IMG/VR virus record: IMGVR_UViG_3300013114_000208
Coordinates: 1 to 64,000 of that record
Length of the DNA stretch: 64,000 nt
Origin: a virus
Strand: one strand, 5' to 3'
Shown here: positions 1 through 64,000 of the stretch, in pieces
Position numbering within the stretch: the stretch's first letter is position 1
Layout of the letters: each line of letters opens with the position of its first letter
Made by a program: the position numbers and the translations under genes
The notes under the pieces: generated by a model
Databases searched by the model: none
Told to the model about the DNA's origin: nothing
What the model saw: the letters and a program-made list of their open reading frames with translations, nothing else

Positions 1-156
1 TGCCCTACAAAAGATATTCCCTCACACGACTCTAGAGTTCTAGGCGCATTACCAAAACGAAAATCATATAAGTCTAATCACACTATTGCGCCGGCCTTTA
101 ATAAAGGTCCATATATGGTGATTAGCGAAGACTGCATCAAGGACATAGGACGATGA
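1..156 (+). CDS. C-terminal part of an unknown phage protein (cut by window edge)
   Basis: The frame is open from base 1 and ends in TGA at 154-156, so only the last 51 codons are visible. The tail is basic in its middle and ends with a segment containing NKGPYMVISEDCIK. The stop overlaps the next start as ATGA, which suggests translational coupling in a phage operon. I do not recognise the family. The N-terminus lies outside the window, so no domain can be assigned. Confidence 0.6.
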   Translation, partial: CPTKDIPSHDSRVLGALPKRKSYKSNHTIAPAFNKGPYMVISEDCIKDIGR

Positions 157-641
157 CAAAAGACACAATAGCAAAACCATTAATAAAGGATCGTTTCTGG
201 ATCCTTTCTAAAGATGGTAAAAGTATAGGCATGCTTAACAAATTAGGCGATGCGTTCGTTATAACAGCAAACGGTCGCAAAAGTGCCTTTGAGAATAAGA
301 AAAACTTATTAAAGAAATATCCCTTACGGTTTATTAAATTTAATAAAGAGAATACTCGCGATACAAAAGTAGAAGAAGAAGTATACAACTACCCTATCAA
401 TTCCAAAAATGGATACAATACAATATTTGACCTAGCACGTAAACTACCAATGTTTACTAAACGCAAGGACAGCAAGTGTTGGTTTTGTGCCGGGCACTAT
501 ATTATAAACTTTAATAAGATAGGTTGGACTACTGCATACTGTCCAAAACTTATTACGCTAGATAGATATGGATACAAAGGTCCATACAAGTCAGTAGAGG
601 ATGCAAAGGAAGCATTAAAGTATGTCAAGTCCACAACTTAA
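153..641 (+). CDS. Conserved marine T4-like phage hypothetical protein
   Basis: A 162-residue protein that starts in an ATGA overlap with the preceding gene. Visible blocks are KDRFWILSKDGKSIG near the N-terminus, then LARKLPMFTKRKDSKCWFCAG and CPKLITLDRYGYKGPY near the C-terminus. From memory these blocks resemble a protein carried by many marine T4-like phages with no assigned function. The WFCAGHY segment has one Cys and one His but no full zinc motif. The last 20 bases overlap the next gene. Family recognition is from memory and the function is unknown. Confidence 0.8.
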   Translation: MTKDTIAKPLIKDRFWILSKDGKSIGMLNKLGDAFVITANGRKSAFENKKNLLKKYPLRFIKFNKENTRDTKVEEEVYNYPINSKNGYNTIFDLARKLPMFTKRKDSKCWFCAGHYIINFNKIGWTTAYCPKLITLDRYGYKGPYKSVEDAKEALKYVKSTT

Positions 642-861
642 CCTACGCCCTATTGAAAACTTGCTACACCAAATTGCTGGACTAAAGCATAGTGGGCAAA
701 GTGAATTAAGAATAGGCAAACAACATTGTAATGATTTAGAACACTCGTTAGCGGTCCTTTTGACACATATCGCTACTTGTCAAGAGCAAATCATACAATT
801 ACAAGACCAAATCATACAAAATCAAGTAATAGAAGTAGAGTTTGACGCCGGAGAGTTCTAG
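622..861 (+). CDS. Small conserved phage hypothetical protein, helical
   Basis: A 79-residue protein that overlaps the preceding gene by 20 bases. It begins MSSPQLNLRPIENLLHQIAGLK and continues as an amphipathic, Gln-rich helical sequence (IIQLQDQIIQNQVIE), so a coiled coil is likely. It ends acidic. It resembles a small uncharacterised protein next to the preceding gene in marine T4-like phages (from memory). No catalytic motif is visible. Confidence 0.7.
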   Translation: MSSPQLNLRPIENLLHQIAGLKHSGQSELRIGKQHCNDLEHSLAVLLTHIATCQEQIIQLQDQIIQNQVIEVEFDAGEF

Positions 862-870
862 TTAAGCCAC

Positions 871-878
871 GATAAATA
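871..878 (+). promoter_or_regulatory. Candidate T4-type late promoter box GATAAATA
   Basis: GATAAATA differs by one base from the T4 late box TATAAATA. It lies 40 bases upstream of the gene at 919. Box and downstream bases (GATAAATAG, two bases, then ATATACGTAT) match those at the minus-strand site 50622-50615 in front of a fibre gene. The following palindrome could fold in the 5' leader. Expression timing is inferred only. Confidence 0.45.
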
Positions 879-899
879 GTTATATACGTATATAACTAT
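876..899. repeat. 24-bp perfect palindrome upstream of the gene at 919
   Basis: The two 12-base arms (876-887 and 888-899) are exact reverse complements with no spacer; the centre reads ATATACGTATAT. The palindrome overlaps the end of the late-promoter-like box and precedes the ribosome site CAGGAG at about 901-906. It may act as an mRNA hairpin or as a site for a dimeric protein. It is too AT-rich to be a strong terminator, and no T-tract follows it. Confidence 0.6.
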
Positions 900-918
900 A
901 CAGGAGTGACTTAAACTA

Positions 919-1212
919 ATGAGCAGGCCTAAACCAGAAGTAATTTTAGAGCATACAAATAAAGACACATATAAATCCGACCAAATACTAAAAGTAGAAG
1001 GCATTTGGGCGGTGTTTTATGATGGTCAGCCTATTAATTTAAAAACTAGCAACTTACTTGTCAATTACCCTGGGCCAAAATATAAACGAGTTGTATTTGG
1101 TAATCCAGGACACGCACATAACCTAGCAAAAAAATTAAATCAGCAATTCAGAACTAATAAGTTCGAAGTCTTCTTATTATCAGAAGGTAAGAAAGTAGAA
1201 AAAGGTGAGTAA
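919..1212 (+). CDS. Conserved marine T4-like phage hypothetical protein
   Basis: A 97-residue protein, first gene after the palindrome and late-like box, with CAGGAG about 14 bases before the ATG. Characteristic blocks are SRPKPEVILEHT, GIWAVFYDGQPINLKT, NYPGPKYKRVVF and NPGHAHNLAKKLN. I remember very similar blocks in uncharacterised proteins of marine T4-like phages. No enzyme motif is evident. The stop overlaps the next gene by 8 bases. Confidence 0.8.
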   Translation: MSRPKPEVILEHTNKDTYKSDQILKVEGIWAVFYDGQPINLKTSNLLVNYPGPKYKRVVFGNPGHAHNLAKKLNQQFRTNKFEVFLLSEGKKVEKGE

Positions 1213-1624
1213 CAGATTAAATAAAAATGATTATACTATTAAATTTATGGATCTCTTGGATATCCCACGCAACACAGAAAATATACGAAAGTATACTCTG
1301 TTTTGGTGGTATAATGTCAGAGGTTCTAGTGGTCTGCGACTCACAAAACCAGGTTATCTTACATTCACAAAAGAGTTAAAACTAAAAGAATACAGATTTG
1401 ATCTCAGTACTGTATCTGTAACAGGAAAACAACGCCTATATCTGGACTTGGATAAACGCATGCCGAGCCCATATTTCATACATGTCAACAAAATGGGCAG
1501 AATACAGAAATATATGAATATCTCAATATTTGATGAAAAACTGGCTACGATGTTTTATCTGAATGGTCACGACTTGGGAAAATACTTAGAAAGCGCAAAA
1601 ATCGCTGATTCTAGCGATTTCTGA
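1205..1624 (+). CDS. Conserved phage hypothetical protein, GTG start
   Basis: A 139-residue protein starting with GTG inside the end of the preceding gene. The first residues, MSNRLNKNDYTIKFMDLL, match what I recall of the family start, so GTG is preferred over the in-frame ATG at 1247. Blocks include YTLFWWYNVRGSSGLRLT and LYLDLDKRMPSPYFIH. It resembles an uncharacterised protein conserved in marine T4-like phages. A weak stem-loop (1599-1620) lies over its last codons. Confidence 0.75.
   Translation: MSNRLNKNDYTIKFMDLLDIPRNTENIRKYTLFWWYNVRGSSGLRLTKPGYLTFTKELKLKEYRFDLSTVSVTGKQRLYLDLDKRMPSPYFIHVNKMGRIQKYMNISIFDEKLATMFYLNGHDLGKYLESAKIADSSDF
1599..1620 (+). terminator. Weak terminator-like hairpin at gene end
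   Basis: AAATCGCT (1599-1606) and AGCGATTT (1613-1620) form an 8-bp stem with a 6-base loop just before the TGA stop. The following bases are not a proper T-tract, so termination here would be partial at best. Its position at the end of the first plus-strand gene block fits a transcript end. Confidence 0.3.
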
Positions 1625-1673
1625 AAACCCTTTAAAATCAAGCACTTACAAAAATCTTAAAAATCCAGCAGAA

Positions 1674-1690
1674 TCAAGCACTTACAGCAC
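1674..1690 (+). promoter_or_regulatory. 17-bp promoter-upstream motif TCAAGCACTTACAGCAC
   Basis: The identical 17 bases recur at 8447-8463, and their first 11 bases recur at 6742-6752. In all three places the motif starts 47 or 48 bases before the TATAAT hexamer and ends, or would end, 8 bases before the -35. A partial extra copy lies at 1638-1650. The fixed geometry suggests a binding site for an activator, or an UP-like element, of one promoter class. Confidence 0.65.
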
Positions 1691-1698
1691 AAAAATAG

Positions 1699-1726
1699 TA
1701 GACAATTCGTCTATATTTGCTATAAT
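1699..1726 (+). promoter_or_regulatory. Sigma70-type extended -10 promoter
   Basis: TAGACA (1699-1704), a 16-base spacer and TATAAT (1721-1726), with the extended -10 TGC immediately before the hexamer. The expected start is near 1733 and the leader to the ATG at 1760 contains GGAG. A host RNA polymerase would recognise this well, so early expression of the 1760-4630 gene block is inferred. Confidence 0.75.
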
Positions 1727-1759
1727 AGTGGTATGATGCTAATTTACTGGAGCAAATAA

Positions 1760-2050
1760 ATGGCAAGTCGAAAGACAATCGAAGTTGAAAAAGTCAAGGG
1801 TATAGCAAATCGAGCCCTTGAAGCGTCCATGCGTTGGAGCGAAGTAGAAAGCAAATACGTTCCTGTTGATCGCTACTGGCGACAAGGCGTGATGCTGATG
1901 GTTGAGCAAGTCCTTATGGACTCCGGCAATTACAAGGGATTTGGCTACTTGACTGAAAACGAAGTTCCGAAAGGAGCATTGCCCGGTATACGGCGCGACA
2001 AAACGGATATATTCGAAAACACAGATTCCACTCGCGTGAGGTACTTCTAA
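1760..2050 (+). CDS. Small phage protein of unknown function
   Basis: A 96-residue protein, first gene behind the strong promoter at 1699-1726, with GGAGC before the ATG. The sequence begins with a basic helix (MASRKTIEVEKVKGIANRAL) and contains YWRQGVMLMVEQVLMDSGNYKGFGYL. I have no confident family. Its place as the first early gene of a block is typical of host-takeover or regulatory proteins, but nothing in the sequence proves this. Its stop overlaps the next ATG (TAATG). Confidence 0.7.
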   Translation: MASRKTIEVEKVKGIANRALEASMRWSEVESKYVPVDRYWRQGVMLMVEQVLMDSGNYKGFGYLTENEVPKGALPGIRRDKTDIFENTDSTRVRYF

Positions 2051-2211
2051 TGGACCGCGATGCACGTGAACGTCTTTGTGAAGCAGTACAGGAAGGATTA
2101 CTGGATCCTGATAATTTCGTAGTAATGGTCGCCAAGTGGATGACTAACGACGAGATTATCGAGATGTGTGATGCAAATGAAATCAACCTTAAGATACTTA
2201 CGGGGTATTAA
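2050..2211 (+). CDS. Very small acidic phage protein (53 aa)
   Basis: The ATG overlaps the stop of the preceding gene (TAATG), and the frame is open for 53 codons, ending just before the next ATG at 2213. The product begins MDRDARERLCEAVQEGLLDP and is acidic and probably all-helical. The tight coupling on both sides supports a real gene despite its size. Function unknown. Confidence 0.55.
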   Translation: MDRDARERLCEAVQEGLLDPDNFVVMVAKWMTNDEIIEMCDANEINLKILTGY

Positions 2212-2212
2212 T

Positions 2213-2536
2213 ATGGAAGGCTTTAACGAACAAGAGAAAAACAAAGAAGCAATCGACGCTCTTCATCGAGTGGACTTTGACGCAATGGACATGGATCAGT
2301 TGAAGGCTGTAAGCAAACTGGTCATGGAGGCACGCCGCCGCAAGGGTAAGGCACGTATTGGTGCTCTACAGCCAGGTGACCGTGTTATGGTAACGAGTGG
2401 TCGTAAGACTAACCGTGGCCGTGTTCCGAAGCAGATGACGGGCGATGTTGTGGAAGTCAAACGGACTCGCGTAGTTGTTGATTGCGGGCAGTATGGCTCA
2501 TGGCGTGTTCCGGGGACGATGCTCGAGAAGATATAA
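2213..2536 (+). CDS. Small basic phage protein, possible SH3-like fold
   Basis: The ATG at 2213 is chosen because it follows the stop of the preceding small gene by one base and has GGGG upstream; the frame is also open further upstream to an ATG at 2168. The product has 107 residues, an acidic helical N-terminal half and a C-terminal part ARIGALQPGDRVMVTSGRK ... GDVVEVKRTRVVVD with alternating strands, reminiscent of SH3/KOW-like beta barrels. That comparison is an inference from pattern only. It may bind nucleic acid. Confidence 0.6.
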   Translation: MEGFNEQEKNKEAIDALHRVDFDAMDMDQLKAVSKLVMEARRRKGKARIGALQPGDRVMVTSGRKTNRGRVPKQMTGDVVEVKRTRVVVDCGQYGSWRVPGTMLEKI

Positions 2537-2539
2537 CAA

Positions 2540-2983
2540 ATGGAATTTACTTCCTGCCGGCTACAAGACTTACAAGAGTACGCCTTCCGGCCGGCGGGCA
2601 GTATCTATCTTGATGGAGAAGAAGTCAAATACAAGATAGAGGATCCAGAATTTAAACTATCGCAAGGACAAATATATGCCTGGGTAGTTGGCGATTCAGT
2701 TGTTTACATAGGCATGGCTAGTAAGGGCATCAATAAACGACTAGGTGAACATCGCGGAGGATGGCGTGGAGGAAGTGCCACTGGGATCAATAAAGCGAAA
2801 CTGATAAGAGATACAATCAACAGTGGGCAAGAGATTAAAATATACGGAAGAGTTTGTGATAGTATCAAACAATCGTATATGTTACTTGGAGAACAGGTTA
2901 CACGTGAAATTAATTTAGTGGATCAGGAAGAAGATGCACTACTTAAACGGTTTAAACCTGTGTGGAATATCAATGGGAAATAA
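2540..2983 (+). CDS. GIY-YIG family nuclease-like protein
   Basis: A 147-residue protein with a GIY-YIG arrangement: IYAW at 45-48, YIG at 56-58, then the catalytic-type Arg in KGINKRLGEH (R67), and a Glu in the LLGEQ segment in the C-terminal third, ending KRFKPVWNING. These are the usual positions of the metal and active-site residues of GIY-YIG endonucleases. No separate DNA-binding domain is attached, so it is not a clear homing endonuclease. It follows the preceding gene after 3 bases. A role in DNA repair or degradation is possible. Confidence 0.7.
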   Translation: MEFTSCRLQDLQEYAFRPAGSIYLDGEEVKYKIEDPEFKLSQGQIYAWVVGDSVVYIGMASKGINKRLGEHRGGWRGGSATGINKAKLIRDTINSGQEIKIYGRVCDSIKQSYMLLGEQVTREINLVDQEEDALLKRFKPVWNINGK

Positions 2984-2984
2984 T

Positions 2985-3425
2985 ATGGCAGATGTCATCT
3001 TTGATGTGGATGGGACGCTGATGGACATTGACCATCGGCGCCATCATGTTGAGCAAAAACCGAAAGATTGGAAAGCCTTTCGTGCGGACATGATCTGGGA
3101 CACTCCCAACAAGGATGTCGTGATGATGGCCAAATTGCTGAAAGAGGCAGGGCATCGTATTATTATTTCCACAGGGCGGCTTGAGCAAGACAAAGACTTG
3201 ACGCTCAAGCAATTAAAAGATGCTGGTGTTAAGTACGACCTAGCATTGTTCCGAGGTATGTGGGAACAATACCATTCCGATTCTGAGGTTAAAGAAAATA
3301 TGCTTGCGGATATGAAGAAGTTTGGATTCAATCCTACAATGGCATTTGACGACAGAAACAGAGTTGTGGACATGTGGAGACGCAATGGACTCCGCGTATT
3401 TCAAGTCGATAATGGAGACTTTTAA
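2985..3425 (+). CDS. HAD phosphatase resembling the T4 PseT 3'-phosphatase domain
   Basis: A 146-residue HAD protein starting at the ATG directly after the preceding stop. Motif I is FDVDGTL (Asp7, Asp9), motif II is IISTGR, and the C-terminus FDDRNRVVDMWRRNGLRVFQ ... GDF closely mirrors the end of the T4 polynucleotide kinase phosphatase domain as I remember it. The kinase domain is absent, so this would be a stand-alone polynucleotide 3'-phosphatase, perhaps for RNA or DNA end repair. A nucleotide phosphatase is the main alternative. Confidence 0.75.
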   Translation: MADVIFDVDGTLMDIDHRRHHVEQKPKDWKAFRADMIWDTPNKDVVMMAKLLKEAGHRIIISTGRLEQDKDLTLKQLKDAGVKYDLALFRGMWEQYHSDSEVKENMLADMKKFGFNPTMAFDDRNRVVDMWRRNGLRVFQVDNGDF

Positions 3426-3580
3426 TGGATGCTGAACGATTATTTTGGATGACACGCGAGTTTATTAAAGACAAGCTGGCAGAAATGTCCGATGAGGACA
3501 TAGTTGCAATTGAGCATACCCTCCCAGAGGATGCTGTGCTCGCATTTGATATTGACGAAATATTGGAGAGTTTGCAATGA
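3425..3580 (+). CDS. Very small acidic phage protein (51 aa)
   Basis: The ATG overlaps the stop of the HAD gene (TAATG) and the stop overlaps the next start (ATGA), so the 51-codon frame fits exactly between its neighbours. The product begins MDAERLFWMTREFIKDKLAE and is acidic and helical. It looks like one of the small uncharacterised early proteins of T4-type phages. Confidence 0.55.
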   Translation: MDAERLFWMTREFIKDKLAEMSDEDIVAIEHTLPEDAVLAFDIDEILESLQ

Positions 3581-3801
3581 CATATAAAGGACCAGGTTTT
3601 TATAACGAGTATGGCGAACGAGTGTGTTCGTTTCATCCACAATCAATGATTGAATATCTTTCTAATCTTGGATTTAAAATGGTTGAAGATACGGATGACT
3701 TCAATTCTGAAGAAGTAGAAGAACAGCAACGCCGGGACGAGAAGAACGAACTCTATGGTCCGCGCAAAGAATTTCAACTTAAATGGAGAGGGACTGATTA
3801 A
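3577..3801 (+). CDS. Small phage hypothetical protein
   Basis: A 74-residue protein coupled to the preceding gene by ATGA. It starts MTYKGPGFYNEYGERVCSFH and has a long acidic/charged C-terminal half (EEVEEQQRRDEKNEL). No motif is recognised. The stop lies one base before the next ATG, so it belongs to the same operon. Confidence 0.6.
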   Translation: MTYKGPGFYNEYGERVCSFHPQSMIEYLSNLGFKMVEDTDDFNSEEVEEQQRRDEKNELYGPRKEFQLKWRGTD

Positions 3802-3802
3802 C

Positions 3803-4381
3803 ATGAAAAAAATACTATTCGCAGTAACATTGCTTTTATCTATGTCAGCAATTGCTGACATAAATGAAATAAAAGCCAAAAACACTCGTCTACATAATTG
3901 CACCGCTGAAAAAGGTGTAACGTGGAGAGGCAAAGCAGAAACAAAATTAAACACGGCCGAGATTGAACAACTTCTATCTGGTAATACTCTCCTATCAGTT
4001 GATAGTTGGGGCACTTTTGCGATCTATTATCCTACAAATAAAAAGACTGTTGGCTGGATGCCTAAATTAAATGGCAAGGACTGGTCAAAAGGAACTGTTA
4101 CTTTTGAAAACGACAAGTATTGCAGGCAGTGGAAGGAATGGAATAGTGGTAAGAAAATAAAATGTTGGGAAATACATCGAGGCGAACAACGAATTGATAT
4201 GCCATCATTTTATTTTGTTTGCGGAAATGGCGTTCCCATTGATACCCAACATATTGTTTTTCCGGGTAATTATCTAAATATTGAATACAGTGGCAATGGT
4301 ATGAAATCAGGGAAATTAACTCAGGACAACGCAAAATCAAAGGAAACTTGGCAGAAATACTTTGCAGATTTTGAAAAATAG
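3803..4381 (+). CDS. Secreted or periplasmic protein, possibly DUF995-like
   Basis: The ATG at 3803 is preferred over the in-frame start at 3755 because it opens a typical signal peptide (MKKILFAVTLLLSMSAIAD). The mature part is about 173 residues with pairs of Cys (YCRQW, KCWEI, FVCGNG) that could form disulfides. The LLSGNTLL ... GTFAIYY ... GW arrangement recalls small bacterial DUF995-type exported proteins, but this is tentative. Export suggests action in the host envelope; a lysis or exclusion role is only a guess. Confidence 0.65.
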   Translation: MKKILFAVTLLLSMSAIADINEIKAKNTRLHNCTAEKGVTWRGKAETKLNTAEIEQLLSGNTLLSVDSWGTFAIYYPTNKKTVGWMPKLNGKDWSKGTVTFENDKYCRQWKEWNSGKKIKCWEIHRGEQRIDMPSFYFVCGNGVPIDTQHIVFPGNYLNIEYSGNGMKSGKLTQDNAKSKETWQKYFADFEK

Positions 4382-4390
4382 GAGAAAATA

Positions 4391-4630
4391 ATGAGTGATT
4401 ATGATACACCAAAATGTACCTACAAGAAATTATTTCCTGTAGATGAGTGGGGTCGACCAGGCGGTTTTTATTCGCTTGCTGACGTGCCCATTACCAATGA
4501 GAAAGTGCTAGTGAGAGAAGGAACTGTAATTGCAGTAGATTACGAAACAGAAGTATATGAAGTTAAGGACAGCAAAAAAGGTTGGACTTTTGTACTTCCG
4601 ATAAAAGACGTCGACATTATCGAAGAATAA
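4391..4630 (+). CDS. Small phage hypothetical protein
   Basis: A 79-residue acidic protein with AGGAG just before its ATG, 9 bases after the secreted-protein gene. The C-terminal half (TVIAVDYETEVYEVKDSKKGWTFVLP) looks like a short beta-barrel. It is the last gene of the block that begins at 1760; a new promoter follows at 4641. No family recognised. Confidence 0.6.
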   Translation: MSDYDTPKCTYKKLFPVDEWGRPGGFYSLADVPITNEKVLVREGTVIAVDYETEVYEVKDSKKGWTFVLPIKDVDIIEE

Positions 4631-4640
4631 CACAAAACAC

Positions 4641-4669
4641 TTGACAATATACCTTAGATCGTGTATCAT
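4641..4669 (+). promoter_or_regulatory. Sigma70 promoter with consensus -35
   Basis: TTGACA (4641-4646), a 17-base spacer and TATCAT (4664-4669). The start would be near 4676. The leader of about 75 bases holds a short hairpin (CCACA 4691-4695 with TGTGG 4699-4703) and a strong ribosome site AAAGGAG before the ATG at 4752. This promoter lacks the 17-bp upstream motif seen at three others. Confidence 0.65.
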
Positions 4670-4751
4670 AGTATATTGTAATAAAGATTTCCACATTATG
4701 TGGGATAGGGAAAGGCGGGCCCTTAATCTGCCATTTTGAAAGGAGTCATAT

Positions 4752-5006
4752 ATGACAACCAAAACAGCAAAGGTGCTTTCAGCACTACAGGAAGGCCAGG
4801 AACTTACCGCGAAGCAGATCTCTGCTCGTTGGAATGTTGGGAACCCAGGCGCTCTGATTCAGAGTCTTCGTTTCCAAGGCCACCCGGTCTATACCAACAC
4901 CCGTGTTGATACGAAAGGACGCACAAGTTCGAAGTATCGAATGGGTACGGCATCTCGTGCCGTAGTTGGCGCCGGTTACCGCGCTATTGCTAACGGTTCT
5001 GCGTAA
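4752..5006 (+). CDS. Small HTH-like DNA-binding protein
   Basis: An 84-residue protein transcribed alone, between its own promoter and a strong terminator. The segment LTAKQISARWNVGNPGALIQSLRFQGHPVY has the layout of a winged-helix HTH (helix, turn, recognition helix, then a wing-like strand with TNTRVDTKGRTSSKYR). The basic, Ser/Thr-rich C-terminus would favour DNA binding. It has the features of a small abundant phage regulator. Target sites are unknown. Confidence 0.65.
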   Translation: MTTKTAKVLSALQEGQELTAKQISARWNVGNPGALIQSLRFQGHPVYTNTRVDTKGRTSSKYRMGTASRAVVGAGYRAIANGSA

Positions 5007-5015
5007 GCAACAATC

Positions 5016-5052
5016 ATGGGGGGCGCAATGCCCCCCATACTTTTCATATTTT
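5016..5052 (+). terminator. Intrinsic terminator with a 9-bp GC-rich stem
   Basis: ATGGGGGGC (5016-5024) pairs perfectly with GCCCCCCAT (5030-5038) across the 5-base loop GCAAT. A T-rich stretch (ACTTTTCATATTTT) follows. It lies 10 bases after the HTH gene stop and would end that short transcript. The T-tract is interrupted, so some read-through is likely. Confidence 0.75.
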
Positions 5053-5069
5053 AACAACAGGTAATAGTA

Positions 5070-5372
5070 ATGCCAAATAAAAAAGTAGTTTATAAAGTCA
5101 AGAAAATGAAGCCGAGTGATTTTCCTCCGATTAGGGGTCGCTCAAGAGGTAAATGGTCTCGCCAGATGGAGGCGGTTTTTGATAAAGGTCCTGGATATGG
5201 TTTCACAGTTCCAGCAAGTGACCCAAGTTCAAAGAGACGGGATATAGGTGGTGGATGTGCCGCGTATAGTGCCGCTAATTCTTATGCAGTACGGAACGGC
5301 AAAACAATCTCAGTACGAAGAGATGAAAAAGATAACGTCCACATCATGCAAGTTGATCCACGGATAAAATAA
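5070..5372 (+). CDS. Phage hypothetical protein with a Gly-rich core
   Basis: A 100-residue very basic protein starting MPNKKVVYKVKKMKPSDFPP with AACAGGTAATAGT upstream. The middle contains GRSRGKWSRQMEAVFDKG and IGGGCAAYSAANSYAVRNGKT. The Lys/Arg content suggests nucleic acid or ribosome contact, but no family is recognised. No gene lies in the next 85 bases, which hold only a weak stem (GTAATG 5390-5395 with CATTAC 5406-5411) and a short T-run. Confidence 0.6.
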   Translation: MPNKKVVYKVKKMKPSDFPPIRGRSRGKWSRQMEAVFDKGPGYGFTVPASDPSSKRRDIGGGCAAYSAANSYAVRNGKTISVRRDEKDNVHIMQVDPRIK

Positions 5373-5457
5373 TGGAAGCATTGTGTCTCGTAATGTTAGT
5401 AATGGCATTACACGTTTTTCTTTAATAGAAGACAACACGCCACATTAGCGAAATATT

Positions 5458-5952
5458 ATGGCAACAAAAGGCGATGTCCTTCATTTAGAAATTGCCCATT
5501 TTAAAAATTTCATGAAGTATCTACCAAAGTGGCGCAGTTATGATAAGAAAACAGTAAGATTGCTATTAGAAGGCGGTCTATTAGAGGTTAGTACTTGTTT
5601 TGAAAACGCTGTGGCAAAAGTAGGCAAGTATAAAGTTATATCAGAAGATCAGGCAGATTTAAGTGATGGTTCTGATTGTAAAATGGCATCTGCTCGAACA
5701 CATAATTATGGAAGACAATACGGCGCTCCAATAACAAGCGTTTCCGGAAAAACTGGTACACTACGTATTCAAGTTTACGAACGCAAGCAAAATAAATTTT
5801 ACTATTTTGCAATACCACGTGATGCTTATAAACATATTTCGAAAACATCTAATATAGATATTCCTTTTGATAGAGATACTGGTGACCCAAAAAGGGCAAA
5901 TCACTGGTGGGCATGGGAGTGCGAATCATTTAAAGGAATGTGTATTAATTAA
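5458..5952 (+). CDS. Unknown phage protein, possible nuclease-like core
   Basis: A 164-residue protein. The segment QADLSDGSDCKMASARTHNYGRQ followed after about 20 residues by LRIQVYERKQNKFYYFAIP has the D...D-x-K then strand layout seen in some PD-(D/E)xK-fold proteins, but no family match can be claimed. The C-terminus is Trp-rich (HWWAWECESF). It converges on the minus-strand sulfotransferase-like gene, with 3' ends overlapping by 8 bases. No good ribosome site is seen before this ATG. Confidence 0.55.
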   Translation: MATKGDVLHLEIAHFKNFMKYLPKWRSYDKKTVRLLLEGGLLEVSTCFENAVAKVGKYKVISEDQADLSDGSDCKMASARTHNYGRQYGAPITSVSGKTGTLRIQVYERKQNKFYYFAIPRDAYKHISKTSNIDIPFDRDTGDPKRANHWWAWECESFKGMCIN

Positions 5953-6667
5953 GAAGATCCCACAAACCCAAATCAGGTAAGAGATACTCTCGGATAGCCG
6001 AGAGTTCACCATCTAAATGGTCAACTAAGATTTTGTGAACACGATCTTCTATAAATTGGCGGTCAGAATCTTCTACACGCTCTGGATCAATAGGTATTAA
6101 TCCATTAGCATGTCCATCAACACGCTCAGCAAAATGTTGGGCGTGTTTTTCTTTAGCTATATTGTGAAAGTTATCTATATCGTCTATCTTTAATACTTCA
6201 TATTCTAAATTAAAACTAGACAATGATGTTAATATACTAATCTGTAATTTAAGATGATAATCACGCATGTACATATCTAAATGTTGAAGAAAATGAAATA
6301 AAAATGCATCTACAGCATCTGTAGGCATTTTATTTAATACTTCCTTAATATTAACATGCTCTGATGCTGGTGATGCTATTATATTGGTAGGATCTCCTGC
6401 TTGTGAACCTACATCATAAGCAGGCCGCAAATTACTAATTAGTTCAGCGAATCCTTTTACGAATCTATCGATAGGATCTTGTATAAAAACATAGGTAGGA
6501 AAATGCTTATAGATATCGTGATTGCCGACAAAATCCCATCGGGCATTTGTAAATTCGTAATGGTTTAGCCACTTGTGTAATCGAGTACTACCATTCTTGC
6601 CTATGGTCTGAACACAGAATGGCAATGCTTCATCGAGCCTGTCGTGAACCCAGATCTGTTGTGTCAT
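5945..6667 (-). CDS. Sulfotransferase-family-like protein
   Basis: A 240-residue protein with a P-loop-like 5'-phosphosulfate segment CVQTIGKNGSTRLHKWL near residues 18-34 and a second segment YVFIQDPIDRFVKGFAEL that matches the RxPxxRf-type 3'-phosphate loop of PAPS-dependent sulfotransferases. This is the typical order and spacing, with a degenerate first loop. It would transfer sulfate to a glycan or lipid; the acceptor is unknown. It is a single minus-strand gene among plus-strand genes, with a late-like GGTAAATA box (6683-6676) only 8 bases before the ATG. Confidence 0.65.
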   Translation of the reverse strand: MTQQIWVHDRLDEALPFCVQTIGKNGSTRLHKWLNHYEFTNARWDFVGNHDIYKHFPTYVFIQDPIDRFVKGFAELISNLRPAYDVGSQAGDPTNIIASPASEHVNIKEVLNKMPTDAVDAFLFHFLQHLDMYMRDYHLKLQISILTSLSSFNLEYEVLKIDDIDNFHNIAKEKHAQHFAERVDGHANGLIPIDPERVEDSDRQFIEDRVHKILVDHLDGELSAIREYLLPDLGLWDLLN

Positions 6668-6741
6668 AACATCAATATTTACCCAGATCGAAAAAAGCCT
6701 TTAAAATCAATGACTTAAAAAAATGTGAAAAATCAATGAAA

Positions 6742-6752
6742 TCAAGCACTTA
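6742..6752 (+). promoter_or_regulatory. 11-bp core of the promoter-upstream motif
   Basis: TCAAGCACTTA, identical to the first 11 bases of the motif at 1674 and 8447. It begins 47 bases before TATAAT, the same distance as at 1674. It probably has the same role as those sites. Confidence 0.55.
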
Positions 6753-6766
6753 TCGGCCCAAAAAGG

Positions 6767-6794
6767 TAGACTTCTGACAGGAATCTGCTATAAT
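6767..6794 (+). promoter_or_regulatory. Sigma70-type extended -10 promoter
   Basis: TAGACT (6767-6772), a 16-base spacer and TATAAT (6789-6794), preceded directly by TGC as an extended -10. The start would be near 6801. It drives the gene at 6833 and, through a 21-base gap, the AAA+ gene at 7265. Confidence 0.7.
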
Positions 6795-6832
6795 AGTAGA
6801 ACAAGTTAAGGAATCAATAGGAACCCAAGTAT

Positions 6833-7243
6833 ATGATACCCGAACGAGAAATGATGGACCGCATAGTTGAATATGTAAGTATGGTCCAAACCATGAATGA
6901 CAATTACTGGAAATTGATGGGATACACCCATGGTCCTTCCAACGAAGTTGACGTCATTTTTGGCAAGAAATACGCGAAAGTCGTTACAATGCACCGTCAC
7001 TGGAAAAATGGCGATCCTGACATTGTTGGCGAAGAGAACACTGGAGTTGAGTACGGCCAGACTACTGTTCACACGTTCGTGAATATGGAGAACGGCGACA
7101 TTTTGAAGGGTAGTTGGAAGGCTCCCGTGAAAAATGGTGTCCGTGGCAATATTTTCGCAGAAGATATTGGTGCCAGTTGTGTAAATGAGTATGGCACCGT
7201 TTATCTCAAAGGCTATTCCGCTGGGCGGAAAGGCATTTTGTAA
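6833..7243 (+). CDS. Unknown phage protein upstream of the MoxR/VWA pair
   Basis: A 136-residue protein beginning MIPEREMMDRIVEYVSMVQ. The second half is strand-rich: VHTFVNMENGDILKGSWKAP, GVRGNIFAED and NEYGTVYLKGYSAG. No catalytic motif is visible. It shares a promoter with the AAA+ ATPase, so it may be a partner or substrate of that system. The motif composition is reminiscent of small DNA- or virion-associated phage proteins, but I cannot name a family. Confidence 0.65.
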   Translation: MIPEREMMDRIVEYVSMVQTMNDNYWKLMGYTHGPSNEVDVIFGKKYAKVVTMHRHWKNGDPDIVGEENTGVEYGQTTVHTFVNMENGDILKGSWKAPVKNGVRGNIFAEDIGASCVNEYGTVYLKGYSAGRKGIL

Positions 7244-7264
7244 ACCCAAGTAAGAGGAAAAACT

Positions 7265-8392
7265 ATGGCACAATCAGCACAAGCCGAAGTTCGCACCGTC
7301 ACCCTGCGTGGAGCGGAGAAGTCAATCCGCCGCGCAATGAAGCGGAAGCGACCAATATTTGTATGGGGGCCGCCAGGCATTGGTAAGAGTGACCTTATGG
7401 AGCAGATTACTGGCTCTTTTAAGAATGGTTGGCTTATCGACCTGCGTATGGCTTTGATGGAACCCACCGACTTGCGTGGTATTCCGTATTACAACCAGGC
7501 CGCGAATACAATGTCCTGGGCACACCCTGTGGATCTTCCCACAGCGGAACAGGCCGCAGAACACGACATCGTCATATTGTTTTTGGACGAGTTAAACTCT
7601 GCTCCGATGGCAACTCAGGCCGCCGCTTATCAGTTGGTGCTCAACGGACGAATTGGTACTTACAAATTGCCCGATAACTGTGTTATCGTAGCGGCAGGGA
7701 ACCGTGAGACTGACCGTGGCGTCACTTACAGAATGCCCTCCCCGTTGGCAAACCGTTTCGTCCATGTTGAAGTGTCCGCAGATTTTGATACGTGGCAGGA
7801 GTGGGCAGTTGAACATCAGATTCATCCCGATGTGTTGGGTTACCTGACCTTCTCAAAGAACGATCTCTACAATTTTGATGCGGGTAGCAACGAACGCTCG
7901 TTTGCCACACCGCGATCCTGGGTGTTTGTGAGTGAGTTACTTCAGGAAGAAGATGGCGATCCGGATATGACGGAGAGCGAAATCACAGACTTGGTTGCTG
8001 GTACGGTTGGTGAAGGCCTGGCTGTCAAGTTTAACGCTCACCGAAAGCATTCAGGCAAATTGCCCAACCCGTCAGATATACTTGACGGCACGGTGACCAA
8101 ACTTGAAGTGAAAGAAGTGTCTGCAATGTACTCGCTAACCATCTCGATGTGTTACGAGTTGCGTGATTCCTACAAGAAGGCCAAGAAGCAGAATCCTGGT
8201 AAGGAATGGCATGCAATGTGCGACAACTTCTTCCGTTTCATGATGGATAACTTCCTTACAGAGGTGACGGTAATGGGCGCGAAAATGGCCCTTACGAACT
8301 ACAACCTGCCGCTAGTGCCTGGTAAACTCAAGTCGTTTGATGAGTTCCACAAGCGGTTTGGAAAATACGTCATTTCGGCAATGGAGGCATAG
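7265..8392 (+). CDS. MoxR-like AAA+ ATPase
   Basis: A 375-residue AAA+ protein. Walker A is GPPGIGKS (35-42), Walker B is VILFLDELNS (103-112), and sensor-type VIVAAGNRETDRG follows. The LMEPTDLRGIPYY segment is typical of the MoxR/CbbQ/CobS-like group, which remodel or activate partner proteins that usually carry a VWA domain. Such a VWA protein is encoded next at 8530. GAGGA precedes the ATG. The pair probably acts as a chaperone or metal-insertion-like machine on host or phage targets; the target is unknown. Confidence 0.85.
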   Translation: MAQSAQAEVRTVTLRGAEKSIRRAMKRKRPIFVWGPPGIGKSDLMEQITGSFKNGWLIDLRMALMEPTDLRGIPYYNQAANTMSWAHPVDLPTAEQAAEHDIVILFLDELNSAPMATQAAAYQLVLNGRIGTYKLPDNCVIVAAGNRETDRGVTYRMPSPLANRFVHVEVSADFDTWQEWAVEHQIHPDVLGYLTFSKNDLYNFDAGSNERSFATPRSWVFVSELLQEEDGDPDMTESEITDLVAGTVGEGLAVKFNAHRKHSGKLPNPSDILDGTVTKLEVKEVSAMYSLTISMCYELRDSYKKAKKQNPGKEWHAMCDNFFRFMMDNFLTEVTVMGAKMALTNYNLPLVPGKLKSFDEFHKRFGKYVISAMEA

Positions 8393-8401
8393 GATACTTG
8401 G

Positions 8402-8443
8402 GAGGCAGGCAGGAACGGGCGCAATGCCTCAGTACTGCCTGCC
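8402..8443 (+). other. Two mutually exclusive hairpins between the ATPase and VWA genes
   Basis: GGCAGGCAG (8404-8412) pairs perfectly with CTGCCTGCC (8435-8443), while GAGGCA (8402-8407) can instead pair with TGCCTC (8425-8430). The two stems share bases, so only one can form at a time. No T-tract follows, so this is not a classical terminator. It could be an mRNA-stability or processing element at the end of the ATPase transcript. Confidence 0.45.
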
Positions 8444-8446
8444 AAT

Positions 8447-8463
8447 TCAAGCACTTACAGCAC
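8447..8463 (+). promoter_or_regulatory. 17-bp promoter-upstream motif, exact second copy
   Basis: TCAAGCACTTACAGCAC, identical to 1674-1690. It ends 8 bases before the -35 at 8472, as at the first site. Its sequence context is otherwise unrelated to 1624-1729, which argues that the motif itself is conserved. Confidence 0.65.
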
Positions 8464-8471
8464 TATTTTCC

Positions 8472-8500
8472 GTGACAGATTAGCAGATAAATGCTATAAT
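8472..8500 (+). promoter_or_regulatory. Sigma70-type extended -10 promoter for the VWA gene
   Basis: GTGACA (8472-8477), a 17-base spacer and TATAAT (8495-8500) with TGC directly before it. The start would be near 8507, giving a leader of about 23 bases to the ATG at 8530. The VWA gene therefore has its own promoter as well as possible read-through from the ATPase gene. Confidence 0.7.
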
Positions 8501-8529
8501 ATAAGTATATTAAATGGTAATATAGACAT

Positions 8530-9819
8530 ATGACCTCCCCAAGTTCAACTACCGCTGATAGCAAATTAGCAAAGAATCCTAATCTAGAGATTGGGTTTGA
8601 AACTGACTGGGATCTTGATAAAGAAATTCGAGAGTCCCTTACTACAGCACGAATTGGGCTGTTGCTCAAAGAGCCGTTTTTCGGTAATTTGGCTACACGC
8701 CTGACACTCGTAAATGCTGATAGATGGTTGCCTACCGCCGCTACAGATGGCCGTAGGTTTTACTATAACACGAAGTTCCTGAAACAATTATCGCCGAAAC
8801 AGATAGAGTTTCTGTTTGGGCACGAAGTCCTTCACGTAGTGTATGATCACATTGGTCGCAGAGGCGAGCGTGATGGGCAGTTATCAAACATTGCCGCAGA
8901 CTACTGCGTAAATGGTGATTTGATACAGCACAAAATTGGTGAGCCAATTGATGTGGTTCCCATTATACACGATTCCAAATACTACGGCCAGTCGTTTGAA
9001 GAAGTATATGACGACTTATACGAAAATGTTGAGAAGATTGACATAGAAGATCTGCTCGACAAAGTCCTTGACGACCACCTTGATGATGATGGTGAGGGTG
9101 GTGGCAGTGGTGATGAGCAGGGCGCAGGTGATCGGCCAGTCCTTTCCGACCAAGAGCGTAAAGAGATTAAGGACGAAATGAAAGAAGCAATTCTCAGTGC
9201 CGCACAGACTGCTGGTGCTGGAAATATTCCTGCTGGTGTTGCTCGGATGATTAAGGAATTAACCGAGCCCAAAATGAACTGGCGGGATTTGTTGGACGTC
9301 CAAATTAAGAGCACCATTAAAAGTGATTTTAGTTGGATGCGACCCAATCGCAAGGCGTGGCATACGGGCGTTATGTTGCCGGGTATGGTTCCAGACGAAA
9401 CGATTGATTTAGTAGTTGCTATTGATGTTAGCGGTAGCATAAGCGAAGACATGGTGCGTGATTTCCTCTCAGAGATTAAAGGCATTATGGACGCCTACAC
9501 TACGTTTAACATTAAGGTCTTCTGCTTTGATACTGAAGTATATAATGAAGCGGATTTTACTGCCGACAACTTACATGACATTCACAGTTATGAAATAGTT
9601 GGTGGCGGTGGAACTTCTTTTGAAGCAGTATACGAGTATCTAAAAGAGAATGCCATTGAACCTAAGAAGTTAGTTATGTTCACAGATGGTTATCCGTGGG
9701 GTTCATGGGGCGATGAGAAGTATTGTGACACTTGTTTTATAATACACACTCACCGCATTGAAGGAGCACCGGTACCGCCGTTTGGTGCCCATGCTTACTA
9801 CGAAACCCACATGTCATAA
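8530..9819 (+). CDS. HExxH metallopeptidase-like and VWA-domain protein
   Basis: A 429-residue protein. The N-terminal part holds a zinc-peptidase motif in FGHEVLHVVYDH (HEVLH at 98-102). A central acidic Gly-rich linker follows (about 180-200). The C-terminal part is a von Willebrand A domain with a MIDAS motif AIDVSGSIS (Asp299, Ser301, Ser303) and FTDG. This layout matches the bacterial putative metallopeptidase plus VWA-like family (DUF2201 type). These proteins normally work with MoxR ATPases, as encoded upstream. Peptidase activity is not certain. Confidence 0.85.
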   Translation: MTSPSSTTADSKLAKNPNLEIGFETDWDLDKEIRESLTTARIGLLLKEPFFGNLATRLTLVNADRWLPTAATDGRRFYYNTKFLKQLSPKQIEFLFGHEVLHVVYDHIGRRGERDGQLSNIAADYCVNGDLIQHKIGEPIDVVPIIHDSKYYGQSFEEVYDDLYENVEKIDIEDLLDKVLDDHLDDDGEGGGSGDEQGAGDRPVLSDQERKEIKDEMKEAILSAAQTAGAGNIPAGVARMIKELTEPKMNWRDLLDVQIKSTIKSDFSWMRPNRKAWHTGVMLPGMVPDETIDLVVAIDVSGSISEDMVRDFLSEIKGIMDAYTTFNIKVFCFDTEVYNEADFTADNLHDIHSYEIVGGGGTSFEAVYEYLKENAIEPKKLVMFTDGYPWGSWGDEKYCDTCFIIHTHRIEGAPVPPFGAHAYYETHMS

Positions 9820-9839
9820 ACCAAATTGAGTGTAAAGTA

Positions 9840-10058
9840 ATGACAATTCGTAAAAAACGACGCAAAAAAGAACTTGTGATTGATATCACAGGGCCTGATG
9901 GTAATGCATATGCATTAATGGCCTACGCAGAACGTTTTGCAAGACAGTTGGGACTTGATTCTGAAAAGATTATTAAAGAAATGATGTCAAGTGATTATGA
10001 AAACTTGCTTCAGGTCTTTGATAGTAATTTTGGTTCTTTTGTAATTTTAGAAAGATAA
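9840..10058 (+). CDS. Small phage hypothetical protein
   Basis: A 72-residue protein with a very basic start (MTIRKKRRKKELVIDITG) and a helical C-terminal half (YAERFARQLGLDSEKIIKEM ... NFGSFVILER). It resembles a small uncharacterised protein I have seen in marine phages. It lies 20 bases after the VWA gene and 14 bases before the secreted FG-GAP gene. Function unknown. Confidence 0.6.
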   Translation: MTIRKKRRKKELVIDITGPDGNAYALMAYAERFARQLGLDSEKIIKEMMSSDYENLLQVFDSNFGSFVILER

Positions 10059-10072
10059 ACGAGGTTAAGGAA

Positions 10073-12166
10073 ATGAAGAAGATTTCATTGTCGATGTTGT
10101 ATTTGTATGCTGTAGGTGTTGTATTGGTGTTAGGGTTGTTTATGCCATTTGATGCACATGCTGGAGGTTTGAGTAACAATTATTCATTCAAAGCAGGGCA
10201 TGGAAACATTCCCAATATATGGAAATATGTGTATGATCATAACAATTACGTTTCACGTGATTGGAATGGTGATGGCAAGAGTGATGTGTTAAATCTACAA
10301 TCTGCTTACTCGTGGAATAGAAATCACAGTGTGAGTCCAATTGTTAGGCCTTTTGTTTTTATGAGTAGGCCTGATGGCTCTTATCATGTGCAATGGAGGG
10401 GTGGATCTATTCGTAATCTTACAACAGAATGGTATGGAGATTACTTTTCTAAACGAGCAATTATTGTAGGGCACGGCAACCCATACACCGATGACGTAAT
10501 GACGCCACTCAATTGCACTAGTAGCAATTGCGTACCGTTCTCTGGTGTCAGGGCAGTAATGCATCATGCACTCGTTGAAGATATAGATAAAGATGGAAAA
10601 CTGGACTTAATTACGTTTAAGGCAGGGACTTCAATATTTTCTAATTTCCAACCAGGAGCATTTGGTAATCATCCAGGTAATGGCATAGCACAAAGTTTAG
10701 GTGTATGGTCAGGAAATACTGGCGCATTTACTGGTGCTTTTCTAGATTTAGATGGTGATGGTTATAAGGAAATGATTACTGTTGGAGAGGCACGACCAAC
10801 TGCTCATCAATTAAGTGGCGGTGGCGTAGTTCCTGGTGGTGGTCTAACTGTATGGAAAAATCATGGCGGGAAAAATTTTACTGTAATACAGAAATTGCCA
10901 GGTGGCCCAGGAGCAATGTACGGCAGGTTAATACTTAAAAACGGTAATGACTTACTTGTATATGGCGAGTGTGGTGATGATTGCACACAGAATAGTTGGA
11001 TGAGAGTATATACCAGAGGTGGCGGTAAATTACACAAAAAACAACAGTTCAATATTGGTGCAATAGTTGGGTCTTGGTCAAAAGGACATCCGCCAAGGTT
11101 GCTAGATATTAATGGTGATGGCCATAAAGACTTATATGTCAATCACTACAGAAATTTTGGAGGTAGTGTAGGAACTCAGCATGGTGGCATTTGGTTAAAC
11201 AATGGCAACGGTACTTTCCGCAGACTTGGAACTCCTATTTTTGCTGGGATACCTAAAGCAGGTATGAATGGAATGCTTATGCCAGTTCATGCTAATGGTG
11301 ATCGCCGATTAGATTGGATTGTTGTATACCAAGATGGCACTTTTGGAACATTATTATCACCAGGTGGTAGTACTGGCCAAATCAAAGTAAAAGTGAACGA
11401 TATTACTGGTAATAAAAAGAACAATAACAATACTGCTCAACGTGAAGCCGGTAGCAGAGGCGATCGTTTTTGGCAGTTGGGTTTTGTTAAGGATCAGTTA
11501 AGTGTCATGAACAATAGCATTATTAATAGCAATAATGTTGGCTTCTCATTTAATGACACAACTATGTTTAAAGCATTTGAGTTTGGTAAAGATAACTCAT
11601 TCAACTTTGGCATAGGACAGCCTGATGAATACGGCCAAGTAGAAGACTTTGTAGCAGGCATGTCGTTTGGTGCTACTGATATAGCAGTCGCTACTGACAA
11701 CACACTACTTGGCTGGGCACCAGGACAGAGTTTGCTTAATATGTCAAATTTAGAGTCTCGATACATTAACATACGGCGCTCTAAGAGTATTAAAGATTGG
11801 ACTTTAAGTGGTAACATGACTTACGCATTGGCACAGGGTGATGCTGGTTATGGATATGTTAAGGGCATGGACGACTTCCATGCTATGGGATTTGGTGTTA
11901 GTGCTGATTATGCCATAGATGAGGATTCAGCCGTTAAATTTGGTGTTTCACAACCCCTCAGGATAGAGCGTGGTGCGTTACACTTTGATGGCGTAATAGC
12001 AGACATGACACCAGACGGTCGAGAAATCGACTACACAATGTCCTACACAACAGCGGTAAGTAAATCTAGCACGTTCAACCTGCAGTTGAGTTACGCTAGT
12101 GATTATAATCATTACCGTGGTGAAGATAATGCCAAAGTAATGGCAATATATAAAGGGACATGGTAA
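10073..12166 (+). CDS. Secreted FG-GAP/VCBS-type protein with possible outer-membrane C-terminus
   Basis: A 697-residue protein with a signal peptide (MKKISLSMLYLYAVGVVL ... DAHAG, cleavage near 30). At least four Ca-binding-type repeats are visible: NGDGKSDV, DKDGKLDL, DGDGYKEM and NGDGHKDL, the pattern of FG-GAP beta-propellers. The last third alternates strands and ends with an aromatic residue (VMAIYKGTW), which recalls autotransporter or outer-membrane barrel ends. AAGGAA lies before the ATG. A phage-encoded cell-surface or virion adhesin is plausible. Barrel assignment is inference. Confidence 0.75.
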   Translation: MKKISLSMLYLYAVGVVLVLGLFMPFDAHAGGLSNNYSFKAGHGNIPNIWKYVYDHNNYVSRDWNGDGKSDVLNLQSAYSWNRNHSVSPIVRPFVFMSRPDGSYHVQWRGGSIRNLTTEWYGDYFSKRAIIVGHGNPYTDDVMTPLNCTSSNCVPFSGVRAVMHHALVEDIDKDGKLDLITFKAGTSIFSNFQPGAFGNHPGNGIAQSLGVWSGNTGAFTGAFLDLDGDGYKEMITVGEARPTAHQLSGGGVVPGGGLTVWKNHGGKNFTVIQKLPGGPGAMYGRLILKNGNDLLVYGECGDDCTQNSWMRVYTRGGGKLHKKQQFNIGAIVGSWSKGHPPRLLDINGDGHKDLYVNHYRNFGGSVGTQHGGIWLNNGNGTFRRLGTPIFAGIPKAGMNGMLMPVHANGDRRLDWIVVYQDGTFGTLLSPGGSTGQIKVKVNDITGNKKNNNNTAQREAGSRGDRFWQLGFVKDQLSVMNNSIINSNNVGFSFNDTTMFKAFEFGKDNSFNFGIGQPDEYGQVEDFVAGMSFGATDIAVATDNTLLGWAPGQSLLNMSNLESRYINIRRSKSIKDWTLSGNMTYALAQGDAGYGYVKGMDDFHAMGFGVSADYAIDEDSAVKFGVSQPLRIERGALHFDGVIADMTPDGREIDYTMSYTTAVSKSSTFNLQLSYASDYNHYRGEDNAKVMAIYKGTW

Positions 12167-13425
12167 AAGAAACCGGCGCAAGATCGGTATTGGAGGAGCG
12201 GGCGACCCCTAGTGGGTTGCCCGTTTTTTCTGCGGACGAGTGGAAAGACTTTAAGAGTAAATTTGAGAAGAGCGAAGCGATAGACGCTCTTGCCAAATAT
12301 ATTGTGGAGAAAGAAGTACCATTTCCATTACAACAAATAACAGAACAAACAGTTACGGATAAATTTCTGAAATTAAGAAGCAGTGACCACAATAAATTCC
12401 TATATGGATACACTACAGATATTACGGATAAGTTTAACGATTATGACTACTCGGTACAACAATACTGTAAGGATGTAGTTGATTTAGGTCATTACTATAA
12501 CGATATCAGTAACTATTTCCATCAGGAAAACAGACTGCAATGTAATGGATGGAAAGACCCCAGTCCAATAGCAGTATGGAACGACGAGGAAAAACTACGC
12601 AAATTTAATTGGACATTTTGGCGTGAAGGTATGGTCAAGTATGTTGATGAAACAAAGTGGCGAGAGGCATTTAGACTCGGTGCGTATGTTGCTACACAAT
12701 TTAAACCTAGTGTAGCAAAGTATGTTTACAACAGGTTTAATGCTAAAACAATATTAGACAGCAGTTGCGGTTGGGGAGATAGGCTTGCTGGGTTTTGGGC
12801 AAGCAATGCTCACACTTATGTTGGATGTGATCCAAATCCGCAAACATTCCAAAATTATATGTCTCAATGTATATTTTATGAAGAAGCATTAGGCAATACT
12901 TGGTCAAACCAAATAGGTGATGACTACTTCCACTTTTCAGGCAGTAAAGAGGTACTAATATATCTCAGAGCCAGTGAAACGATGAATTGGCCACAATTAA
13001 ATTATGATTTAGCATTTACTAGTCCTCCATATTTTTGCACGGAGCGATATGCCGAGGGTATTGCAGAGGAAAATCAGAGTTGGGTTAAGTATGATGACTT
13101 TTATGATTGGTTAAGCGACTATTTGTTTGAGACATTGGATCGTATTAATAAAGTAATAAATCCTAATACTGGAGTAATAGCGGTAAATATTATAGACGCA
13201 AATATTAAAAACAAACGGCATAGAGTATGTGATCCCATGACGAAATATATGGAAACACTTGATATGCCATTACAAGAAGTAATTGGTATGCGGATGAAAC
13301 AACGTCCGAAAAATGAGGAAGGCGGAGACAAAGAGCATATGCAGGACTGTTTTGTAGAGCCTATATGGGTTTATAGTTCTTCAAATGAAAATACACAAAC
13401 ACAATTTGATAGGTTATTCACATGA
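12160..13425 (+). CDS. DNA (cytosine-N4/adenine-N6-type) methyltransferase
   Basis: A 421-residue protein. The SAM-binding motif I is ILDSSCGWGDRLAG (about 199-212), followed by YVGCDPNP, and the catalytic motif IV is TSPPY (287-291). Motif I before motif IV fits amino-methyltransferases of the alpha/gamma type order. No restriction partner is seen, so it is probably an orphan used for self-protection or regulation. It starts inside the last 7 bases of the preceding gene. A full intrinsic terminator (12199-12229) lies inside codons about 14-24, so expression may be attenuated. Confidence 0.8.
   Translation: MVKETGARSVLEERATPSGLPVFSADEWKDFKSKFEKSEAIDALAKYIVEKEVPFPLQQITEQTVTDKFLKLRSSDHNKFLYGYTTDITDKFNDYDYSVQQYCKDVVDLGHYYNDISNYFHQENRLQCNGWKDPSPIAVWNDEEKLRKFNWTFWREGMVKYVDETKWREAFRLGAYVATQFKPSVAKYVYNRFNAKTILDSSCGWGDRLAGFWASNAHTYVGCDPNPQTFQNYMSQCIFYEEALGNTWSNQIGDDYFHFSGSKEVLIYLRASETMNWPQLNYDLAFTSPPYFCTERYAEGIAEENQSWVKYDDFYDWLSDYLFETLDRINKVINPNTGVIAVNIIDANIKNKRHRVCDPMTKYMETLDMPLQEVIGMRMKQRPKNEEGGDKEHMQDCFVEPIWVYSSSNENTQTQFDRLFT
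12199..12229 (+). terminator. Intrinsic terminator inside the 5' end of the methyltransferase gene
   Basis: CGGGCGACCC (12199-12208) pairs with GGGTTGCCCG (12214-12223), a 10-bp stem with one G-T pair and a 5-base loop, followed directly by six T (12224-12229). This is the best terminator in the window. It is 33 bases downstream of the secreted-protein stop and would end that transcript, while still being translated as part of the methyltransferase. Confidence 0.8.
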
Positions 13426-14147
13426 GAGCATTTATTTTTGATGTAGATGGAACATTAACTCCTAGCAGGAGTAAAATTGACCCCACGTTTGAAAAGTGGT
13501 TTATAGACTTTTGTTTAAGCCACGAAGTACATTTAGTTACTGGTAGTGACTATCCTAAAACACTAGAACAAGTAGGAGAGGATATAATCAATGCTATTAA
13601 GCGATGCTATAACTGCTCAGGTAGTAGTGTATGGGAAAATGGTGTAGAAGTATGGCATAATGAGTTTAGGATAACTGATGAGCAAGAGAAATGGTTGTCG
13701 GCACACCTAGCAGTTAGTAATTTTCCGTTACGCACTGGCAATCATTTTGAATACCGCACAGGTATGCTTAACTTTAGCATAGTAGGACGCAATGCGAACA
13801 GTGAAGAACGCAGAGAGTATGTCAAATATGATAAACGAACCCGTGAAAGATATCGCATTGCGGACCAGTTTAATAAACAGTTTGAAGAAGTATATGCAAC
13901 AGTTGGTGGTGAGACTGGTTTAGACATAGCACAACTTGGTATGGATAAGTCACAAATACTACGTGATTTTGACAATACTCCTATCACATTCTTTGGTGAC
14001 AGAATGGAAGAAGGAGGCAATGACTATACATTAGCAGAAGCATTGTGGAGGCGGCGTATGCCCGATCCGTTTAATAGAGATTATGTATACCACATAGAGG
14101 ATTGGGAACATACATGGCGAACACTAGAAAACCTTACCAAGTCTTAG
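13422..14147 (+). CDS. HAD phosphomannomutase-like protein (eukaryote-type PMM family)
   Basis: A 241-residue HAD protein coupled to the methyltransferase by ATGA. Motif I is FDVDGTLTPSR; NFSIVGRNA, then EERREYVKYDKRTRERYR, GGETGLDIAQLGMDKSQIL and FFGDRMEEGGNDYTLAEA follow in the order found in eukaryotic PMM1/PMM2 proteins. The GMDK and GGND segments match their cap and motif IV regions. It would interconvert mannose-6-P and mannose-1-P, or act on a related sugar phosphate, and so feed nucleotide-sugar synthesis. A plain sugar phosphatase is the alternative. Confidence 0.8.
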   Translation: MRAFIFDVDGTLTPSRSKIDPTFEKWFIDFCLSHEVHLVTGSDYPKTLEQVGEDIINAIKRCYNCSGSSVWENGVEVWHNEFRITDEQEKWLSAHLAVSNFPLRTGNHFEYRTGMLNFSIVGRNANSEERREYVKYDKRTRERYRIADQFNKQFEEVYATVGGETGLDIAQLGMDKSQILRDFDNTPITFFGDRMEEGGNDYTLAEALWRRRMPDPFNRDYVYHIEDWEHTWRTLENLTKS

Positions 14148-14341
14148 CGTGGACCGCGTCATCAGTATTAGTAATAGGTTCTTTACTGGCGGCGTTTAAT
14201 ATACATCCATTATACATTTATGTATTTCTATTAGCAAACGCTCTGTGGACTATTGTTAGTCTTTTATGGCGAGAACCTAGTCTTTTCCTATTAAATTTTG
14301 GCGTTCTTACTATATACATAGTAGGGTTAATATTCGGATGA
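14114..14341 (+). CDS. Small membrane protein (75 aa)
   Basis: The ATG at 14114, inside the end of the PMM-like gene, is preferred over the in-frame TTG at 14102. Three hydrophobic stretches are visible (WTASSVLVIGSLLAAF, LYIYVFLLANALWTIVSLL and FLLNFGVLTIYIVGLIFG), so it should be an inner-membrane protein with two to three helices. The sequence resembles small uncharacterised membrane proteins of marine T4-like phages. Its stop overlaps the next start (ATGA). Confidence 0.65.
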   Translation: MANTRKPYQVLAWTASSVLVIGSLLAAFNIHPLYIYVFLLANALWTIVSLLWREPSLFLLNFGVLTIYIVGLIFG

Positions 14342-14721
14342 GTCTATATAAAACTAAAACTATAAATCCATTAAACGTTACAGACGAGCGCGTAGTTCCT
14401 ACGATCCCACCTTATTTTACTAAAATTATTATTAACAAAAGTACAAAATCTGCGGCGCGATTCAAAGCCAGTGCTAGAGAAAAGAATATTGAACGAATAA
14501 ATCAATGGATATATTTAAATTTGGAAGGACGCTACGGCATACAAAAACAAATAGTAACAACGGATGAACAAGTATATATTAGACCTCCATCTAAACAACG
14601 TGCTGGACGTTTAACACAGGATGAACTATTTGATCTGATTTGGTACATAGAGTGGCAGATTGGATTTGAAATCCCTAATGAAGCGAGTTATTTTGCTTTA
14701 TCCTGTGAGTATCTTAGTTAG
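14338..14721 (+). CDS. Phage hypothetical protein
   Basis: A 127-residue protein coupled to the membrane protein by ATGA. It is basic in the middle (NKSTKSAARFKASAREKNIER) and ends with RLTQDELFDLIWYIEWQIGFEIP. No family recognised. Its 3' end overlaps the convergent minus-strand gene by 8 bases. Confidence 0.6.
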   Translation: MSLYKTKTINPLNVTDERVVPTIPPYFTKIIINKSTKSAARFKASAREKNIERINQWIYLNLEGRYGIQKQIVTTDEQVYIRPPSKQRAGRLTQDELFDLIWYIEWQIGFEIPNEASYFALSCEYLS

Positions 14722-15220
14722 GTGCCATCTCACCCATTAAACTTTTTTCCCACCTTCTACACATATTAATATATTCAAAAGTTTCTATAAGATGTTGCTC
14801 TAATAAACCATCTCTATAACCAATTGACTTACGAGTTTCTATTTTAGTATTAGAAAAATTAACCCATTCAACAAACATTTGTTGGATTTCTTCCTCAGTA
14901 AATCTTTCTACATTAATTAATGCTTGAGTTAATCCTGTAACAAATGCTTCAAATAAAACTCTATTTTTCTCTATTTTTTCTTCTATTTTAGCCAATACTT
15001 CTGGTTCAGGCGCTTTTAATACACTATTAATAATTTTATAGTATGTTAAATCTGCCTTAAGGGAGTTATTTGCCATTTGACACTCAACACCTTCTTGAAC
15101 TGTGTTTAAAAGCTCTTGAATTTGCTCTTCAGAGTAGTTAGGACCCACATCACTTTTTTCCTGTGCGGAGACAGGGATAATAAATATTAGTGACAATATT
15201 AAGGATATTAGTATTTTCAT
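14714..15220 (-). CDS. Secreted helical protein of unknown function
   Basis: A 168-residue protein with a clear signal peptide (MKILISLILSLIFIIPVSAQ) and an all-helical acidic mature part. Two Cys are visible (EGVECQMA and YINMCRRW). It is a single minus-strand gene in a plus-strand region and shares its 24-base upstream space with the divergent gene at 15245. A late-like GATAAGTA lies 5 bases before its ATG. A periplasmic role during infection is likely, but no function can be named. Confidence 0.65.
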   Translation of the reverse strand: MKILISLILSLIFIIPVSAQEKSDVGPNYSEEQIQELLNTVQEGVECQMANNSLKADLTYYKIINSVLKAPEPEVLAKIEEKIEKNRVLFEAFVTGLTQALINVERFTEEEIQQMFVEWVNFSNTKIETRKSIGYRDGLLEQHLIETFEYINMCRRWEKSLMGEMAPN

Positions 15221-15244
15221 AACAGTACTTATCAGGAGAACAAA

Positions 15245-15559
15245 ATGTCTGACGAAACAGTAGACCCATTAGAGCATACACACGACGACGGCACAACACA
15301 TTCACATGAGGGTGGTGATCAAGAACACAATCATAATGAAGTACCTGCATTCAATTTAGCAGATTTAGCCGCAGTAAAACAAATTATTGAAGTAAGTTCC
15401 CGTAGGGGTGCTTTCAATGCCGCTGAACTATCGGCAGTTGGTATGACTTATGATAGATTAATAGCATTTTTACAACATCATGTTCCAGCACCAGATACAC
15501 CAGCTGAAGATGATGATACACCAACAGCAGAGATTGAACCACCTGCAGATGAGGAATAG
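15245..15559 (+). CDS. Acidic His-rich phage protein
   Basis: A 104-residue protein with CAGGAG before the ATG. The N-terminus is rich in His and Asp (EHTHDDGTTHSHEGGDQEHNH), a possible metal-binding tail. A helical core LADLAAVKQIIEVSSRRGAF ... YDRLIAFLQHH follows, then an acidic Pro-rich tail. It resembles small virion-associated proteins of marine T4-like phages. An AATAAATA box lies at 15179-15186, one base away from the late consensus. Confidence 0.6.
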   Translation: MSDETVDPLEHTHDDGTTHSHEGGDQEHNHNEVPAFNLADLAAVKQIIEVSSRRGAFNAAELSAVGMTYDRLIAFLQHHVPAPDTPAEDDDTPTAEIEPPADEE

Positions 15560-15568
15560 GAGAAATAT

Positions 15569-16138
15569 ATGAAACACGTTGGCAAGCAAATATCAACAAG
15601 CGACAAAGTAGTAGTACTTTTCAGGGAAGTTCCCGGCGAGCCAGATAATTGTTTAGTGGTAAAGACAAGATCGTTACCAGAGACAGAACACGACTCTTTA
15701 ATGGCAGTATTAGAGGGCCTTGAAGGGCAACAATCCAATCAATTGGCTGATGTGCTACATCACCATATGAATAAAGAAGGACGTCCTATTTTGGAAACAT
15801 TACATTCTACTCGCAAAATAATGAAACTTCCAACAAACGATGTAGCACTAACGCCTGATTCACAGAATGCAGTTCCATTAAATCAAGTAAATGATGCAAT
15901 TAGAGCAAATGAAGTAAGTAGTGATACTGGCAGTCCCGCCGTAGTTGCACAGCAAAGTCAAACAGAAGATGGAAGTGTAATGAGTGATGCACAAATTGCT
16001 GAAAGTCTTAATAATCAAGCTGCAATGATGGAATCAGAAGCGGCGAGGTTAAGAGAAGAGGCAGATGAGTTGATGCCAAAAACAGTCAAAAAGAAAGCAA
16101 CAACTAAAAAGAAGACTAAGGCTCGTGCCACAGCCTAA
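15569..16138 (+). CDS. Conserved phage protein, probably virion-associated
   Basis: A 189-residue protein with AGGAG before its ATG. The N-terminal block MKHVGKQISTSDKVVVLFRE and VPGEPDNCLVVKTRSLPETEHDSLM are, from memory, conserved in marine T4-like phages. A low-complexity middle and a very basic Lys/Thr tail (KKKATTKKKTKAR) follow; such tails can bind DNA or RNA. It sits between the acidic gene at 15245 and another phage-type gene, and all three are coupled. Confidence 0.65.
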   Translation: MKHVGKQISTSDKVVVLFREVPGEPDNCLVVKTRSLPETEHDSLMAVLEGLEGQQSNQLADVLHHHMNKEGRPILETLHSTRKIMKLPTNDVALTPDSQNAVPLNQVNDAIRANEVSSDTGSPAVVAQQSQTEDGSVMSDAQIAESLNNQAAMMESEAARLREEADELMPKTVKKKATTKKKTKARATA

Positions 16139-16448
16139 TGATAGTATTTGTTTAACTAGAGCATTTTTAAATAGGTGGGAGACAATAATAGAGGGGGTTG
16201 ATATAACCAACATACCTGTGGAATATATTGACCATTTAGTAGTACATACTATAGGTAAACAAGAAATTATTGTTAGTGTAGTAGAATTATTACAACAAGG
16301 CATTCCACCAGAAGATTTAGAAATTGCTTTAGAAGAACGAATGGAAGAATTTGAAGATGAAATAGTCTCCGTTGATTATATTTTAAACATCGGAAAAATA
16401 TCAACGGATATTCAATCAACCACAGACGAAACATTGAAAAATTTATGA
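16125..16448 (+). CDS. Conserved phage hypothetical protein, GTG start
   Basis: A 107-residue acidic protein starting with GTG inside the end of the preceding gene. Blocks TRAFLNRWETIIEG, ITNIPVEYIDHLVVHTI and LQQGIPPEDLEIALEERMEEF resemble a conserved marine T4-like phage protein of unknown function. No other start is available in a good context. Its stop overlaps thyX by ATGA. Confidence 0.65.
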   Translation: MPQPNDSICLTRAFLNRWETIIEGVDITNIPVEYIDHLVVHTIGKQEIIVSVVELLQQGIPPEDLEIALEERMEEFEDEIVSVDYILNIGKISTDIQSTTDETLKNL

Positions 16449-17347
16449 CACAAGTTAATGACATTGATTTTGAAAGCAGTACAAACTATGTAAAGTATTT
16501 GGACCACGGCTTCGTAGGACTCATAGACACTATGGGAACTGATGAGTCGATAGTCCAAGCGGCCCGTGTTTCTTATGGTAAGGGTACCAAAGGAACTAGA
16601 AACGATAGAGCATTAATAAGATATCTAGTTAAGCACAAACATACATCTCCCGTAGAAATGTGCGAAGTTAAGTTCCACTTAAAGATGCCTATCTTCGTTA
16701 TGAGGCAACACGTACGACATAGGACAGCAAACTTAAACGAGTACTCTGGAAGATATAGTGTTATGTCAGACGAATTCTATATCCCAAATAGAGACAATCT
16801 AAAGCCACAGAGTACAAGTAACAAGCAAGGCCGCGGAGGTAAACTACCTCCTATGGAAGAGCAGATGTGCTTTAATACTATTAAACGTATTGGTGCATCA
16901 AACTACGACGATTATTTAAGTCTTTTAGGAGAGCACCCGAACGACAATTATAACTTTGTAGATCGCCAAGGCTTGTCTAGGGAACTGTCTCGTATCGTGT
17001 TGCCACTTAACAACTACACAGAACTATATTGGAAAATAGACTTAAACAACTTTTTCCATTACACCAAACTACGAGCGGATGAACACGCTCAGTGGGAAAT
17101 ACAAGAACTTGCTCGCACAATGTATAGTTTAGTCAAAGAAAAGTTTCCAATTGCCTCTGAAGCATATGAAGATTTTATAGAAAACGCACACACTTTAAGC
17201 AGAATGGAAGTTGATATACTTAAAAGACTAATTGATAAAGAAAAGTGGCTTAACATATTAGAGGATTTTAGAGGCGAAGACGGCGTTGCTAAAAAATATG
17301 GTATAAGTAAAAGGGACCTTAATGAATTTAAATCAACTTGGCTATGA
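16445..17347 (+). CDS. thyX: FAD-dependent thymidylate synthase ThyX
   Basis: A 300-residue ThyX. The family signature is RHRTANLNEYSGRYS (91-105), matching RHRxxSxNExSxRY with Thr/Ala in the variable places. MRQHV before it and the C-terminal NNFFHYTKLRADEHAQWEIQELA also fit. It makes dTMP from dUMP using methylene-tetrahydrofolate and FAD/NADPH. Phage copies supply thymidine for replication. It overlaps the previous gene by 4 bases and the sugar epimerase gene by 4 bases. It is somewhat longer at the C-terminus than many bacterial ThyX. Confidence 0.95.
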   Translation: MTQVNDIDFESSTNYVKYLDHGFVGLIDTMGTDESIVQAARVSYGKGTKGTRNDRALIRYLVKHKHTSPVEMCEVKFHLKMPIFVMRQHVRHRTANLNEYSGRYSVMSDEFYIPNRDNLKPQSTSNKQGRGGKLPPMEEQMCFNTIKRIGASNYDDYLSLLGEHPNDNYNFVDRQGLSRELSRIVLPLNNYTELYWKIDLNNFFHYTKLRADEHAQWEIQELARTMYSLVKEKFPIASEAYEDFIENAHTLSRMEVDILKRLIDKEKWLNILEDFRGEDGVAKKYGISKRDLNEFKSTWL

Positions 17348-18333
17348 AAATACTAATTGCTGGTGGCGCAGGGTTTATAGGGCATAATTTATCCGTTGCA
17401 CTAGAAACACTTGGCCACTCTATCCTTATTGTAGATATACAGACTGATTACGGCGTAATCCCTCCTAGAGAGTTTTGGATAACGACCTCTAATCGCCAAA
17501 AGTTTATGAGTCAAACTAAACTACGGGCACCTGTACACGAAAATATTAAAAACACTAAAGGTATTGCTAGGGTAATAGAGAAATACGAACCAGACATTAT
17601 AGTTAACCTAGCGGCATTCTCTCGCGTAAAATTAGTACAATATGACCCCGTAATGGCTTGCGACTCCCTTGTTAAAGGCGTATACAATTTATTATATGGT
17701 AGTCAAGGTATCATTAAACGATTTATCCACGTTAGTAGCAGTATGGTATATGGTGATTGGCCATCAGGCGGACATTTTTATGGCATGAGAGAAGATTGGA
17801 ATCAAATGCAACCCAAAAGCGATTATGGTATATTAAAACTAGCGAGTGAAGGCATTGTTAAACGATACTGTAACGAACACAATGTAGAATATACTATTGT
17901 ACGTCCGAGTGCTGTATATGGACCACGTGATATAATAGACAGAGTTGTTCCGAAATTTTTATTGCAGGCCGCAAACAATGAAACTATATATGTTAATGGA
18001 GACTCAAGTATAGACTTTACACACATGGATGACTTTATAAAAGGTATGGTGCAATGTGTATTAAACGATAGGGCCGCTGATGAAACATTCAACATTACAA
18101 GAGAAAGAAGCCGCACTCTAGTTGAAGCGGCAACAGTAGCAATTGAAGTAACTAACAGCAATAGTCAAATAAAAATAGCAGAGCATAACGAAGCGTTTGG
18201 TAAACGTGGCACATGTAGTAATACTAAAGCAAGAAACTTACTCGGATATGATCCCATAATAGACATTGAAGAAGGGTTTGTTGATACTTGGGAATGGTTA
18301 AGAGATAAAGATGATTCCTTTTACAGATCTTAA
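17344..18333 (+). CDS. NAD-dependent sugar epimerase/dehydratase (extended SDR)
   Basis: A 329-residue extended SDR. The ATG at 17344 overlaps the thyX stop (ATGA). The Rossmann motif is GGAGFIG (7-13), the active-site Tyr-Lys pair is YGILK (Tyr161, Lys165) and Ser lies in HVSSSMVYG; RPSAVYGPRD follows. It acts on a nucleotide sugar (epimerase, dehydratase or related). With the DegT aminotransferase and Gfo/Idh genes directly after it, a pathway to an amino sugar is likely. The exact reaction cannot be read from the sequence. Confidence 0.85.
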   Translation: MKILIAGGAGFIGHNLSVALETLGHSILIVDIQTDYGVIPPREFWITTSNRQKFMSQTKLRAPVHENIKNTKGIARVIEKYEPDIIVNLAAFSRVKLVQYDPVMACDSLVKGVYNLLYGSQGIIKRFIHVSSSMVYGDWPSGGHFYGMREDWNQMQPKSDYGILKLASEGIVKRYCNEHNVEYTIVRPSAVYGPRDIIDRVVPKFLLQAANNETIYVNGDSSIDFTHMDDFIKGMVQCVLNDRAADETFNITRERSRTLVEAATVAIEVTNSNSQIKIAEHNEAFGKRGTCSNTKARNLLGYDPIIDIEEGFVDTWEWLRDKDDSFYRS

Positions 18334-19444
18334 AAGTCAATATATTGAAGCAAAAGAAGATATAGACGCCGCTATACAATATTGTATAGACGGCAGTCAT
18401 TTTATTACTGGTCCAGTAACAGATAATTTTGAAAACGTTATGGCAGAATACACAGGTGCTGAAGCATGTGCTTCAACAGGTAGTGGATCAACTGCTTTAT
18501 TGTGTGCATTGTTATCACTTCAATTGGACTGGACCGGACAAGAAATAATTACTACACCACATACTTTTGTAAGCACGGCTGAAGCAATTTTACAAGTAGG
18601 TGCTACTCCTGTATTTGTGGATATAGACCATAATTATTTAATTGATGTAAACAAAGTAGAAGAAGCAATAAACACTAAGACTCGAGCAATATTGTTTGTA
18701 GACACTTATGGGCAAACACCAGATATTGATAAACTAAAAGAGATAGTAGATAACCATTCTAGTGACGATTATCATGGCTTGCGGTTAATTGAAGATGCCG
18801 CACAAAGTTTTGGTGCAAAATATAAAGGACAACGTGTTGGTAATTTAGTAGACTTAACTTGTTTTAGTTTTAATCCTGTTAAAAATTTAGGTGCGATGGG
18901 TGACGCTGGTGCTATTACTGGCAAGAAAGGACTAATTGACAAGGCACGAATGTATAGAGATCATGGCAGGAATGATAAGTGGTTATATCACACAATGGGT
19001 TATAATGCTAGAATAGATAACATACAAGCAAAAATTGTAGAGGCAAAATTACCTTATTTGGCCAATTGGCTTGAACGTAAACGTGAAATATGCACAAAAT
19101 ATAATGAAATGCTTGATCAAGATAAGTTTGTAACACCACAAGCACTTCCTGATAATACACATACCTGGTATGTTTACGTTATAATGATGCGGGAAATTCC
19201 TGGATACTTTGGTACATTACTTGAGCAATACAGGGATGATTTTATAAGCTATATGAACAATAACGGCATACAATGTAATGTACATTATCGTGTTCCAATG
19301 ACAAAACAACCTGCTTATGAAAATTATCCGGGTAATTGTCCAAATGCAGAAAGAGTTGCTCATAGCATAGTAAGTCTACCTTGCTATCATAGTTTAACAG
19401 ACGAACAACAAGATTATATTATAGAAACAGCAAATGGCTTTTGA
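18311..19444 (+). CDS. DegT/DnrJ/EryC1/StrS-family sugar aminotransferase
   Basis: A 377-residue PLP enzyme starting MIPFTDLKSQYIEAKEDID, typical of the family. The PLP lysine is Lys191 in SFNPVKNLGAMGDAG, and LIEDAAQSFGAKYKG carries the Asp that holds the cofactor nitrogen. It transfers an amino group from glutamate or glutamine to a keto-sugar nucleotide. It overlaps both neighbours (23 and 11 bases), so the three sugar genes should be translated together. Product sugar unknown. Confidence 0.9.
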   Translation: MIPFTDLKSQYIEAKEDIDAAIQYCIDGSHFITGPVTDNFENVMAEYTGAEACASTGSGSTALLCALLSLQLDWTGQEIITTPHTFVSTAEAILQVGATPVFVDIDHNYLIDVNKVEEAINTKTRAILFVDTYGQTPDIDKLKEIVDNHSSDDYHGLRLIEDAAQSFGAKYKGQRVGNLVDLTCFSFNPVKNLGAMGDAGAITGKKGLIDKARMYRDHGRNDKWLYHTMGYNARIDNIQAKIVEAKLPYLANWLERKREICTKYNEMLDQDKFVTPQALPDNTHTWYVYVIMMREIPGYFGTLLEQYRDDFISYMNNNGIQCNVHYRVPMTKQPAYENYPGNCPNAERVAHSIVSLPCYHSLTDEQQDYIIETANGF

Positions 19445-20345
19445 TATTAATAAAATTTGGTTAGTTGGCGCAGGCTACTGGGGTACAAAGGTGGCCCATG
19501 CTATTGAAAGGCAGGGCATAGTACCACAAATTATAGACATTAAAAACGGACAAACTATTGATGAAATAGACACGTTAGACCCTGTTATACTTGCTACACC
19601 ATTATGGGATCATTATACATCAGCAAGAAAACTAATACTAAACGGCCATGATGTTTACGTTGAAAAACCGTTAGCAGAAACATTAGAGCAATGTAAAGAG
19701 TTACGCGACATATTACAAGATGATCAAGTTTTAATGGTAGGACATATATTTTTATATCATCCCCATTGTATAACACTAAAACAACTAATAACAGACGGCG
19801 TATTAGGTGAGATAAGACATATTAAAACAGAGCGTCTTAATTGGGGCATATATCAAACTAAAACAACACCATTATTAAGTTTAGCACCACATGACATTAG
19901 TATTATACAGTACCTTATGGATAATTCCATAGTTGTAAAGGACGTTAACGTTTATAATTTAAGTAATAACTATGCTACAACTTATGACAGAATACATTTT
20001 ACTGGGCATTGTTACGGTGTTTCTGTAGAAGTAGATGTTGGTTGGTATAGTCCTATGCGTAAACGAATAGTTACAGTAATAGGCACCAAAGGCTGTGCTA
20101 TATGGGATACTGACGAGGAAACTTTAACTATTACTAATCATAGTAAGTTAGAAAACAATAGGTTGAATAAAGATATACAAACTGAAGTTATTCCTTATAC
20201 AGGAAGAACGCCTTTAGAAAACGAATTAGGACACTTTATAGATTGCGTGGAAACACGCGAAACACCAAAATCAGATGTTACTAATGCTATACAGGTCGCG
20301 AATACCATAGATCAAATTGCTTCCTTAACCACTTCCAGTCAGTAA
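19434..20345 (+). CDS. Gfo/Idh/MocA-family oxidoreductase
   Basis: A 303-residue protein with an N-terminal NAD(P) fold (WLVGAGYWGTK, glycine motif at 12-17) and the EKP motif YVEKPLAET (77-79) that marks this family. It probably oxidises or reduces a nucleotide sugar, often the 3-position, before transamination by DegT enzymes. It closes the SDR-DegT-Gfo unit. Its 3' end overlaps the convergent repeat-protein gene by 59 bases, an unusually long tail-to-tail overlap. Confidence 0.85.
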   Translation: MAFDINKIWLVGAGYWGTKVAHAIERQGIVPQIIDIKNGQTIDEIDTLDPVILATPLWDHYTSARKLILNGHDVYVEKPLAETLEQCKELRDILQDDQVLMVGHIFLYHPHCITLKQLITDGVLGEIRHIKTERLNWGIYQTKTTPLLSLAPHDISIIQYLMDNSIVVKDVNVYNLSNNYATTYDRIHFTGHCYGVSVEVDVGWYSPMRKRIVTVIGTKGCAIWDTDEETLTITNHSKLENNRLNKDIQTEVIPYTGRTPLENELGHFIDCVETRETPKSDVTNAIQVANTIDQIASLTTSSQ

Positions 20346-23300
20346 TATTAAAATCATCTTGTATTTTGCTGTAATGTTCTACACCACATAAAGCACCTTG
20401 CTTACTATACTCTCCAAACTCTGTATTGTCTTTTGTAGTCCATAACTTTAATCTATACTTGTCCTCTACAGTATTACTGGCACATAACTTATATGCTTCT
20501 CTAAACGCTGTGCGCCACGCACTATATTCACTGTCAAATACGTTTATACAACTTACCTCAGGTATTACTTCTATTTCGTGTGTAGTTGTAAAATCTATAT
20601 CTAATTCTGCCTCTGTAACATCCTTAAGCCACTCTGCATCGTACATAACAATACTACCGTGTCCATAACTATAGTCTAACACAGGATTATACGCATAAAA
20701 GACATAGTTTTTAGGATTAGATAACCAATCGGGTTGGTAGTTGAATTTAAAGTTTTCATGCAATACTGTTTTAGCAAATACAGCATAAAAGTATGGAGTT
20801 TCACATATACGTGCCGCTTCTTGCATAGCATTAAGCATACCCTCTACGCCATCAACTCGTTTAGCATATGGAAAGGATTTTAATAACACTTCATAGTTTT
20901 CCTGGGCATTCTTTTCATCATATGAAATAAACACTATATCTTGTGGTTTATCGGGCATATAAATGCCTTCGTGGCGCAAGATATAGGGATAGTCATAAAC
21001 TTGCCTTGAAATTTGCTCTTTACAGTCTTTCGGTACTACGGACACAGATCCACTCTGTGAAAGTACGTGTAAAGAGCGATCTTCTGAGCGCCAAACACTT
21101 GGGTCGTAATTTGTTTTATATTCGGCCATTGATCTATGTTTAAAAGCAACATAAGGTGACTCAAATGTGTGTTCTTTTATAGCAGTAACTAAATCTGTGT
21201 CATATATTACTTCAGGCCACTCTGTTCTTGTTACTATTTGCTCATTACAATAGTTTACTTTGTCATACCAGTCCAATAACTTAATATCTTTTAACTGTTC
21301 CTCTGCATGTGCCTTATTAACATAGAAAGTATCACCAAACTTCTGTTCTCCGCTTTGGAATGTGTGTAACATTGTGTCCTGCCACGGCTCCGGTTGCCAA
21401 CTAAAGTCAAATTGGCTATAATCGCATATGCTACTAGTGACCCAAAAATAATCTGTATCGGCTTTGGCCATTATTCTCTTAAATGTATCCAAATAGTTGT
21501 CAAAAAAGCGTATACGTTTAACTCTTGGGTGCTTACTGTATACAGTTTCATATGCTTCTTCAGCATTACTGTTACCAAAGTCCAAAAATATAATATTGTT
21601 TAAATCATCCAGTGTAGTTACTAGTTGATCCTCTACGAAGTTTAAATTATACACATCCTCTATTTTATCTGCCCAATCAAACGTACGAATAAAGTCATCA
21701 GCATTTACAAGGAACGTATTACTCCATTTATTCCATTTTGAACCAAACACATGGAGCATACCATTTTGCCATGGCTCACAATGCCAGTCAAAATTAAAAT
21801 CACCATAACTATTCTCACTTGACACCGCCCAAAAACGCTTTGTCTTGCATTTTTTAGCACAACGCAGTAAAGTATCGCGAGTATTACCAAAGTAGCGTGT
21901 CTTGAGCGTCTGAGAGTGTCTCAGAGCCAGTGAATTGAAGCGTTCCTTACTTCCTTCACCACCTCTGTCCATATAAAATATATCTAGAGTACTATTCGCT
22001 ACTACCTTTTGATCACCCACAAAATTTAAGTGGGTATTACCTTTCAAATAAGCAGGAGCATTAACATAGTATGTTTGACTATGCTTTTGCCACTGAGAAC
22101 CAAACACATGGACATAATCCATTTGACTTAAATCAGGATGCCAACTAAAATCAAACTTGTCATAATCCATCTCTGCATTTAACGCCCAAAAGCGTTCTTC
22201 AGGATGTGATTCTATTAAATCTTCTAGTGTTGTTTCTATTGTGTAACGTGGCAACGCATTACTTTTCATTGTAACACGTTGGTCACTTACGTAATTTACT
22301 TTAGGGTTAGGATCACTTCCGCTATAGTAATATATAGGACTTGTTCTTTGCCATTGTGTACCAAATATGTGTTTATAGTCTTTTTGTGCCTCTTCTGGAT
22401 GCCAACTAAAATCAAATGAACTATAGTCTGTGCCTGTTGGTGTTATATGCCAGTGACGCATTCTACCCGGTACTGCTTTTGCATATTGTTCAGTACAGTA
22501 AGATATTTCAGTAGCACCTTCTACTTTATATATTGGGCCGCCATCCTTTTGCCATTGTGTGCCAAAAACATATATGTATGGAGGATCATCTGGGTCAGGC
22601 ATCCAACTAAAATCAAAACTATCCTCATCTATATTGTCAGGAATTATCCAATCTTTTTTATTAGGTAGTGGACGTATTACTTGATCACTTACATATTTTT
22701 TTGGTGCGTCTGGCATTATACGATACGTTACGCTACTATTACGTTGCCATAATGAAGGAAAAACGTATGTCCATGATCCATGTGCTGGATCAGGATGCCA
22801 ACTAAAGTCAAACGCATCAGTATCTACATCATCTGGTATTGTCCAATATCTTAAATCACTAATGCGTTTTGTTATTTGATCGGATACGTACTTAGGAAAA
22901 GCGAGCCGGTCAACCATATATTGTGTGCCGCCATCACGTTGCCACTGTGATGGGAATATATAATTATACACGCCTTGCGATAAATCTGGATGCCAACTAA
23001 AGTCGAAATTAGTATAGTCAGTATATTTGTTCAGCCTCCAATTATCCTTATTTGGTATTCTTACTGTTACTTGATCAGATACGTATTTAATAGGAGCGTC
23101 AGGCTCTATTACATACCTAGTACCTCCATCACGTTGCCACTGTGATGGGAAGACATAAGTATATACCCCTGTAAATGTATCTGGATGCCAGCTAAAATCA
23201 AAATGGATATAATCAGTATCAGGATCAAGTACCCATTTATCTTTAATGGGAACTCTACTAACTTGCTTTTCTTTATTAAATTTAACATCGCCATTAGGAT

Positions 23301-23508
23301 AGTCTTTGTTTACTAACCTAATACCTCCGTCACGTTGCCATTTACTAGGGAATACGTGAGTAAATCTAGATTCCCATGGAACAGGAGTCCAATTAAAATC
23401 AAAATCACTACAATCAACCCCATTATCAATGTACCAATAATGTCTCGTTTTACATCTTTCGGACGCCTGTTGAATATCATAATCTTTCCTATATATTTTG
23501 TCGTACAT
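20287..23508 (-). CDS. 1073-aa protein of about eleven glycosyltransferase-like repeats
   Basis: The protein is a tandem array. Each unit contains an aromatic strand (RFWAV or similar), a DFSWHPD-like block, YVF then SQWQRDG, and often KYVSDQ. Six short units of about 65 residues are N-terminal. About five longer units follow in which segments such as DIVFISYDEKNAQENYEVLL and PYAKRVDGVEG precede the FW block. Those longer segments match the start of the phage glycosyltransferase-like protein at 44074-45000, so the repeats look like serial copies of that domain core. No clear DxD is kept. A sugar-binding or scaffold role is likely. Last gene of the long minus-strand train. Confidence 0.75.
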   Translation of the reverse strand: MYDKIYRKDYDIQQASERCKTRHYWYIDNGVDCSDFDFNWTPVPWESRFTHVFPSKWQRDGGIRLVNKDYPNGDVKFNKEKQVSRVPIKDKWVLDPDTDYIHFDFSWHPDTFTGVYTYVFPSQWQRDGGTRYVIEPDAPIKYVSDQVTVRIPNKDNWRLNKYTDYTNFDFSWHPDLSQGVYNYIFPSQWQRDGGTQYMVDRLAFPKYVSDQITKRISDLRYWTIPDDVDTDAFDFSWHPDPAHGSWTYVFPSLWQRNSSVTYRIMPDAPKKYVSDQVIRPLPNKKDWIIPDNIDEDSFDFSWMPDPDDPPYIYVFGTQWQKDGGPIYKVEGATEISYCTEQYAKAVPGRMRHWHITPTGTDYSSFDFSWHPEEAQKDYKHIFGTQWQRTSPIYYYSGSDPNPKVNYVSDQRVTMKSNALPRYTIETTLEDLIESHPEERFWALNAEMDYDKFDFSWHPDLSQMDYVHVFGSQWQKHSQTYYVNAPAYLKGNTHLNFVGDQKVVANSTLDIFYMDRGGEGSKERFNSLALRHSQTLKTRYFGNTRDTLLRCAKKCKTKRFWAVSSENSYGDFNFDWHCEPWQNGMLHVFGSKWNKWSNTFLVNADDFIRTFDWADKIEDVYNLNFVEDQLVTTLDDLNNIIFLDFGNSNAEEAYETVYSKHPRVKRIRFFDNYLDTFKRIMAKADTDYFWVTSSICDYSQFDFSWQPEPWQDTMLHTFQSGEQKFGDTFYVNKAHAEEQLKDIKLLDWYDKVNYCNEQIVTRTEWPEVIYDTDLVTAIKEHTFESPYVAFKHRSMAEYKTNYDPSVWRSEDRSLHVLSQSGSVSVVPKDCKEQISRQVYDYPYILRHEGIYMPDKPQDIVFISYDEKNAQENYEVLLKSFPYAKRVDGVEGMLNAMQEAARICETPYFYAVFAKTVLHENFKFNYQPDWLSNPKNYVFYAYNPVLDYSYGHGSIVMYDAEWLKDVTEAELDIDFTTTHEIEVIPEVSCINVFDSEYSAWRTAFREAYKLCASNTVEDKYRLKLWTTKDNTEFGEYSKQGALCGVEHYSKIQDDFNITDWKWLRKQFDLWYSRPV
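22290..23470 (-). repeat. Tandem DNA repeats of about 195 bp inside the repeat-protein gene
   Basis: The sequence for the DFSWHPD block recurs about every 195 bases, for example near 22797, 22991 and 23186. The units near 22930 and 23130 share a long almost identical stretch including CATCACGTTGCCACTGTGAT, so duplication is recent or maintained by recombination. The limits given are approximate. Copy number could vary between isolates. Confidence 0.65.
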
Positions 23509-23514
23509 AACTAA

Positions 23515-24696
23515 TTAATTATCTAATGTCCATTTAAGACCTAGCATCGGATGTCTTTCACTGTGGTATGTCCCATCATTTTCATTGTATCCTAGCGGTA
23601 AATAATTCTTGTTTGGGTGTTTGGAATATAATCTCTCATATGTAAATTGGTTTTCTGTATCAATATTAGAAGCAAATATTAAATAATCTCTCCATGAATG
23701 CTGAAGAAGTTGTTCTTTAATTTTATTCCACTCGGAATATAATTCATCTTCAGGTTGATGGATTCTTTGTTTTAAATAAGTTTCGTAATTCCATGTACCC
23801 CAATCATTTATACCTTCATAGTGTCCTATAGCACCATAATGCTCACATAAATCTGCAAAATTAATTACATCATATAAATTGGCTTTTTGGAGGACAAAAT
23901 TAAAAGATAATTGAAAATTATTTTCCCTTAAAAAATCTAAATTTGATCTTAATTTATTCCAGTTAGCCGGAGGTCTTACAACATCATATACTGATTTGCT
24001 CCCAGCATCAATACTGATTGTAAATTCTGAAAGTTTTTGCATAATTGGACTATCTTTAACTCGGTTATCTATAAGAGTTCCATTAGTTTTAATTTTAAAT
24101 CGATGTTTATCATTTGGCTCATAATTATACAAAACATCAGACAAAATTTTAGAACTAAAAATCTCTCCACTACCACCCAAAGCACACGAAACAGGTAGAT
24201 CAAAGTCTTTCATTAACGATGTAATTCTATCAGTATATAATTTTCTTTTTTCGTATATTGGACCTTTATTAAAATGAATCAGATCAGTACGACAACTAGG
24301 GCATCGCAAATTACAACTATCATCTGTACAAATTGCAATTTGATATGGTAACGCTCTTGCTTGTTGATACGATTTTGACCACGGATTACAAATTGAAGTA
24401 TCACAAAATTTAAATGTTGTGCCGGTTTTAGTATTGTTTTGGAGTTTTCTAGCAATATTATTAGTCCAAATGTCGGTAAGATCATCGAATTCTAAAATAT
24501 TTCCAACAGAATAAGGTAACCATGCTTCACATGTACATATATAACATTCTCCTAGTTGATCAATTGTTAGACTACGATGTGGATACCAACATGTATAATC
24601 TTTTTCTAATAAAGGACCTTTACGTTCTCTATATTTTCTTCTTACTTGGAATTTAGTTGCCGTAGTATTTGAGAGAATTTTACGATTTATTAACAT
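23515..24696 (-). CDS. Radical SAM protein with N-terminal Cys-rich region
   Basis: A 393-residue protein. The radical SAM 4Fe-4S motif is CNLRCPSC (Cys128, 132, 135). ALGGSGE and IKTNGTLI are SAM-site and barrel segments, and FTISIDAGS follows. Before the barrel, CWYPHRSLTIDQLG, CYICTCEAW and FKFCDTSICNPW supply extra Cys that could bind auxiliary clusters, as in SPASM/twitch proteins but placed N-terminally. Substrate unknown. It overlaps the sulfotransferase-like gene by 17 bases. It is the most separate of the eight radical SAM genes. Confidence 0.85.
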   Translation of the reverse strand: MLINRKILSNTTATKFQVRRKYRERKGPLLEKDYTCWYPHRSLTIDQLGECYICTCEAWLPYSVGNILEFDDLTDIWTNNIARKLQNNTKTGTTFKFCDTSICNPWSKSYQQARALPYQIAICTDDSCNLRCPSCRTDLIHFNKGPIYEKRKLYTDRITSLMKDFDLPVSCALGGSGEIFSSKILSDVLYNYEPNDKHRFKIKTNGTLIDNRVKDSPIMQKLSEFTISIDAGSKSVYDVVRPPANWNKLRSNLDFLRENNFQLSFNFVLQKANLYDVINFADLCEHYGAIGHYEGINDWGTWNYETYLKQRIHQPEDELYSEWNKIKEQLLQHSWRDYLIFASNIDTENQFTYERLYSKHPNKNYLPLGYNENDGTYHSERHPMLGLKWTLDN

Positions 24697-25372
24697 TTGC
24701 TAATTCTGGATAGTAGACAGTTTGTTGTAAGTTATAAGCACGCCAATGTGTTAAACAATATTCACAAATATCGCTATTTGCTAACATTATTAAAATATCG
24801 TCGTAATTTAATATATAATCTTTATAGTACTGTGGATCACGTTGCGTGTATATACTATTTAATTTATTCTGTATTATGGTATCATACAATACGAATTGAA
24901 ATGGATATGACATAGTTAATGTAATCATAGTGTCTGTGAATTTTTTTAAATATTCACATGCTTGTCCTACTACTTGATAAGGTATAGCCTGGGCAGATAA
25001 ATCTTTTAATGGTCGATCTTTTGTACCAACACCATACCCATCTTTATCAGCATTAAACATACTATAGGTATTAGATATTATCTGGTCTTCTGGATTACGT
25101 ACAAGTATAATTAACTGTTTGCCTTTTGTTAAAAATAACTTTTTAGCATGAGCTGCTTCATGCCTAAACTCACACTTCTCACCAATTGAATGAAAATAAC
25201 TCTGTAAGTAATGATTACCAGCACGTTTAGCACCATAGATAACTATAGTATCTTCTGATTCACGTTCAGGAACCTTCCCTGCAGGGAATGGTGTTCTGTC
25301 TTTACTTTTCTTACTATTTGCTAGTTTTTCAAAATCATGTTTACTAACATCACTCTTTCCGTTTTTAGCCAT
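24680..25372 (-). CDS. Sulfotransferase-family-like protein
   Basis: A 230-residue protein with a P-loop-like IVIYGAKRAGNHYLQSYF near residue 50 and IILVRNPEDQIISNTYSM further on, the two PAPS-binding segments of sulfotransferases in the right order. The N-terminal 40 residues are Lys/Ser-rich and probably disordered. It would place sulfate on a glycan made by the neighbouring genes. It differs clearly from the sulfotransferase-like protein at 5945, so the two are not recent duplicates. It overlaps the next upstream gene by 8 bases. Confidence 0.65.
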   Translation of the reverse strand: MAKNGKSDVSKHDFEKLANSKKSKDRTPFPAGKVPERESEDTIVIYGAKRAGNHYLQSYFHSIGEKCEFRHEAAHAKKLFLTKGKQLIILVRNPEDQIISNTYSMFNADKDGYGVGTKDRPLKDLSAQAIPYQVVGQACEYLKKFTDTMITLTMSYPFQFVLYDTIIQNKLNSIYTQRDPQYYKDYILNYDDILIMLANSDICEYCLTHWRAYNLQQTVYYPELANVNKS

Positions 25373-26054
25373 TAAAATAATCTCCCAGTTTTATTTCTTT
25401 AGGATTAAAATTATCATTTTTAATTATATCAATAATTAAATTAGCCATCTTAATATTATTTTCTTCACTCAAATGACATATTCTATCATCTTCTATTTTT
25501 ACATCACTGTATTTTTTCTTAGAAAAACCTTTATTTTTATATTCATTGAAGCTAATTTCTCCTAAGCTAATATCAGCAATTGGTCCACTTTGTGGTATAT
25601 ATTCTTGCATACTATTTTCAAAACAAGGAAACCAAATACATTTTTTTTGTTTTTGAACCATTAATTCATCTATTTGCATTAATATACCTTTTTGTGCCAT
25701 GTTATGATATTCTTCATAAAAAATATGTTTATAATATTTAAGAGCGGATTGTTCGATTGTAGAAGGTGGGCCGCGGTCCCCGGAGCATCCAATCCAGGGC
25801 CTTGGATTGTAAAACATTGGCAATGCTTCTCTATTTGGTAACCTAGCAGGATCTGTAATACAAAATATTACATAATCTGCTTTATCTACCACTGGTAAAA
25901 GCTTTTCATACGAATGAATTAAAGCACAGCCGGCCATACCGTCACATACAATGTTAGCATCATAATGGTGCCATAATAAATTTGGCCATCCCAGATATGG
26001 TTGTTCGTCATATATTTTACAAAAACTATCACCACAAAATGCAATGGAGGTCAT
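25365..26054 (-). CDS. SGNH-hydrolase-like protein
   Basis: A 229-residue protein with the SGNH block I as FCGDSFCKIY (Ser in GDS, residues 7-10), then CDGMAGCALIHSYE as a block II-like Gly/Asn-type region. The final His block is unclear (ICHLSEENN). Such proteins are esterases or acyl/acetyl transferases acting on glycans. Its ATG directly abuts the 46-base repeat at 26055-26100, and no ribosome site is visible in that repeat. Substrate unknown. Confidence 0.65.
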   Translation of the reverse strand: MTSIAFCGDSFCKIYDEQPYLGWPNLLWHHYDANIVCDGMAGCALIHSYEKLLPVVDKADYVIFCITDPARLPNREALPMFYNPRPWIGCSGDRGPPSTIEQSALKYYKHIFYEEYHNMAQKGILMQIDELMVQKQKKCIWFPCFENSMQEYIPQSGPIADISLGEISFNEYKNKGFSKKKYSDVKIEDDRICHLSEENNIKMANLIIDIIKNDNFNPKEIKLGDYFNG

Positions 26055-26100
26055 GGCCGAGTCACACCCAAATAAACTACCTGGTGTGGCGAAATTTTTA
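26055..26100 (-). repeat. 46-base intergenic repeat, copy 1 (inverted copy at 40317-40363)
   Basis: Read on the minus strand this begins TAAAAATTTCGCCA, then ACCAGGT, nine variable bases, then GGGTGTGACTCGGCC. All blocks recur in the same order on the plus strand at 40317-40363. It fills the whole gap between the carbamoyltransferase stop and the SGNH start. CACACC and GGTGTG within it could form a 6-bp stem. Confidence 0.75.
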
Positions 26101-27699
26101 TGTGCATACTTTTACACCGTATAGTTCAGTAAAACGCTTGGCGTCTTCAATGTCATTTACCATTGGCTCGCCTCTAATGTTTAAACTAGTATTTAACAAC
26201 ATTGGACAACCTGTATAATATTCCCACATCTTAAGCAATTTACGTACATTAGGATTATCATTTGGCCCTACCGTCTGCACTCTGCTTGTGCCATCCTTAT
26301 GTACAATCGCCGGAAACTTATCTGGCTGTCTACACCGTCCTACATACTGCATAAACGGACTTGGAATGTGTGTCATTGTAAAATGATGCGGTTGACCTGA
26401 CTTATGTACGGAAAAAGAAGGGCGTGTAGAAGGATGTGCTGGTGTAGTTACTAGTGGCATTTCAAAGTACTCTTCTGATCTCTCTTCGAGTATCATTGGA
26501 GCAAACGGCCTAAACTTTTGCCGACGCTTTATCTCATTTACTTTATCTTTAATGTCTGGCCCGCGTGGATCAGCAAACAATGTCCTATTGCCTAGTGCCC
26601 TTGGACCAAACTCCGCTCTACCGTTGGCAACGCCCACAATTTGACGTGAGGACATTAATTCTTTTATAATTTCTCCATCTGGGTATTCACCTTTTATATC
26701 ATACCCCAGGAACGGCCCTCGCCAGTTTAGTTTCTTACCATATGTTAGGGCGGCCGCGCCTAAACTACTGCCAGCATCACCAGGATTGGGCATAATCCAA
26801 ACATCCTCCCAAATGCGGGAAATATTAGTATTACAAACGCAATTTAACGCAACACCTCCCATGTAAACTAAATTAGGAGACTTGCCAATACGCCGTGCAA
26901 AATTCATTATGTATGTTACAACTTGTTCTAGTGCAACTTGAGCAGAAGCGGCTATATCGTATTGGTCTTGTTCTACCATATCGTCATCTTGTGACGTCCA
27001 TGGCGGGCCACTGTGCCAATCAGTGCCTAAATGTAAGTTTTCTCTTGCACGAAGTATTTTCGGACCGCCAATTTTCCAAAACTTATCTAGTATTTCTCTA
27101 TTATAAATTGGCTCTCCATATGCTGCCATACCCATTAAAATATACTCTTCATCTAACGGCCGCAAGCCAACTTTTTGCGTCATCGCACTGTAAAACAGTC
27201 CTACACTATTAGGATACTTTGCTCCCCAAATTCTTTCATAGCAGGCTTGGCCATTACCATCATAATATGCATTCCATAACGTAATACAATCCCATTCTCC
27301 AATAGCATCTATTACTACTACAGTGGCATCATTAAAAGGACTTGTTTGGAAGCCTGCGGCGGCGTGGCTGTGGTGATGATTATGATAATTAAAACTAGTT
27401 TTGTTCCATCTAAACCCTGTGTTGTATGCTATTTTCTTTTTAATGCTAAACTCTGTAAACAAGTCTTTCCATTGCCCGGAATACAACTGTCTAGTTTTCT
27501 TAAGCCACGGATTTTCATAGTATGAGACAAAATCGGGGTAACCATAATCTAATGCGTTGTTAAGTAACTTGCTGTTTAATTCTTTATCGTGTTTTACTTT
27601 GCTATAACGTTCTGCGTGTCCAGCGAACAATATTTCACCGTCATCTATTAAACTAATTGCCGCATCATGGAAACCGCAACTTACTCCTAATATTTTCAT
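26098..27699 (-). CDS. NodU/CmcH-family carbamoyltransferase
   Basis: A 533-residue protein starting MKILGVSCGFHDAAISLIDDG, the ASKHA-type start of this family. HHHSHAAAGFQTSPF carries the metal-site His residues, and GRAEFGPRALGNRTLFADPR is the strongly conserved C-terminal (YrdC-like side) signature. The family transfers carbamoyl from carbamoyl phosphate, via carbamoyl-AMP, to a hydroxyl of a sugar or antibiotic. Here the acceptor is probably a glycan sugar. It overlaps the upstream SGNH gene by 35 bases. Length is normal for the family. Confidence 0.9.
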   Translation of the reverse strand: MKILGVSCGFHDAAISLIDDGEILFAGHAERYSKVKHDKELNSKLLNNALDYGYPDFVSYYENPWLKKTRQLYSGQWKDLFTEFSIKKKIAYNTGFRWNKTSFNYHNHHHSHAAAGFQTSPFNDATVVVIDAIGEWDCITLWNAYYDGNGQACYERIWGAKYPNSVGLFYSAMTQKVGLRPLDEEYILMGMAAYGEPIYNREILDKFWKIGGPKILRARENLHLGTDWHSGPPWTSQDDDMVEQDQYDIAASAQVALEQVVTYIMNFARRIGKSPNLVYMGGVALNCVCNTNISRIWEDVWIMPNPGDAGSSLGAAALTYGKKLNWRGPFLGYDIKGEYPDGEIIKELMSSRQIVGVANGRAEFGPRALGNRTLFADPRGPDIKDKVNEIKRRQKFRPFAPMILEERSEEYFEMPLVTTPAHPSTRPSFSVHKSGQPHHFTMTHIPSPFMQYVGRCRQPDKFPAIVHKDGTSRVQTVGPNDNPNVRKLLKMWEYYTGCPMLLNTSLNIRGEPMVNDIEDAKRFTELYGVKVCT

Positions 27700-28252
27700 A
27701 GAGTATTTCCGCTATTCTTCTATGGCCTTCTGCTCTTGGGTGGCCTCTAGGACCATGTTCATATTCATATACCCAATTTACTACTGCTTCATCTGGCCAG
27801 CCTATAAAATACTTATCGTCAACTAGTTGCTTAAACTCTGAATCACTATCACTTATGTATTTTTCATTATCAAAACCATTAAACATTATATAAGAAAAAT
27901 TATGCTCTTCAAACCAATCTTGTAAGTCTCTTACATGTACAAAGTATAAATCAAGCAAATATTGCTTGTCTAATTTTTGTAATATTACATCTATTGGGGG
28001 GTTGTCGTTAAATCGTCTGAATGTTGACCACTGTATAATCCAAATTGTAGGCGGGAAGGCTTCAGAAAAACTACCAGTAATAGACCAATAATCTTTTGTT
28101 GTTTGTACTATACCAGCATTATCTTTACCATTTTCACCAAAATTTACTACGTCTAAATTAAGCATCTGTGATAAAATATACGGCCATGCTTCGCTATACG
28201 GTTTATCTAATTCATCTCCGTAAGTAAAACTATCACCATTGGTAAAAATCAT
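27665..28252 (-). CDS. SGNH-hydrolase-like protein
   Basis: A 195-residue protein with block I FTNGDSFTYGDEL (Ser7), a block II-like VVNFGENGKDNAGIV with Gly and Asn, and a C-terminal block V GHPRAEGHRRIAEIL carrying the catalytic His. It is therefore a plausible active SGNH esterase or acyltransferase. It overlaps the carbamoyltransferase start by 35 bases and shares TAATG with the Smr gene, so expression is coupled. It is the shortest and most complete of four SGNH-type genes here. Confidence 0.75.
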   Translation of the reverse strand: MIFTNGDSFTYGDELDKPYSEAWPYILSQMLNLDVVNFGENGKDNAGIVQTTKDYWSITGSFSEAFPPTIWIIQWSTFRRFNDNPPIDVILQKLDKQYLLDLYFVHVRDLQDWFEEHNFSYIMFNGFDNEKYISDSDSEFKQLVDDKYFIGWPDEAVVNWVYEYEHGPRGHPRAEGHRRIAEILYENIRSKLRFP

Positions 28253-28494
28253 TACATTGTTGGTCGGTATTGATCAGCCATAGTGATGTACCAACAACCT
28301 CCATCATTTGTTGGTTCAAACCTTTTTATATAAGAACTTTTTTCTATCCAAAAAGGGAATTCTTTTGCAATTGCTCCTTTACCAGTAATAACTTTTACTT
28401 TTTTCTCTTTGTCTTTGTGCATATCTCTGAGAAAACTTAATGTTTCGTTGTATGCATCTTGTAAGTTATAACCGTGTAAATCTAATATGTTCAT
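28252..28494 (-). CDS. Smr (small MutS-related) domain protein
   Basis: An 80-residue protein that is essentially one Smr domain: LDLHGYNLQDAYNETLSFL at the start (LDLHG motif), VKVITGKGAIAKEFPFWIE in the middle (GKG motif; classic Smr has the equivalent of GxGxGxL) and GGCWYITM at the end. Smr domains bind or cut nucleic acid, including mRNA on collided ribosomes. It is clearly smaller than MutS2. In this context a role in RNA or ribosome handling is possible. It is coupled to both neighbours. Confidence 0.75.
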   Translation of the reverse strand: MNILDLHGYNLQDAYNETLSFLRDMHKDKEKKVKVITGKGAIAKEFPFWIEKSSYIKRFEPTNDGGCWYITMADQYRPTM

Positions 28495-28640
28495 TTATAT
28501 ATAAATGGATCTTTCTTTTTCAATTCTTTTAAACGTTTACGATATTTAAGTTCTCGTTTAATAGTAAGTATCTTATCCCGTAACCAACGATAACCTTTAC
28601 TAGGTTTGTGTACTATTAAACTTTTTAATTTTTCTTGCAC
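28491..28640 (-). CDS. Small basic protein (49 aa)
   Basis: The frame ends at 28491 and overlaps the Smr gene start (ATGA). The GTG at 28640 is preferred because GGAG lies 8 bases upstream and it follows the stop of the preceding gene; an in-frame ATG at 28697 would add 19 residues and a 56-base overlap. The product is strongly basic (GYRWLRDKILTIKRELKYRK ... KKKDPFIYK). Similar short basic proteins occur in marine phages, from memory. Nucleic-acid or ribosome binding is possible. Confidence 0.5.
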   Translation of the reverse strand: MQEKLKSLIVHKPSKGYRWLRDKILTIKRELKYRKRLKELKKKDPFIYK

Positions 28641-28641
28641 A

Positions 28642-29550
28642 TCACTCTCCGGGTATTGGCCCCACGCTTCCTGTGATAATTTGTTTGGCTTTTTCATATA
28701 ACAGTTCCGCGGCATCTTTATGTGCCTGTTCAAGTGGATGTGACGTAGCATATGGATAACCATTTGCTTTTGCCCAATCATCGAACCCCATAAACTCTTT
28801 ATCGCCGGGAAATTTAAACCACTCATCAAATTTTATAAAACTATGTAAGCCATTAGTAAACTTATCTATACTAATAAGGCCTTTCATTACATGTTCATTG
28901 ACATATGTAAACATATATTTAACATTTCTACTCTCTAAAAAGTCTTGTAGCATTAAAATTTTCTGTAGTGATGTATATTTGTCATGCAAATCACTTACAA
29001 CTGTATAATATGATTTTGCATAGTCTACTAACCCTAAATCTTTGTTTATTAAATATCGCTTATGCATATCATCATGTACTTCTTGCCAATTTGGCACACT
29101 TTTGGATACTTTTTTAAACCAATTTGATTTAGTCTCATCCTCACATACATAAGGATCTACAGCAAACCACGGACTATCATACCTTTTTATGTCAAAATTT
29201 ACAGCAATTTCTTGTCTTGCCACAAATGTCCACATTACTTGAACAAATATTTCGTCAGGTTTATAGTTGTGTTCTAATGCTTCATATATTATATTAATAA
29301 TATGCCTAACAATATAGGAATTACTACGGCCACTCTCTCCCGTGTTAATATGTTTTGCATTTAATTTATTTGCTGTTAAATTGGCCCAAGAATGTTTACT
29401 TGCAGCTGCGAATGGCCCTAGCCTTATAGGTTGAGTTGGTCGATGATAGGGTGTGCTGGTGACTACCGGCACGTGCATCGTGCCACAATCATCTGACAAT
29501 TCACTACCAAACGTGAAACTATCACCCCCAGAGATTACTAATGTGATCAT
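28642..29550 (-). CDS. SGNH-hydrolase-like protein, paralogue A
   Basis: A 302-residue protein with block I VISGGDSFTFGSELSD (Ser in GDS), block II-like HINTGESGRSNSYIVRHII, DEIFVQVMWTFVARQE, and a C-terminal HPLEQAHKDAAELLYE that carries the His. It is clearly paralogous to the next gene (29522-30496): the same blocks occur in the same order. Both probably act on related substrates. It overlaps that gene by 29 bases. Confidence 0.7.
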   Translation of the reverse strand: MITLVISGGDSFTFGSELSDDCGTMHVPVVTSTPYHRPTQPIRLGPFAAASKHSWANLTANKLNAKHINTGESGRSNSYIVRHIINIIYEALEHNYKPDEIFVQVMWTFVARQEIAVNFDIKRYDSPWFAVDPYVCEDETKSNWFKKVSKSVPNWQEVHDDMHKRYLINKDLGLVDYAKSYYTVVSDLHDKYTSLQKILMLQDFLESRNVKYMFTYVNEHVMKGLISIDKFTNGLHSFIKFDEWFKFPGDKEFMGFDDWAKANGYPYATSHPLEQAHKDAAELLYEKAKQIITGSVGPIPGE

Positions 29551-30496
29551 ATATTATCTCCGCCGCATCTATATGTGCTTGTTCTAATGGGTGGCCTCCA
29601 GGACCAAATTTATATTTTTTCCTCTTCTTTGTTGGACTTGTGCGTTGTGATCCGGCTGCCCAATTCCAAAAACCAATATAATCTTTTTCTGGGCGTTTAA
29701 ATCCACCATACGATTTTCTATCAAACATTTCCCAAGAAGAAAAACTAAACCACTCATCAAATTTTATTTCTCTACGCAGTTCATCAATAATATCTATAGG
29801 TGTATCTAAATCTGTTGTATATTCATTTTTTACATCTATACCAGTAAGTTGATCTATAACCTCAGAGTGTACATACGTAAACATATATTTAATGTTTCTA
29901 TTCTCTAAAAATTCTTGTAAAAATAAAATTTCTTTAAGAGATATATAATGATCAGTTAACTCTCCAGTAACTTTATAATACTCTTCTATATAATTTGCAA
30001 ACCCTATAAGTTTATTATCAACATCATCTAAAGCACTATGTGGATCTACATTAAACCATGGAGAATCCGGTCTATCATAATATATTGGACCAGTTCCAGG
30101 CTTGCCTGCTTTGCCTCCTCGATCATACTCGTGAAGTAAATTATTAACAAGAACTTCGTGTCTTCCAAGATATGTCCACATTACTTGAACGAATATTTCA
30201 TTAGGTCTATACGGACGAATTCGGCCTGGCCGTCCGAGTATTCCGGAATTAATGTTCTGATTGTAGTGTAATGCTTTAGATACTTCGTGTATGATATGCC
30301 TAGTAATAAAACTATTACTTCGACTAGGCCAAGCAGTATTAATATGTATTGCTTTTAATTTTTGTGCTACTAGATCTGCCCAGGAAAATTTACTTGGCAT
30401 TAGCTGGACAAGCGTCTTTCCAGTTTCATCAATATCTGACAACTCACTGCCAAAGGTAAAACTATCACCACCTGATATTACTAATTTAACAGACAC
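29522..30496 (-). CDS. SGNH-hydrolase-like protein, paralogue B
   Basis: A 324-residue tandem paralogue of the gene at 28642-29550. Shared blocks are VISGGDSFTFGSELSD, HINTAWPSRSNSFITRHII, NEIFVQVMWTYLGRHE, FLENRNIKYMFTYVH and GHPLEQAHIDAAEIIYD. It has a longer middle segment with a Gly-rich loop. The His block GHPLEQAH is intact. An esterase or acyltransferase role on a glycan is inferred. It overlaps both neighbours. Confidence 0.7.
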   Translation of the reverse strand: MSVKLVISGGDSFTFGSELSDIDETGKTLVQLMPSKFSWADLVAQKLKAIHINTAWPSRSNSFITRHIIHEVSKALHYNQNINSGILGRPGRIRPYRPNEIFVQVMWTYLGRHEVLVNNLLHEYDRGGKAGKPGTGPIYYDRPDSPWFNVDPHSALDDVDNKLIGFANYIEEYYKVTGELTDHYISLKEILFLQEFLENRNIKYMFTYVHSEVIDQLTGIDVKNEYTTDLDTPIDIIDELRREIKFDEWFSFSSWEMFDRKSYGGFKRPEKDYIGFWNWAAGSQRTSPTKKRKKYKFGPGGHPLEQAHIDAAEIIYDHISNLWG

Positions 30497-31592
30497 CAGG
30501 CATGGCCTCTATTGACATATTAACAAATTTATCATCATACCAACGATAATTCCATTCTGCATATGCGTCTGATGTTTTTAAACTTTGTACATCTAAAAAG
30601 TTATTTAAAACATACCAAACAATAGGAGTATTCTCCGTATTAAAAGAACGTTCTAAGTCAACTTGTCCTACCTTTGGGTGCCCTAATGTTAATGAAGGAT
30701 CATCTGGATCTAAATTATTACTTCGTAGCCAATCACAAAACTCAATTATTTTTCGTTCTCTCCATTCATGCTCTGAAAAATGTTCATTAGGCGACCAATT
30801 TATATCAAAATCGCCGGCGGCTTTAGTTTGTGTGTATAAAGCAGTTGTTATTTCTCCCAGTGAGCCCGATTCACCTCCTTCGTCATTAAATACTTCCCAA
30901 TGAGTCTTGCCTACTGCTTTATTAACACCTACATATACACCGCCGAAGTTTTTTGTTAGTGCGTGGACACCAAACTCCGTAAAGTCCTCGTCGGAATCTA
31001 AGTTGAATCTAGGAGCGTTTAGCCAACACATTAATTGCGACTTTTGCATCCATTCTGGTGCTTGTACTAACTTACGATTACTTAATGCCCACGTTTCAAA
31101 CTCGTGACATAATAAGTTTAATTGCCTAATATAGTATTTTGTTTCTTTGTCTGCTCTCCAATAATGATACGTCATTGATGTTTTTACGTCACCAGTATCG
31201 TGTCCTTGCAATTCTTCAAACCATCTGTGTAACCAATTAAACCTTTCATGATTAACCATTAGTCCAGGCAAGTCTATACCAACATCTCCATACTGTAAAC
31301 AATTTTCTAAATTGTATTCATCTGTTTCTATTTTATAATCTATATTACTATGTTCGTTTATAAATTTAATTGCGTGATTTATTTCATTTAAAATTACTTC
31401 ACCGTCCCTTTGGCCAAAAATAAATCCCATGAAACAATAGTTTTTTTCTAGTATTAAGTTTTGATTAAGTATGTCGTTTAGTGCAGTTAACCATTTACGT
31501 CCTAAAGGTGTGTCATAAACATCCATGTACACTTCCATAGTGCTAAAATCATCACTACGTAAACGCATTGTTAGTTTATCAAGTATTTTCAT
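30486..31592 (-). CDS. Unknown protein of a marine phage type
   Basis: A 368-residue protein. Visible segments are VDVYDTPLGRKWLTALN-like text near the start (MDVYDTPLGRKWLTAL), VNHERFNWLHRWFEELQGH, QLNLLCHEFETWALSNR, GGVYVGVNKAVGKTHWEVF and LGHPKVGQVDLERSF. It has many Trp, His and acidic residues but no motif that I can name. It is coupled to YqeY by ATGA and overlaps the SGNH paralogue by 11 bases. I do not recognise the family. Confidence 0.7.
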   Translation of the reverse strand: MKILDKLTMRLRSDDFSTMEVYMDVYDTPLGRKWLTALNDILNQNLILEKNYCFMGFIFGQRDGEVILNEINHAIKFINEHSNIDYKIETDEYNLENCLQYGDVGIDLPGLMVNHERFNWLHRWFEELQGHDTGDVKTSMTYHYWRADKETKYYIRQLNLLCHEFETWALSNRKLVQAPEWMQKSQLMCWLNAPRFNLDSDEDFTEFGVHALTKNFGGVYVGVNKAVGKTHWEVFNDEGGESGSLGEITTALYTQTKAAGDFDINWSPNEHFSEHEWRERKIIEFCDWLRSNNLDPDDPSLTLGHPKVGQVDLERSFNTENTPIVWYVLNNFLDVQSLKTSDAYAEWNYRWYDDKFVNMSIEAMPGVC

Positions 31593-32029
31593 GTTAACCT
31601 TTTTTTAATTTTAGCACTAACAGCACCCATGTCTACCTTTCCTTGCCCTTTGGGTTTTATCCAACCCATTACTTTACCCATCTCTTTAATTGTTTTTGCG
31701 CCAGTTTCCTTAAAGGCTTCGTCTATTAACGCATCTACTTCTGCTTCGCTTAATTGTTTAGGCAAATATTCCTCTATTACTACCAAAGTAGACTCTTCTT
31801 TAGCAACAAGGTCTTGCCTATTACCCTTTGCAAATTGTTCAATGGAGTCTTTGCCTTGTTTTACCATTTTTTCAATGACACTTATTACTCCTGCTTCGTC
31901 TAACTCAGCACGATCATCAACTTCACGTCTTTGAATAGCGGCACGTAGCAAACGGATTGCTTCCAACCTTTGCTTGTCCTTTGAACGCATTGCGTCCTTC
32001 ATGTCTTGCGTAATTTTATCTTTAAGCAT
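31589..32029 (-). CDS. GatB/YqeY-domain protein
   Basis: A 146-residue YqeY-family protein: MLKDKITQDMKDAMRSKDKQ, LEAIRLLRAAIQRREVD, EEYLPKQLSEAEVDALI and GKVMGWIKPKGQGKVDMGAV are all family hallmarks. The YqeY domain is the C-terminal domain of amidotransferase subunit GatB and probably binds tRNA; the free-standing protein has no firmly assigned role. Its placement beside bL31 and PurE/PurC makes a translation-linked function attractive. It overlaps purE by 8 bases. Confidence 0.9.
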   Translation of the reverse strand: MLKDKITQDMKDAMRSKDKQRLEAIRLLRAAIQRREVDDRAELDEAGVISVIEKMVKQGKDSIEQFAKGNRQDLVAKEESTLVVIEEYLPKQLSEAEVDALIDEAFKETGAKTIKEMGKVMGWIKPKGQGKVDMGAVSAKIKKRLT

Positions 32030-32432
32030 CTAGTAAATCTAGTATTCGTTTTGACAAATACGCGGCATTTATTGCACCTGCTTTGCCAATAGACATACAT
32101 GCAACTGGTACACCCTTTGGCATTTGTGAAATACTTAACAAACTATCCATGCCATTTAGTTCGGACGACATGGGTACGCCAATAACTGGCAGACTTGTGT
32201 ATGCGGCGCATACGCCAGGCAATGCGGCCGCCATACCAGCGGCGGCAATAATTATTCTGTTGCCTCTTTCTTCTGCTTCTTCTACCCATTGTTTAACTTT
32301 CTCCGGATCTCTGTGTGCTGATGCTACAATATAGTCAAAGGGTATATCTTCCTCCTCTAAAATATCAACACAGTTGTTCATGCATTCACTATCGGATGGA
32401 CTTCCCATGATAATTCCTACTAATCCTGCCAT
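32022..32432 (-). CDS. purE: N5-carboxyaminoimidazole ribonucleotide mutase-like PurE
   Basis: A 136-residue PurE with MGSPSD (phosphate loop), VASAHRDPEKV (catalytic His), LPVIGVPM, LNGMDSLLSISQMPKGVPVA and GAINAAYLSKRIL. It rearranges N5-CAIR to CAIR in purine synthesis, the step just before PurC, which is encoded directly upstream. One oddity is that the usual GAAHLPG block reads GMAAALPG, so the second active-site His is Ala. It overlaps purC by 13 bases and YqeY by 8. Confidence 0.9.
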   Translation of the reverse strand: MAGLVGIIMGSPSDSECMNNCVDILEEEDIPFDYIVASAHRDPEKVKQWVEEAEERGNRIIIAAAGMAAALPGVCAAYTSLPVIGVPMSSELNGMDSLLSISQMPKGVPVACMSIGKAGAINAAYLSKRILDLLDA

Positions 32433-33151
32433 GCTTCTAGCCTCCTTTTAACTTCCTTGTATCCTGCTAACAAGTCACCTTTGTCAAACCTAAACAAATC
32501 TTTGTCAAAGGACTGCATTGTATTAACATCCCATAGACGCATTGTGTCAGGACAAATTTCATCTGCTAAAACTATGTCACCATATTGGTTAATTCCAAAT
32601 TCTAACTTGAAATCTACTAGCACTAATCCCAAAGTGTAAAAAATTGCCTTGAGATACTTATTAACATCTCTAGTCATTGCAGTCATTGCTTTTAATTCTT
32701 TTTCACGAGAAGGTTCTAATGCTGTAATTGCCTCCCATGCTATAGGTGGATCACCTAAATCATCATCTTTAACACAATACTCTACAATAGCATGATTAAG
32801 TTTAGTTCCATTTTCTAAACCATAACGTTTACAAAATGTTCCTGCGGCAACATTACGTACAATTACCTCTATAGGAATTATAGTCACGTGATCAGCAACA
32901 ATTTCTCTGTCACTAATCTTCTCTACATAGTGTGTCGGTACACCTAAATGTTCCATTGCACGTAAAAGTACGTCACTAATCCAACAATTAAGTTCACCTT
33001 TGCCATCAAACTCGCTTTTCTTTTCCGCGTTAAACGCAGTAGCATCATCTTTAAAGTACATAATGACTTGATTACGAAATTGCAACCCTTCGATTGACCA
33101 AATCTTCTTTGCTTTACCTTCGTATAACATATTATTCTTAACGTATTTCAT
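32420..33151 (-). CDS. purC: SAICAR synthetase PurC
   Basis: A 243-residue Pur[13 protein letters not shown] (ATP loop), [48 protein letters not shown] and [14 protein letters not shown] are in the family order. It joins CAIR with aspartate using ATP to give SAICAR. The first six residues come before the usual start, but the ATG at 33151 overlaps the bL31 stop (ATGA), which supports it. With purE it covers two successive purine steps. No other pur gene lies in the window. Confidence 0.95.
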
Positions 33152-33363
33152 TTTTTTATGTCCTTTCTTCCATACTTTTCTTGGAACTTACTTACTCGTC
33201 CCTCAACTTTTACTTTGCCTGCTCCACCTGTATAGAAAGGGTGACAATTAGAGCATACTTCCACGTATAAATCTTTACATAAGGTGGACCTGGTTTCGAA
33301 TTCATTGCCACAATGGCACTTTACTTTTATTACTTCATACTTTGGATGTATATCTTTCTTCAT
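33148..33363 (-). CDS. rpmE: Ribosomal protein bL31, zinc-binding type
   Basis: A 71-residue bL31. It starts [20 protein letters not shown], with FETRSTL and then [12 protein letters not shown]; the CxC ... CxxC set of four Cys matches the zinc-ribbon form. The C-terminal [12 protein letters not shown] is also typical, and full length matches bacterial L31. A near-ideal ribosome site (AAGGAAGG) precedes the ATG. bL31 sits at the bridge between ribosomal subunits, so a phage copy could replace the host protein on ribosomes. It is coupled to purC. Confidence 0.95.
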
Positions 33364-33374
33364 GTCACCTTCCT

Positions 33375-34430
33375 TTACCTTTCGTCGTATATTGATCCAG
33401 TCTTTTGACCGTTGGTAACACCGTCACATGTATCTGTAATATGTTTAATAATACGATACGGGTCTGCATTACCTGCTGGACGCCTATCTTCCAAGTAACC
33501 GTGCCAATCATTTTGTGTAGTATAAATTGGAATTCGTATACTTGCACCGCGATCACTAACACCATAACTAAATTCATCTATGCTTTGTGTTTCATGTAAC
33601 CCTGTTAAACGTTGGTCGTTGTCTGAACCATACTCTTTGATGCCAATTTCGTGAACCTTTCCTAATGCTTCACACATATTGGTCATTAATTGCTCCGTTC
33701 CATAACTTCTCATGTTATTATTAGAGAAATTTGTATGCATACCTGTGCCATTCCAGTCACCCTTTACAGGTTTAGGTGCAAGGTTAATTGACACGCCATG
33801 TTTTTCAGCAATTTTAATTAAAATATATCTTGCCATCCAAAGGTCATCGCCTGCTTTAACTCCTTTTCCTAAAACTTGGAACTCCCATTGCCCTAAGGCA
33901 ACCTCTGCATTGGTTCCTGTAATGCCAATTTCTGCATTCATACATGCTTCGGTATGTCGGTCAACAATTTCTCTACCAACAACATTGTCACTACCTACAC
34001 CACAGTAGTAATCTCCTTGTGCCCTTGGCTCTCCTTTTTTAGGCCAGCCTAATGGACGTCCATCCTGGTACATAAAGTACTCTTGTTCAAATCCAAACCA
34101 CCAATCGTCACTAACATTCTTAACTGCGTGACGTGTATTACTAGGATGTGCTTTATTTTCTGAGTCTAAAACCTCACACATGACATAAGTTGCACTCATG
34201 TCTTCGCCTGTCATACGTCTTGTTGCATCTGGTCTAATTCTATCAAGCATATAATACTGTGAAACAGGATTTAAAATACAATCTGAACTTCCACCTTCCG
34301 CTTGTTGCGTTGATGAACCATCAAATGACCATCTTACTGCGTTGTTATCAATTTTTACTTTACTTCTTAATGAAGGTTCTGGCGTATAACCATCTAGCCA
34401 GACATACTCAAACTTTTTTCCGTGATTCAT
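33375..34430 (-). CDS. Glutamine synthetase, type II (eukaryote-like)
   Basis: A 351-residue GSII, the normal length for this class. [31 protein letters not shown] (metal Glu residues), [36 protein letters not shown] and [13 protein letters not shown] are the GSII signatures in order. It makes glutamine from glutamate, ammonia and ATP, and so can supply purine and carbamoyl phosphate synthesis. The start at 34430 gives an ATGA overlap with the upstream radical SAM gene. The type I adenylylation region is absent, as expected. Confidence 0.95.
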
Positions 34431-35743
34431 AATGCCTCCCACCATGATAATAATTGATCCTTAAGTATATCTTCTAAACGAACTTTATCGTTTCGTATTT
34501 TTTCTATTCTTAATACTCTTTTCTTGCCACCCTTTGCACCCTTTACGTATTCTTCGGGCCATTGTTCCTCGAAGTTGGGTCGATTTTTCATGTTCTCTAG
34601 GACATCTATTAAAGGTTTTTGCTTCCATGTATAAGGTTGACAATATTCTAACAGTTCGTCTATAAAACTATTTAGTATTCCCCTAGGTAATGACATGGGA
34701 GACATGATTATGTCAGGGGTAAATGCAAATGTCACCTTGGCCAACAGTGGAGTATCCAATTCTTTACTCAAGTCAAACATATTTTTTACTTCGTAAAGGC
34801 CCGGAAGGGTTAAAGTGAAGTCCAAACGCATTTGGTTTGGAGTTTTTTGGTGTTCCATTCCTAATTTGTAGTATTCCAACCACGTGTCATAGTGTAAACC
34901 ATCCCTAATGTACTCACCAATGACATTAGTTCCGTCAATTGACGCACAAATTTGCCAATCTCTTATGTTGTCAAGGATGTCTTTAAACAAATGACATCCC
35001 TTGTACTCAATTCTTGACAGGTTTGTGTTGTATCTTGCATAAACTTTTGCTCCGTCACCTAGTTCTATAATTTTTTTCATGTAACGCCAGTGTTCTTCCA
35101 TCATTAATGGCTCTCCACCTACCCAATATATCTCTTCCACACGGTGGTCATTAACTGCGTCACTAAATTCTTGCTCAACTACACTACTTTGGAACTCACT
35201 TATCTTTTTTCTTACGTCCGGTCGCATCCAATTATTAGAAATGTCATTGTAATCTACCATGTCATTGACTTTTTCTTCCGATTCCCACGCACTACTTAAC
35301 ATGTCACCACACATTCGGCACTTAAAGTTACACAAATTACTAAATCGGTAGTCCCAGCTGACAGGTTTCATGGTAGTATAACCCGTGTCATCCGTTTTTT
35401 CCCATATGTCATTGTATTTTTCTTTAAACAAATGCCAAAAGTAGTCCCGGTATACGTCGGTATTGAGTAATTTCTCATTACACACTTGGCATTCGGGTAT
35501 GATGTCACCGTTCATGTGCGCCTTTCTTACTCTTTTCATGTGGTCACTGTTCCAATGTTGCTCTAATGTCATTGGTTTATACGTTCCTGTACCGGAATCA
35601 GTGTCGATATACTGCTTAAAAGCGTTGGCCGGCTCTCTAGACGCACAACATAAGCGTCTTTCGGACTGTGGTGAAATGTAGGTATGCACGAAAGGGGCAA
35701 GACAGAGCGATTTTGGTTTTACGGTTGGTTTTTTGCTTTCCAT
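34427..35743 (-). CDS. Twitch-domain-type radical SAM protein 1
   Basis: The ATG at 35743 is used, which gives 438 residues and a 25-base overlap upstream. The N-terminal Cys-rich part (SLCLAPFVHTYI, LCCASRE, CQVCNEK) precedes the radical SAM motif CNFKCRMC (Cys138, 142, 145). YWVGGEPLMMEEHW is the GGE SAM contact, and ARYNTNLS and CASIDGT are barrel segments. This layout fits proteins called twitch domain-containing radical SAM. Substrate unknown. It is coupled to glutamine synthetase. Confidence 0.85.
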   Translation of the reverse strand: MESKKPTVKPKSLCLAPFVHTYISPQSERRLCCASREPANAFKQYIDTDSGTGTYKPMTLEQHWNSDHMKRVRKAHMNGDIIPECQVCNEKLLNTDVYRDYFWHLFKEKYNDIWEKTDDTGYTTMKPVSWDYRFSNLCNFKCRMCGDMLSSAWESEEKVNDMVDYNDISNNWMRPDVRKKISEFQSSVVEQEFSDAVNDHRVEEIYWVGGEPLMMEEHWRYMKKIIELGDGAKVYARYNTNLSRIEYKGCHLFKDILDNIRDWQICASIDGTNVIGEYIRDGLHYDTWLEYYKLGMEHQKTPNQMRLDFTLTLPGLYEVKNMFDLSKELDTPLLAKVTFAFTPDIIMSPMSLPRGILNSFIDELLEYCQPYTWKQKPLIDVLENMKNRPNFEEQWPEEYVKGAKGGKKRVLRIEKIRNDKVRLEDILKDQLLSWWEAL

Positions 35744-37104
35744 TTTTCTTTCTGCCCTTGGTGCCTGTAACCCAGAAATTCGCACAATCTGGGGTCGACC
35801 TCCACGAGTTTCTGCCCCCGAATCGCGTCTATTTTGTAAATTACGTCATGCAAATACGCACGTTCATGCTCCAAGTCACTGACTTCATGGTAATACATGT
35901 ACTCTACAATACTTTTAATTACCTTCAAGAACTCATCCCGGTGTTTAAACGCAGTGAGCCTGTCAACCGCGTTCCAATTGTAATGGAGGAGTCCGTAAGC
36001 AATCTCGTCCTTGGCCCAATCGGGTAGAATTGAAATGTTAAAGTGCTCTGGCTGGTGCATGAGATTAAGGTACCAAGTGTCTAAGTTTTCAATGTCCCTG
36101 ATCCACTGCTGGAGATGAATTAGAGACGCAATATTAAACAAAGACAGGGTGGTACAAATCTCAGTCTCCATATTTTCTAATTTATTTGCACACAAGTAAT
36201 TAATGTTGTAATTAACCTCGTCCCACTTGGCGCCAGACCGTTGGTACTCAAACTTCTCCCCAACGTCATCCACAGAAAAGGAAGCCTTGACCCCTTTGAA
36301 ATGAGGCCAAATGTTTTCCAAAGCATGGAGAGGCAACTGCGTACCATTTGTGTTGTAATGAAGGTAGATGCGACCTGCAAAACCATCCCGAACGGCCTGC
36401 TCTAACAACTCAAAGTGCTCGTTAATTAACCAAGGCTCTCCTCCAGTAAACTCTAAATGAACCACTCCCGGCAGAATCTCTTCCAAGTTGCGCCAGAAGC
36501 GATCGTTTGTTCGAGGCCACTGCCCTTGCTTTTGCCACTGGTACGCTTTTAAGTCCTTTATTTCACTCTTTTGAACACCTTCAAACTGAACAGCGACATC
36601 TATTTCATCCTGCGCCCACTTTGAACTACTCATCGGCCCACAAATACGACACTTTAAGTTGCAAATGGTTCCTAGTTTTAAGTCTAAATAAACCAGGTTC
36701 GAGTCATTGACTTCATTTGTAAAAACGTAGTCCAACTCTGGGTATTTTAAACTGAATTGCTCTGCCCAAATTAAACGTTTAGAAGTTATTCCTTGAGACT
36801 CTTCATCCCAACACTTCTTACAGTTAGAAGGCTTTTTACCTTGCAGAAAGTCTGCCCTCATTTGTTTCATATGCTGAGAGTTAAACGCCTCCTTCAGAGT
36901 ACAAGTTGATAAGTTATAAGGATTACGATCTTCATCCAGAACAGGACCTTCCGTCATACAACAAGGCTTTACGTCCCCAATTGCAGACGCTTCTAAATGA
37001 ATAAACGGTAAGTAACACAGAGTAGGAATTGCTTTGAACGCAGGGTTTCGAACACGGTTGAGATCATCCTTAATTGACAAAACTAAACTCCGGAAAGGTT
37101 TCAT
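35719..37104 (-). CDS. Twitch-domain-type radical SAM protein 2
   Basis: A 461-residue protein. The N-terminal Cys region TLCYLPFIHLEASAIGDVKPCCMTEG with CKKCWDEE precedes the radical SAM motif CNLKCRIC (Cys148, 152, 155). FTGGEPWLINEHFELLEQA provides the GGE, LHYNTNGTQLP the barrel Asn-Gly strand. It is a paralogue of the neighbours on both sides but clearly diverged, so duplication is old. Base composition here looks a little richer in GC than the next genes. Function unknown. Confidence 0.85.
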   Translation of the reverse strand: MKPFRSLVLSIKDDLNRVRNPAFKAIPTLCYLPFIHLEASAIGDVKPCCMTEGPVLDEDRNPYNLSTCTLKEAFNSQHMKQMRADFLQGKKPSNCKKCWDEESQGITSKRLIWAEQFSLKYPELDYVFTNEVNDSNLVYLDLKLGTICNLKCRICGPMSSSKWAQDEIDVAVQFEGVQKSEIKDLKAYQWQKQGQWPRTNDRFWRNLEEILPGVVHLEFTGGEPWLINEHFELLEQAVRDGFAGRIYLHYNTNGTQLPLHALENIWPHFKGVKASFSVDDVGEKFEYQRSGAKWDEVNYNINYLCANKLENMETEICTTLSLFNIASLIHLQQWIRDIENLDTWYLNLMHQPEHFNISILPDWAKDEIAYGLLHYNWNAVDRLTAFKHRDEFLKVIKSIVEYMYYHEVSDLEHERAYLHDVIYKIDAIRGQKLVEVDPRLCEFLGYRHQGQKEKWKAKNQP

Positions 37105-38314
37105 TAAACGACTCAGAACGAATCTTATCCATTTTAGCGGTGAGTGCCATAAACTCTAAGAATAGTCTAGCATTGCTCGGTTGTTCAATAAAGTTAATTG
37201 CACTTTGAAAACCATTGGTTGCACGTTGGAGAGGATCGATTGGACTAAGATAGTCGATATGTCGTTTGTATTTTTCTATTACCGCCTCCTTATCTGGCAT
37301 TGGTAAATTGTCTATACGGTAATGCGGAGGATTCATTAGTATATTCACATTGAAGTCAGGTGCTTTAATTAGGCCATAGTTAATCCATTCTTTATGAAAG
37401 TCTGGCATATGATACGAATTCAGTATACTCAACGTGCAACTTATATAGAAATCAACGTTTGGGCATACTCGTAACATCTGTTCTCTATTATCGACTATAT
37501 CTTTCCATACAGTTTCTTTCCTTATATACTCTCCTCGCATACCCGAACCGTCTAATGAAGCACCTATACTAACGGAGTCAAACTCTTTCCACATATCCAG
37601 TATACTCAATTGCTTATATTTGAGTTGCGAAAAATTGGTATTGTATATTAACTTAACGTCGGTTCTATTTTGCTTTAGTAATTCGGCAATAATCTCCCAA
37701 TGTGCGGCCATCATTAGGGGTTCTCCACCAGCGAAATATATCTGTTCTACGTATGGTATATGCCTGATACACTCTTCGATATCCAGATTACACGTAATAA
37801 CCTTACTATTTGTAGGGGAATTTTGGTGTAATTTAACATAATCCTGATACCAATTGCTTGAAAACAGGGGACCACACGTTCGACAGCGAAAATTGCATAG
37901 GTTGCTAAACCGAACATCCCAGTATATTATCTCATAGTCTGGTTCTATACTATTGGCCTTTGCTATATGGTGGCCGAAATGTTTATTCGCTGATACCCGG
38001 CCGCTCATAAAGCCATTTTTATCTTGTTCATAACACTTGACGCATTCTGGATTGTGTAGTCCATCAATCATTCTATTACGTATATTCACCATATGTTCGC
38101 TATGCCAAATTTCCTCCAGCGTGTTATCATTTAGATTACCGACTGGCATATCCATCTCACTCATACAGCATAGATGAACAGAACTATCTGGGTATGCGTG
38201 TAAATGTGTCCAAGGATACATACAGAATGATGGGTTTTCTTCTAATACCAATTGTTGGTATAGTGAAAGATCATTCCAATCAATCTTTAGTGGCTTTTTA
38301 TCATTATAGTCCAT
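37070..38314 (-). CDS. Twitch-domain-type radical SAM protein 3
   Basis: A 414-residue protein. The N-terminal region has FCMYPWTHLHAYPD, LCCMSE and CVKCYEQ; the radical SAM motif is CNFRCRTC (Cys140, 144, 147). YFAGGEPLMMAAHWEII holds the GGE, LIYNTNFSQLKY and SIGASLDGSGMRGEYIRKE follow. It is closest to the gene at 38337, with which it shares long blocks including RFSNLCNFRC and ATNGFQSAINF. That pair is the most recent duplication in the group. It overlaps radical SAM 2 by 35 bases. Confidence 0.85.
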   Translation of the reverse strand: MDYNDKKPLKIDWNDLSLYQQLVLEENPSFCMYPWTHLHAYPDSSVHLCCMSEMDMPVGNLNDNTLEEIWHSEHMVNIRNRMIDGLHNPECVKCYEQDKNGFMSGRVSANKHFGHHIAKANSIEPDYEIIYWDVRFSNLCNFRCRTCGPLFSSNWYQDYVKLHQNSPTNSKVITCNLDIEECIRHIPYVEQIYFAGGEPLMMAAHWEIIAELLKQNRTDVKLIYNTNFSQLKYKQLSILDMWKEFDSVSIGASLDGSGMRGEYIRKETVWKDIVDNREQMLRVCPNVDFYISCTLSILNSYHMPDFHKEWINYGLIKAPDFNVNILMNPPHYRIDNLPMPDKEAVIEKYKRHIDYLSPIDPLQRATNGFQSAINFIEQPSNARLFLEFMALTAKMDKIRSESFNETFPEFSFVN

Positions 38315-38336
38315 CGTTATTCTAGGGCCCTGTCTA

Positions 38337-39665
38337 TTAAGACCTCTCCGGGAAGGTTTTGAATAGTGGTATCAACTCTGGGAATACCGTTTGAAAATCT
38401 TCATTACGGTGGTTATCATACTTGGTAATTTCTTTACGGAACTCTGGTATAAGATCCGTTCTATCTTCACTATACATAAAGTTGATTGCACTCTCGAAAC
38501 CATTGGTGGCTCGCTTAATGTCGTCGGCATCTGCTATACTACTTATGTGTTCTTCGTATAGTGACTTAACTTCTTCCTTCATATAGTCGGGTAGTATACT
38601 GAGTCTATAATAGTCGGGCCCTTGGAGAATGTTTACATGAAAGTCGTATACGCCTATAAGGCCGCGCTCTACCCAATCGTTATGAAAGTCTGGTAGGTGG
38701 TATGCGTTTAATACCTGCAATGTGGCACTGGGAAAAAAGTCTACGTCTGGGCACACATCGAGCATGTCGTAACGATTCCTTACTATAGTATCCCATACCG
38801 TTCCCTTACGTATATACTCTGCTCTATCACCCATTCCATCTAACGATGCTCCTATACTGACATCATCGAATAATCTCCACATGTCGAATACTGAACGCCC
38901 CTTATACTTGACTTCCGAGAAGTTAGTATTGTATACTAACGATACATCTAACTTATCTCGCTTAATCAATTCATCCATTATACGCCAGTGTTCTTCCATC
39001 ATTAAAGGCTCACCTCCTGCCCAGTATATCTTATGGAGATTGTCTATATATGGCTCTATCATTTCCCAGTTTAATTGCTTATTACCCCGTGTATAACTTA
39101 TTTTCTCTATATCCGACTGCCCATACATACTGTTATACTCGTTTACCCAATTAGAACTAAACTGTGGCCCACACATCCTACACTTAAAGTTACACATATT
39201 GGTAAAGCGAACATCCCAATAGATTGGATTAACTGGTGATGAACCATCAGGAGTGGTGGTGATATCCTTTATACTATATGCGAAATTTCTATTACTCTCA
39301 TTACGTAATGAATAAAACCCATTACGCTCCTTCTCATAACACTTATTACACTCCTTACACGGTATGCCATTGAGCATATTGTGTCGCATAGTCCTATAGG
39401 AGGCATTGTTCCATACTTCTTCGAGTGTATAATCTCTAAGATTACCTATAGGTTCATTAGGCTCTGCCATACAGCACGGGTAAGCATTACCATCGGACCA
39501 TCCGTGTATATGGATCCACGGTAGCATACAGAATACATCACTATTACATAATAAGTCACGTTCTTCTATAGTAAAGAAGCTATTAGGCAACGATTGTTTA
39601 TTACGATCCAATAACAGTGTAGTGGTATTGAATGGTGTATCTTTGTTAAGGTAACCTTTATCCAT
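38337..39665 (-). CDS. Twitch-domain-type radical SAM protein 4
   Basis: A 442-residue protein. N-terminal Cys segments are FCMLPWIHIHGWSDG, YPCCMAEP and CKECNKCYEKERNGF; the radical SAM motif is CNFKCRMC (Cys158, 162, 165). YWAGGEPLMMEEHWRIMDEL carries the GGE; LVYNTNFSEVKYKG and IGASLDGMGDRAEYIRKG follow. It is a close paralogue of radical SAM 3. It is the first gene after a 185-base gap on this strand, so it may have its own promoter. No ribosome site is seen before the ATG. Confidence 0.85.
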   Translation of the reverse strand: MDKGYLNKDTPFNTTTLLLDRNKQSLPNSFFTIEERDLLCNSDVFCMLPWIHIHGWSDGNAYPCCMAEPNEPIGNLRDYTLEEVWNNASYRTMRHNMLNGIPCKECNKCYEKERNGFYSLRNESNRNFAYSIKDITTTPDGSSPVNPIYWDVRFTNMCNFKCRMCGPQFSSNWVNEYNSMYGQSDIEKISYTRGNKQLNWEMIEPYIDNLHKIYWAGGEPLMMEEHWRIMDELIKRDKLDVSLVYNTNFSEVKYKGRSVFDMWRLFDDVSIGASLDGMGDRAEYIRKGTVWDTIVRNRYDMLDVCPDVDFFPSATLQVLNAYHLPDFHNDWVERGLIGVYDFHVNILQGPDYYRLSILPDYMKEEVKSLYEEHISSIADADDIKRATNGFESAINFMYSEDRTDLIPEFRKEITKYDNHRNEDFQTVFPELIPLFKTFPERS

Positions 39666-39850
39666 AATATTTTAAAATAAAAAAAACTTTTTGAAAAAGA
39701 AAAAAGAGTTGGGGCGTAGTGACAATGCATGTGGTAGAAAAAACAAATCGGGCATGTTGTATGTTTCTAATTTTTTTTGTCGCTCGAAATATTCTGCCCT
39801 ATAGGAAAAAATTTTCCCCGTCGTTCGACAACCCGACAGATAACCCGACC

Positions 39851-40093
39851 CTACCATCTCCAGGGTAACATACTCATACCCAGCAGATTTAATAACAGTT
39901 CCATCACAATAACAAACACCAAACCTCCGCCTAGTTGCCATGCCCACCACTTCCATCCTGTAAGACTACGTGACCAATTAGCCAACTTACTGTTATGTGC
40001 TTTGTCGTACGCACCTGTTTTATTGCCTATCTCACTTGCCCAGTAGTTAGGATCCACTACGTTCTTTATTGTTTTTAATAGTTTTATTATCAT
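39851..40093 (-). CDS. Small membrane protein (80 aa)
   Basis: An 80-residue protein with a polar N-terminal half (MIIKLLKTIKNVVDPNYWASEIG) and one strong membrane segment WWAWQLGGGLVFVIVMELLLNLLG near the C-terminus. It is coupled by ATGA to the next upstream small membrane gene. The 185 bases after its stop hold two direct GTCGGGTT repeats and T-rich runs but no gene that I can support. Function unknown. Confidence 0.6.
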   Translation of the reverse strand: MIIKLLKTIKNVVDPNYWASEIGNKTGAYDKAHNSKLANWSRSLTGWKWWAWQLGGGLVFVIVMELLLNLLGMSMLPWRW

Positions 40094-40263
40094 AAGCGTT
40101 TAATTACCATTAGTTGCTCATACCCTAGGAAGTTGTTTACGATTACTTCATGCTCACCCGTACCACATAATAAAGTTAGTGATAACAGTATTCCTATGCA
40201 GATGCCACACACTATTAATAGTAGTGCAGTACCCCAACGTGGTATGTTTTTTAAATAATTCAT
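40090..40263 (-). CDS. Small membrane protein (57 aa)
   Basis: The ATG at 40263 is chosen because GGAGGA lies 9 bases before it; an in-frame ATG at 40287 would add eight residues but spoil that site. The product has one membrane segment, WGTALLLIVCGICIGILLSLTLLC. It pairs with the small membrane gene at 39851. Such pairs could form a holin-like or envelope complex, but nothing in the sequence proves this. Confidence 0.55.
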   Translation of the reverse strand: MNYLKNIPRWGTALLLIVCGICIGILLSLTLLCGTGEHEVIVNNFLGYEQLMVIKRL

Positions 40264-40316
40264 ATATTCAAATCCTCCGCCCTGCATTGTTATGTTCCGA
40301 TATGGTATCTACTGTG

Positions 40317-40363
40317 TAAAAAATTTCGCCAAACCAGGTGTTTCGGCTGGGTGTGACTCGGCC
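40317..40363 (+). repeat. 47-base intergenic repeat, copy 2 (inverted copy at 26055-26100)
   Basis: Reads TAAAAAATTTCGCCA, ACCAGGT, nine variable bases, then GGGTGTGACTCGGCC on the plus strand, the reverse orientation of copy 1. It lies between the radical SAM gene ending at 40381 and the small membrane gene starting at 40263. The two copies bracket about 14.2 kb containing genes from the carbamoyltransferase to the membrane proteins. Confidence 0.75.
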
Positions 40364-40380
40364 CCGCCCACTTTAGCGTA

Positions 40381-41745
40381 TTAGTCATGGGGTAGTTCCT
40401 CATACCATTGTTTTAAGTTAGGGAAAGTCTCTGTAAAGTTCTTGTTTCGTCGTGTGTCGTATTGTTTATAGAAGTGATAAAAGTCGTTCTGTAGTGCTTC
40501 TGGTTCGAACGTATCGCTGTGTGGTTTATCTACTACACTTAAATAATCTAACAGTCGTAGTATGTGATTGCCTTCCATTTCGTGTAGATTGTCTTCGTTT
40601 AAAACAAGCCATTGCTCTAAGTTGTCTCTGTATTGTTGCCGTATTGATTGCGGTAGCACTAGTGGAGATTGGAAGGATGGAAACCTTAATATGTTTAAAG
40701 TAAACGTAGGAAAGTCACGTCCGTACTGTTGTTTAAAACTCATTACGTGATCTAAGAACTTTGGCAAGGAATCCAAGCACAAACTGTTAATAGTACACAT
40801 CATATGGAAGCCTTCTAAATTACCGTCCCTACATACACGATGGCAGTTTTCTACCCATTTATCCCATACTAATCCGTCTCTAATATACTCTGCTTGTGCG
40901 CCGAATGCTTCACAAGATGTATATAGATGTAAGTGTGGAATATGTTGTGCGTTCTCTATAAAGCGATCTATTAGTTCGTCTTTAGCACCTAAGTTAGAAT
41001 TGATAGCGAGCCTCATATCGGACTTTTTGTCTGTTAGTTTGAACCATTCAAATAACTTCCATATTTCGCCCGACATTAAGGGTTCGCCACCAGTTATCCT
41101 AAACTCATCTAGTGTTTCGTGTAGTTCTTCTTGCCACCATTGCCAAAAGGCTTCTGTAAATGGATTTGTTTCGTCGTGCTTATATAACTGTGCTTCGTTG
41201 TGTTGATGTGTGAAATGGTTACGGCCGTCTGACTTTAATTTCTCGTAGGAACCATTGTTCTTTATATCCTTTACCCAGGTACTACTAAAAGCAGGATTGC
41301 AATAAGAACAAGCAAAATTGCAAGTCCTATCAAAGGCGGCCTCGAGAGTGCGTAATGCAAAGTTTTCTTCGGCATCTTTTTGTCTAACATAATGTACGTC
41401 CTCCTCATCATATATGACGCTTTTATGGACACGATCGGATATAGCATCGGGCCCAATATCTTCTATTTTCCAACAGTATTCACAACCGGGTGGCCTTTCG
41501 CCTGCAAGCATTTGTTCTCTATCTTGCTTTTTTTGTTTTGTATTATGAATAGCTGATGAATTATTTAGTAGTTCTTTAATATCTATTTTGTGTGCCGGCG
41601 GGTGGTGACAACTAGTAGTCATACCACTTCCAAGCCATATAGTAGCGTTTCGCCACTTGGCCATACAAAATGATGGACTTACTGTCTCGTTAAGCCATCG
41701 TTTAATTTTTAAATCTGATTCTCTACCTGGTGTTCTTAATGTCAT
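40381..41745 (-). CDS. Radical SAM protein 5, N-terminal Cys-rich type
   Basis: A 454-residue protein. N-terminal segments SFCMAKWRNATIWL, SCHHPPAH and CEYCWKIED precede the radical SAM motif CNFACSYC (Cys142, 146, 149). FRITGGEPLMSGEIWKLFEW holds the GGE; LYTSCEAFGAQAEYIRDG and CTINSLCLDSLP follow. It belongs with the gene at 42647, which has the same SYC motif and the MRTGGEP-like block. Together they form a second subgroup distinct from radical SAM 1-4. Coupled to the next gene by ATGA. Confidence 0.85.
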   Translation of the reverse strand: MTLRTPGRESDLKIKRWLNETVSPSFCMAKWRNATIWLGSGMTTSCHHPPAHKIDIKELLNNSSAIHNTKQKKQDREQMLAGERPPGCEYCWKIEDIGPDAISDRVHKSVIYDEEDVHYVRQKDAEENFALRTLEAAFDRTCNFACSYCNPAFSSTWVKDIKNNGSYEKLKSDGRNHFTHQHNEAQLYKHDETNPFTEAFWQWWQEELHETLDEFRITGGEPLMSGEIWKLFEWFKLTDKKSDMRLAINSNLGAKDELIDRFIENAQHIPHLHLYTSCEAFGAQAEYIRDGLVWDKWVENCHRVCRDGNLEGFHMMCTINSLCLDSLPKFLDHVMSFKQQYGRDFPTFTLNILRFPSFQSPLVLPQSIRQQYRDNLEQWLVLNEDNLHEMEGNHILRLLDYLSVVDKPHSDTFEPEALQNDFYHFYKQYDTRRNKNFTETFPNLKQWYEELPHD

Positions 41746-42650
41746 GAGAAGTATTGCTCAGTTGTCCATTGACCGCTAAATGCTGTTGTAGCACACGCTC
41801 TATGGCATACTTTATCTAAATGTTTAGATAGTATGTTCTTTTCTAAATTATACCATTTCGTTGATCTATCATTGATATTTACTATAGGATCACCCCACTG
41901 GTCATCTTTTTGTGCATGTGCTACGTGTGTCCAACAACATGGATACCATAATCCTTCTGCACTTAAATAAACACTTTTCTGTTTTTCCACGTGGCATGCA
42001 AACTCTTTATCTTTCATTTCAAATGAATGATTGGTAGGCGGCTCCAATCCAGTGTTGGGGTTATGTGCAAATCTGCTAGTTGCTTTAGTTTTAAATGCTT
42101 TAAATCCCATATCCTTTGCTAATTGTTTTGCTTCGTCTATCTGGTGTTCGTTGTGTTTAAATACAATCATGTCCACTTGCCCTACACCTCCTGCATTGAT
42201 AAATGTTTTAGCATTTTTCATTAAGGTTTTCCATACAACATTTTTTCTATATAAATGATTAGTATCTTCTAATCCATCAATAGCAAATATAACACGACTA
42301 GCAGGGTTGCTTCTTGTTAGATAAGCAATATGAGTCCATAATTTTGTGCTTCCTATCCCACCATTTGTGTGTATTGAAACATGCGTTTGTTGATTCATTT
42401 GTCCAATCCATAACATCATTATGCGTAAATCTTTACACGCGATAGGATCTCCAAATGAACCACAAAATTGTACATGGTCTAAGTTGTGTATTAATGGTTT
42501 TACTAATGTTTTAAATTGATTAAATGATAATTCTTTATTTTCCATAGTCCTATGATAACCCTGTAGAGTTCTAATACACATAGGACACTCTGCCTGGCAT
42601 ACTGTAGTGGGTTCTACATGTAATTTTTTAATATCCGCTACAAAAGTCAA
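41742..42650 (-). CDS. Radical SAM protein with C-terminal SPASM-like region
   Basis: A 302-residue protein with the radical SAM motif close to the N-terminus: VEPTTVCQAECPMCIR (Cys18, 22, 25). CGSFGDP takes the usual GGEP position, and IFAIDGLEDTNHLYRK is a barrel segment. The C-terminal CHVEKQKSVYLSAEGLWYPCCWT and CHRACATT look like a SPASM-type cluster region. This order is the reverse of its neighbours and matches classic peptide- or sugar-modifying SPASM enzymes. Substrate unknown. ATGA overlaps on both sides. Confidence 0.85.
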   Translation of the reverse strand: MTFVADIKKLHVEPTTVCQAECPMCIRTLQGYHRTMENKELSFNQFKTLVKPLIHNLDHVQFCGSFGDPIACKDLRIMMLWIGQMNQQTHVSIHTNGGIGSTKLWTHIAYLTRSNPASRVIFAIDGLEDTNHLYRKNVVWKTLMKNAKTFINAGGVGQVDMIVFKHNEHQIDEAKQLAKDMGFKAFKTKATSRFAHNPNTGLEPPTNHSFEMKDKEFACHVEKQKSVYLSAEGLWYPCCWTHVAHAQKDDQWGDPIVNINDRSTKWYNLEKNILSKHLDKVCHRACATTAFSGQWTTEQYFS

Positions 42651-44074
42651 CGTGCTAACCTCTCACATTCTTCCCACCAATATATCATTTCAGGGAATGT
42701 TTTTATAAAATTAGTGCCACGACGTTTGTCGTGCTCAGTAAAAAAGCGATAAAAGTCTGCTTTACAGTTGTCTATATACTCTGGATCTAACTTATCACTC
42801 TCTTGCCACCACGCCAAGTCGCGTTGCATACGTTGGACTTCATAATCCTTAAAGCCTTTAAAGCGAGTTTTCTCATCTTCCATGTTATCCAACATCCAAC
42901 ATATGTTCTCATCGTGTATATCTTGATATGGTTCAGGCAATAACTGTATGCTTTGCCAAGCAGGCTGTCGCAATAACGGCGTATCAAACCATACACGTTG
43001 ATAAGTTTCGCTGTATGCTTGTCGCAAACCGTGTATATAGGCTAATAACTTATCCATTCCTGAAACACTTAAATTATTATATGTTATAATAAACGTTAAA
43101 GAGTTTCTATACGGAACTTCCGTTAAGTATGTGTTGATGTTATCACACATCTTATTAAAATCTAACCCATTACGTATATACTCTGCTTGTTCCATCCAAC
43201 TATCTACACTAACGTATTGCATAAAGTGTTCTACCTTCTCATCTAAACATATACGTTTAACTTTATCTAAATACTTGTCAAACAATTTGTTGTCTACAGG
43301 ACTAAAGTTACTTGTAACGTTTAAATGTAAGTCGCTTTTGGGGTTGTCTATAATGTAATCAAATACTTTATGCGTATTTTTATCCATCATAGGTTCACCA
43401 CCAGTCATACGGAAATGCTTTAAGTCTTTATATAAGTCAGGCCACCATTCCCAAAACGCATGTACATAAGGATTATATTTGCTGTGTGGTATGCAAGGAT
43501 TAATCTCAAAGTGTTCAGGTGCGTTATGTGGTTTAGATGTAGGCCATGCACCGTGTTGTTTCATTTCCTTTTCCCACGCAGTACTAAACTGTGGACTACA
43601 GTAACTACATTTTAAGTTACAGTTATGATTAAAGTTTACTTCTACATAACGCGGGTTCTTATCTGCATCCCACGGAGCATTAACTATATTATCAAAGTCC
43701 ATCTGTGCCCACGGCTCACCACTTCTGTAATGTCTATCACTCATATGCCCAGTATCTTCTATGTTCCAACAGTACTGGCACTCGCTAGGACGTTCGCCTT
43801 CTAGCATAAGTTTACGCATTTCTTTCTTATGTTGTGTATTATGTAATGCAGATGGAGTGTCTAACTCCATTTTATGCAGTGGTGGATGATAGCAACTGTT
43901 GTTTAAGCCTGTAGGTAAATGTAAACTAACTTGATTCCATTTAGCAAGACAAAAGGATGGAGACACTGAGTCTAACTGTACTTTAATATCCTCAGCACTT
44001 CTATAGAAATCTGACTTAAACTTTCCATCCTTAACTTCTATTTTGTCGCCCTTATTATCTTTATAAAGTTCCAT
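42647..44074 (-). CDS. Radical SAM protein 6, N-terminal Cys-rich type
   Basis: The ATG at 44074 is used (475 residues); it overlaps the upstream stop as TAATG. Segments SFCLAKWNQVSLHL, SCYHPPLHKME and CQYCWNIED precede the radical SAM motif CNLKCSYC (Cys152, 156, 159). FRMTGGEPMMDKNTHKVFDY carries the GGE, and VTSNFSPVD and VSVDSWMEQAEYIRNG follow. It is the most complete partner of the gene at 40381. From memory similar proteins are widespread in marine T4-like phages, without known function. Confidence 0.85.
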   Translation of the reverse strand: MELYKDNKGDKIEVKDGKFKSDFYRSAEDIKVQLDSVSPSFCLAKWNQVSLHLPTGLNNSCYHPPLHKMELDTPSALHNTQHKKEMRKLMLEGERPSECQYCWNIEDTGHMSDRHYRSGEPWAQMDFDNIVNAPWDADKNPRYVEVNFNHNCNLKCSYCSPQFSTAWEKEMKQHGAWPTSKPHNAPEHFEINPCIPHSKYNPYVHAFWEWWPDLYKDLKHFRMTGGEPMMDKNTHKVFDYIIDNPKSDLHLNVTSNFSPVDNKLFDKYLDKVKRICLDEKVEHFMQYVSVDSWMEQAEYIRNGLDFNKMCDNINTYLTEVPYRNSLTFIITYNNLSVSGMDKLLAYIHGLRQAYSETYQRVWFDTPLLRQPAWQSIQLLPEPYQDIHDENICWMLDNMEDEKTRFKGFKDYEVQRMQRDLAWWQESDKLDPEYIDNCKADFYRFFTEHDKRRGTNFIKTFPEMIYWWEECERLAR

Positions 44075-45000
44075 TACCAACCTTCAATGCCGCGTATTAC
44101 ATCTAATTCTTGTATCATTATATCGTAGTTTGTATGCTTGCTGTAATGTGCTTTAAAGAACACACTTGCCTCAGCACTCATCTCACATATAGGCATGTTT
44201 AGTTTGTTTTGTAATATTTCACCTATTACTTGTGATTCTATTTCAGGATCCTTATCTTTATATTCTGCATTAAACATTTCATTTAAATATTTGAAGTCCC
44301 TTACATTAACATGCTCCCAATCAGTAAGCATTGTTAAAAATGTCCCTAAACGTGCGCCGTATATACTCCATATGCCATGCTCAACATCACGCCCAACAGT
44401 TTGCCATATGCATAAGTTATCGAAGTTGCGAGCATGTACTTGCTCTTCAAATGTTTTTAAATCAGGTTTAGTTCCTTTGTTTAAAACCATTTTAACACCT
44501 TCTCTAAACCCAGCACGCCATGCGTGTAATGCTGAGCCATTTGGGTATGTTGTACTATAGCAGTTATGCATTGGTCTGTAATTATCGTCAAAACAAAACT
44601 CTACTAATGTTTCATCAGAACCATCAGTGTTTTCATGTGTAGTCATGTTTAAAACAAAGTCTACAGGCCAGCAACTTAAACCACCATTGCCATACATTAG
44701 TCCGTTAATAACATTACGACCCTTCCATCTAAACACACAATGTTTAGTAACATCATCTAGTGTTAGTTGTAAGTTAAAAAACTCTGGATCAGGTAAATTA
44801 TCACCATCTATTAAAACAAATCGCTCAGTATCACAAGCATTGGCAGCCGCTTTATGGGCGGCATCCGAACCATATACACCATCAATGTGTATTGCCCAAG
44901 GTACCATGTTTAGTATCTTGGCCCAAAACTCATCTTTTTGTGGCTCGTCGTATGTTAAGTATACGCAATCTAAGTCAGCAATGTCAACTATTTCAGTCAT
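44074..45000 (-). CDS. Phage glycosyltransferase-like protein (GT-A-like)
   Basis: The ATG at 45000 is used (308 residues), since the family starts CVYLTYDEPQKDEFWAKIL; a longer frame upstream overlaps the next gene. IHIDGVYGSDAAHKAAANAC and RFVLIDGDNLPDPEFF carry a DGD that fits the DxD metal motif. VINGLMYGNGGLSCWP and SALHAWRAGFREGVKM are further family blocks. It probably moves a sugar to a glycan or DNA base. The repeats of the 1073-residue protein at 20287 are built from the same kind of core. Confidence 0.7.
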   Translation of the reverse strand: MTEIVDIADLDCVYLTYDEPQKDEFWAKILNMVPWAIHIDGVYGSDAAHKAAANACDTERFVLIDGDNLPDPEFFNLQLTLDDVTKHCVFRWKGRNVINGLMYGNGGLSCWPVDFVLNMTTHENTDGSDETLVEFCFDDNYRPMHNCYSTTYPNGSALHAWRAGFREGVKMVLNKGTKPDLKTFEEQVHARNFDNLCIWQTVGRDVEHGIWSIYGARLGTFLTMLTDWEHVNVRDFKYLNEMFNAEYKDKDPEIESQVIGEILQNKLNMPICEMSAEASVFFKAHYSKHTNYDIMIQELDVIRGIEGW

Positions 45001-45292
45001 ATTCTTTTTTAAACATGTCAAGACATTGACGATAATTAATACATTTTGGAAAATTTGAGTTTGTTTGATTGTATGTTCCTGCAAGTAATTCTTTTCTACA
45101 TATAACATCCATATGTAAAGTAGGATTGAGGTGCTGGAATATACGATGTGTTCTCATCATATCTCTTGCCGCTTGTCGGCATTCTCCTTCTGAATGCATT
45201 CGTATATTATACCAAATATCATTCTCACCATTGTATTGTCCATTAAATGGACCCACACTTAACATTATCATTAATAACCATGGTTCCCACAT
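44993..45292 (-). CDS. Small exported or membrane-anchored protein
   Basis: A 99-residue protein with a short hydrophobic start (MWEPWLLMIMLSVGPFNG) that could be a weak signal peptide or anchor. The rest is polar with four Cys (GECRQA, VICRKE, KCINYRQCLD), which suggests disulfides outside the cytoplasm. It overlaps the glycosyltransferase-like gene by 8 bases. No family is recognised. Confidence 0.55.
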   Translation of the reverse strand: MWEPWLLMIMLSVGPFNGQYNGENDIWYNIRMHSEGECRQAARDMMRTHRIFQHLNPTLHMDVICRKELLAGTYNQTNSNFPKCINYRQCLDMFKKEYD

Positions 45293-45301
45293 TGTATTTC
45301 C

Positions 45302-45529
45302 TCATGTATTGAATTCCTTTTCAAATTTATTGGCTTCCGCCTTTTTCTCGAATGACACTTTTACACCTAAGGCGTAGACAGTATCATCTAATATATATTC
45401 ATTCTTACAATTTTCTTCACACCACGACTTAACGCTTCTGTAAATTTTAATTGCTTTTTTAAAATCTTTATTTTTGATAATTTCCCCCTTCTTTACTTCC
45501 CAAGGGAATTTAGCATGTTTTACAATCAT
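45302..45529 (-). CDS. Small basic phage hypothetical protein
   Basis: A 75-residue Lys-rich protein (MIVKHAKFPWEVKKGEIIKN). YRSVKSWCEENCKNEYILDDTVYALGVKVSFEKKAEANKFEKEF suggests an alpha-beta fold like a short ferredoxin-like domain. It is coupled to the next upstream gene by ATGA. Function unknown. Confidence 0.55.
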   Translation of the reverse strand: MIVKHAKFPWEVKKGEIIKNKDFKKAIKIYRSVKSWCEENCKNEYILDDTVYALGVKVSFEKKAEANKFEKEFNT

Positions 45530-45963
45530 CTTTTCTCCTGTTGTAATTGATAATAATTTTCATCTCTATTGAATACTACTTCATCAGCAGTAATGACTTT
45601 TTTGATAATTCTATGATCTTTTTCTGTTACATACACAGGCAAGTCAGGATCTAATTCTGTTGCGTGTGTTACTTTAGTATATTTTCTTAAACGGTCATGT
45701 ACATCATGTTTAACTGGTTCTAACTTGCCTTTAACTATTACCCAGTCAGTAATGTGATTAGTATCTAACCATTTAGAAGGAACCTTGATATGTGTTCTTA
45801 TATCTTCTTCTGGCGATGCTTCATATATTATACCTTGATCAGTATAATATAAACAATAGTCAGGCTTTTCATATTCTAATTCAACATGAGTTTCAATTGC
45901 TTCAATTAAATCATCAATGCCTTTTATAGCAGAACTTTTGTTTAATGGCTTAATTCCTTTCAT
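45526..45963 (-). CDS. Phage hypothetical protein
   Basis: A 145-residue protein (MKGIKPLNKSSAIKGIDDLIEAIE). The centre is strand-rich (YCLYYTDQGIIYEA, ITDWVIVKGKLEPVKHDVHD). It has no motif I can name. It overlaps the glycosyltransferase gene by 14 bases and the small basic gene by 4, so it belongs to the same transcript. Confidence 0.6.
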   Translation of the reverse strand: MKGIKPLNKSSAIKGIDDLIEAIETHVELEYEKPDYCLYYTDQGIIYEASPEEDIRTHIKVPSKWLDTNHITDWVIVKGKLEPVKHDVHDRLRKYTKVTHATELDPDLPVYVTEKDHRIIKKVITADEVVFNRDENYYQLQQEKR

Positions 45964-46813
45964 AGTATTCTATTGTTTTATCTGCTAGGTATTCTTTACA
46001 CTCTGCGCCATGTACAGGATATATTTGTGGCTCTACACCTAATATTAATCCAACATCATCACTATACTCTATATTAATAATATCTTCTATCTTATGCGAT
46101 TCTGGCCAACCTAGTATGCTATTTTTCATATGCACAAATGTTGGATAATCTAATACATTGTTTGTATGTGTATACTCTGCTTCTTGTAACACTAATGCTA
46201 TTGCCAACGCAACATCAGTTGTAGGCTTTTCATCCCTACAATTCTTTAATTGTTGTGATACTTCATCCCAATTTTTATAAACCCATTTTAATGTTTTAAA
46301 TAGTTTTAGACTATTTTCACCATACCTGAAGTACATAAACCCACTATAAGTGTTAGGTAAGTTATTGATATCAAAGAGTTTTCTGTACTTGCGTGAGTTA
46401 GATATAGAACCGTCTAGTTTGCGAACATTTGTCGCAATCATTACTTCCTGCTCACGCATAAATGTCCACCAATGATCTATATTGCGTGTAAACACAATAT
46501 CACAATCTAACTTAACTGTCTCTTTAAATGGTGTTATTGACCATGCTTTCCATTCATTGCCTAATTTCCATGCGTCATCCTCACTATCATCACCCCACGG
46601 AATGTCTATTACATAGTCAAATACTTTGTAATGTTTCTCTGTTAATTGTTGTTTAGTATTGTTGTCTACAGCAATAGCAAACTTGTTTATGGTTTGTGTT
46701 GCTTTTAAACTTAATCCACAGGCGTATGCTAGTTTTAAATAATCAGTATCGTCGTTATTCTGAACAAATGTAAAATACCCAATTTGTTCATCATGTTCCT
46801 TGATTCGCTTCAT
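45950..46813 (-). CDS. Glycosyltransferase-like protein (GT-A fold)
   Basis: A 287-residue protein. KLAYACGLSLKATQTINKFAIAVDN is the nucleotide-sugar entry strand, and VKLDCDIVFTRNIDHWW carries the DxD metal motif near residue 100. YSGFMYFRYGENSLKLFK and HMKNSILGWP follow, as in glycogenin/GT8-like enzymes. It is probably a sugar transferase for a surface glycan. It is related in layout to the next upstream gene and overlaps it by 23 bases. Confidence 0.75.
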   Translation of the reverse strand: MKRIKEHDEQIGYFTFVQNNDDTDYLKLAYACGLSLKATQTINKFAIAVDNNTKQQLTEKHYKVFDYVIDIPWGDDSEDDAWKLGNEWKAWSITPFKETVKLDCDIVFTRNIDHWWTFMREQEVMIATNVRKLDGSISNSRKYRKLFDINNLPNTYSGFMYFRYGENSLKLFKTLKWVYKNWDEVSQQLKNCRDEKPTTDVALAIALVLQEAEYTHTNNVLDYPTFVHMKNSILGWPESHKIEDIINIEYSDDVGLILGVEPQIYPVHGAECKEYLADKTIEYYERN

Positions 46814-47630
46814 GTGTAAGTGTTGGTTGTGTTGCGTATCTTAATATTTCATCTACATGTTCTATAATACTATGTTTGTTCATAATATGCACATTAGTAT
46901 TTTTTATGTATGCTATCTCTCCATCAGCGTTATACACAAGAGTTCCATCTTCTCGAACATTTTCAAGTGTAAATTGTGAGGGGAGGGTAAAGAGTGGATC
47001 TAAGATATAATGTTCCAAACTTAATAAATTATATGCAATACTTATAGCATAGTCATTCCTGTATGGACCCATCTTGAAATTATATAAGTTATAATAGTAT
47101 TGATAGTTGTCTTGTACTAATTTAACTAGATTAAAAAATTCTTTTGCTGTATTATTTTTAGTAAAGTATAATACAGTTGCCCATAACATTGGAATACTAC
47201 TCCAATGTAGCATTTTTTCGTCTATAAGACTTTCTTTTCCTGTAATATCATAAGCGGTATTGTGGCATATTAACTCTTTATCAGATTGAAATAGCCACTG
47301 CAATGAGTTATTAAACATTAGATAGTCTACATCTAGCAGTAATGTTTTTTCATACGGAGTTAAATCGTATGCTTGTGGGCGAGTTTTATTATGCCAAGTG
47401 ACTTCTTCTGTCTCTCCATTAGGGTTTCTAAATGTTCTACGTCCACTGTTACCTGTCTCGACCAATATAACATCATCAAAAGGACCATCGATAGAGTTAT
47501 CAGTGACTAATGTAACTCCTGTATTAGGTAAGTGTTTGCGTACAAGTAACGCACAGAGTTTGGCAAGTTCTGTATATTTTATAGATTCGTTATCGTATGC
47601 AAATAATAGTACGCCATTTTCGGTAGGCAT
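46791..47630 (-). CDS. Glycosyltransferase-like protein (GT-A fold)
   Basis: A 279-residue protein. GVLLFAYDNESIKYTELAKL opens the fold, YEKTLLLDVDYLMFNNS carries the DxD metal motif, and IPMLWATVLYFTKNNTAKEF with YRNDYAISIAYNLLS are like the sugar-binding part of GT8-type enzymes. It is paralogous in layout to the gene at 45950. Its start overlaps the stop of the first gene in the train (47630). Substrate unknown. Confidence 0.75.
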   Translation of the reverse strand: MPTENGVLLFAYDNESIKYTELAKLCALLVRKHLPNTGVTLVTDNSIDGPFDDVILVETGNSGRRTFRNPNGETEEVTWHNKTRPQAYDLTPYEKTLLLDVDYLMFNNSLQWLFQSDKELICHNTAYDITGKESLIDEKMLHWSSIPMLWATVLYFTKNNTAKEFFNLVKLVQDNYQYYYNLYNFKMGPYRNDYAISIAYNLLSLEHYILDPLFTLPSQFTLENVREDGTLVYNADGEIAYIKNTNVHIMNKHSIIEHVDEILRYATQPTLTHEANQGT

Positions 47631-47980
47631 TAGATTTGTTCGGGTTTTCTTGTTGCCCTAATAGTTTTGATATCTTCGAGATATTCGTTATTGACTTCAT
47701 AGTATCGTTGCCACAGTTTCTCAGTAAAGTCTCGTGGATTTTCTATTAATATAGGATTATCATATGAATCTAATACTACTGTGGGATTTGCTTTTAAGTC
47801 TGCCGACTCTGCTATCGCGGAACGTAGCGACATTAATTCGGCAAAATTAATTAATTCTCTTGTTATTTTAAATAAACCGCTGTTATAAGGGAGGGATAGT
47901 AAACCTAAAGTGGTCTCACGCTTTGTTGCGTGAGCCACTTTTTGGTTAAATTTCTTTTTTACTGTATCTTTCACACTCAT
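47630..47980 (-). CDS. First gene of the long minus-strand train, unknown, probably leaderless mRNA
   Basis: A 116-residue protein with a basic N-terminus (MSVKDTVKKKFNQKVAHATK). The rest (LGLLSLPYNSGLFKITRELI ... FTEKLWQRYYEVNNEYL) is helical. No family recognised. A perfect sigma70 promoter ends 7 bases before the ATG, so the predicted transcript starts one base before it and has no ribosome site. A strong hairpin (47907-47941) lies over codons about 14-25. The start could instead be internal, but no later ATG has a ribosome site either. Confidence 0.6.
   Translation of the reverse strand: MSVKDTVKKKFNQKVAHATKRETTLGLLSLPYNSGLFKITRELINFAELMSLRSAIAESADLKANPTVVLDSYDNPILIENPRDFTEKLWQRYYEVNNEYLEDIKTIRATRKPEQI
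47907..47941 (-). other. Strong hairpin within the 5' coding region of the first train gene
   Basis: AAAGTGG-T-CTCACGC (47907-47921) pairs with GCGTGAG-CCACTTT (47928-47941): 14 pairs with one bulged base and a 6-base loop. On the gene's strand the following bases (AGGTTTACT) are not a T-tract. On the plus strand five T follow the stem (47939-47943), so it could act as a terminator for antisense transcription. Its place near the start of a leaderless message makes a control role possible. Confidence 0.6.
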
Positions 47981-47987
47981 ATAAAAT

Positions 47988-48016
47988 ATTATACATTAGA
48001 TACAACAAATTGTCAA
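47988..48016 (-). promoter_or_regulatory. Perfect sigma70 promoter of the long minus-strand train
   Basis: Read on the minus strand: TTGACA (48016-48011), a 17-base spacer and TATAAT (47993-47988), a 12/12 match to the bacterial consensus. The start would be 47981, one base before the ATG. It sits in the 39-base gap after the structural gene ending at 48020, and opens a gene train that runs to 20287 with very few gaps. Confidence 0.85.
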
Positions 48017-48019
48017 CTA

Positions 48020-48934
48020 TTATGACTGACTAAAACTTGTATTACTATATGAAGGTGCCGCACTCCAACTTGCATTATTTAATGAACTTGTGTTTGGTGT
48101 TCTATGTGTAATAGTATCTGTTACTGTACCATCTACAGTATCATTAAATGTATCACCAGCCGCATCAGACCATGTAACTACAAATGTTAGTATGTGTCCA
48201 TTATCACCATTGCCGCCACTATCAACAGCATTAGTTTTTGCTTCTATCTGAATAAAGTTAGCAGTATAAGGGTTATCACCTTCCATCTGTTTAAACAATG
48301 TTTGGTTTGATGTTGTCATATCTTGATAACCAATAGTTGTTGCCAAGGTTGTTGTTGATCCAGAACCACCTGACTTGGTTGTGCCTTGTACAGCAAAAAT
48401 AACTGTACCACACGCTGTTGCCAAATTCGACCATTCTGTATTCTTTGTATGTGAAGTACCGCCTGATCTACTAAAACTAAAGCGGGTTGAACCGCCACAA
48501 TTGTAATAATATCTTGCCGCATCAGCACTGGCAAAAGTTAATGTAAAAGTATGTACTGTACTTGTTGTCCAACTTCCTGAACCACTCTCTGTGCTTGTGG
48601 TATCAGCATATTTTCCACTGTCAATATTGTGTCTATTTGTGTTAATCAATGCTGTATTTGCAGCTAATGCTGTAAATGCACTAATTGTATCGCCTGCGTT
48701 TGGTGAGGTAATCGACGTTAGAGTAGTGCCTTGGTGTGCCGCGGCGCTTGTCTCTCTTGCTAAAAGTGTAGACCATTGGGTGGCAGTTACAGTATCACCA
48801 GCTGAGACCGAGGAAAGTGTATTTGATTGGCCGTAGCCTTGATCACCACTTCCTGTCCCCCAGTTAGTATTAAAATCAGATACGAAACTGTTATAGTGAG
48901 CTGCTAGAATCGTATCACCTGATGTATATGCCAT
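48020..48934 (-). CDS. Phage structural protein, probably fibre-associated
   Basis: A 304-residue Ser/Thr/Gly-rich protein. The N-terminal half holds three related segments, GDTILAAHYNSF, GDTVTATQWSTL and GDTISAFTALAAN, which look like a small repeat. The C-terminal half is strand-rich (HILTFVVTWSDAAGDTFND). Such composition is typical of tail-fibre or decoration proteins of marine T4-like phages. AGGAG and a late-like GCTAAATA lie upstream. It is the last gene of the late minus-strand block. Confidence 0.7.
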   Translation of the reverse strand: MAYTSGDTILAAHYNSFVSDFNTNWGTGSGDQGYGQSNTLSSVSAGDTVTATQWSTLLARETSAAAHQGTTLTSITSPNAGDTISAFTALAANTALINTNRHNIDSGKYADTTSTESGSGSWTTSTVHTFTLTFASADAARYYYNCGGSTRFSFSRSGGTSHTKNTEWSNLATACGTVIFAVQGTTKSGGSGSTTTLATTIGYQDMTTSNQTLFKQMEGDNPYTANFIQIEAKTNAVDSGGNGDNGHILTFVVTWSDAAGDTFNDTVDGTVTDTITHRTPNTSSLNNASWSAAPSYSNTSFSQS

Positions 48935-49003
48935 ATTCGATTTCTCCTAGGATAAATTATCGTTTTTTCTTTCTCGAGAATAACGTATATCGTTATGTAT
49001 CTA

Positions 49004-49011
49004 TATTTAGC
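49004..49011 (-). promoter_or_regulatory. Candidate late promoter box GCTAAATA
   Basis: On the minus strand GCTAAATA (49011-49004) lies about 70 bases before the ATG at 48934. A palindromic stem ATAACG-ATATA-CGTTAT follows in the leader, and the ribosome site AGGAG is close to the ATG. It matches the CTAAATA form of late boxes described for T4-like marine phages. The match is weaker than at 50615 or 51306. Confidence 0.45.
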
Positions 49012-49026
49012 AAAAGCAAATAGTTT

Positions 49027-50571
49027 TTAAACTACTTTAACAATGCACATAACTAATGTAATATGTGTTTCCTCTTTATCAATATCGCTTTCTAAGGCCC
49101 GCCCAATAACATTCCATGGAGTGCATTCTTCTTTAGAAGCTTTTCTTGCTGTGCCATTACCTGCTGAAACTAATCTATCACCCTTAGTAACTGGGCCTGA
49201 TACTTTAACTGGTACACGACCTGCAATTGCTACTGTGACGCCGTCTTCTTCACTGTTCATTAAGTATGCTGGATATGAACTAACAACACCTAGCACATCT
49301 TCTGAAGCATCAGTTTCACACATAGTAACTTCATGCTCACCACCAATTTGCAATACTGTTCCTGGATCATATGCATAATCTGCTGTAAAGTTTTCCGCCA
49401 AGTCAGCATATTTCGCTTGTGTTGAAATACCCGTCATTGTAGCACATTGTATGTTTGCGTATGAATCAATTGCTACATTGCCTGCTGTTGAACCTGTTTC
49501 AGTTGTATTAACTGCGGCCCATTGGTCTTGAGATTCATCCCAAATCCAACCTGTGTTAGGCTGAGTGCCACGCTCTACTATTAAACCAGAATCAAATGAT
49601 GGTGCGCCGGTTACATTCTTAGCAAGAACAATTAATGGATCTTCTACAAGTAAGTTGTTTGTATTAAGTGTAGTAGTTGTGCCACTAACTGTTAAGTCAC
49701 CTGCGATAGTTACTGAGTTTGTTGAACCACTAATAGTAATAGCAGTTGCTGGTGAACCACCTTGGTTAATACCAAATAGTAAATTACCGTTGCTTGTAAC
49801 GTTCTTAATTGTTACATCATTACCAGATACACTCATTGATAAATCAGAGTCGACACCAATGGTCATACCATTATCATTGACAACGCCAAGTGTTCCACTT
49901 GTTGTATCGTTAGCATTTGAACGCAAATAATTTGCGGCCGCAACACCACCCAACTTATCGGAGTCTGTTGCTGTGCCTGTATATTTTGCGCCTGTTACAT
50001 TTGTACTTAAATTATATCCTGGACTTACTGTTGCAAATCCTGATATAGCAACGTTTGGTGTAAAAACACTATCTTTAGAAACAATTCCTACTAATGTATT
50101 AGCAACATACATTTTTACTACTGTGTGTGTTCCTGATGCATTATCTACTATTGTATCTACTATTGCTCCACTTAATACACCACCCGAATAACTTGGTCCA
50201 ATAACAATCCACGCTGAACCATTCCATGCTTTTAATTGATCATTTGTAGTATCAAACCATAAATCACCTTCTACTGGGCTCGAAGGTGCTGAAGATGCGG
50301 ATGTAACACCACCTGATTCTACCCAAGCTGTTCCGGTATATACTTTGAGTGCGGTATTTGTTGTGTCCCACCAGAGCTGGCCAGCGAGTGGTGAGGACGG
50401 TTGGGAGGAGTTAGCAAAGTTTTCTAGTAGTTTTACGAAGTTTTCATTTTGAACTTCACCATAACCGGAATAGTTTTTACCAATTAAGGTTAAATTCGTT
50501 GTAGTGTCTAATGTTCCATCCGCAATTACGGATAAAACTGCACCACTCGTTTTGTTAACTGTATATGCCAC
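49027..50571 (-). CDS. Tail-fibre-like structural protein, GTG start
   Basis: A 514-residue protein starting with GTG; AGGAGA lies 9 bases before it. Two related segments PLAGQLWWDTTNTALKVYTG and PVEGDLWFDTTNDQLKAWNG are fibre-type repeats. A Gly/Ser/Thr-rich shaft follows, then AKYADLAENFTADYAYDPGT and VLGVVSSYPAYLMN, which recall the C-terminal autoprocessing or chaperone-like domains of phage fibres (Peptidase_G2 type). It is probably a host-recognition or baseplate fibre. The late box GATAAATA is upstream. Confidence 0.75.
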   Translation of the reverse strand: MAYTVNKTSGAVLSVIADGTLDTTTNLTLIGKNYSGYGEVQNENFVKLLENFANSSQPSSPLAGQLWWDTTNTALKVYTGTAWVESGGVTSASSAPSSPVEGDLWFDTTNDQLKAWNGSAWIVIGPSYSGGVLSGAIVDTIVDNASGTHTVVKMYVANTLVGIVSKDSVFTPNVAISGFATVSPGYNLSTNVTGAKYTGTATDSDKLGGVAAANYLRSNANDTTSGTLGVVNDNGMTIGVDSDLSMSVSGNDVTIKNVTSNGNLLFGINQGGSPATAITISGSTNSVTIAGDLTVSGTTTTLNTNNLLVEDPLIVLAKNVTGAPSFDSGLIVERGTQPNTGWIWDESQDQWAAVNTTETGSTAGNVAIDSYANIQCATMTGISTQAKYADLAENFTADYAYDPGTVLQIGGEHEVTMCETDASEDVLGVVSSYPAYLMNSEEDGVTVAIAGRVPVKVSGPVTKGDRLVSAGNGTARKASKEECTPWNVIGRALESDIDKEETHITLVMCIVKVV

Positions 50572-50614
50572 TTTTTATCTCTCCTGAGTCGACTTTTTAA
50601 AATACGTATATTTC

Positions 50615-50622
50615 TATTTATC
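50615..50622 (-). promoter_or_regulatory. Candidate late promoter box GATAAATA
   Basis: On the minus strand GATAAATA (50622-50615) lies 43 bases before the GTG at 50571. The bases after it (AG, AA, ATATACGTAT) match the plus-strand site at 871, apart from two bases. This agreement in different contexts supports a real late-promoter class. Confidence 0.6.
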
Positions 50623-50624
50623 TA

Positions 50625-51299
50625 TTATGTTGCACTACTTAGATTCGTTAATGTTTGTATCCTTATCGTATAATCTATTTGAATTAACCGATTAAGTGAT
50701 TTTTGTACTGGGTGAAATACTACATGTGTTAATAAATTACCTGTAGCAATACCACCTGATTCCCAACTTTTTAACCCTAATTCATCAAAAACATATGACC
50801 CATCTAGTGCTGATGAGTTATCAAATGCCTCTTGCCCTGCAGGCTCTCCATAATCAAGCAAACAAGTTACTAAAATATCAGTATAAATTGTACCACTTGT
50901 GTGGCTTATAGTCATTTTATTTCTTGTAGGATCTGTATTTGAGGAACTAGTTCCATCAACAACTTTGTAATAAGTTTTATTATACAAATCCGAAGACGCA
51001 CCTGAATTGTTAGCAGGTAGATATGTTATAATGCCTGTAGTAGACACGGATGTGCCACCATTACCGAAGTGCATTTCGTGTATAAAGCCAGTAGTCTGAT
51101 TAGAAATACTGTCTGCTAATGCTTTGGAAAAGTTTTCATAATGAATAGCGTTACGTTGTTCTACAAATACTTCTTCCGAATCTGGATCAAATATTTTAAT
51201 AAAACCCTCGACGTTTACGCCTGGAATTTCGTTAGGTTGTTTCTCTTGCATTTCTTCTTGCTCTTCACTGGTTTCTTGCTTGATTTCATTGTTTTCCAT
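50625..51299 (-). CDS. Virion structural protein, conserved in marine T4-like phages
   Basis: A 224-residue protein. The first 25 residues are Glu/Gln-rich; GVNVEGFIKIFDPDSEEVFV and EQRNAIHYENFSKALADSI follow, then a strand-rich body (HEMHFGNGGTSVSTTGIITY ... VFHPVQKSLNRLIQIDYTI). I recall this layout from structural proteins encoded next to long fibre genes in marine T4-like phages. A late box lies 6 bases before this ATG; the in-frame ATG at 51251 is the alternative start and would give a normal leader. Confidence 0.7.
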   Translation of the reverse strand: MENNEIKQETSEEQEEMQEKQPNEIPGVNVEGFIKIFDPDSEEVFVEQRNAIHYENFSKALADSISNQTTGFIHEMHFGNGGTSVSTTGIITYLPANNSGASSDLYNKTYYKVVDGTSSSNTDPTRNKMTISHTSGTIYTDILVTCLLDYGEPAGQEAFDNSSALDGSYVFDELGLKSWESGGIATGNLLTHVVFHPVQKSLNRLIQIDYTIRIQTLTNLSSAT

Positions 51300-51305
51300 C
51301 TGAAG

Positions 51306-51313
51306 TATTTATC
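51306..51313 (-). promoter_or_regulatory. Candidate late promoter box GATAAATA, almost leaderless
   Basis: On the minus strand GATAAATA (51313-51306) is followed by six bases and then the ATG at 51299. By T4 geometry the transcript would start one base before that ATG. It lies in the 17-base gap after the giant structural gene. Use of the ATG at 51251 would remove the leaderless feature. Confidence 0.55.
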
Positions 51314-51316
51314 CTA

Positions 51317-54300
51317 TTATATTACCTTGGGAGTTGATAGCGGTGCCTCTTTAAGGAACGTTACTTCCTTACCAGTTGCCATACCCAAACCTAAGCCGTT
51401 TGTAGCCGCGGCTGGTGTTGTTCCTTGATCATACCAAACTTTAGTATGTACTGTTGATCCTGGAATTAATTGTTGTTTACTGCCATCTACTACTTCACTT
51501 GCTGAAGCATGTGTAGCATGAGCACCTGTGCCCCATGTGCCACGACGTATTCTTTTTAGTTTATTACCATCTATTTCCCAATATTCTATACGCTCGCCAT
51601 TAATGAATATCACACCTGGCGTTGCTGTTGTTGGAACAGGTGTCAACAATTTAGTTGCGTCTGTTACATTAATTTCTATATCTGTCATTGCTAATGCTGT
51701 AGACAGTGTTGTTGTATTTGCTGATGCAATTCTATAGTAAGATGTCTTGTCAAACATATCTTTCCAAATTCTAAAAGCAATACCAGGTCGTTGTTCTGCT
51801 TGTCTCATACCACTAACAGTAATCATATCTGACGCTAATATGCTACCACTTAATGGAGTCATTACTAGTTTAGTTCCAGTTATATAGTAATCGTGGTTAG
51901 CAATTTGTGGTACACCATTTAACCATACCCATACATAATTTGAATTATTTTCTAATGCGGATATATCATATATTGGTGTTGAGATTGATACACTTACATC
52001 ACCAGCATAACCAGACGAATCATAAATTACTGCATCATATTTTTCTAGTGAAGTAGCCGTTGCAACTGATGTGCCTTTTATTACAATTGTTTTGCCTTTG
52101 CTATATCTCTGATTAGCAAATGACTGTATAAACAATTTATCACCTGTAGCAATTGTTCCAGCAGTAACAGATACACCGCTACCATTTTCAAGTATAATTT
52201 GATAATCATTTGGAATCCAATACTGCCCGTTTCTAACTGTAATTGCTATTTCTGCACCTGCCGCTGGTACTTTACCAACAGCAAATGTTATTTCATCACG
52301 TGGTGGTGTTCCACCAGTAAATGTATAATCTGTTGTAAGTGTTTTTAATACACCATCTACGTGTACCTGAACCATTGCATCAGTTACTGAAGCATATGCA
52401 ATAGTTGGATTAGACGGACAGGCATATACAGCAGTTGACCCATCACCAGTATAGTATTCTGTATCTGGTGGATTCAATCGTTCATTATTTAAATACACAA
52501 ACACTTTTGCGGCGTCAGGACCAAAATCAAAGAAGTTATCCTGACCATATGTATAAGTGTAACTTGCAGGCCATGTTGGACTGCCGGGAACAGTAATTGT
52601 TTGTTCTTCACTTTCAACCTTAACAAATGGTCTAATTGCTTCTATTTTACCATCAGTTACAGTAGCAGTTGCGGTTGCTGTGCCTGCAATTGTAACAGTT
52701 GGTGCTGATGTATATCCAGTACCTGCATTTGTTACAATTAATCCACTTACTTTGCCTTCAGCATTGATAACTGCTGTAGCAGCTGCCGCACTACCTCCAC
52801 CTCCACTAAATGTTACTGCTGGAGCCGATGTGTAGCCACTGCCTGCATTTGTAAGTGTTAATCCTGACTTATTGAATGTATGTACTCGTATGCGGCCGCC
52901 ACTTGGAGGTGCTGACGCAAAAGTTAATTTTGTTTTTTTATAATAACTGGTTGCTGTCCATGTTGGATTATTTTCTACACCGTTTACAGTCACATACAAA
53001 TATTGTGCATATTCATATGGAACATTCACAACATATTGTGTTGTTGAACCGTCCCCATAAAAATCTTGTTTAGTTGATGTAACAGTATCACCACCTGTTT
53101 CAATTAATACAAAATGTATTAATTGTCCTGTTGGCACAGGAGAAACCATTGTTATATCATTACTTCTAATAGAAACAGTATAATCGGTTGTTAGTTTCTT
53201 TAATGAATTATTTACATATACTTCAATACCTTCAAGATTTGTAGGCAGTCCGCCCTTGCCAGTAAAATCATATGTTACAGTTGAACCATTACCTTCAAAT
53301 GTATGTTTTTTAATAGTAACGCCTGATTCACGTGGTGAAGGCATTTCATATACTTTAATATCCAATGTATCAAATACACGACCGGGTACTTGTTCTTCTG
53401 GTGCATGTGATGTATATTCTGTTACAAAGCCGTCACCATCTACTACAACATCAGCAGGATCTATACCACCAGTTGTACTAAAGTCACCACCGCCTAAATC
53501 AGTATCTACACTTGAGATAACTGCTATACCTTCTGGACTAATTTCAGAATCATCAAATGCCGAAGATGAGAATGATGCTCTATCATAACCAGGTTCCATA
53601 TCAAATGTAGCACCTGTTACTTTGTTTGCTTTATATTGTAATCCTGAGTCTGCTATAACTGCATCATAGGTTAAAATGTCAGCTGTCTTATTATCCCATG
53701 TTTTTGTACTACCTGTGCCTGCTTGTCCACCAGCATAATATAATGTTAAACGATCGCTGTGCTTTTTAGCGGCCGCCTCATGTGCTGTTTCTAACTTATT
53801 ATAGGATGAGTATGAAACTGTTGCTGTTGCTGTAGCACTACTGCCACCACCACCAGTAAAACTAATTGTTGGTGCGGCAGTATAACCTGTGCCTTCTTGT
53901 TCTACAATAACCGCTGTTACTGCTCCACCGGTAATAACCGCTTTGGCACTTGCACCAACGCCTGTTGTATCTCCTGAGGCATTTGTTATTGTTACCGTAG
54001 GTGCTGAGGTATATCCACTGCCTCCAGCAGTTACGGCAATTGTTTTAACATGTGATGGTGCATCAACACGATCAAATTTAATTGTTTCTTTAAGGTCTCT
54101 TACTTTATAGTTTTCTAAATTAGCATAACCAGTTGCACCACTACCACTACCGCCTGATATAGTTACTATTGGAGTGGTTACATAACCTGTACCACCGTTG
54201 GTTACTGTAATAGAATCAACACTTGCTAAACCAGGTGTTTTCATTACAGGAACAGCAGTTGCGCCAGAGCCATCTCTATGTGTGCCATCTTCTATTGCCG

Positions 54301-57300
54301 AGAACCTAAAGAACCCGTAACCTAGATTGCTTACGTCTGTTTGTGTGAATGTGTATGTTGACCCCCTGTACAAAATAAGGTTAGGTCGTTCTGTGCCATC
54401 TATATAAAAATCTGGTTTGCCTGTGCCATCCAATACTACAGTTACAGCAAACGTTTTACTTTCATTAGTTGCTAATTTAGGTTTTATTGTAACTTTCCAA
54501 CCCATATCTTTCCATTGAGTTGTGCCTTGTTCTGTACCACTATAGTACCATAATGTATCTGGACTGTGTTCTGGTACTACAAGAACTGCCTGTGCGCCTG
54601 CGGCGCCAGGTATTTTGGTTTCATCATAAGTATAACCTAATTTCCATTGTGCGCCACTTGAAATAGTAACTATTGGTGGAGATGCTGTAGTTGCACTGTG
54701 ATCATATCCAGTAATATCATAACCAACTGCATCATATGTTGATGTTGCAGTAGTTGCATAACCACTGCCGGCAGTTAAAACATTAACACTAACTACTTTC
54801 TTTGTATAATGATTTTTCCAATCAACCCAAGGTGCTGTAAGCATACGAGCATCGTCGTCTGCTTCATATACATTAGGTGATCTAAATAATTTGTCTGTTG
54901 TATCATAGTAGCCTGGCAAATCAAAATCAGTATTTCCTATTTGTGGTAATTCAGTGTAATCATAACGGTATACATATTCTCTAATATTTGTTCTGTATGG
55001 TTTTGCTTCATTAATAAAATCTCTAACACTATCTTGCACATCATAACTATAATTTACTAATTCAGATAGTTTACGTACAGTTTGATTGATTGTTACAAAA
55101 CTAGTTTTAAATGCCCAGTCTACTTGTAAGTTTTGATCATACAAGATAAAATGTATTAATTCAAACCATAATTTATTAAATTCAACTTCTAAGTCACTGA
55201 CAAATAATTGTGTGTTTAATGCATCAATAATATAACGCAACTCTGCCAACGGCGTAGTTGTTGTATATAATGTTGTTTTAAATTTAATTGTAGCATTTTC
55301 TTGACCAATTATATCGTATACATCAGTAGTTGAGGCACTAGTATTTTTATATAATATCCATTTGCTTTGTCCATCATTTAATACTTTAACAACATCGTTA
55401 AGTTTAGTGTCTAATTTTGCGCGGTCATTTTCTGTTGCGACCGTATAATCAATAATAGTATTAGAGTCATAACCAGTAGCATACCAGTCAATATAATCCC
55501 AATATTTTGTTGTATCATATTTTTGTTTTTTCTCTAAATTCCATCTATTATCACTAACACTCCATTGATATGTTACCCAATAATTGCCTCTTGTTTCATC
55601 ACTTGCAACAATTACTTTATAACCATCTGTAATTGTATTTGTATTAATATAAGTTAGTTCAGTATATGTTGCTACAGTTTCACCATATCCATATGTTGGT
55701 GCTTTATCTGCTGATGAAATTTTTATTAAACTATAATCTAATGCCATTCTGTGTTTAGTAAATACAGAATTACAGAAGTTTACTAATACTTTAATAGCAC
55801 CCAATCTATCAATAAACATACTTTGACGTGGGTATTCCATTATACCATACCGTGATCCAACATGTACGTTTGTATCTGGTACAAGATTTTCACTTACATC
55901 TTTTCCTGCTAAACTATCACCTAGTTTAGTAATTAAATAATTGTTTGGTTTTGATAGTGGATTATTCTTTTGTACTAGTTGCCATTCTGTATGTAACGGT
56001 ATATCATTTTTAACAGTATCATATTCAATACTTAAAATAATATTCTCACCAGTTAGTCCTGTTTGTAGATTATATCCAATAAATGCATTCTGTGCGGCAA
56101 TACCAATGTATTTTAATCCATATGCAGTAGGATTTGTTAGTATTGTTGCGACAGTTTTTGCTGGCAATTTTCTCGTAGCGGCTGGTATAAAACTCTTTAA
56201 CTCAAGTTCCTTACCATGCGCCGCAAATTTAATTTGTCCATTAGCGTCCAAATATGCGTTGGAAACTTCTGGCACAGATGTTTTGTTTTTAACCCAATAG
56301 TAATAAATTGGCTCCAACGTATTTGTAGATGTATTATACTTTTGATACTCTACATATGCTGAATCATCAGCAAATTTTGGAGTGCCGTCACCTCCTAATG
56401 ATACATATGTTGAGGGTAATGAGTCACTCTCTATCCACTCATATATATTAATTTGTGTACCAGGGAACAATTTGCCCCAGTTAAGACGTTTATACTCTAG
56501 TTCACCTTGTTCATACTCAATATATTTTGTATTAGTTAAATCCCACCATAGTACCCCAACTTCATTAGGACCCCAATGATTTTTTAAGTCATTAACTACT
56601 GTTGCATTAAAAGTAACATTGTATACTGCTGGATCATAAATTGTTTTAAAACTAATTTCTTCATCAGCAACGCCTGGTATTTTGCCTTTAATTGGATCAT
56701 GATAGTCAATATAATCGATAAATTTATTAGTTGATTTATCATACGTAATGACTTTATTAATAGCACCAATATCAATTTTATCGGATTGAGTGCGTTTACT
56801 ATTCCATGCAACTTTATTATTTGTATTAGTTGCTTCTAATACAGAACCAGTATTTTGTGTGTATTTTTTAAACACTATTGCTGATGTTGCAACTGGTGCT
56901 GTTGTAAATGTAACAGTACTATTTGGTGATGCGTTGTCACTACTAAATTCTGCTTGTAACATTGTTCGACCATTCATACTAATTTCTAAATTATCAGTAG
57001 TAAATTGCCCTGTTATAGCATACGCAGTTGCCACACCGTCAGCAGTTTTTAGTTCCTCCACAAAATAATCATCACCAGGAGCACCAATTAATGCTGTATT
57101 ACCAATCATTGCAAGGCCTGTACCAAATTTGTCATTCTTTTTACGGTTTGCCCAATCTACTCGCTGTATTAATGAATATGTTAAGTCAGTATTAATATCA
57201 TATATTAAAGCAGAACCAGAATCAGGTTGAACGTCAGTGATTATAGTGTTTTGCTGGTCAAATTTTGTCAAGTTACCATCTAACGTTAATTCAAATTCAC

Positions 57301-60300
57301 TTGAGCTTGAAGGTGATCCAATTGTAATCATTGTCGCAGTATTATTAAATTTAATATGCTCACCATAAAAAGCATTTTGCGGACCATCTGGATGGCGCAA
57401 TGCTGATTTATATGTGTATAGTGTTAAGCCTAATGCTGTAAACACTGTCCCGCCGTTTGTTGTGCCTGCACGTATTGTAAGTTTTGCGTTAGCATCTGTT
57501 TTTGTGCTAACAATTTTTAACTTGTTATCACTTGTTGCGGATGCTGTTATATGTGGTATTGCTTTAGCAGTAATATCACTTACTACATTAGATAGTGCTG
57601 TACCAGTAAATGTTACTTCTTGATCATTAATAACAAGTTTATCACCAATGCTTACAGTTGGATTAGCAACTGTGCCAGTTATTGTACCAGTATGTTTTGT
57701 ATTGTCGATCCAGCATTCAACTTGGCCGGCGTTGATAGCATCCGTAGTTATTTCTTTTATTACTAGAAAGTCAGTGCCTGGTGAACCAATAGCAACTATA
57801 TGACCATCTACACCACATTCTACTTCCTTACCAAAATTTTCATTAGTACTAGATATATTACTTTTAATATCTTGTATTTTAAAATATGTGTCTGTTGGTG
57901 TTTTACTCCAAACTTCAGTTGCACCTGCAGATAATGCTGTACCATCTGCTTTGTTTGGTTGACCAATAAATGCAATAGTACCATCGTCACTTAATGCAAC
58001 ACTACGGCCAAAGTCTGTACCTGATGCGCCAGTAAATGTTTTGATTGCACTATAATAATTTCCTTTTCTTACATGGATATTATTAGTACCACTTGGTGGT
58101 ATTGAAGCGGCTACAAATGTAATTTGTGTAGCACTTAATGTATAGTCTAATGTTTCAATTTTAATTTGGCCATCTACAATTACAGTTAGTTCATTACTAT
58201 TACTAAATGATGTTGAAGAGAAAGTAAAAACATTAGTTGAACCATCGCCATTGAAGTATTCATTACTTGCTGTAACACCTGTTCCTAATTTATACATATA
58301 TGCTTTTAGTTCACCTGGAGCTCCTACTAATACATACGTGCCGCTTTTACTTACAGCAATATCATAACCAAAATACCCATTTGTTGTGGGACTTGGTGAA
58401 CGCATAATGTCAAATGGTTCATATGTTTTGTCTGTTTTCTTTTTAAGCACAATAGCATAACCTTGTCCGCTATTACTATTTGGCGCACTTGTTACTACAT
58501 AGTCATCGTCAACTGCCATATCAAATTGCCAGCCTGCCCAACCACTATTCTTTAATTTACTACCATCCACAACAGTATTGCTATATGTGAACTCTCCAGG
58601 CGTTAATGCAATTGTTTGTGCATTACTACCACCTGGATCTACTGGCACTGTGTCTGTTTCTAATGTTGGTATCTCTTTAAATGTTGGTCCAATAATGTAA
58701 GGATATACTGGAACGCCAGCACTAGTAATTGTTAAGAAGTAAGCATAAGTTCCATCAGGATAATCTGGCGTTACACAGTAACGACCATTGTGCTTGTCTA
58801 ATGTTCCTACAGCAGAATTAAACTGATAGTCATTTATAAATGTACCTGCAGGGTATTCTGTGTATGTATAACCACGTCCAGATACTGGATCTGTGTGTTT
58901 TTGGTATGCTGATGTCATACGCAGTGGCGTGGTTGTTGAATCAGTGGCAGTTTGGTAGCCGAATGGGCCATAGATTGGATAACCATCATATGCATAGCCT
59001 AGGATTTTGGAATGACCGTCAGTGTGCCTCCAGTGATCACCACTATAATTGGTGCCTTGATAATATGTATTTGCTTGATATACATGGTAATCCCATTGGC
59101 TTAAAAATTTGCCGCTGTGGTAATGGTACTGATTATCTTCTTGTGGATGCCCATGTGATGCATCCATACCAACTGCCGTTGCGTTCTCTACAGCGTTCCA
59201 TTCAAATCCTGTTGGGGCAACGCCCTTGGCTGGACCATTGTCGTTTGGTAATGTTGCTGTTGCTGAAGGACTTGCTATTACAACACCGTTAGCCATTATG
59301 CCAATACCACCGAGTGGTACTGCTACTTGTGGTGCCGCTGTAGTATTTGTTCCTACACGAGTTTTAAATGTATGTTTATAGTTGCGTGTTACAACTCTAT
59401 TTGGATTCTTTCCGTCTGTTGTAGGAAATGTTCCAAATGGTGCTGGGTGTGGTAAACCATCACTTTCTACTGTTAGTAAGTAACCTGAAGTATTTAATGT
59501 GCCTGCTGTCTTTGAAGTGATATCACTTACAAATATACTTTTAACATCAAACACTGTAGCAACATCACGTGTCCATTGCTCAATGCTACCTGCTGATGTT
59601 GTATCATATACTGACCCAACTAATATTGTTGACAAGTCTTTATTGCCTGCAACGCCTTGTCCAAATCCTGTATTGGTTGCTTTACCGTTAGGATATAATT
59701 CTTTTCCTAATGTATAAGGATCTTTCTTTTCAAGTACTGCCCATTTGTTAGTGCTATTATGATTATCAATCCAAGCATAATCACCATCTTCCCACCCGTG
59801 CGTTGGTTCTGTTCTATTAACTAGTGCCGAAGTAGTTGCATACCTAGCACTTTCTAGCTTTAAAAATTCACCACGTGTACTAGTTTCATTTAAAGATAAA
59901 GTTTCAAATGATGCAGATAGATCCAAATCGGCATATAATTCTAATACATTGAGTCCATCGCTAGTAAAATTAGTTTTAACTTTGTAAACCCCGCTCCAGT
60001 CTATTGCAGGGATAGTACTATCAACAAATCTTCGTAAAATTATAATCTCATTTACTAATATAGAATCTACAGGATTTTTAAATGTTACTTTAATAGTATT
60101 TGCAATCGTATCTCCTGTTATAGATATAGGATTATTTTTAGTACTTGTTATTCTATATACATTCCAGTCATTTGAATTTTCTGCGTATGTTGGTGGATAT
60201 GTAGCAGAATTTGCAACCCACATTTTATCACCTACATTTAGAGAATTTAAATACTCGCTTTTTTCAGTAAGTTTTATAGATTCATCAACACCAGTTACTA

Positions 60301-63300
60301 TCCAAGTACCAGTTTTATATGAGGTAGGAATAGTATTAATTCCAGTAAATTTAACTACCATACCATTTGTTAGTGTTGTGATTATACCTTCTGTTGAAGT
60401 ATAAGAAGTTTTACCTATTAGTTGTGTATCAATATTGATATTTTCAGTAATGTCTACCGTATTGTTAGGTACCCAATTTTCTAGACTTAATACTTTGTGC
60501 TGTACGTCATCTAAACGTGCGTAACCAGCATCAGGCAAATAATCTCTTGTGCTAATATCCTCTGCTAAATTTTTAAATACATTTTTGTTAAACTGTCTTG
60601 GTTCAAGTGGTTTTTGATATAAGTCACTTGGCCTATGTGTAATATTTGTATTTTTATATTGTTCAGCAGTATTAATAATCTCAATTAGTTCTGGATTATC
60701 TGTAAATTCATTTTCTTTTAGTTTAAATTCAATTACTTGTGAACTTGCTACAGAACCGTACTCACCAACTCTAAATGCCCACTCTTCGTATAAGTTAAGT
60801 GTGCTATCTATTGCTGGTAGTTTTGCTCTTAATAATTTATTAGTAATAGATGATGTGCCTTTCTCTTTAATAAATCCTTGATAGAATTTCTTTTGAGCTA
60901 TATCACCAATTTGTAAATTTTCTAAATATTTTCTATTTTGAAAACCTATCAAATTAGATGCCAATGTATCAGTTTCTATAATTCTTCCATCATCTTCAAT
61001 TTCATAATAACCTCTAAAGTTGTCTGCTTTAGAGTCTAGGTTAGTTAATAAGCCACCATTAACCCGATCTAATAATTTCCATTTACTAAAGTCAAATTTT
61101 CCAAGTTCTGTTAAATCATTTGGGTCATGATTAAATTTACTAGCATAAAATTTATCTTTAAATTTTACTATTTCTCCAATTGGATAACTTTTATTAATGT
61201 CCCAATCATCAACGGTATCATCTAATAATACATAACCTGGTAACTGTTGTGTACCATCCCATAGTTCAGTTTTATAACCAACTAGTTTAATTCTATTTTG
61301 TCTACTACCAGTAAATAATGACCAAATAACATCCTTAAACACTGTTTCATTTTCAAGTATTAATAAATGTTCTGTTTGTATAGGATTAAATGTAGCCGCG
61401 TATATACCGTCAGTATTATCACTAACGGATAGTTGAAAATTATTGTCTATTCTACTATAAAATAAATTGTTTACTGAAATTCTATCTCTATTTTGATCTA
61501 TAACACTCGATGGTAACATATTATTTGACATTGTATCAATTTGTGCTGATACTAAATTCAATTTAATAGTATTTGCTCCAGCACTACACGTAATCATTGA
61601 TCCTATAGAAAAGTTATGCAAAGTCCAGAATAAAAATTCTTTTGCAGTATTTTTCCAATCTTCAATATAGTCAAACCCATTTGTTACATTATCAAATACA
61701 AAGCCAACACTTTCTAAATATCTTCCATAACTAATTAAAAAGTCATATACTTCTTGAACTGTTGTGTATTCTTTACCATATGGTATAGTTGCAACTGTTG
61801 TGCTATAGTCATCATATTGAGTTGCTGACACGCCACCAATTGTGGGTAATTTGGCAATGCGAGTAAGATTAGCCAAGTCATCACCGTCACCTGCTATAAA
61901 CGCAGTTTTAACTTGATAATAGATATCACCAGATTTAATATATTCATTAACAGAGTAAGATCGCCCAGTGATTAATTCTGAGCATTTAGGAGCATATCCT
62001 CCAACACTTACAGTTCGTCGTCTATTACTAGTAATAATACTTGGTAAAATTTTAAATGTTGGTTGTTTTTTATTATAACCATCTATTTTCCAACCACCCG
62101 TGCTTCTTGTAATAATTACGCCACTATAATTGATACTTTGGATAGGACTACTTTCCATTAAATGAAAATTGTAATCTTCTTGTGGTATAAAAATATCTGT
62201 TGTGGATTTAGAAGGAGATATTTGTTCTAGTATGATTTTTAATTTATCTTTATCAGCAAACCCCGACATCTTATATGCTAAATTAATACCCAAAGCATTT
62301 AATTGTTTATAAAATGTTGTTGTATTAAGACCTAAATATTTTGAATAATCTACTACCCAATTGTTATAACCTAATGTATAATCAACTGTTGAATCTGTAT
62401 TAATGTATGAATGTATCTTAGATACATTTGGTTTAATAGGTAAAGTAGTCGTTTTATCAACATAATGCCCCAACATGTTAGTGGTTATTTTACTTGTATC
62501 AAACATAAATTCACAATATTTTGCTGGTTTTGTTAAGGCTAGTAATATTTGAATTGCAAAAGGATAATAACTGCTTCGGCGCCATGCTGTTTCAACAGGG
62601 CCTTGGTGCCCAACTGAAAAGTTTCCTTGAATTTCTCCAGTCACAAGTCCAACTATACCAATACTTGTTGGTGATTTTAAATCGCCGGCCGCGTCAGTTG
62701 GTATAAAAGTAGCCACCAATCCAGGACGAGCATATTCAATATATGTGCCTGCTCTATCACCACTTACAATTTTACCTGCTTCTATATCTGTCCACAGCAC
62801 CAAGTTGTCTTTAGTGTATGGAGCAGGGCCGTAAGTTGTTTCCCACCAACTTGGTTTAATGCTAAATCCAAGCATTTCCCACGGATGAGTGTGTGGGCGA
62901 TCAGTATCATAAAAGTATTTGTAAATTGCTCTCCAATAACCTGGTAAAAATTCCGCATCACTTAAGGTATCTTTTATGTTTTTATAATTGTAAGTCCAAT
63001 CAGAACCAGAAACATAATAACTATTTTTAGTATAATCAACATTATTATTATTCGCCCATTGTGCTAATTCTATGGCTAATATGTTGTTTACAGTGTCTGT
63101 TGAGTATTGTGTTTTTCTAAAACGAGATGGTATTACACTATTAATATCTACTAGCTTAAAGTTATATACTGCTTTTATATTATTATAAATTCGTCTTTCT
63201 AACTCTAATAATAAATCATCTCTATAATCACTATATGCTGGTGTAATAGATCCATCATGTCCCTGTATTACGTCAATAGTAGTTGTGTATGTGTCATCAG

Positions 63301-64000
63301 AATATTTGCTTGGAACATATTTAGGATACAATCCTAATTTAGTTGGTGTTGGTGGAATAAAGTTACCACCAGTATTAGTGTATTCAACAAGTTTAATAAC
63401 ATCGTTTTCTGCCAATGTAATGTTACTTGTTAAAGTAACAAACGGTGTGGTAGTAGAAAAAGTATAGTCTTGATCTTTTAACAACATTACATCATTTTTA
63501 TAAACTAATACCGCTGTTTGTCCAGGGATTGTGTCATTATATGTTGTATTAAGTTCAAATTGTTTATTGTCAATATCAAATACTGTATATGATAATGTCG
63601 TAATGTCTGTTGAAAATGCTACCATATCACTATCAAAATATGGCATTGTGCTATTTTTTTCAGCTGCCATTGCTCGTAGTGTTTTGTCTAATCTATCTGA
63701 AGTGCTTGTAAAGTCTCCAATAGTTTTTGCTTTATTTAAAAATTGATTTTTAAATCTATTATATTCATTCGAAGCATGAGTTATTGAGTCAATTAAATTA
63801 TATGTTCCATTAGTTAACATATAACCTGCTTTGAGCAAACTGCCAGTATTTTGTATAATTTTAGTACCAAGTGTAGCAATATCGCCAATGTCTCGAATAT
63901 TATTACTACCTAACGTAGCACCGGAAAAGTCTAAACTATTTTCAATACAACTACTGATATGATCTCTAACTTGTCCTAATGTAAAATTAGTAGTAGTTGT
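51317..64000 (-). CDS. Giant virion structural protein, partial (more than 4200 residues)
   Basis: The frame is open to the window edge: 54 further codons lie upstream of the TTG at 63838, so the true start is outside. Visible parts from N to C: a long region of unknown fold, a YHYH domain (YHYH at about 59.1 kb, with GYPIYGPFG and CVTPDYPDGTYAYF), five FG-GAP-like blades (TSAPNSNSG, VGAPGE, IGQPNK, IGSPGTD, IGAPGDD between 58.5 and 57.0 kb), tail-type regions, and at 54.8-52.6 kb six GSGY-type repeats (AGSGYTSAPTVT) and several DGST/DYT repeats. It is probably a long tail fibre or baseplate protein. Two of its domain types usually bind metal or sugar. Confidence 0.85.
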   Translation of the reverse strand, partial: TTTTNFTLGQVRDHISSCIENSLDFSGATLGSNNIRDIGDIATLGTKIIQNTGSLLKAGYMLTNGTYNLIDSITHASNEYNRFKNQFLNKAKTIGDFTSTSDRLDKTLRAMAAEKNSTMPYFDSDMVAFSTDITTLSYTVFDIDNKQFELNTTYNDTIPGQTAVLVYKNDVMLLKDQDYTFSTTTPFVTLTSNITLAENDVIKLVEYTNTGGNFIPPTPTKLGLYPKYVPSKYSDDTYTTTIDVIQGHDGSITPAYSDYRDDLLLELERRIYNNIKAVYNFKLVDINSVIPSRFRKTQYSTDTVNNILAIELAQWANNNNVDYTKNSYYVSGSDWTYNYKNIKDTLSDAEFLPGYWRAIYKYFYDTDRPHTHPWEMLGFSIKPSWWETTYGPAPYTKDNLVLWTDIEAGKIVSGDRAGTYIEYARPGLVATFIPTDAAGDLKSPTSIGIVGLVTGEIQGNFSVGHQGPVETAWRRSSYYPFAIQILLALTKPAKYCEFMFDTSKITTNMLGHYVDKTTTLPIKPNVSKIHSYINTDSTVDYTLGYNNWVVDYSKYLGLNTTTFYKQLNALGINLAYKMSGFADKDKLKIILEQISPSKSTTDIFIPQEDYNFHLMESSPIQSINYSGVIITRSTGGWKIDGYNKKQPTFKILPSIITSNRRRTVSVGGYAPKCSELITGRSYSVNEYIKSGDIYYQVKTAFIAGDGDDLANLTRIAKLPTIGGVSATQYDDYSTTVATIPYGKEYTTVQEVYDFLISYGRYLESVGFVFDNVTNGFDYIEDWKNTAKEFLFWTLHNFSIGSMITCSAGANTIKLNLVSAQIDTMSNNMLPSSVIDQNRDRISVNNLFYSRIDNNFQLSVSDNTDGIYAATFNPIQTEHLLILENETVFKDVIWSLFTGSRQNRIKLVGYKTELWDGTQQLPGYVLLDDTVDDWDINKSYPIGEIVKFKDKFYASKFNHDPNDLTELGKFDFSKWKLLDRVNGGLLTNLDSKADNFRGYYEIEDDGRIIETDTLASNLIGFQNRKYLENLQIGDIAQKKFYQGFIKEKGTSSITNKLLRAKLPAIDSTLNLYEEWAFRVGEYGSVASSQVIEFKLKENEFTDNPELIEIINTAEQYKNTNITHRPSDLYQKPLEPRQFNKNVFKNLAEDISTRDYLPDAGYARLDDVQHKVLSLENWVPNNTVDITENINIDTQLIGKTSYTSTEGIITTLTNGMVVKFTGINTIPTSYKTGTWIVTGVDESIKLTEKSEYLNSLNVGDKMWVANSATYPPTYAENSNDWNVYRITSTKNNPISITGDTIANTIKVTFKNPVDSILVNEIIILRRFVDSTIPAIDWSGVYKVKTNFTSDGLNVLELYADLDLSASFETLSLNETSTRGEFLKLESARYATTSALVNRTEPTHGWEDGDYAWIDNHNSTNKWAVLEKKDPYTLGKELYPNGKATNTGFGQGVAGNKDLSTILVGSVYDTTSAGSIEQWTRDVATVFDVKSIFVSDITSKTAGTLNTSGYLLTVESDGLPHPAPFGTFPTTDGKNPNRVVTRNYKHTFKTRVGTNTTAAPQVAVPLGGIGIMANGVVIASPSATATLPNDNGPAKGVAPTGFEWNAVENATAVGMDASHGHPQEDNQYHYHSGKFLSQWDYHVYQANTYYQGTNYSGDHWRHTDGHSKILGYAYDGYPIYGPFGYQTATDSTTTPLRMTSAYQKHTDPVSGRGYTYTEYPAGTFINDYQFNSAVGTLDKHNGRYCVTPDYPDGTYAYFLTITSAGVPVYPYIIGPTFKEIPTLETDTVPVDPGGSNAQTIALTPGEFTYSNTVVDGSKLKNSGWAGWQFDMAVDDDYVVTSAPNSNSGQGYAIVLKKKTDKTYEPFDIMRSPSPTTNGYFGYDIAVSKSGTYVLVGAPGELKAYMYKLGTGVTASNEYFNGDGSTNVFTFSSTSFSNSNELTVIVDGQIKIETLDYTLSATQITFVAASIPPSGTNNIHVRKGNYYSAIKTFTGASGTDFGRSVALSDDGTIAFIGQPNKADGTALSAGATEVWSKTPTDTYFKIQDIKSNISSTNENFGKEVECGVDGHIVAIGSPGTDFLVIKEITTDAINAGQVECWIDNTKHTGTITGTVANPTVSIGDKLVINDQEVTFTGTALSNVVSDITAKAIPHITASATSDNKLKIVSTKTDANAKLTIRAGTTNGGTVFTALGLTLYTYKSALRHPDGPQNAFYGEHIKFNNTATMITIGSPSSSSEFELTLDGNLTKFDQQNTIITDVQPDSGSALIYDINTDLTYSLIQRVDWANRKKNDKFGTGLAMIGNTALIGAPGDDYFVEELKTADGVATAYAITGQFTTDNLEISMNGRTMLQAEFSSDNASPNSTVTFTTAPVATSAIVFKKYTQNTGSVLEATNTNNKVAWNSKRTQSDKIDIGAINKVITYDKSTNKFIDYIDYHDPIKGKIPGVADEEISFKTIYDPAVYNVTFNATVVNDLKNHWGPNEVGVLWWDLTNTKYIEYEQGELEYKRLNWGKLFPGTQINIYEWIESDSLPSTYVSLGGDGTPKFADDSAYVEYQKYNTSTNTLEPIYYYWVKNKTSVPEVSNAYLDANGQIKFAAHGKELELKSFIPAATRKLPAKTVATILTNPTAYGLKYIGIAAQNAFIGYNLQTGLTGENIILSIEYDTVKNDIPLHTEWQLVQKNNPLSKPNNYLITKLGDSLAGKDVSENLVPDTNVHVGSRYGIMEYPRQSMFIDRLGAIKVLVNFCNSVFTKHRMALDYSLIKISSADKAPTYGYGETVATYTELTYINTNTITDGYKVIVASDETRGNYWVTYQWSVSDNRWNLEKKQKYDTTKYWDYIDWYATGYDSNTIIDYTVATENDRAKLDTKLNDVVKVLNDGQSKWILYKNTSASTTDVYDIIGQENATIKFKTTLYTTTTPLAELRYIIDALNTQLFVSDLEVEFNKLWFELIHFILYDQNLQVDWAFKTSFVTINQTVRKLSELVNYSYDVQDSVRDFINEAKPYRTNIREYVYRYDYTELPQIGNTDFDLPGYYDTTDKLFRSPNVYEADDDARMLTAPWVDWKNHYTKKVVSVNVLTAGSGYATTATSTYDAVGYDITGYDHSATTASPPIVTISSGAQWKLGYTYDETKIPGAAGAQAVLVVPEHSPDTLWYYSGTEQGTTQWKDMGWKVTIKPKLATNESKTFAVTVVLDGTGKPDFYIDGTERPNLILYRGSTYTFTQTDVSNLGYGFFRFSAIEDGTHRDGSGATAVPVMKTPGLASVDSITVTNGGTGYVTTPIVTISGGSGSGATGYANLENYKVRDLKETIKFDRVDAPSHVKTIAVTAGGSGYTSAPTVTITNASGDTTGVGASAKAVITGGAVTAVIVEQEGTGYTAAPTISFTGGGGSSATATATVSYSSYNKLETAHEAAAKKHSDRLTLYYAGGQAGTGSTKTWDNKTADILTYDAVIADSGLQYKANKVTGATFDMEPGYDRASFSSSAFDDSEISPEGIAVISSVDTDLGGGDFSTTGGIDPADVVVDGDGFVTEYTSHAPEEQVPGRVFDTLDIKVYEMPSPRESGVTIKKHTFEGNGSTVTYDFTGKGGLPTNLEGIEVYVNNSLKKLTTDYTVSIRSNDITMVSPVPTGQLIHFVLIETGGDTVTSTKQDFYGDGSTTQYVVNVPYEYAQYLYVTVNGVENNPTWTATSYYKKTKLTFASAPPSGGRIRVHTFNKSGLTLTNAGSGYTSAPAVTFSGGGGSAAAATAVINAEGKVSGLIVTNAGTGYTSAPTVTIAGTATATATVTDGKIEAIRPFVKVESEEQTITVPGSPTWPASYTYTYGQDNFFDFGPDAAKVFVYLNNERLNPPDTEYYTGDGSTAVYACPSNPTIAYASVTDAMVQVHVDGVLKTLTTDYTFTGGTPPRDEITFAVGKVPAAGAEIAITVRNGQYWIPNDYQIILENGSGVSVTAGTIATGDKLFIQSFANQRYSKGKTIVIKGTSVATATSLEKYDAVIYDSSGYAGDVSVSISTPIYDISALENNSNYVWVWLNGVPQIANHDYYITGTKLVMTPLSGSILASDMITVSGMRQAEQRPGIAFRIWKDMFDKTSYYRIASANTTTLSTALAMTDIEINVTDATKLLTPVPTTATPGVIFINGERIEYWEIDGNKLKRIRRGTWGTGAHATHASASEVVDGSKQQLIPGSTVHTKVWYDQGTTPAAATNGLGLGMATGKEVTFLKEAPLSTPKVI

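Follow-up and report, generated by a model that had tools for sequence, protein, structure and literature searches.

Why should one phage genome carry eight radical SAM genes on a single strand, and what could their products jointly act on? The question arises from the window, i.e. the whole stretch of 64,000 nucleotides analysed here (positions 1 to 64,000 of IMG/VR virus record IMGVR_UViG_3300013114_000208). The original prediction, made from the window alone, took the eight genes for a multi-enzyme modification pathway acting on glycans, a peptide or nucleic acid.

Radical SAM genes of the window

All eight open reading frames were found on the minus strand where they had been placed, and the CxxxCxxC motif was present in each of them:

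42647..44080, minus: R42, N-twitch radical SAM protein (CSYC), first radical SAM gene of the order (NF033640, 312.6 bits)
41742..42650, minus: accessory radical SAM protein with C-terminal cysteines (phrog_21308, 4e-18)
40381..41745, minus: R40, N-twitch radical SAM protein, CSYC subgroup (NF033640, 321.9 bits)
38337..39665, minus: R38, N-twitch radical SAM protein of R37's orthologue group (NF033640, 397.2 bits)
37070..38314, minus: R37, N-twitch radical SAM protein, group R37/38 (NF033640, 370.8 bits)
35719..37104, minus: R35, N-twitch radical SAM protein (NF033640, 341.6 bits)
34427..35785, minus: R34, N-twitch radical SAM protein, last of the order (NF033640, 273.6 bits)
23515..24696, minus: divergent N-twitch radical SAM protein, accessory (Pfam SPASM at residues 36-98, 25.7 bits)

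Adjacent genes overlapped at 34427-35785/35719-37104, 35719-37104/37070-38314, 40381-41745/41742-42650 and 41742-42650/42647-44080. R34, R35, R37, R38, R40 and R42 matched the NCBIfam model NF033640 (N_Twi_rSAM, for an N-terminal twitch domain ahead of the radical SAM barrel) at 273.6-397.2 bits (E 3e-81 to 8.7e-119), above its curated cut-off of 170 bits, which was missed by 23515 (36.7 bits) and 41742 (35.5 bits). When the complete record of 77,823 bases was searched for members of this family, exactly the same eight genes were returned and no further ones. Scored as whole proteins, all eight were below the cut-off of Pfam PF04055. The name of model NF033640 gives no function, and to our knowledge no substrate or function is known for any N_Twi rSAM enzyme. 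Nothing that pointed to nucleic acid as a substrate turned up incidentally.

On the N-terminal side of the barrel, four auxiliary cysteines were present in the six proteins for which they had been predicted, and in 395 of 403 N_Twi ORFs overall, but the count of six was too low; it rises to seven with 23515, which aligned with the N-twitch set at E 1.2e-6 (hhalign) and ran colinear to the six across residues 27-282. The proposed CRMC-like and CSYC-like subgroups were recovered in the tree, where the CSYC pair 40381 and 42647 shared one superclade (support 97) and the others stood apart. For 41742, a classic C-terminal SPASM layout had been described; the cysteines are visible, but Pfam listed no SPASM domain there, and the best PHROG match was phrog_21308, a radical SAM family. 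Best-hit relatives of 23515 and 41742 occurred in only 10 and 5 of 80 viral loci, respectively, and this sporadic occurrence speaks against all eight genes being one unit. The core is a set of five orthologue groups in six genes, to which 23515 and 41742 are accessory.

Gene order and orthology across viruses

The viral loci were gathered with R34 as search query, and gene-neighbour counts are best-hit relatives of window genes in the resulting 80 truncated loci. The 403 N_Twi ORFs comprise 395 from these loci, six from the window and two from Vibrio phage K566. Four or more radical SAM copies were found in 73 of the 80 loci, and the tree of the copies resolved five orthologue groups, nearly always with one copy each per virus. 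The R42 clade (63 of 81 sources; clade support only 26), the R40 clade (68 sources) and the R34 clade (79 sources) never occurred twice in one source, and the R37/38 and R35 clades (51 and 56 sources) were each present in more than one copy in two. Of the 81 sources, 33 had the exact order R42-R40-R37/38-R35-R34; in the 63 sources with enough flank, the five groups were all present in 36. Fewer than 60 nt separated the neighbours in 246 of 341 radical SAM pairs. Four loci had double radical SAM fusions, in each of which both the CxxxCxxC and the GGEP motif occurred twice. The CxxxCxxC cysteines were intact in 403 of 403 ORFs, and in 324 of 324 when the R34 group, selected by the search pattern, was left out. 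Gene order, orthology and the double fusions together point to one pathway. The predicted multi-enzyme pathway is supported by near-single-copy groups, conserved order, tight spacing, intact cysteines and co-occurrence with SGNH-like, carbamoyltransferase and repeat genes; neither a lack of conserved co-occurrence nor a loss of cluster-binding cysteines in homologues was observed.

The phage of the window was treated as T4-like. The major capsid protein Gp23 (PF07068) was found in 16 of 42 relatives' records, i.e. in 16 of the 22 longer than 100 kb, and was absent from the 77.8-kb fragment itself. Gp53 (PF11246) was not found in the 77.8-kb fragment either; at E <= 0.001 it was detected in the records of 15 out of 42 relatives, with six over the cut-off. 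The notion that only single radical SAM genes are known in phages did not hold, as the T4-like genome TARA_ERS488813_N000010 (183 kb) is described in passages of PMC5332604 as having 12, discussed there as Fe-S metabolism. By that description it resembles the window in its many radical SAM genes and, probably, in its T4-like affiliation.

Sugar genes around the cassette

The cassette follows fibre-like genes and lies amid GT8-like glycosyltransferases, a carbamoyltransferase and SGNH-like proteins, with a dehydratase/DegT/Gfo-Idh set on the opposite strand, so that glycosyltransferase and sugar-nucleotide genes stand in the same block as the radical SAM genes:

17338..18333, plus: NAD-dependent nucleotide-sugar epimerase/dehydratase (Pfam Epimerase 122.8, GDP_Man_Dehyd 116.8 bits; 28/80 loci)
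18311..19444, plus: DegT/DnrJ/EryC1 sugar aminotransferase (Pfam 327.5 bits; 31/80 loci)
19434..20345, plus: Gfo/Idh/MocA oxidoreductase (Pfam GFO_IDH_MocA_C3 38 bits; only 2/80 loci)
20287..23508, minus: repeat protein, C-terminal part related to 44074 (53/80 loci)
24680..25372, minus: possible sulfotransferase, by motif only (no Pfam match)
25365..26054, minus: possible SGNH-like protein, from the sequence by eye only (no Pfam match)
26098..27699, minus: carbamoyltransferase, NodU/CmcH type (Pfam Carbam_trans_N 136.4, Carbam_trans_C 164 bits; 57/80 loci)
27665..28252, minus: SGNH/GDSL-like protein (Pfam Lipase_GDSL_2 21.1 bits, below cut-off; 24/80 loci)
28642..29550, minus: SGNH-like protein by motif, DUF6071 (Pfam 41.8 bits; 21/80 loci)
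29522..30496, minus: SGNH-like paralogue of 28642 (motif GDSFTFGSELSD common to both; no Pfam match)
30486..31592, minus: conserved partner of R34, no known family (58/80 loci)
44074..45108, minus: conserved protein, likened to glycosyltransferases only by its IDGDN motif (family alignment; 48/80 loci)
45950..46813, minus: GT8-like glycosyltransferase (glycogenin matched by the family profile, 5.4e-7; Nucleotid_trans of Pfam below cut-off at 17.3 bits; 37/80 loci)
46791..47630, minus: second GT8-like glycosyltransferase, a relative of the 45950 family by hhalign (E 2.2e-27, probability 99.8%; no PDB hit of its own; 32/80 loci)
48020..48934, minus: Thr-rich protein, fibre-like by eye and encoded upstream of the cassette (family alignment; no Pfam or PHROG match; 20/80 loci)
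49027..50571, minus: virion structural/tail-fibre-like protein (17 PHROG families, including tail fiber and virion structural ones; 14/80 loci)
51317..63838, minus: giant virion structural protein of 4173 aa, block boundary (phrog_10938, 847.5 bits; also matches baseplate wedge families)

As the counts show, SGNH-like, carbamoyltransferase and repeat genes accompany the radical SAM genes in relatives' loci, as the prediction had proposed to check. Of the 58 viral loci with a relative of 30486, 57 had it no more than 200 nt away from R34; profile searches of NCBIfam, Pfam and the PDB gave no hit for 30486, and its model (pLDDT 75.8) had no PDB match at E <= 0.001. In the gene of repeat protein 20287, diverged repeats recur in the DNA about every 195-201 nt; the protein aligned with 44074 over residues 857-1069 (BLASTP, E 5e-10), and its relatives ranged from 94 to 1284 aa, the shortest being clipped by contig ends. 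For 44074 itself there was no Pfam match, no credible PDB hit and no link to the GT8 family. Genes 28642 and 29522 have DNA in common (families D5, D9 and D12). With 24680, phmmer against the PDB matched four entries at E 0.5-3.6; sulfotransferases accounted for two of these, at 0.6-0.7. A scan of cassette insert genes elsewhere, with one representative per cluster, revealed UDP-sugar dehydrogenase (6 ORFs), GDSL-like (7) and SAM synthetase (3) genes in or just after the cassettes. None of the 1306 viral-locus ORFs of at least 150 aa had four or more predicted membrane segments, indicating that assembly is probably cytoplasmic.

A similar layout is described in passages of PMC7029224 for the host recognition cluster of pelagimyophages and cyanomyophages, a variable region in which genes for tail fibres and for glycosyltransferases of GT8 type lie behind a large structural gene. 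O-chain modification by the glycosyltransferases is proposed there and radical SAM cassettes are mentioned for two genomes; the role, order and orthology of the radical SAM genes are not given in those passages.

Over 23 bacterial genomes, carbamoyltransferase genes lay within 10 kb of the N_Twi rSAM family in 12 of 36 cases (expected 0.73) and DegT genes in 7 of 86 (expected 1.6), as did 2 of 118 genes of the control Aminotran_1_2 (expected 1.96). Among direct bacterial neighbours, carbamoyltransferase was found four times near and once farther away, and glycosyltransferase family 2 was not enriched (3/105 near vs 7/86 farther away). Four Bacteroidetes loci (L114, L119, L131 and L135) combined radical SAM genes with carbamoyltransferase and epimerase homologues. 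L119, which resembles a surface-polysaccharide locus, also had a GDSL-like protein and a GT4-type transferase; it is like the phage in combining radical SAM, carbamoyltransferase, epimerase, GDSL-like and glycosyltransferase genes, but differed in having one N_Twi gene and no five-gene cassette. In the likewise surface-polysaccharide-like L109 (Bacteriovoracaceae), an R40 orthologue abutted an exporter pair of ABC-2 permease and ABC ATPase, with DegT and carbamoyltransferase-like genes. Both bacterial loci have membrane proteins, which the phage loci lack. In Vibrio phage K566, the radical SAM hits adjoined a gene whose only PDB match was a WbbM protein (E 0.0038), and in QD01 an annotated LPS heptosyltransferase lay near the radical SAM genes. 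Some bacterial N_Twi arrays were without obvious sugar genes, e.g. L102, which adjoins ribosomal L21 and Obg, and the carbamoyltransferase proximity might be due to gene islands instead of a common pathway.

Candidate substrates and competing explanations

We lean slightly towards a carbohydrate pathway that T4-like phages encode in their host-recognition region and in which about five of the tailoring steps are radical reactions. We infer a carbohydrate as the radical SAM substrate, and likewise what type of reaction takes place, how many steps there are and which acceptor finally receives the product. The soluble enzymes encoded at 17338-20345 on the opposite strand would make a modified (amino-)sugar, and the glycosyltransferases 45950 and 46791, perhaps with 44074 and 20287, would assemble the glycan. 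About five paralogous N-twitch enzymes might each abstract hydrogen at a different carbon of the sugar or glycan intermediate, resulting in oxidation, epimerisation or deoxygenation, and the carbamoyltransferase and SGNH-like proteins would finish the product. This may be joined to the fibres whose genes lie just upstream of the cassette or, slightly less likely, be built into the host's surface polysaccharide.

Of the predicted substrates, glycans are favoured by the evidence, with peptide or protein still a candidate. Direct modification of a tail fibre or peptide, with the sugar genes being neighbours that have another job, is rather unlikely in our estimate but a serious rival. It has precedent in the SPASM/twitch enzymes of RiPP pathways, which introduce cross-links or epimerised or oxidised residues. 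In fold comparisons, structural neighbours of the AlphaFold model of R38 (pLDDT 91.0) were tied between the sugar/nucleoside enzymes BlsE (Z 13.0) and DesII (12.8) and the peptide/protein enzymes SkfB (12.8) and anSME (12.8), and Foldseek, in favour of this rival, ranked the peptide enzymes SuiB, SkfB and anSME first. BtrN, DesII and BlsE, which act on sugar-like substrates, have the radical SAM fold in common with the window enzymes (Z 12.8-13.0 for DesII and BlsE). The N-terminal domain of the latter resembles by profile the twitch-like C-terminal auxiliary domain of BtrN (E 0.0039; residues 183-258), which lies behind the barrel, whereas in the window enzymes the auxiliary domain comes first. 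Tandem TPR-rSAM fusions in an Elusimicrobia bin and a PqqD-family protein beside the radical SAM genes of L109 would suit a protein or peptide substrate, as would the structural genes directly upstream of the cassette. A PqqD model made from two sequences only (L109 and L146) matched in 4 of 78 bacterial loci (also L104 and L174) and in none of the 80 viral loci, a weak counter-argument with so narrow a model. Against protein modification, the gaps of fewer than 60 nt are too short for a precursor gene at those places, with one elsewhere still conceivable, and the sugar genes recur in T4-like phages, bacteria and Vibrio phages.

The radical SAM genes might also be a mosaic of independent acquisitions without joint function, given that copy number varied from 3 to 21 matches over 42 whole records, that R37 and R38 are a duplicate pair in the window and that accessory copies come and go; the recurring exact order, the joint presence of the five groups, their near-single copy number and the double fusions make this improbable. 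Even less probable is the production of nucleotides with an antiviral-like or signalling role (chain terminators of the viperin kind), or nucleic acid modification, in phage-phage or phage-host conflict. Viperin likeness was weak in profile (4e-6) and fold (Z near 12); prokaryotic viperin was rejected at 19.8-29.6 bits with NF038283, far under the cut-off of 180, and the listed neighbours are sugar genes. We know of no N-terminal twitch domain in the viperin family. Redundant host-metabolism genes, as aquatic-virus radical SAM genes have been read in passages of PMC9301287 (ahbD) and PMC5332604 (Fe-S metabolism), are hardly credible even with PurC, YqeY and glutamine synthetase beside R34, since the heme synthase AhbD was rejected (TIGR04545: 34.5 bits for 23515 and 21.9 for 41742 vs a cut-off of 500; none of the six N-twitch proteins listed at E <= 0.01) and the copies, which fall into five distinct orthologue groups and have their cysteines intact, are not redundant.

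Within the carbohydrate reading, a more specific version is put forward tentatively: an N-twitch assembly line in which five paralogues would each make a different radical modification on one growing cytoplasmic glycan or glycosylated fibre, diversifying or masking the host-recognition surface. This glycan code, dominated by radical SAM enzymes, would be common to many T4-like phages, with a simpler form in Bdellovibrionota and Bacteroidota. A literature search brought up no paper in which a glycan is tailored by several radical SAM steps in succession. The data suggest that in many aquatic phages an uncharacterised radical chemistry is at work, its target probably being a coat of surface sugars, and the stable, ordered five-part set of N_Twi_rSAM members in uncultured T4-like phages makes this a concrete, testable pathway. 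Some radical SAM 'auxiliary metabolic genes' of aquatic viromes could, as a guess, be surface-glycan rather than heme genes. Passages of PMC9301287 report 261 ahbD calls in aquatic viruses, with PF13186 and PF04055 both present in only three of the ahbD contigs; as all eight window proteins are below the PF04055 cut-off, such a domain test would miss the N_Twi family.

Radical SAM genes and their order in related viruses

All eight radical SAM (rSAM) ORFs of the original prediction were found on the minus strand, with coordinates in agreement, and searching the complete record (77,823 bases) with the family returned the same eight genes. Six proteins (R34, R35, R37, R38, R40 and R42) scored 273.6-397.2 bits against NCBIfam NF033640 (N_Twi, radical SAM proteins with an N-terminal twitch domain before the barrel; cut-off 170), and those at 23515 and 41742 scored about 36 bits each. 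In the six N_Twi proteins the radical SAM triad is preceded by a twitch-like domain at the N-terminus whose four cysteines are invariant. The protein at 23515 showed a diverged version of this layout, with a Pfam SPASM match at 36-98 and an hhalign match to the N-twitch set (E 1.2e-6, residues 27-282). A radical SAM protein with a C-terminal SPASM domain had been expected at 41742; it is indeed a radical SAM protein, shorter than the others and related to phrog_21308, and the SPASM domain itself was seen by eye only. The predicted CSYC-like subgroup was recovered, R40 and R42 falling into one superclade (support 97). The operon is tightly packed except at 39957-40380, where 424 bases between R40 and a 94-aa ORF contain no coding-strand ORF of more than 80 aa.

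Relatives were collected from a viral-contig scan, from which the best 80 of at least 563 confirmed relatives, ranked by likeness to R34, were kept as viral loci; counts made on these best 80 are not prevalences among T4-like phages at large. In addition, 42 of the 80 records, hand-picked mostly for length, were searched as whole records. Gp23 was found in 16 of the 42, which are 16 of the 22 longer than 100 kb, and Gp53 in 15 at E ≤ 0.001 (6 above cut-off). The source record itself, a linear IMG/VR fragment, matched neither the Gp23 nor the Gp53 model. Because of the matches in their records, the relatives carrying the cassette (the row of rSAM genes) are assigned to the T4-like phages and the window virus is very probably T4-like as well, with which baseplate wedge and virion structural matches in the window agree. 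Upstream of the cassette are the gene of a 4173-aa virion structural protein and a tail-fibre-like gene. The block is classed here as a host-recognition region of a phage in which radical SAM enzymes predominate. Scans of the window for tRNAs and Rfam families were empty.

At least two N_Twi genes (score ≥100) were present in 77 and at least four in 73 of the best 80 loci, with a median of five and a maximum of nine per locus; the 42 whole records held 3 to 21 matches each (E ≤ 0.001). A FastTree tree was built from 516 sequences, 392 viral (among them the six of the window and two of Vibrio phage K566) and 124 bacterial, restricted to rSAM ORFs of 330-540 aa and hence without fusions. With an orthologue group defined as the smallest clade with all rows at least 42% identical to the window gene, the window's N_Twi genes fell into five groups. 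The groups of R34 (79 sources, support 67), R40 (68 sources, support 99) and R42 (63 sources, support 26) never had two copies in one source. More than one copy was seen in two sources each for R35 (56 sources, support 93) and R37/38 (51 sources, support 98), the window being one of the latter. R42 is the least certain clade of the five because of its low support.

The exact order R42-R40-R37/38-R35-R34 occurred in 33 of 81 sources, and the window shows the same order plus the R37/R38 duplicate. All five groups were present in 39 of 81 sources; of the 63 loci whose flanks were long enough, 36 had all five. Thirteen sources had only R42-R40-R34; the order counts are lower bounds because of the size limits of the tree and the group definition. 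Four loci (L048, L051, L066 and L030) carry double-rSAM fusions, in each of which both the CxxxCxxC and the GGEP motif appear twice. Among 403 N_Twi copies of at least 330 and less than 650 aa scoring at least 100, the radical SAM triad was unbroken in all, and 395 had kept all four auxiliary cysteines. These look like enzymes under selection rather than decaying copies. Simple amplification of rSAM copies was ruled out by the tree. Similar-looking N-terminal extensions of about 150 aa were noticed in three R37-group enzymes (L018:6163-7845, L023:7088-8791 and L037:7091-8791); the two scanned, L018 and L023, gave no Pfam match there.

Genes accompanying the family

Neighbours in the viral loci, which are incomplete at their flanks, were counted as best BLASTP matches (E ≤ 1e-4). 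The labels SGNH, IDGDN, sulfotransferase, PurE and fibre, where given by eye or by motif, have no database behind them. Relatives of 30486 were present in 58 of the best 80 loci, and in 57 of the 58 loci having both no more than 200 nt separated them from R34. In the window the two are set apart (31589-34445) by genes for YqeY, a PurE-like protein (by eye), PurC and glutamine synthetase, a metabolic-gene insertion in this phage. Co-occurrence with carbamoyltransferase, repeat and SGNH genes, raised in the original prediction, was observed among the best 80 loci: carbamoyltransferase relatives in 57, relatives of the repeat gene 20287 in 53, and two SGNH-like relatives in 24 and 21. The same loci contained relatives of 44074 (48 loci), of the GT8-like genes 45950 (37) and 46791 (32), of DegT (31), of the fibre-like gene 48020 (20) and of the epimerase (28, of which those at 22-25% identity may be general family members). 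Three genes follow one another on the opposite strand of the window, for a sugar epimerase/dehydratase (17338), a DegT aminotransferase (18311) and a Gfo/Idh/MocA oxidoreductase (19434); relatives of the last were found in only 2 of the best 80.

Other viral loci add gene clusters whose scanned representatives were a UDP-sugar dehydrogenase, a SAM synthetase or a GDSL-like protein. The SAM synthetase gene (L046:13130-14230, 3-member cluster) lies downstream of the cassette. Inside a cassette lies the gene of a radical SAM protein (L033:5342-7099, 2-member cluster) that matches a B12-binding domain weakly. Another downstream gene (L021:12254-12862, 11-member cluster, one representative scanned) encodes an APS-kinase-like P-loop domain plus DUF2061 and could supply a sulfate donor. 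A 62-member family of about 300-540 aa (e.g. L049:4092-5201) occurred in 40 of the best 80 loci, with 54 members inside cassettes and none in the window; it had no Pfam match, and its profile none in the PDB. By eye it looks GT-B glycosyltransferase-like (EKI.KP...GHP motif).

From the genome collection, 167 relatives were obtained and 78 loci kept, many from Bdellovibrionota and Bacteroidota and some from one Elusimicrobia bin (by title). Seven MAG loci (L097, L098, L101, L105, L141, L142 and L171) look like phage contigs because of their matches to window genes. In L102, eight N_Twi copies adjoin ribosomal L21 and Obg genes, so this array is chromosomal. A Pfam search covered 105 of the 213 near bacterial neighbours and 86 of the 214 farther ones; its picture was weak and partly contrary, and a genome-wide proximity test then followed. 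The latter covered 24 of the 78 loci (23 genomes), hand-picked mostly for long contigs, and used 150 of 153 rSAM matches; distances were taken between gene starts, and genome sizes were rounded values. Within 10 kb of an N_Twi gene lay 12 of 36 carbamoyltransferase genes (0.73 expected; 0 of 200,000 simulations reached 12), the remaining twenty-four not being near one. DegT and control searches, at E limits of 1e-40 and 1e-25, placed 7 of 86 DegT genes (1.6 expected, P 0.001) and 2 of 118 control Aminotran_1_2 genes (1.96 expected) within this distance.

The Bacteroidetes locus L119 has the order rSAM, carbamoyltransferase, GDSL-like protein, membrane protein, GT4-type transferase and epimerase. 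In L109 an R40 orthologue adjoins an ABC-2 permease and ATPase, followed by PqqD, an endosialidase-chaperone domain protein, DegT and a carbamoyltransferase-like gene. Near N_Twi genes of Bacteriovoracaceae, a PqqD-family protein was seen next to an endosialidase-chaperone (Peptidase_S74) domain protein; PqqD matches were located as follows:

L109:8939-9698, PqqD/Peptidase_S74 pair (Pfam)
L146:14049-14819, PqqD/Peptidase_S74 pair (models)
L174:2563-3324, PqqD and Peptidase_S74 models in one ORF
L104:5424-5723, PqqD model match only

The Elusimicrobia bin (L120-L124, L138) contained N_Twi genes in tandem rows, five of them, in L124, fused to TPR repeats (543-1078 aa).

Of 50,697 isolate-phage records searched by tblastn with R38, R42, R34, 30486 and 44074, only four Vibrio phages (K566, K567, QD01 and VS1) and a single-cell contig of marine origin gave distant rSAM relatives; none gave a relative of 30486 or 44074. 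K566 showed five rSAM matches, lying among genes that by eye resemble glycosyltransferases; the sole PDB match of one of these genes was WbbM, and another had no PDB match. QD01, whose recorded host is V. natriegens Vmax, showed three rSAM matches, with an annotated heptosyltransferase nearby and also queuosine-type and NAD genes.

Substrate and acceptor

Nearly single-copy orthologues, conserved order, tight packing and fusions favour the multi-enzyme pathway proposed originally, which would be a single pathway of some five distinct radical steps. T4-like phages, Vibrio phages and some of the bacterial chromosomes carry sugar genes alongside the family, and for this reason a carbohydrate is the preferred substrate, with a shade better than an even chance. 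That the rSAM enzymes modify a protein directly appears rather unlikely; it draws on the TPR fusions and PqqD neighbours in bacteria, which count against a carbohydrate, as do some bacterial N_Twi arrays without sugar genes and the weak Pfam neighbour scan. We know of no substrate for the N_Twi family, which was also counted against a carbohydrate. Heme (AhbD) and viperin readings were ruled out by model cut-offs.

The predicted structure of R38 (pLDDT 91.0, pTM 0.89) gave radical SAM enzymes as partial matches only in Foldseek and VIA-align. Foldseek was led by SuiB, SkfB and anSME, and by Z score BlsE, SkfB, DesII and anSME were tied (12.8-13.0). Since these neighbours are tied across both, the predicted fold does not discriminate between sugar and peptide substrates. 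The six-protein profile matched viperin (4e-6), MoaA (3e-4) and BlsE (0.002) over the barrel and BtrN (0.0039) over the N-terminal domain. The roles of BtrN, DesII, BlsE, anSME, SuiB, SkfB and WbbM are taken as general background beyond PDB names and titles.

The best 80 viral loci contain 1306 ORFs of 150 aa or more; by a plain hydropathy rule not one of these had four or more predicted membrane segments, and two control proteins had six each, which suggests that any glycan would probably be made by soluble enzymes. For the preferred carbohydrate substrate, such assembly in the cytoplasm and the location of the cassette after fibre genes would make the fibre the natural acceptor, a host polysaccharide being the main alternative.

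In passages of earlier papers, 12 rSAM genes are reported from one T4-like genome (PMC5332604) and rSAM cassettes are mentioned in pelagimyophage host-recognition clusters (PMC7029224). An N-twitch rSAM cassette acting on glycans was not found described in the open full-text literature, preprints and most subscription journals aside, nor in the open literature were the ordered five-group set, its orthology and the statistical link with carbamoyltransferase.

Individual proteins of the window

The profile of 45950 matched glycogenin (E 5.4e-7); that of its relative 46791 had no PDB match. For 30486, neither the profile nor the predicted structure (E ≤ 0.001) matched the PDB, and by these models it has no recognisable relative or fold. 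Profile matches of 44074 in the PDB were short or weak (best TRI-05, E 0.001, 25 positions) and no link to GT8 was found, so its reading as a putative glycosyltransferase is motif-based. A sulfotransferase assignment of 24680 is weak (two PDB matches at E 0.6-0.7). It is likewise weak for two N_Twi enzymes (L086:12490-14442 and L055:3081-5018) whose N-terminal extensions resemble a sulfotransferase P-loop domain: that of L086 gave Pfam Stf0 (0.0036) and no PDB match, and that of L055, sulfotransferase-like by eye, no such Pfam match. The repeat protein (20287-23508) has no Pfam family and differs in length among relatives. The tandem-repeat finder reported no array there, and diverged repeats were present in a separate repeat listing. 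The units, diverged and about 65 aa long, have a high content of W, F, H and D (FDFSWHPD...QWQRDGG).
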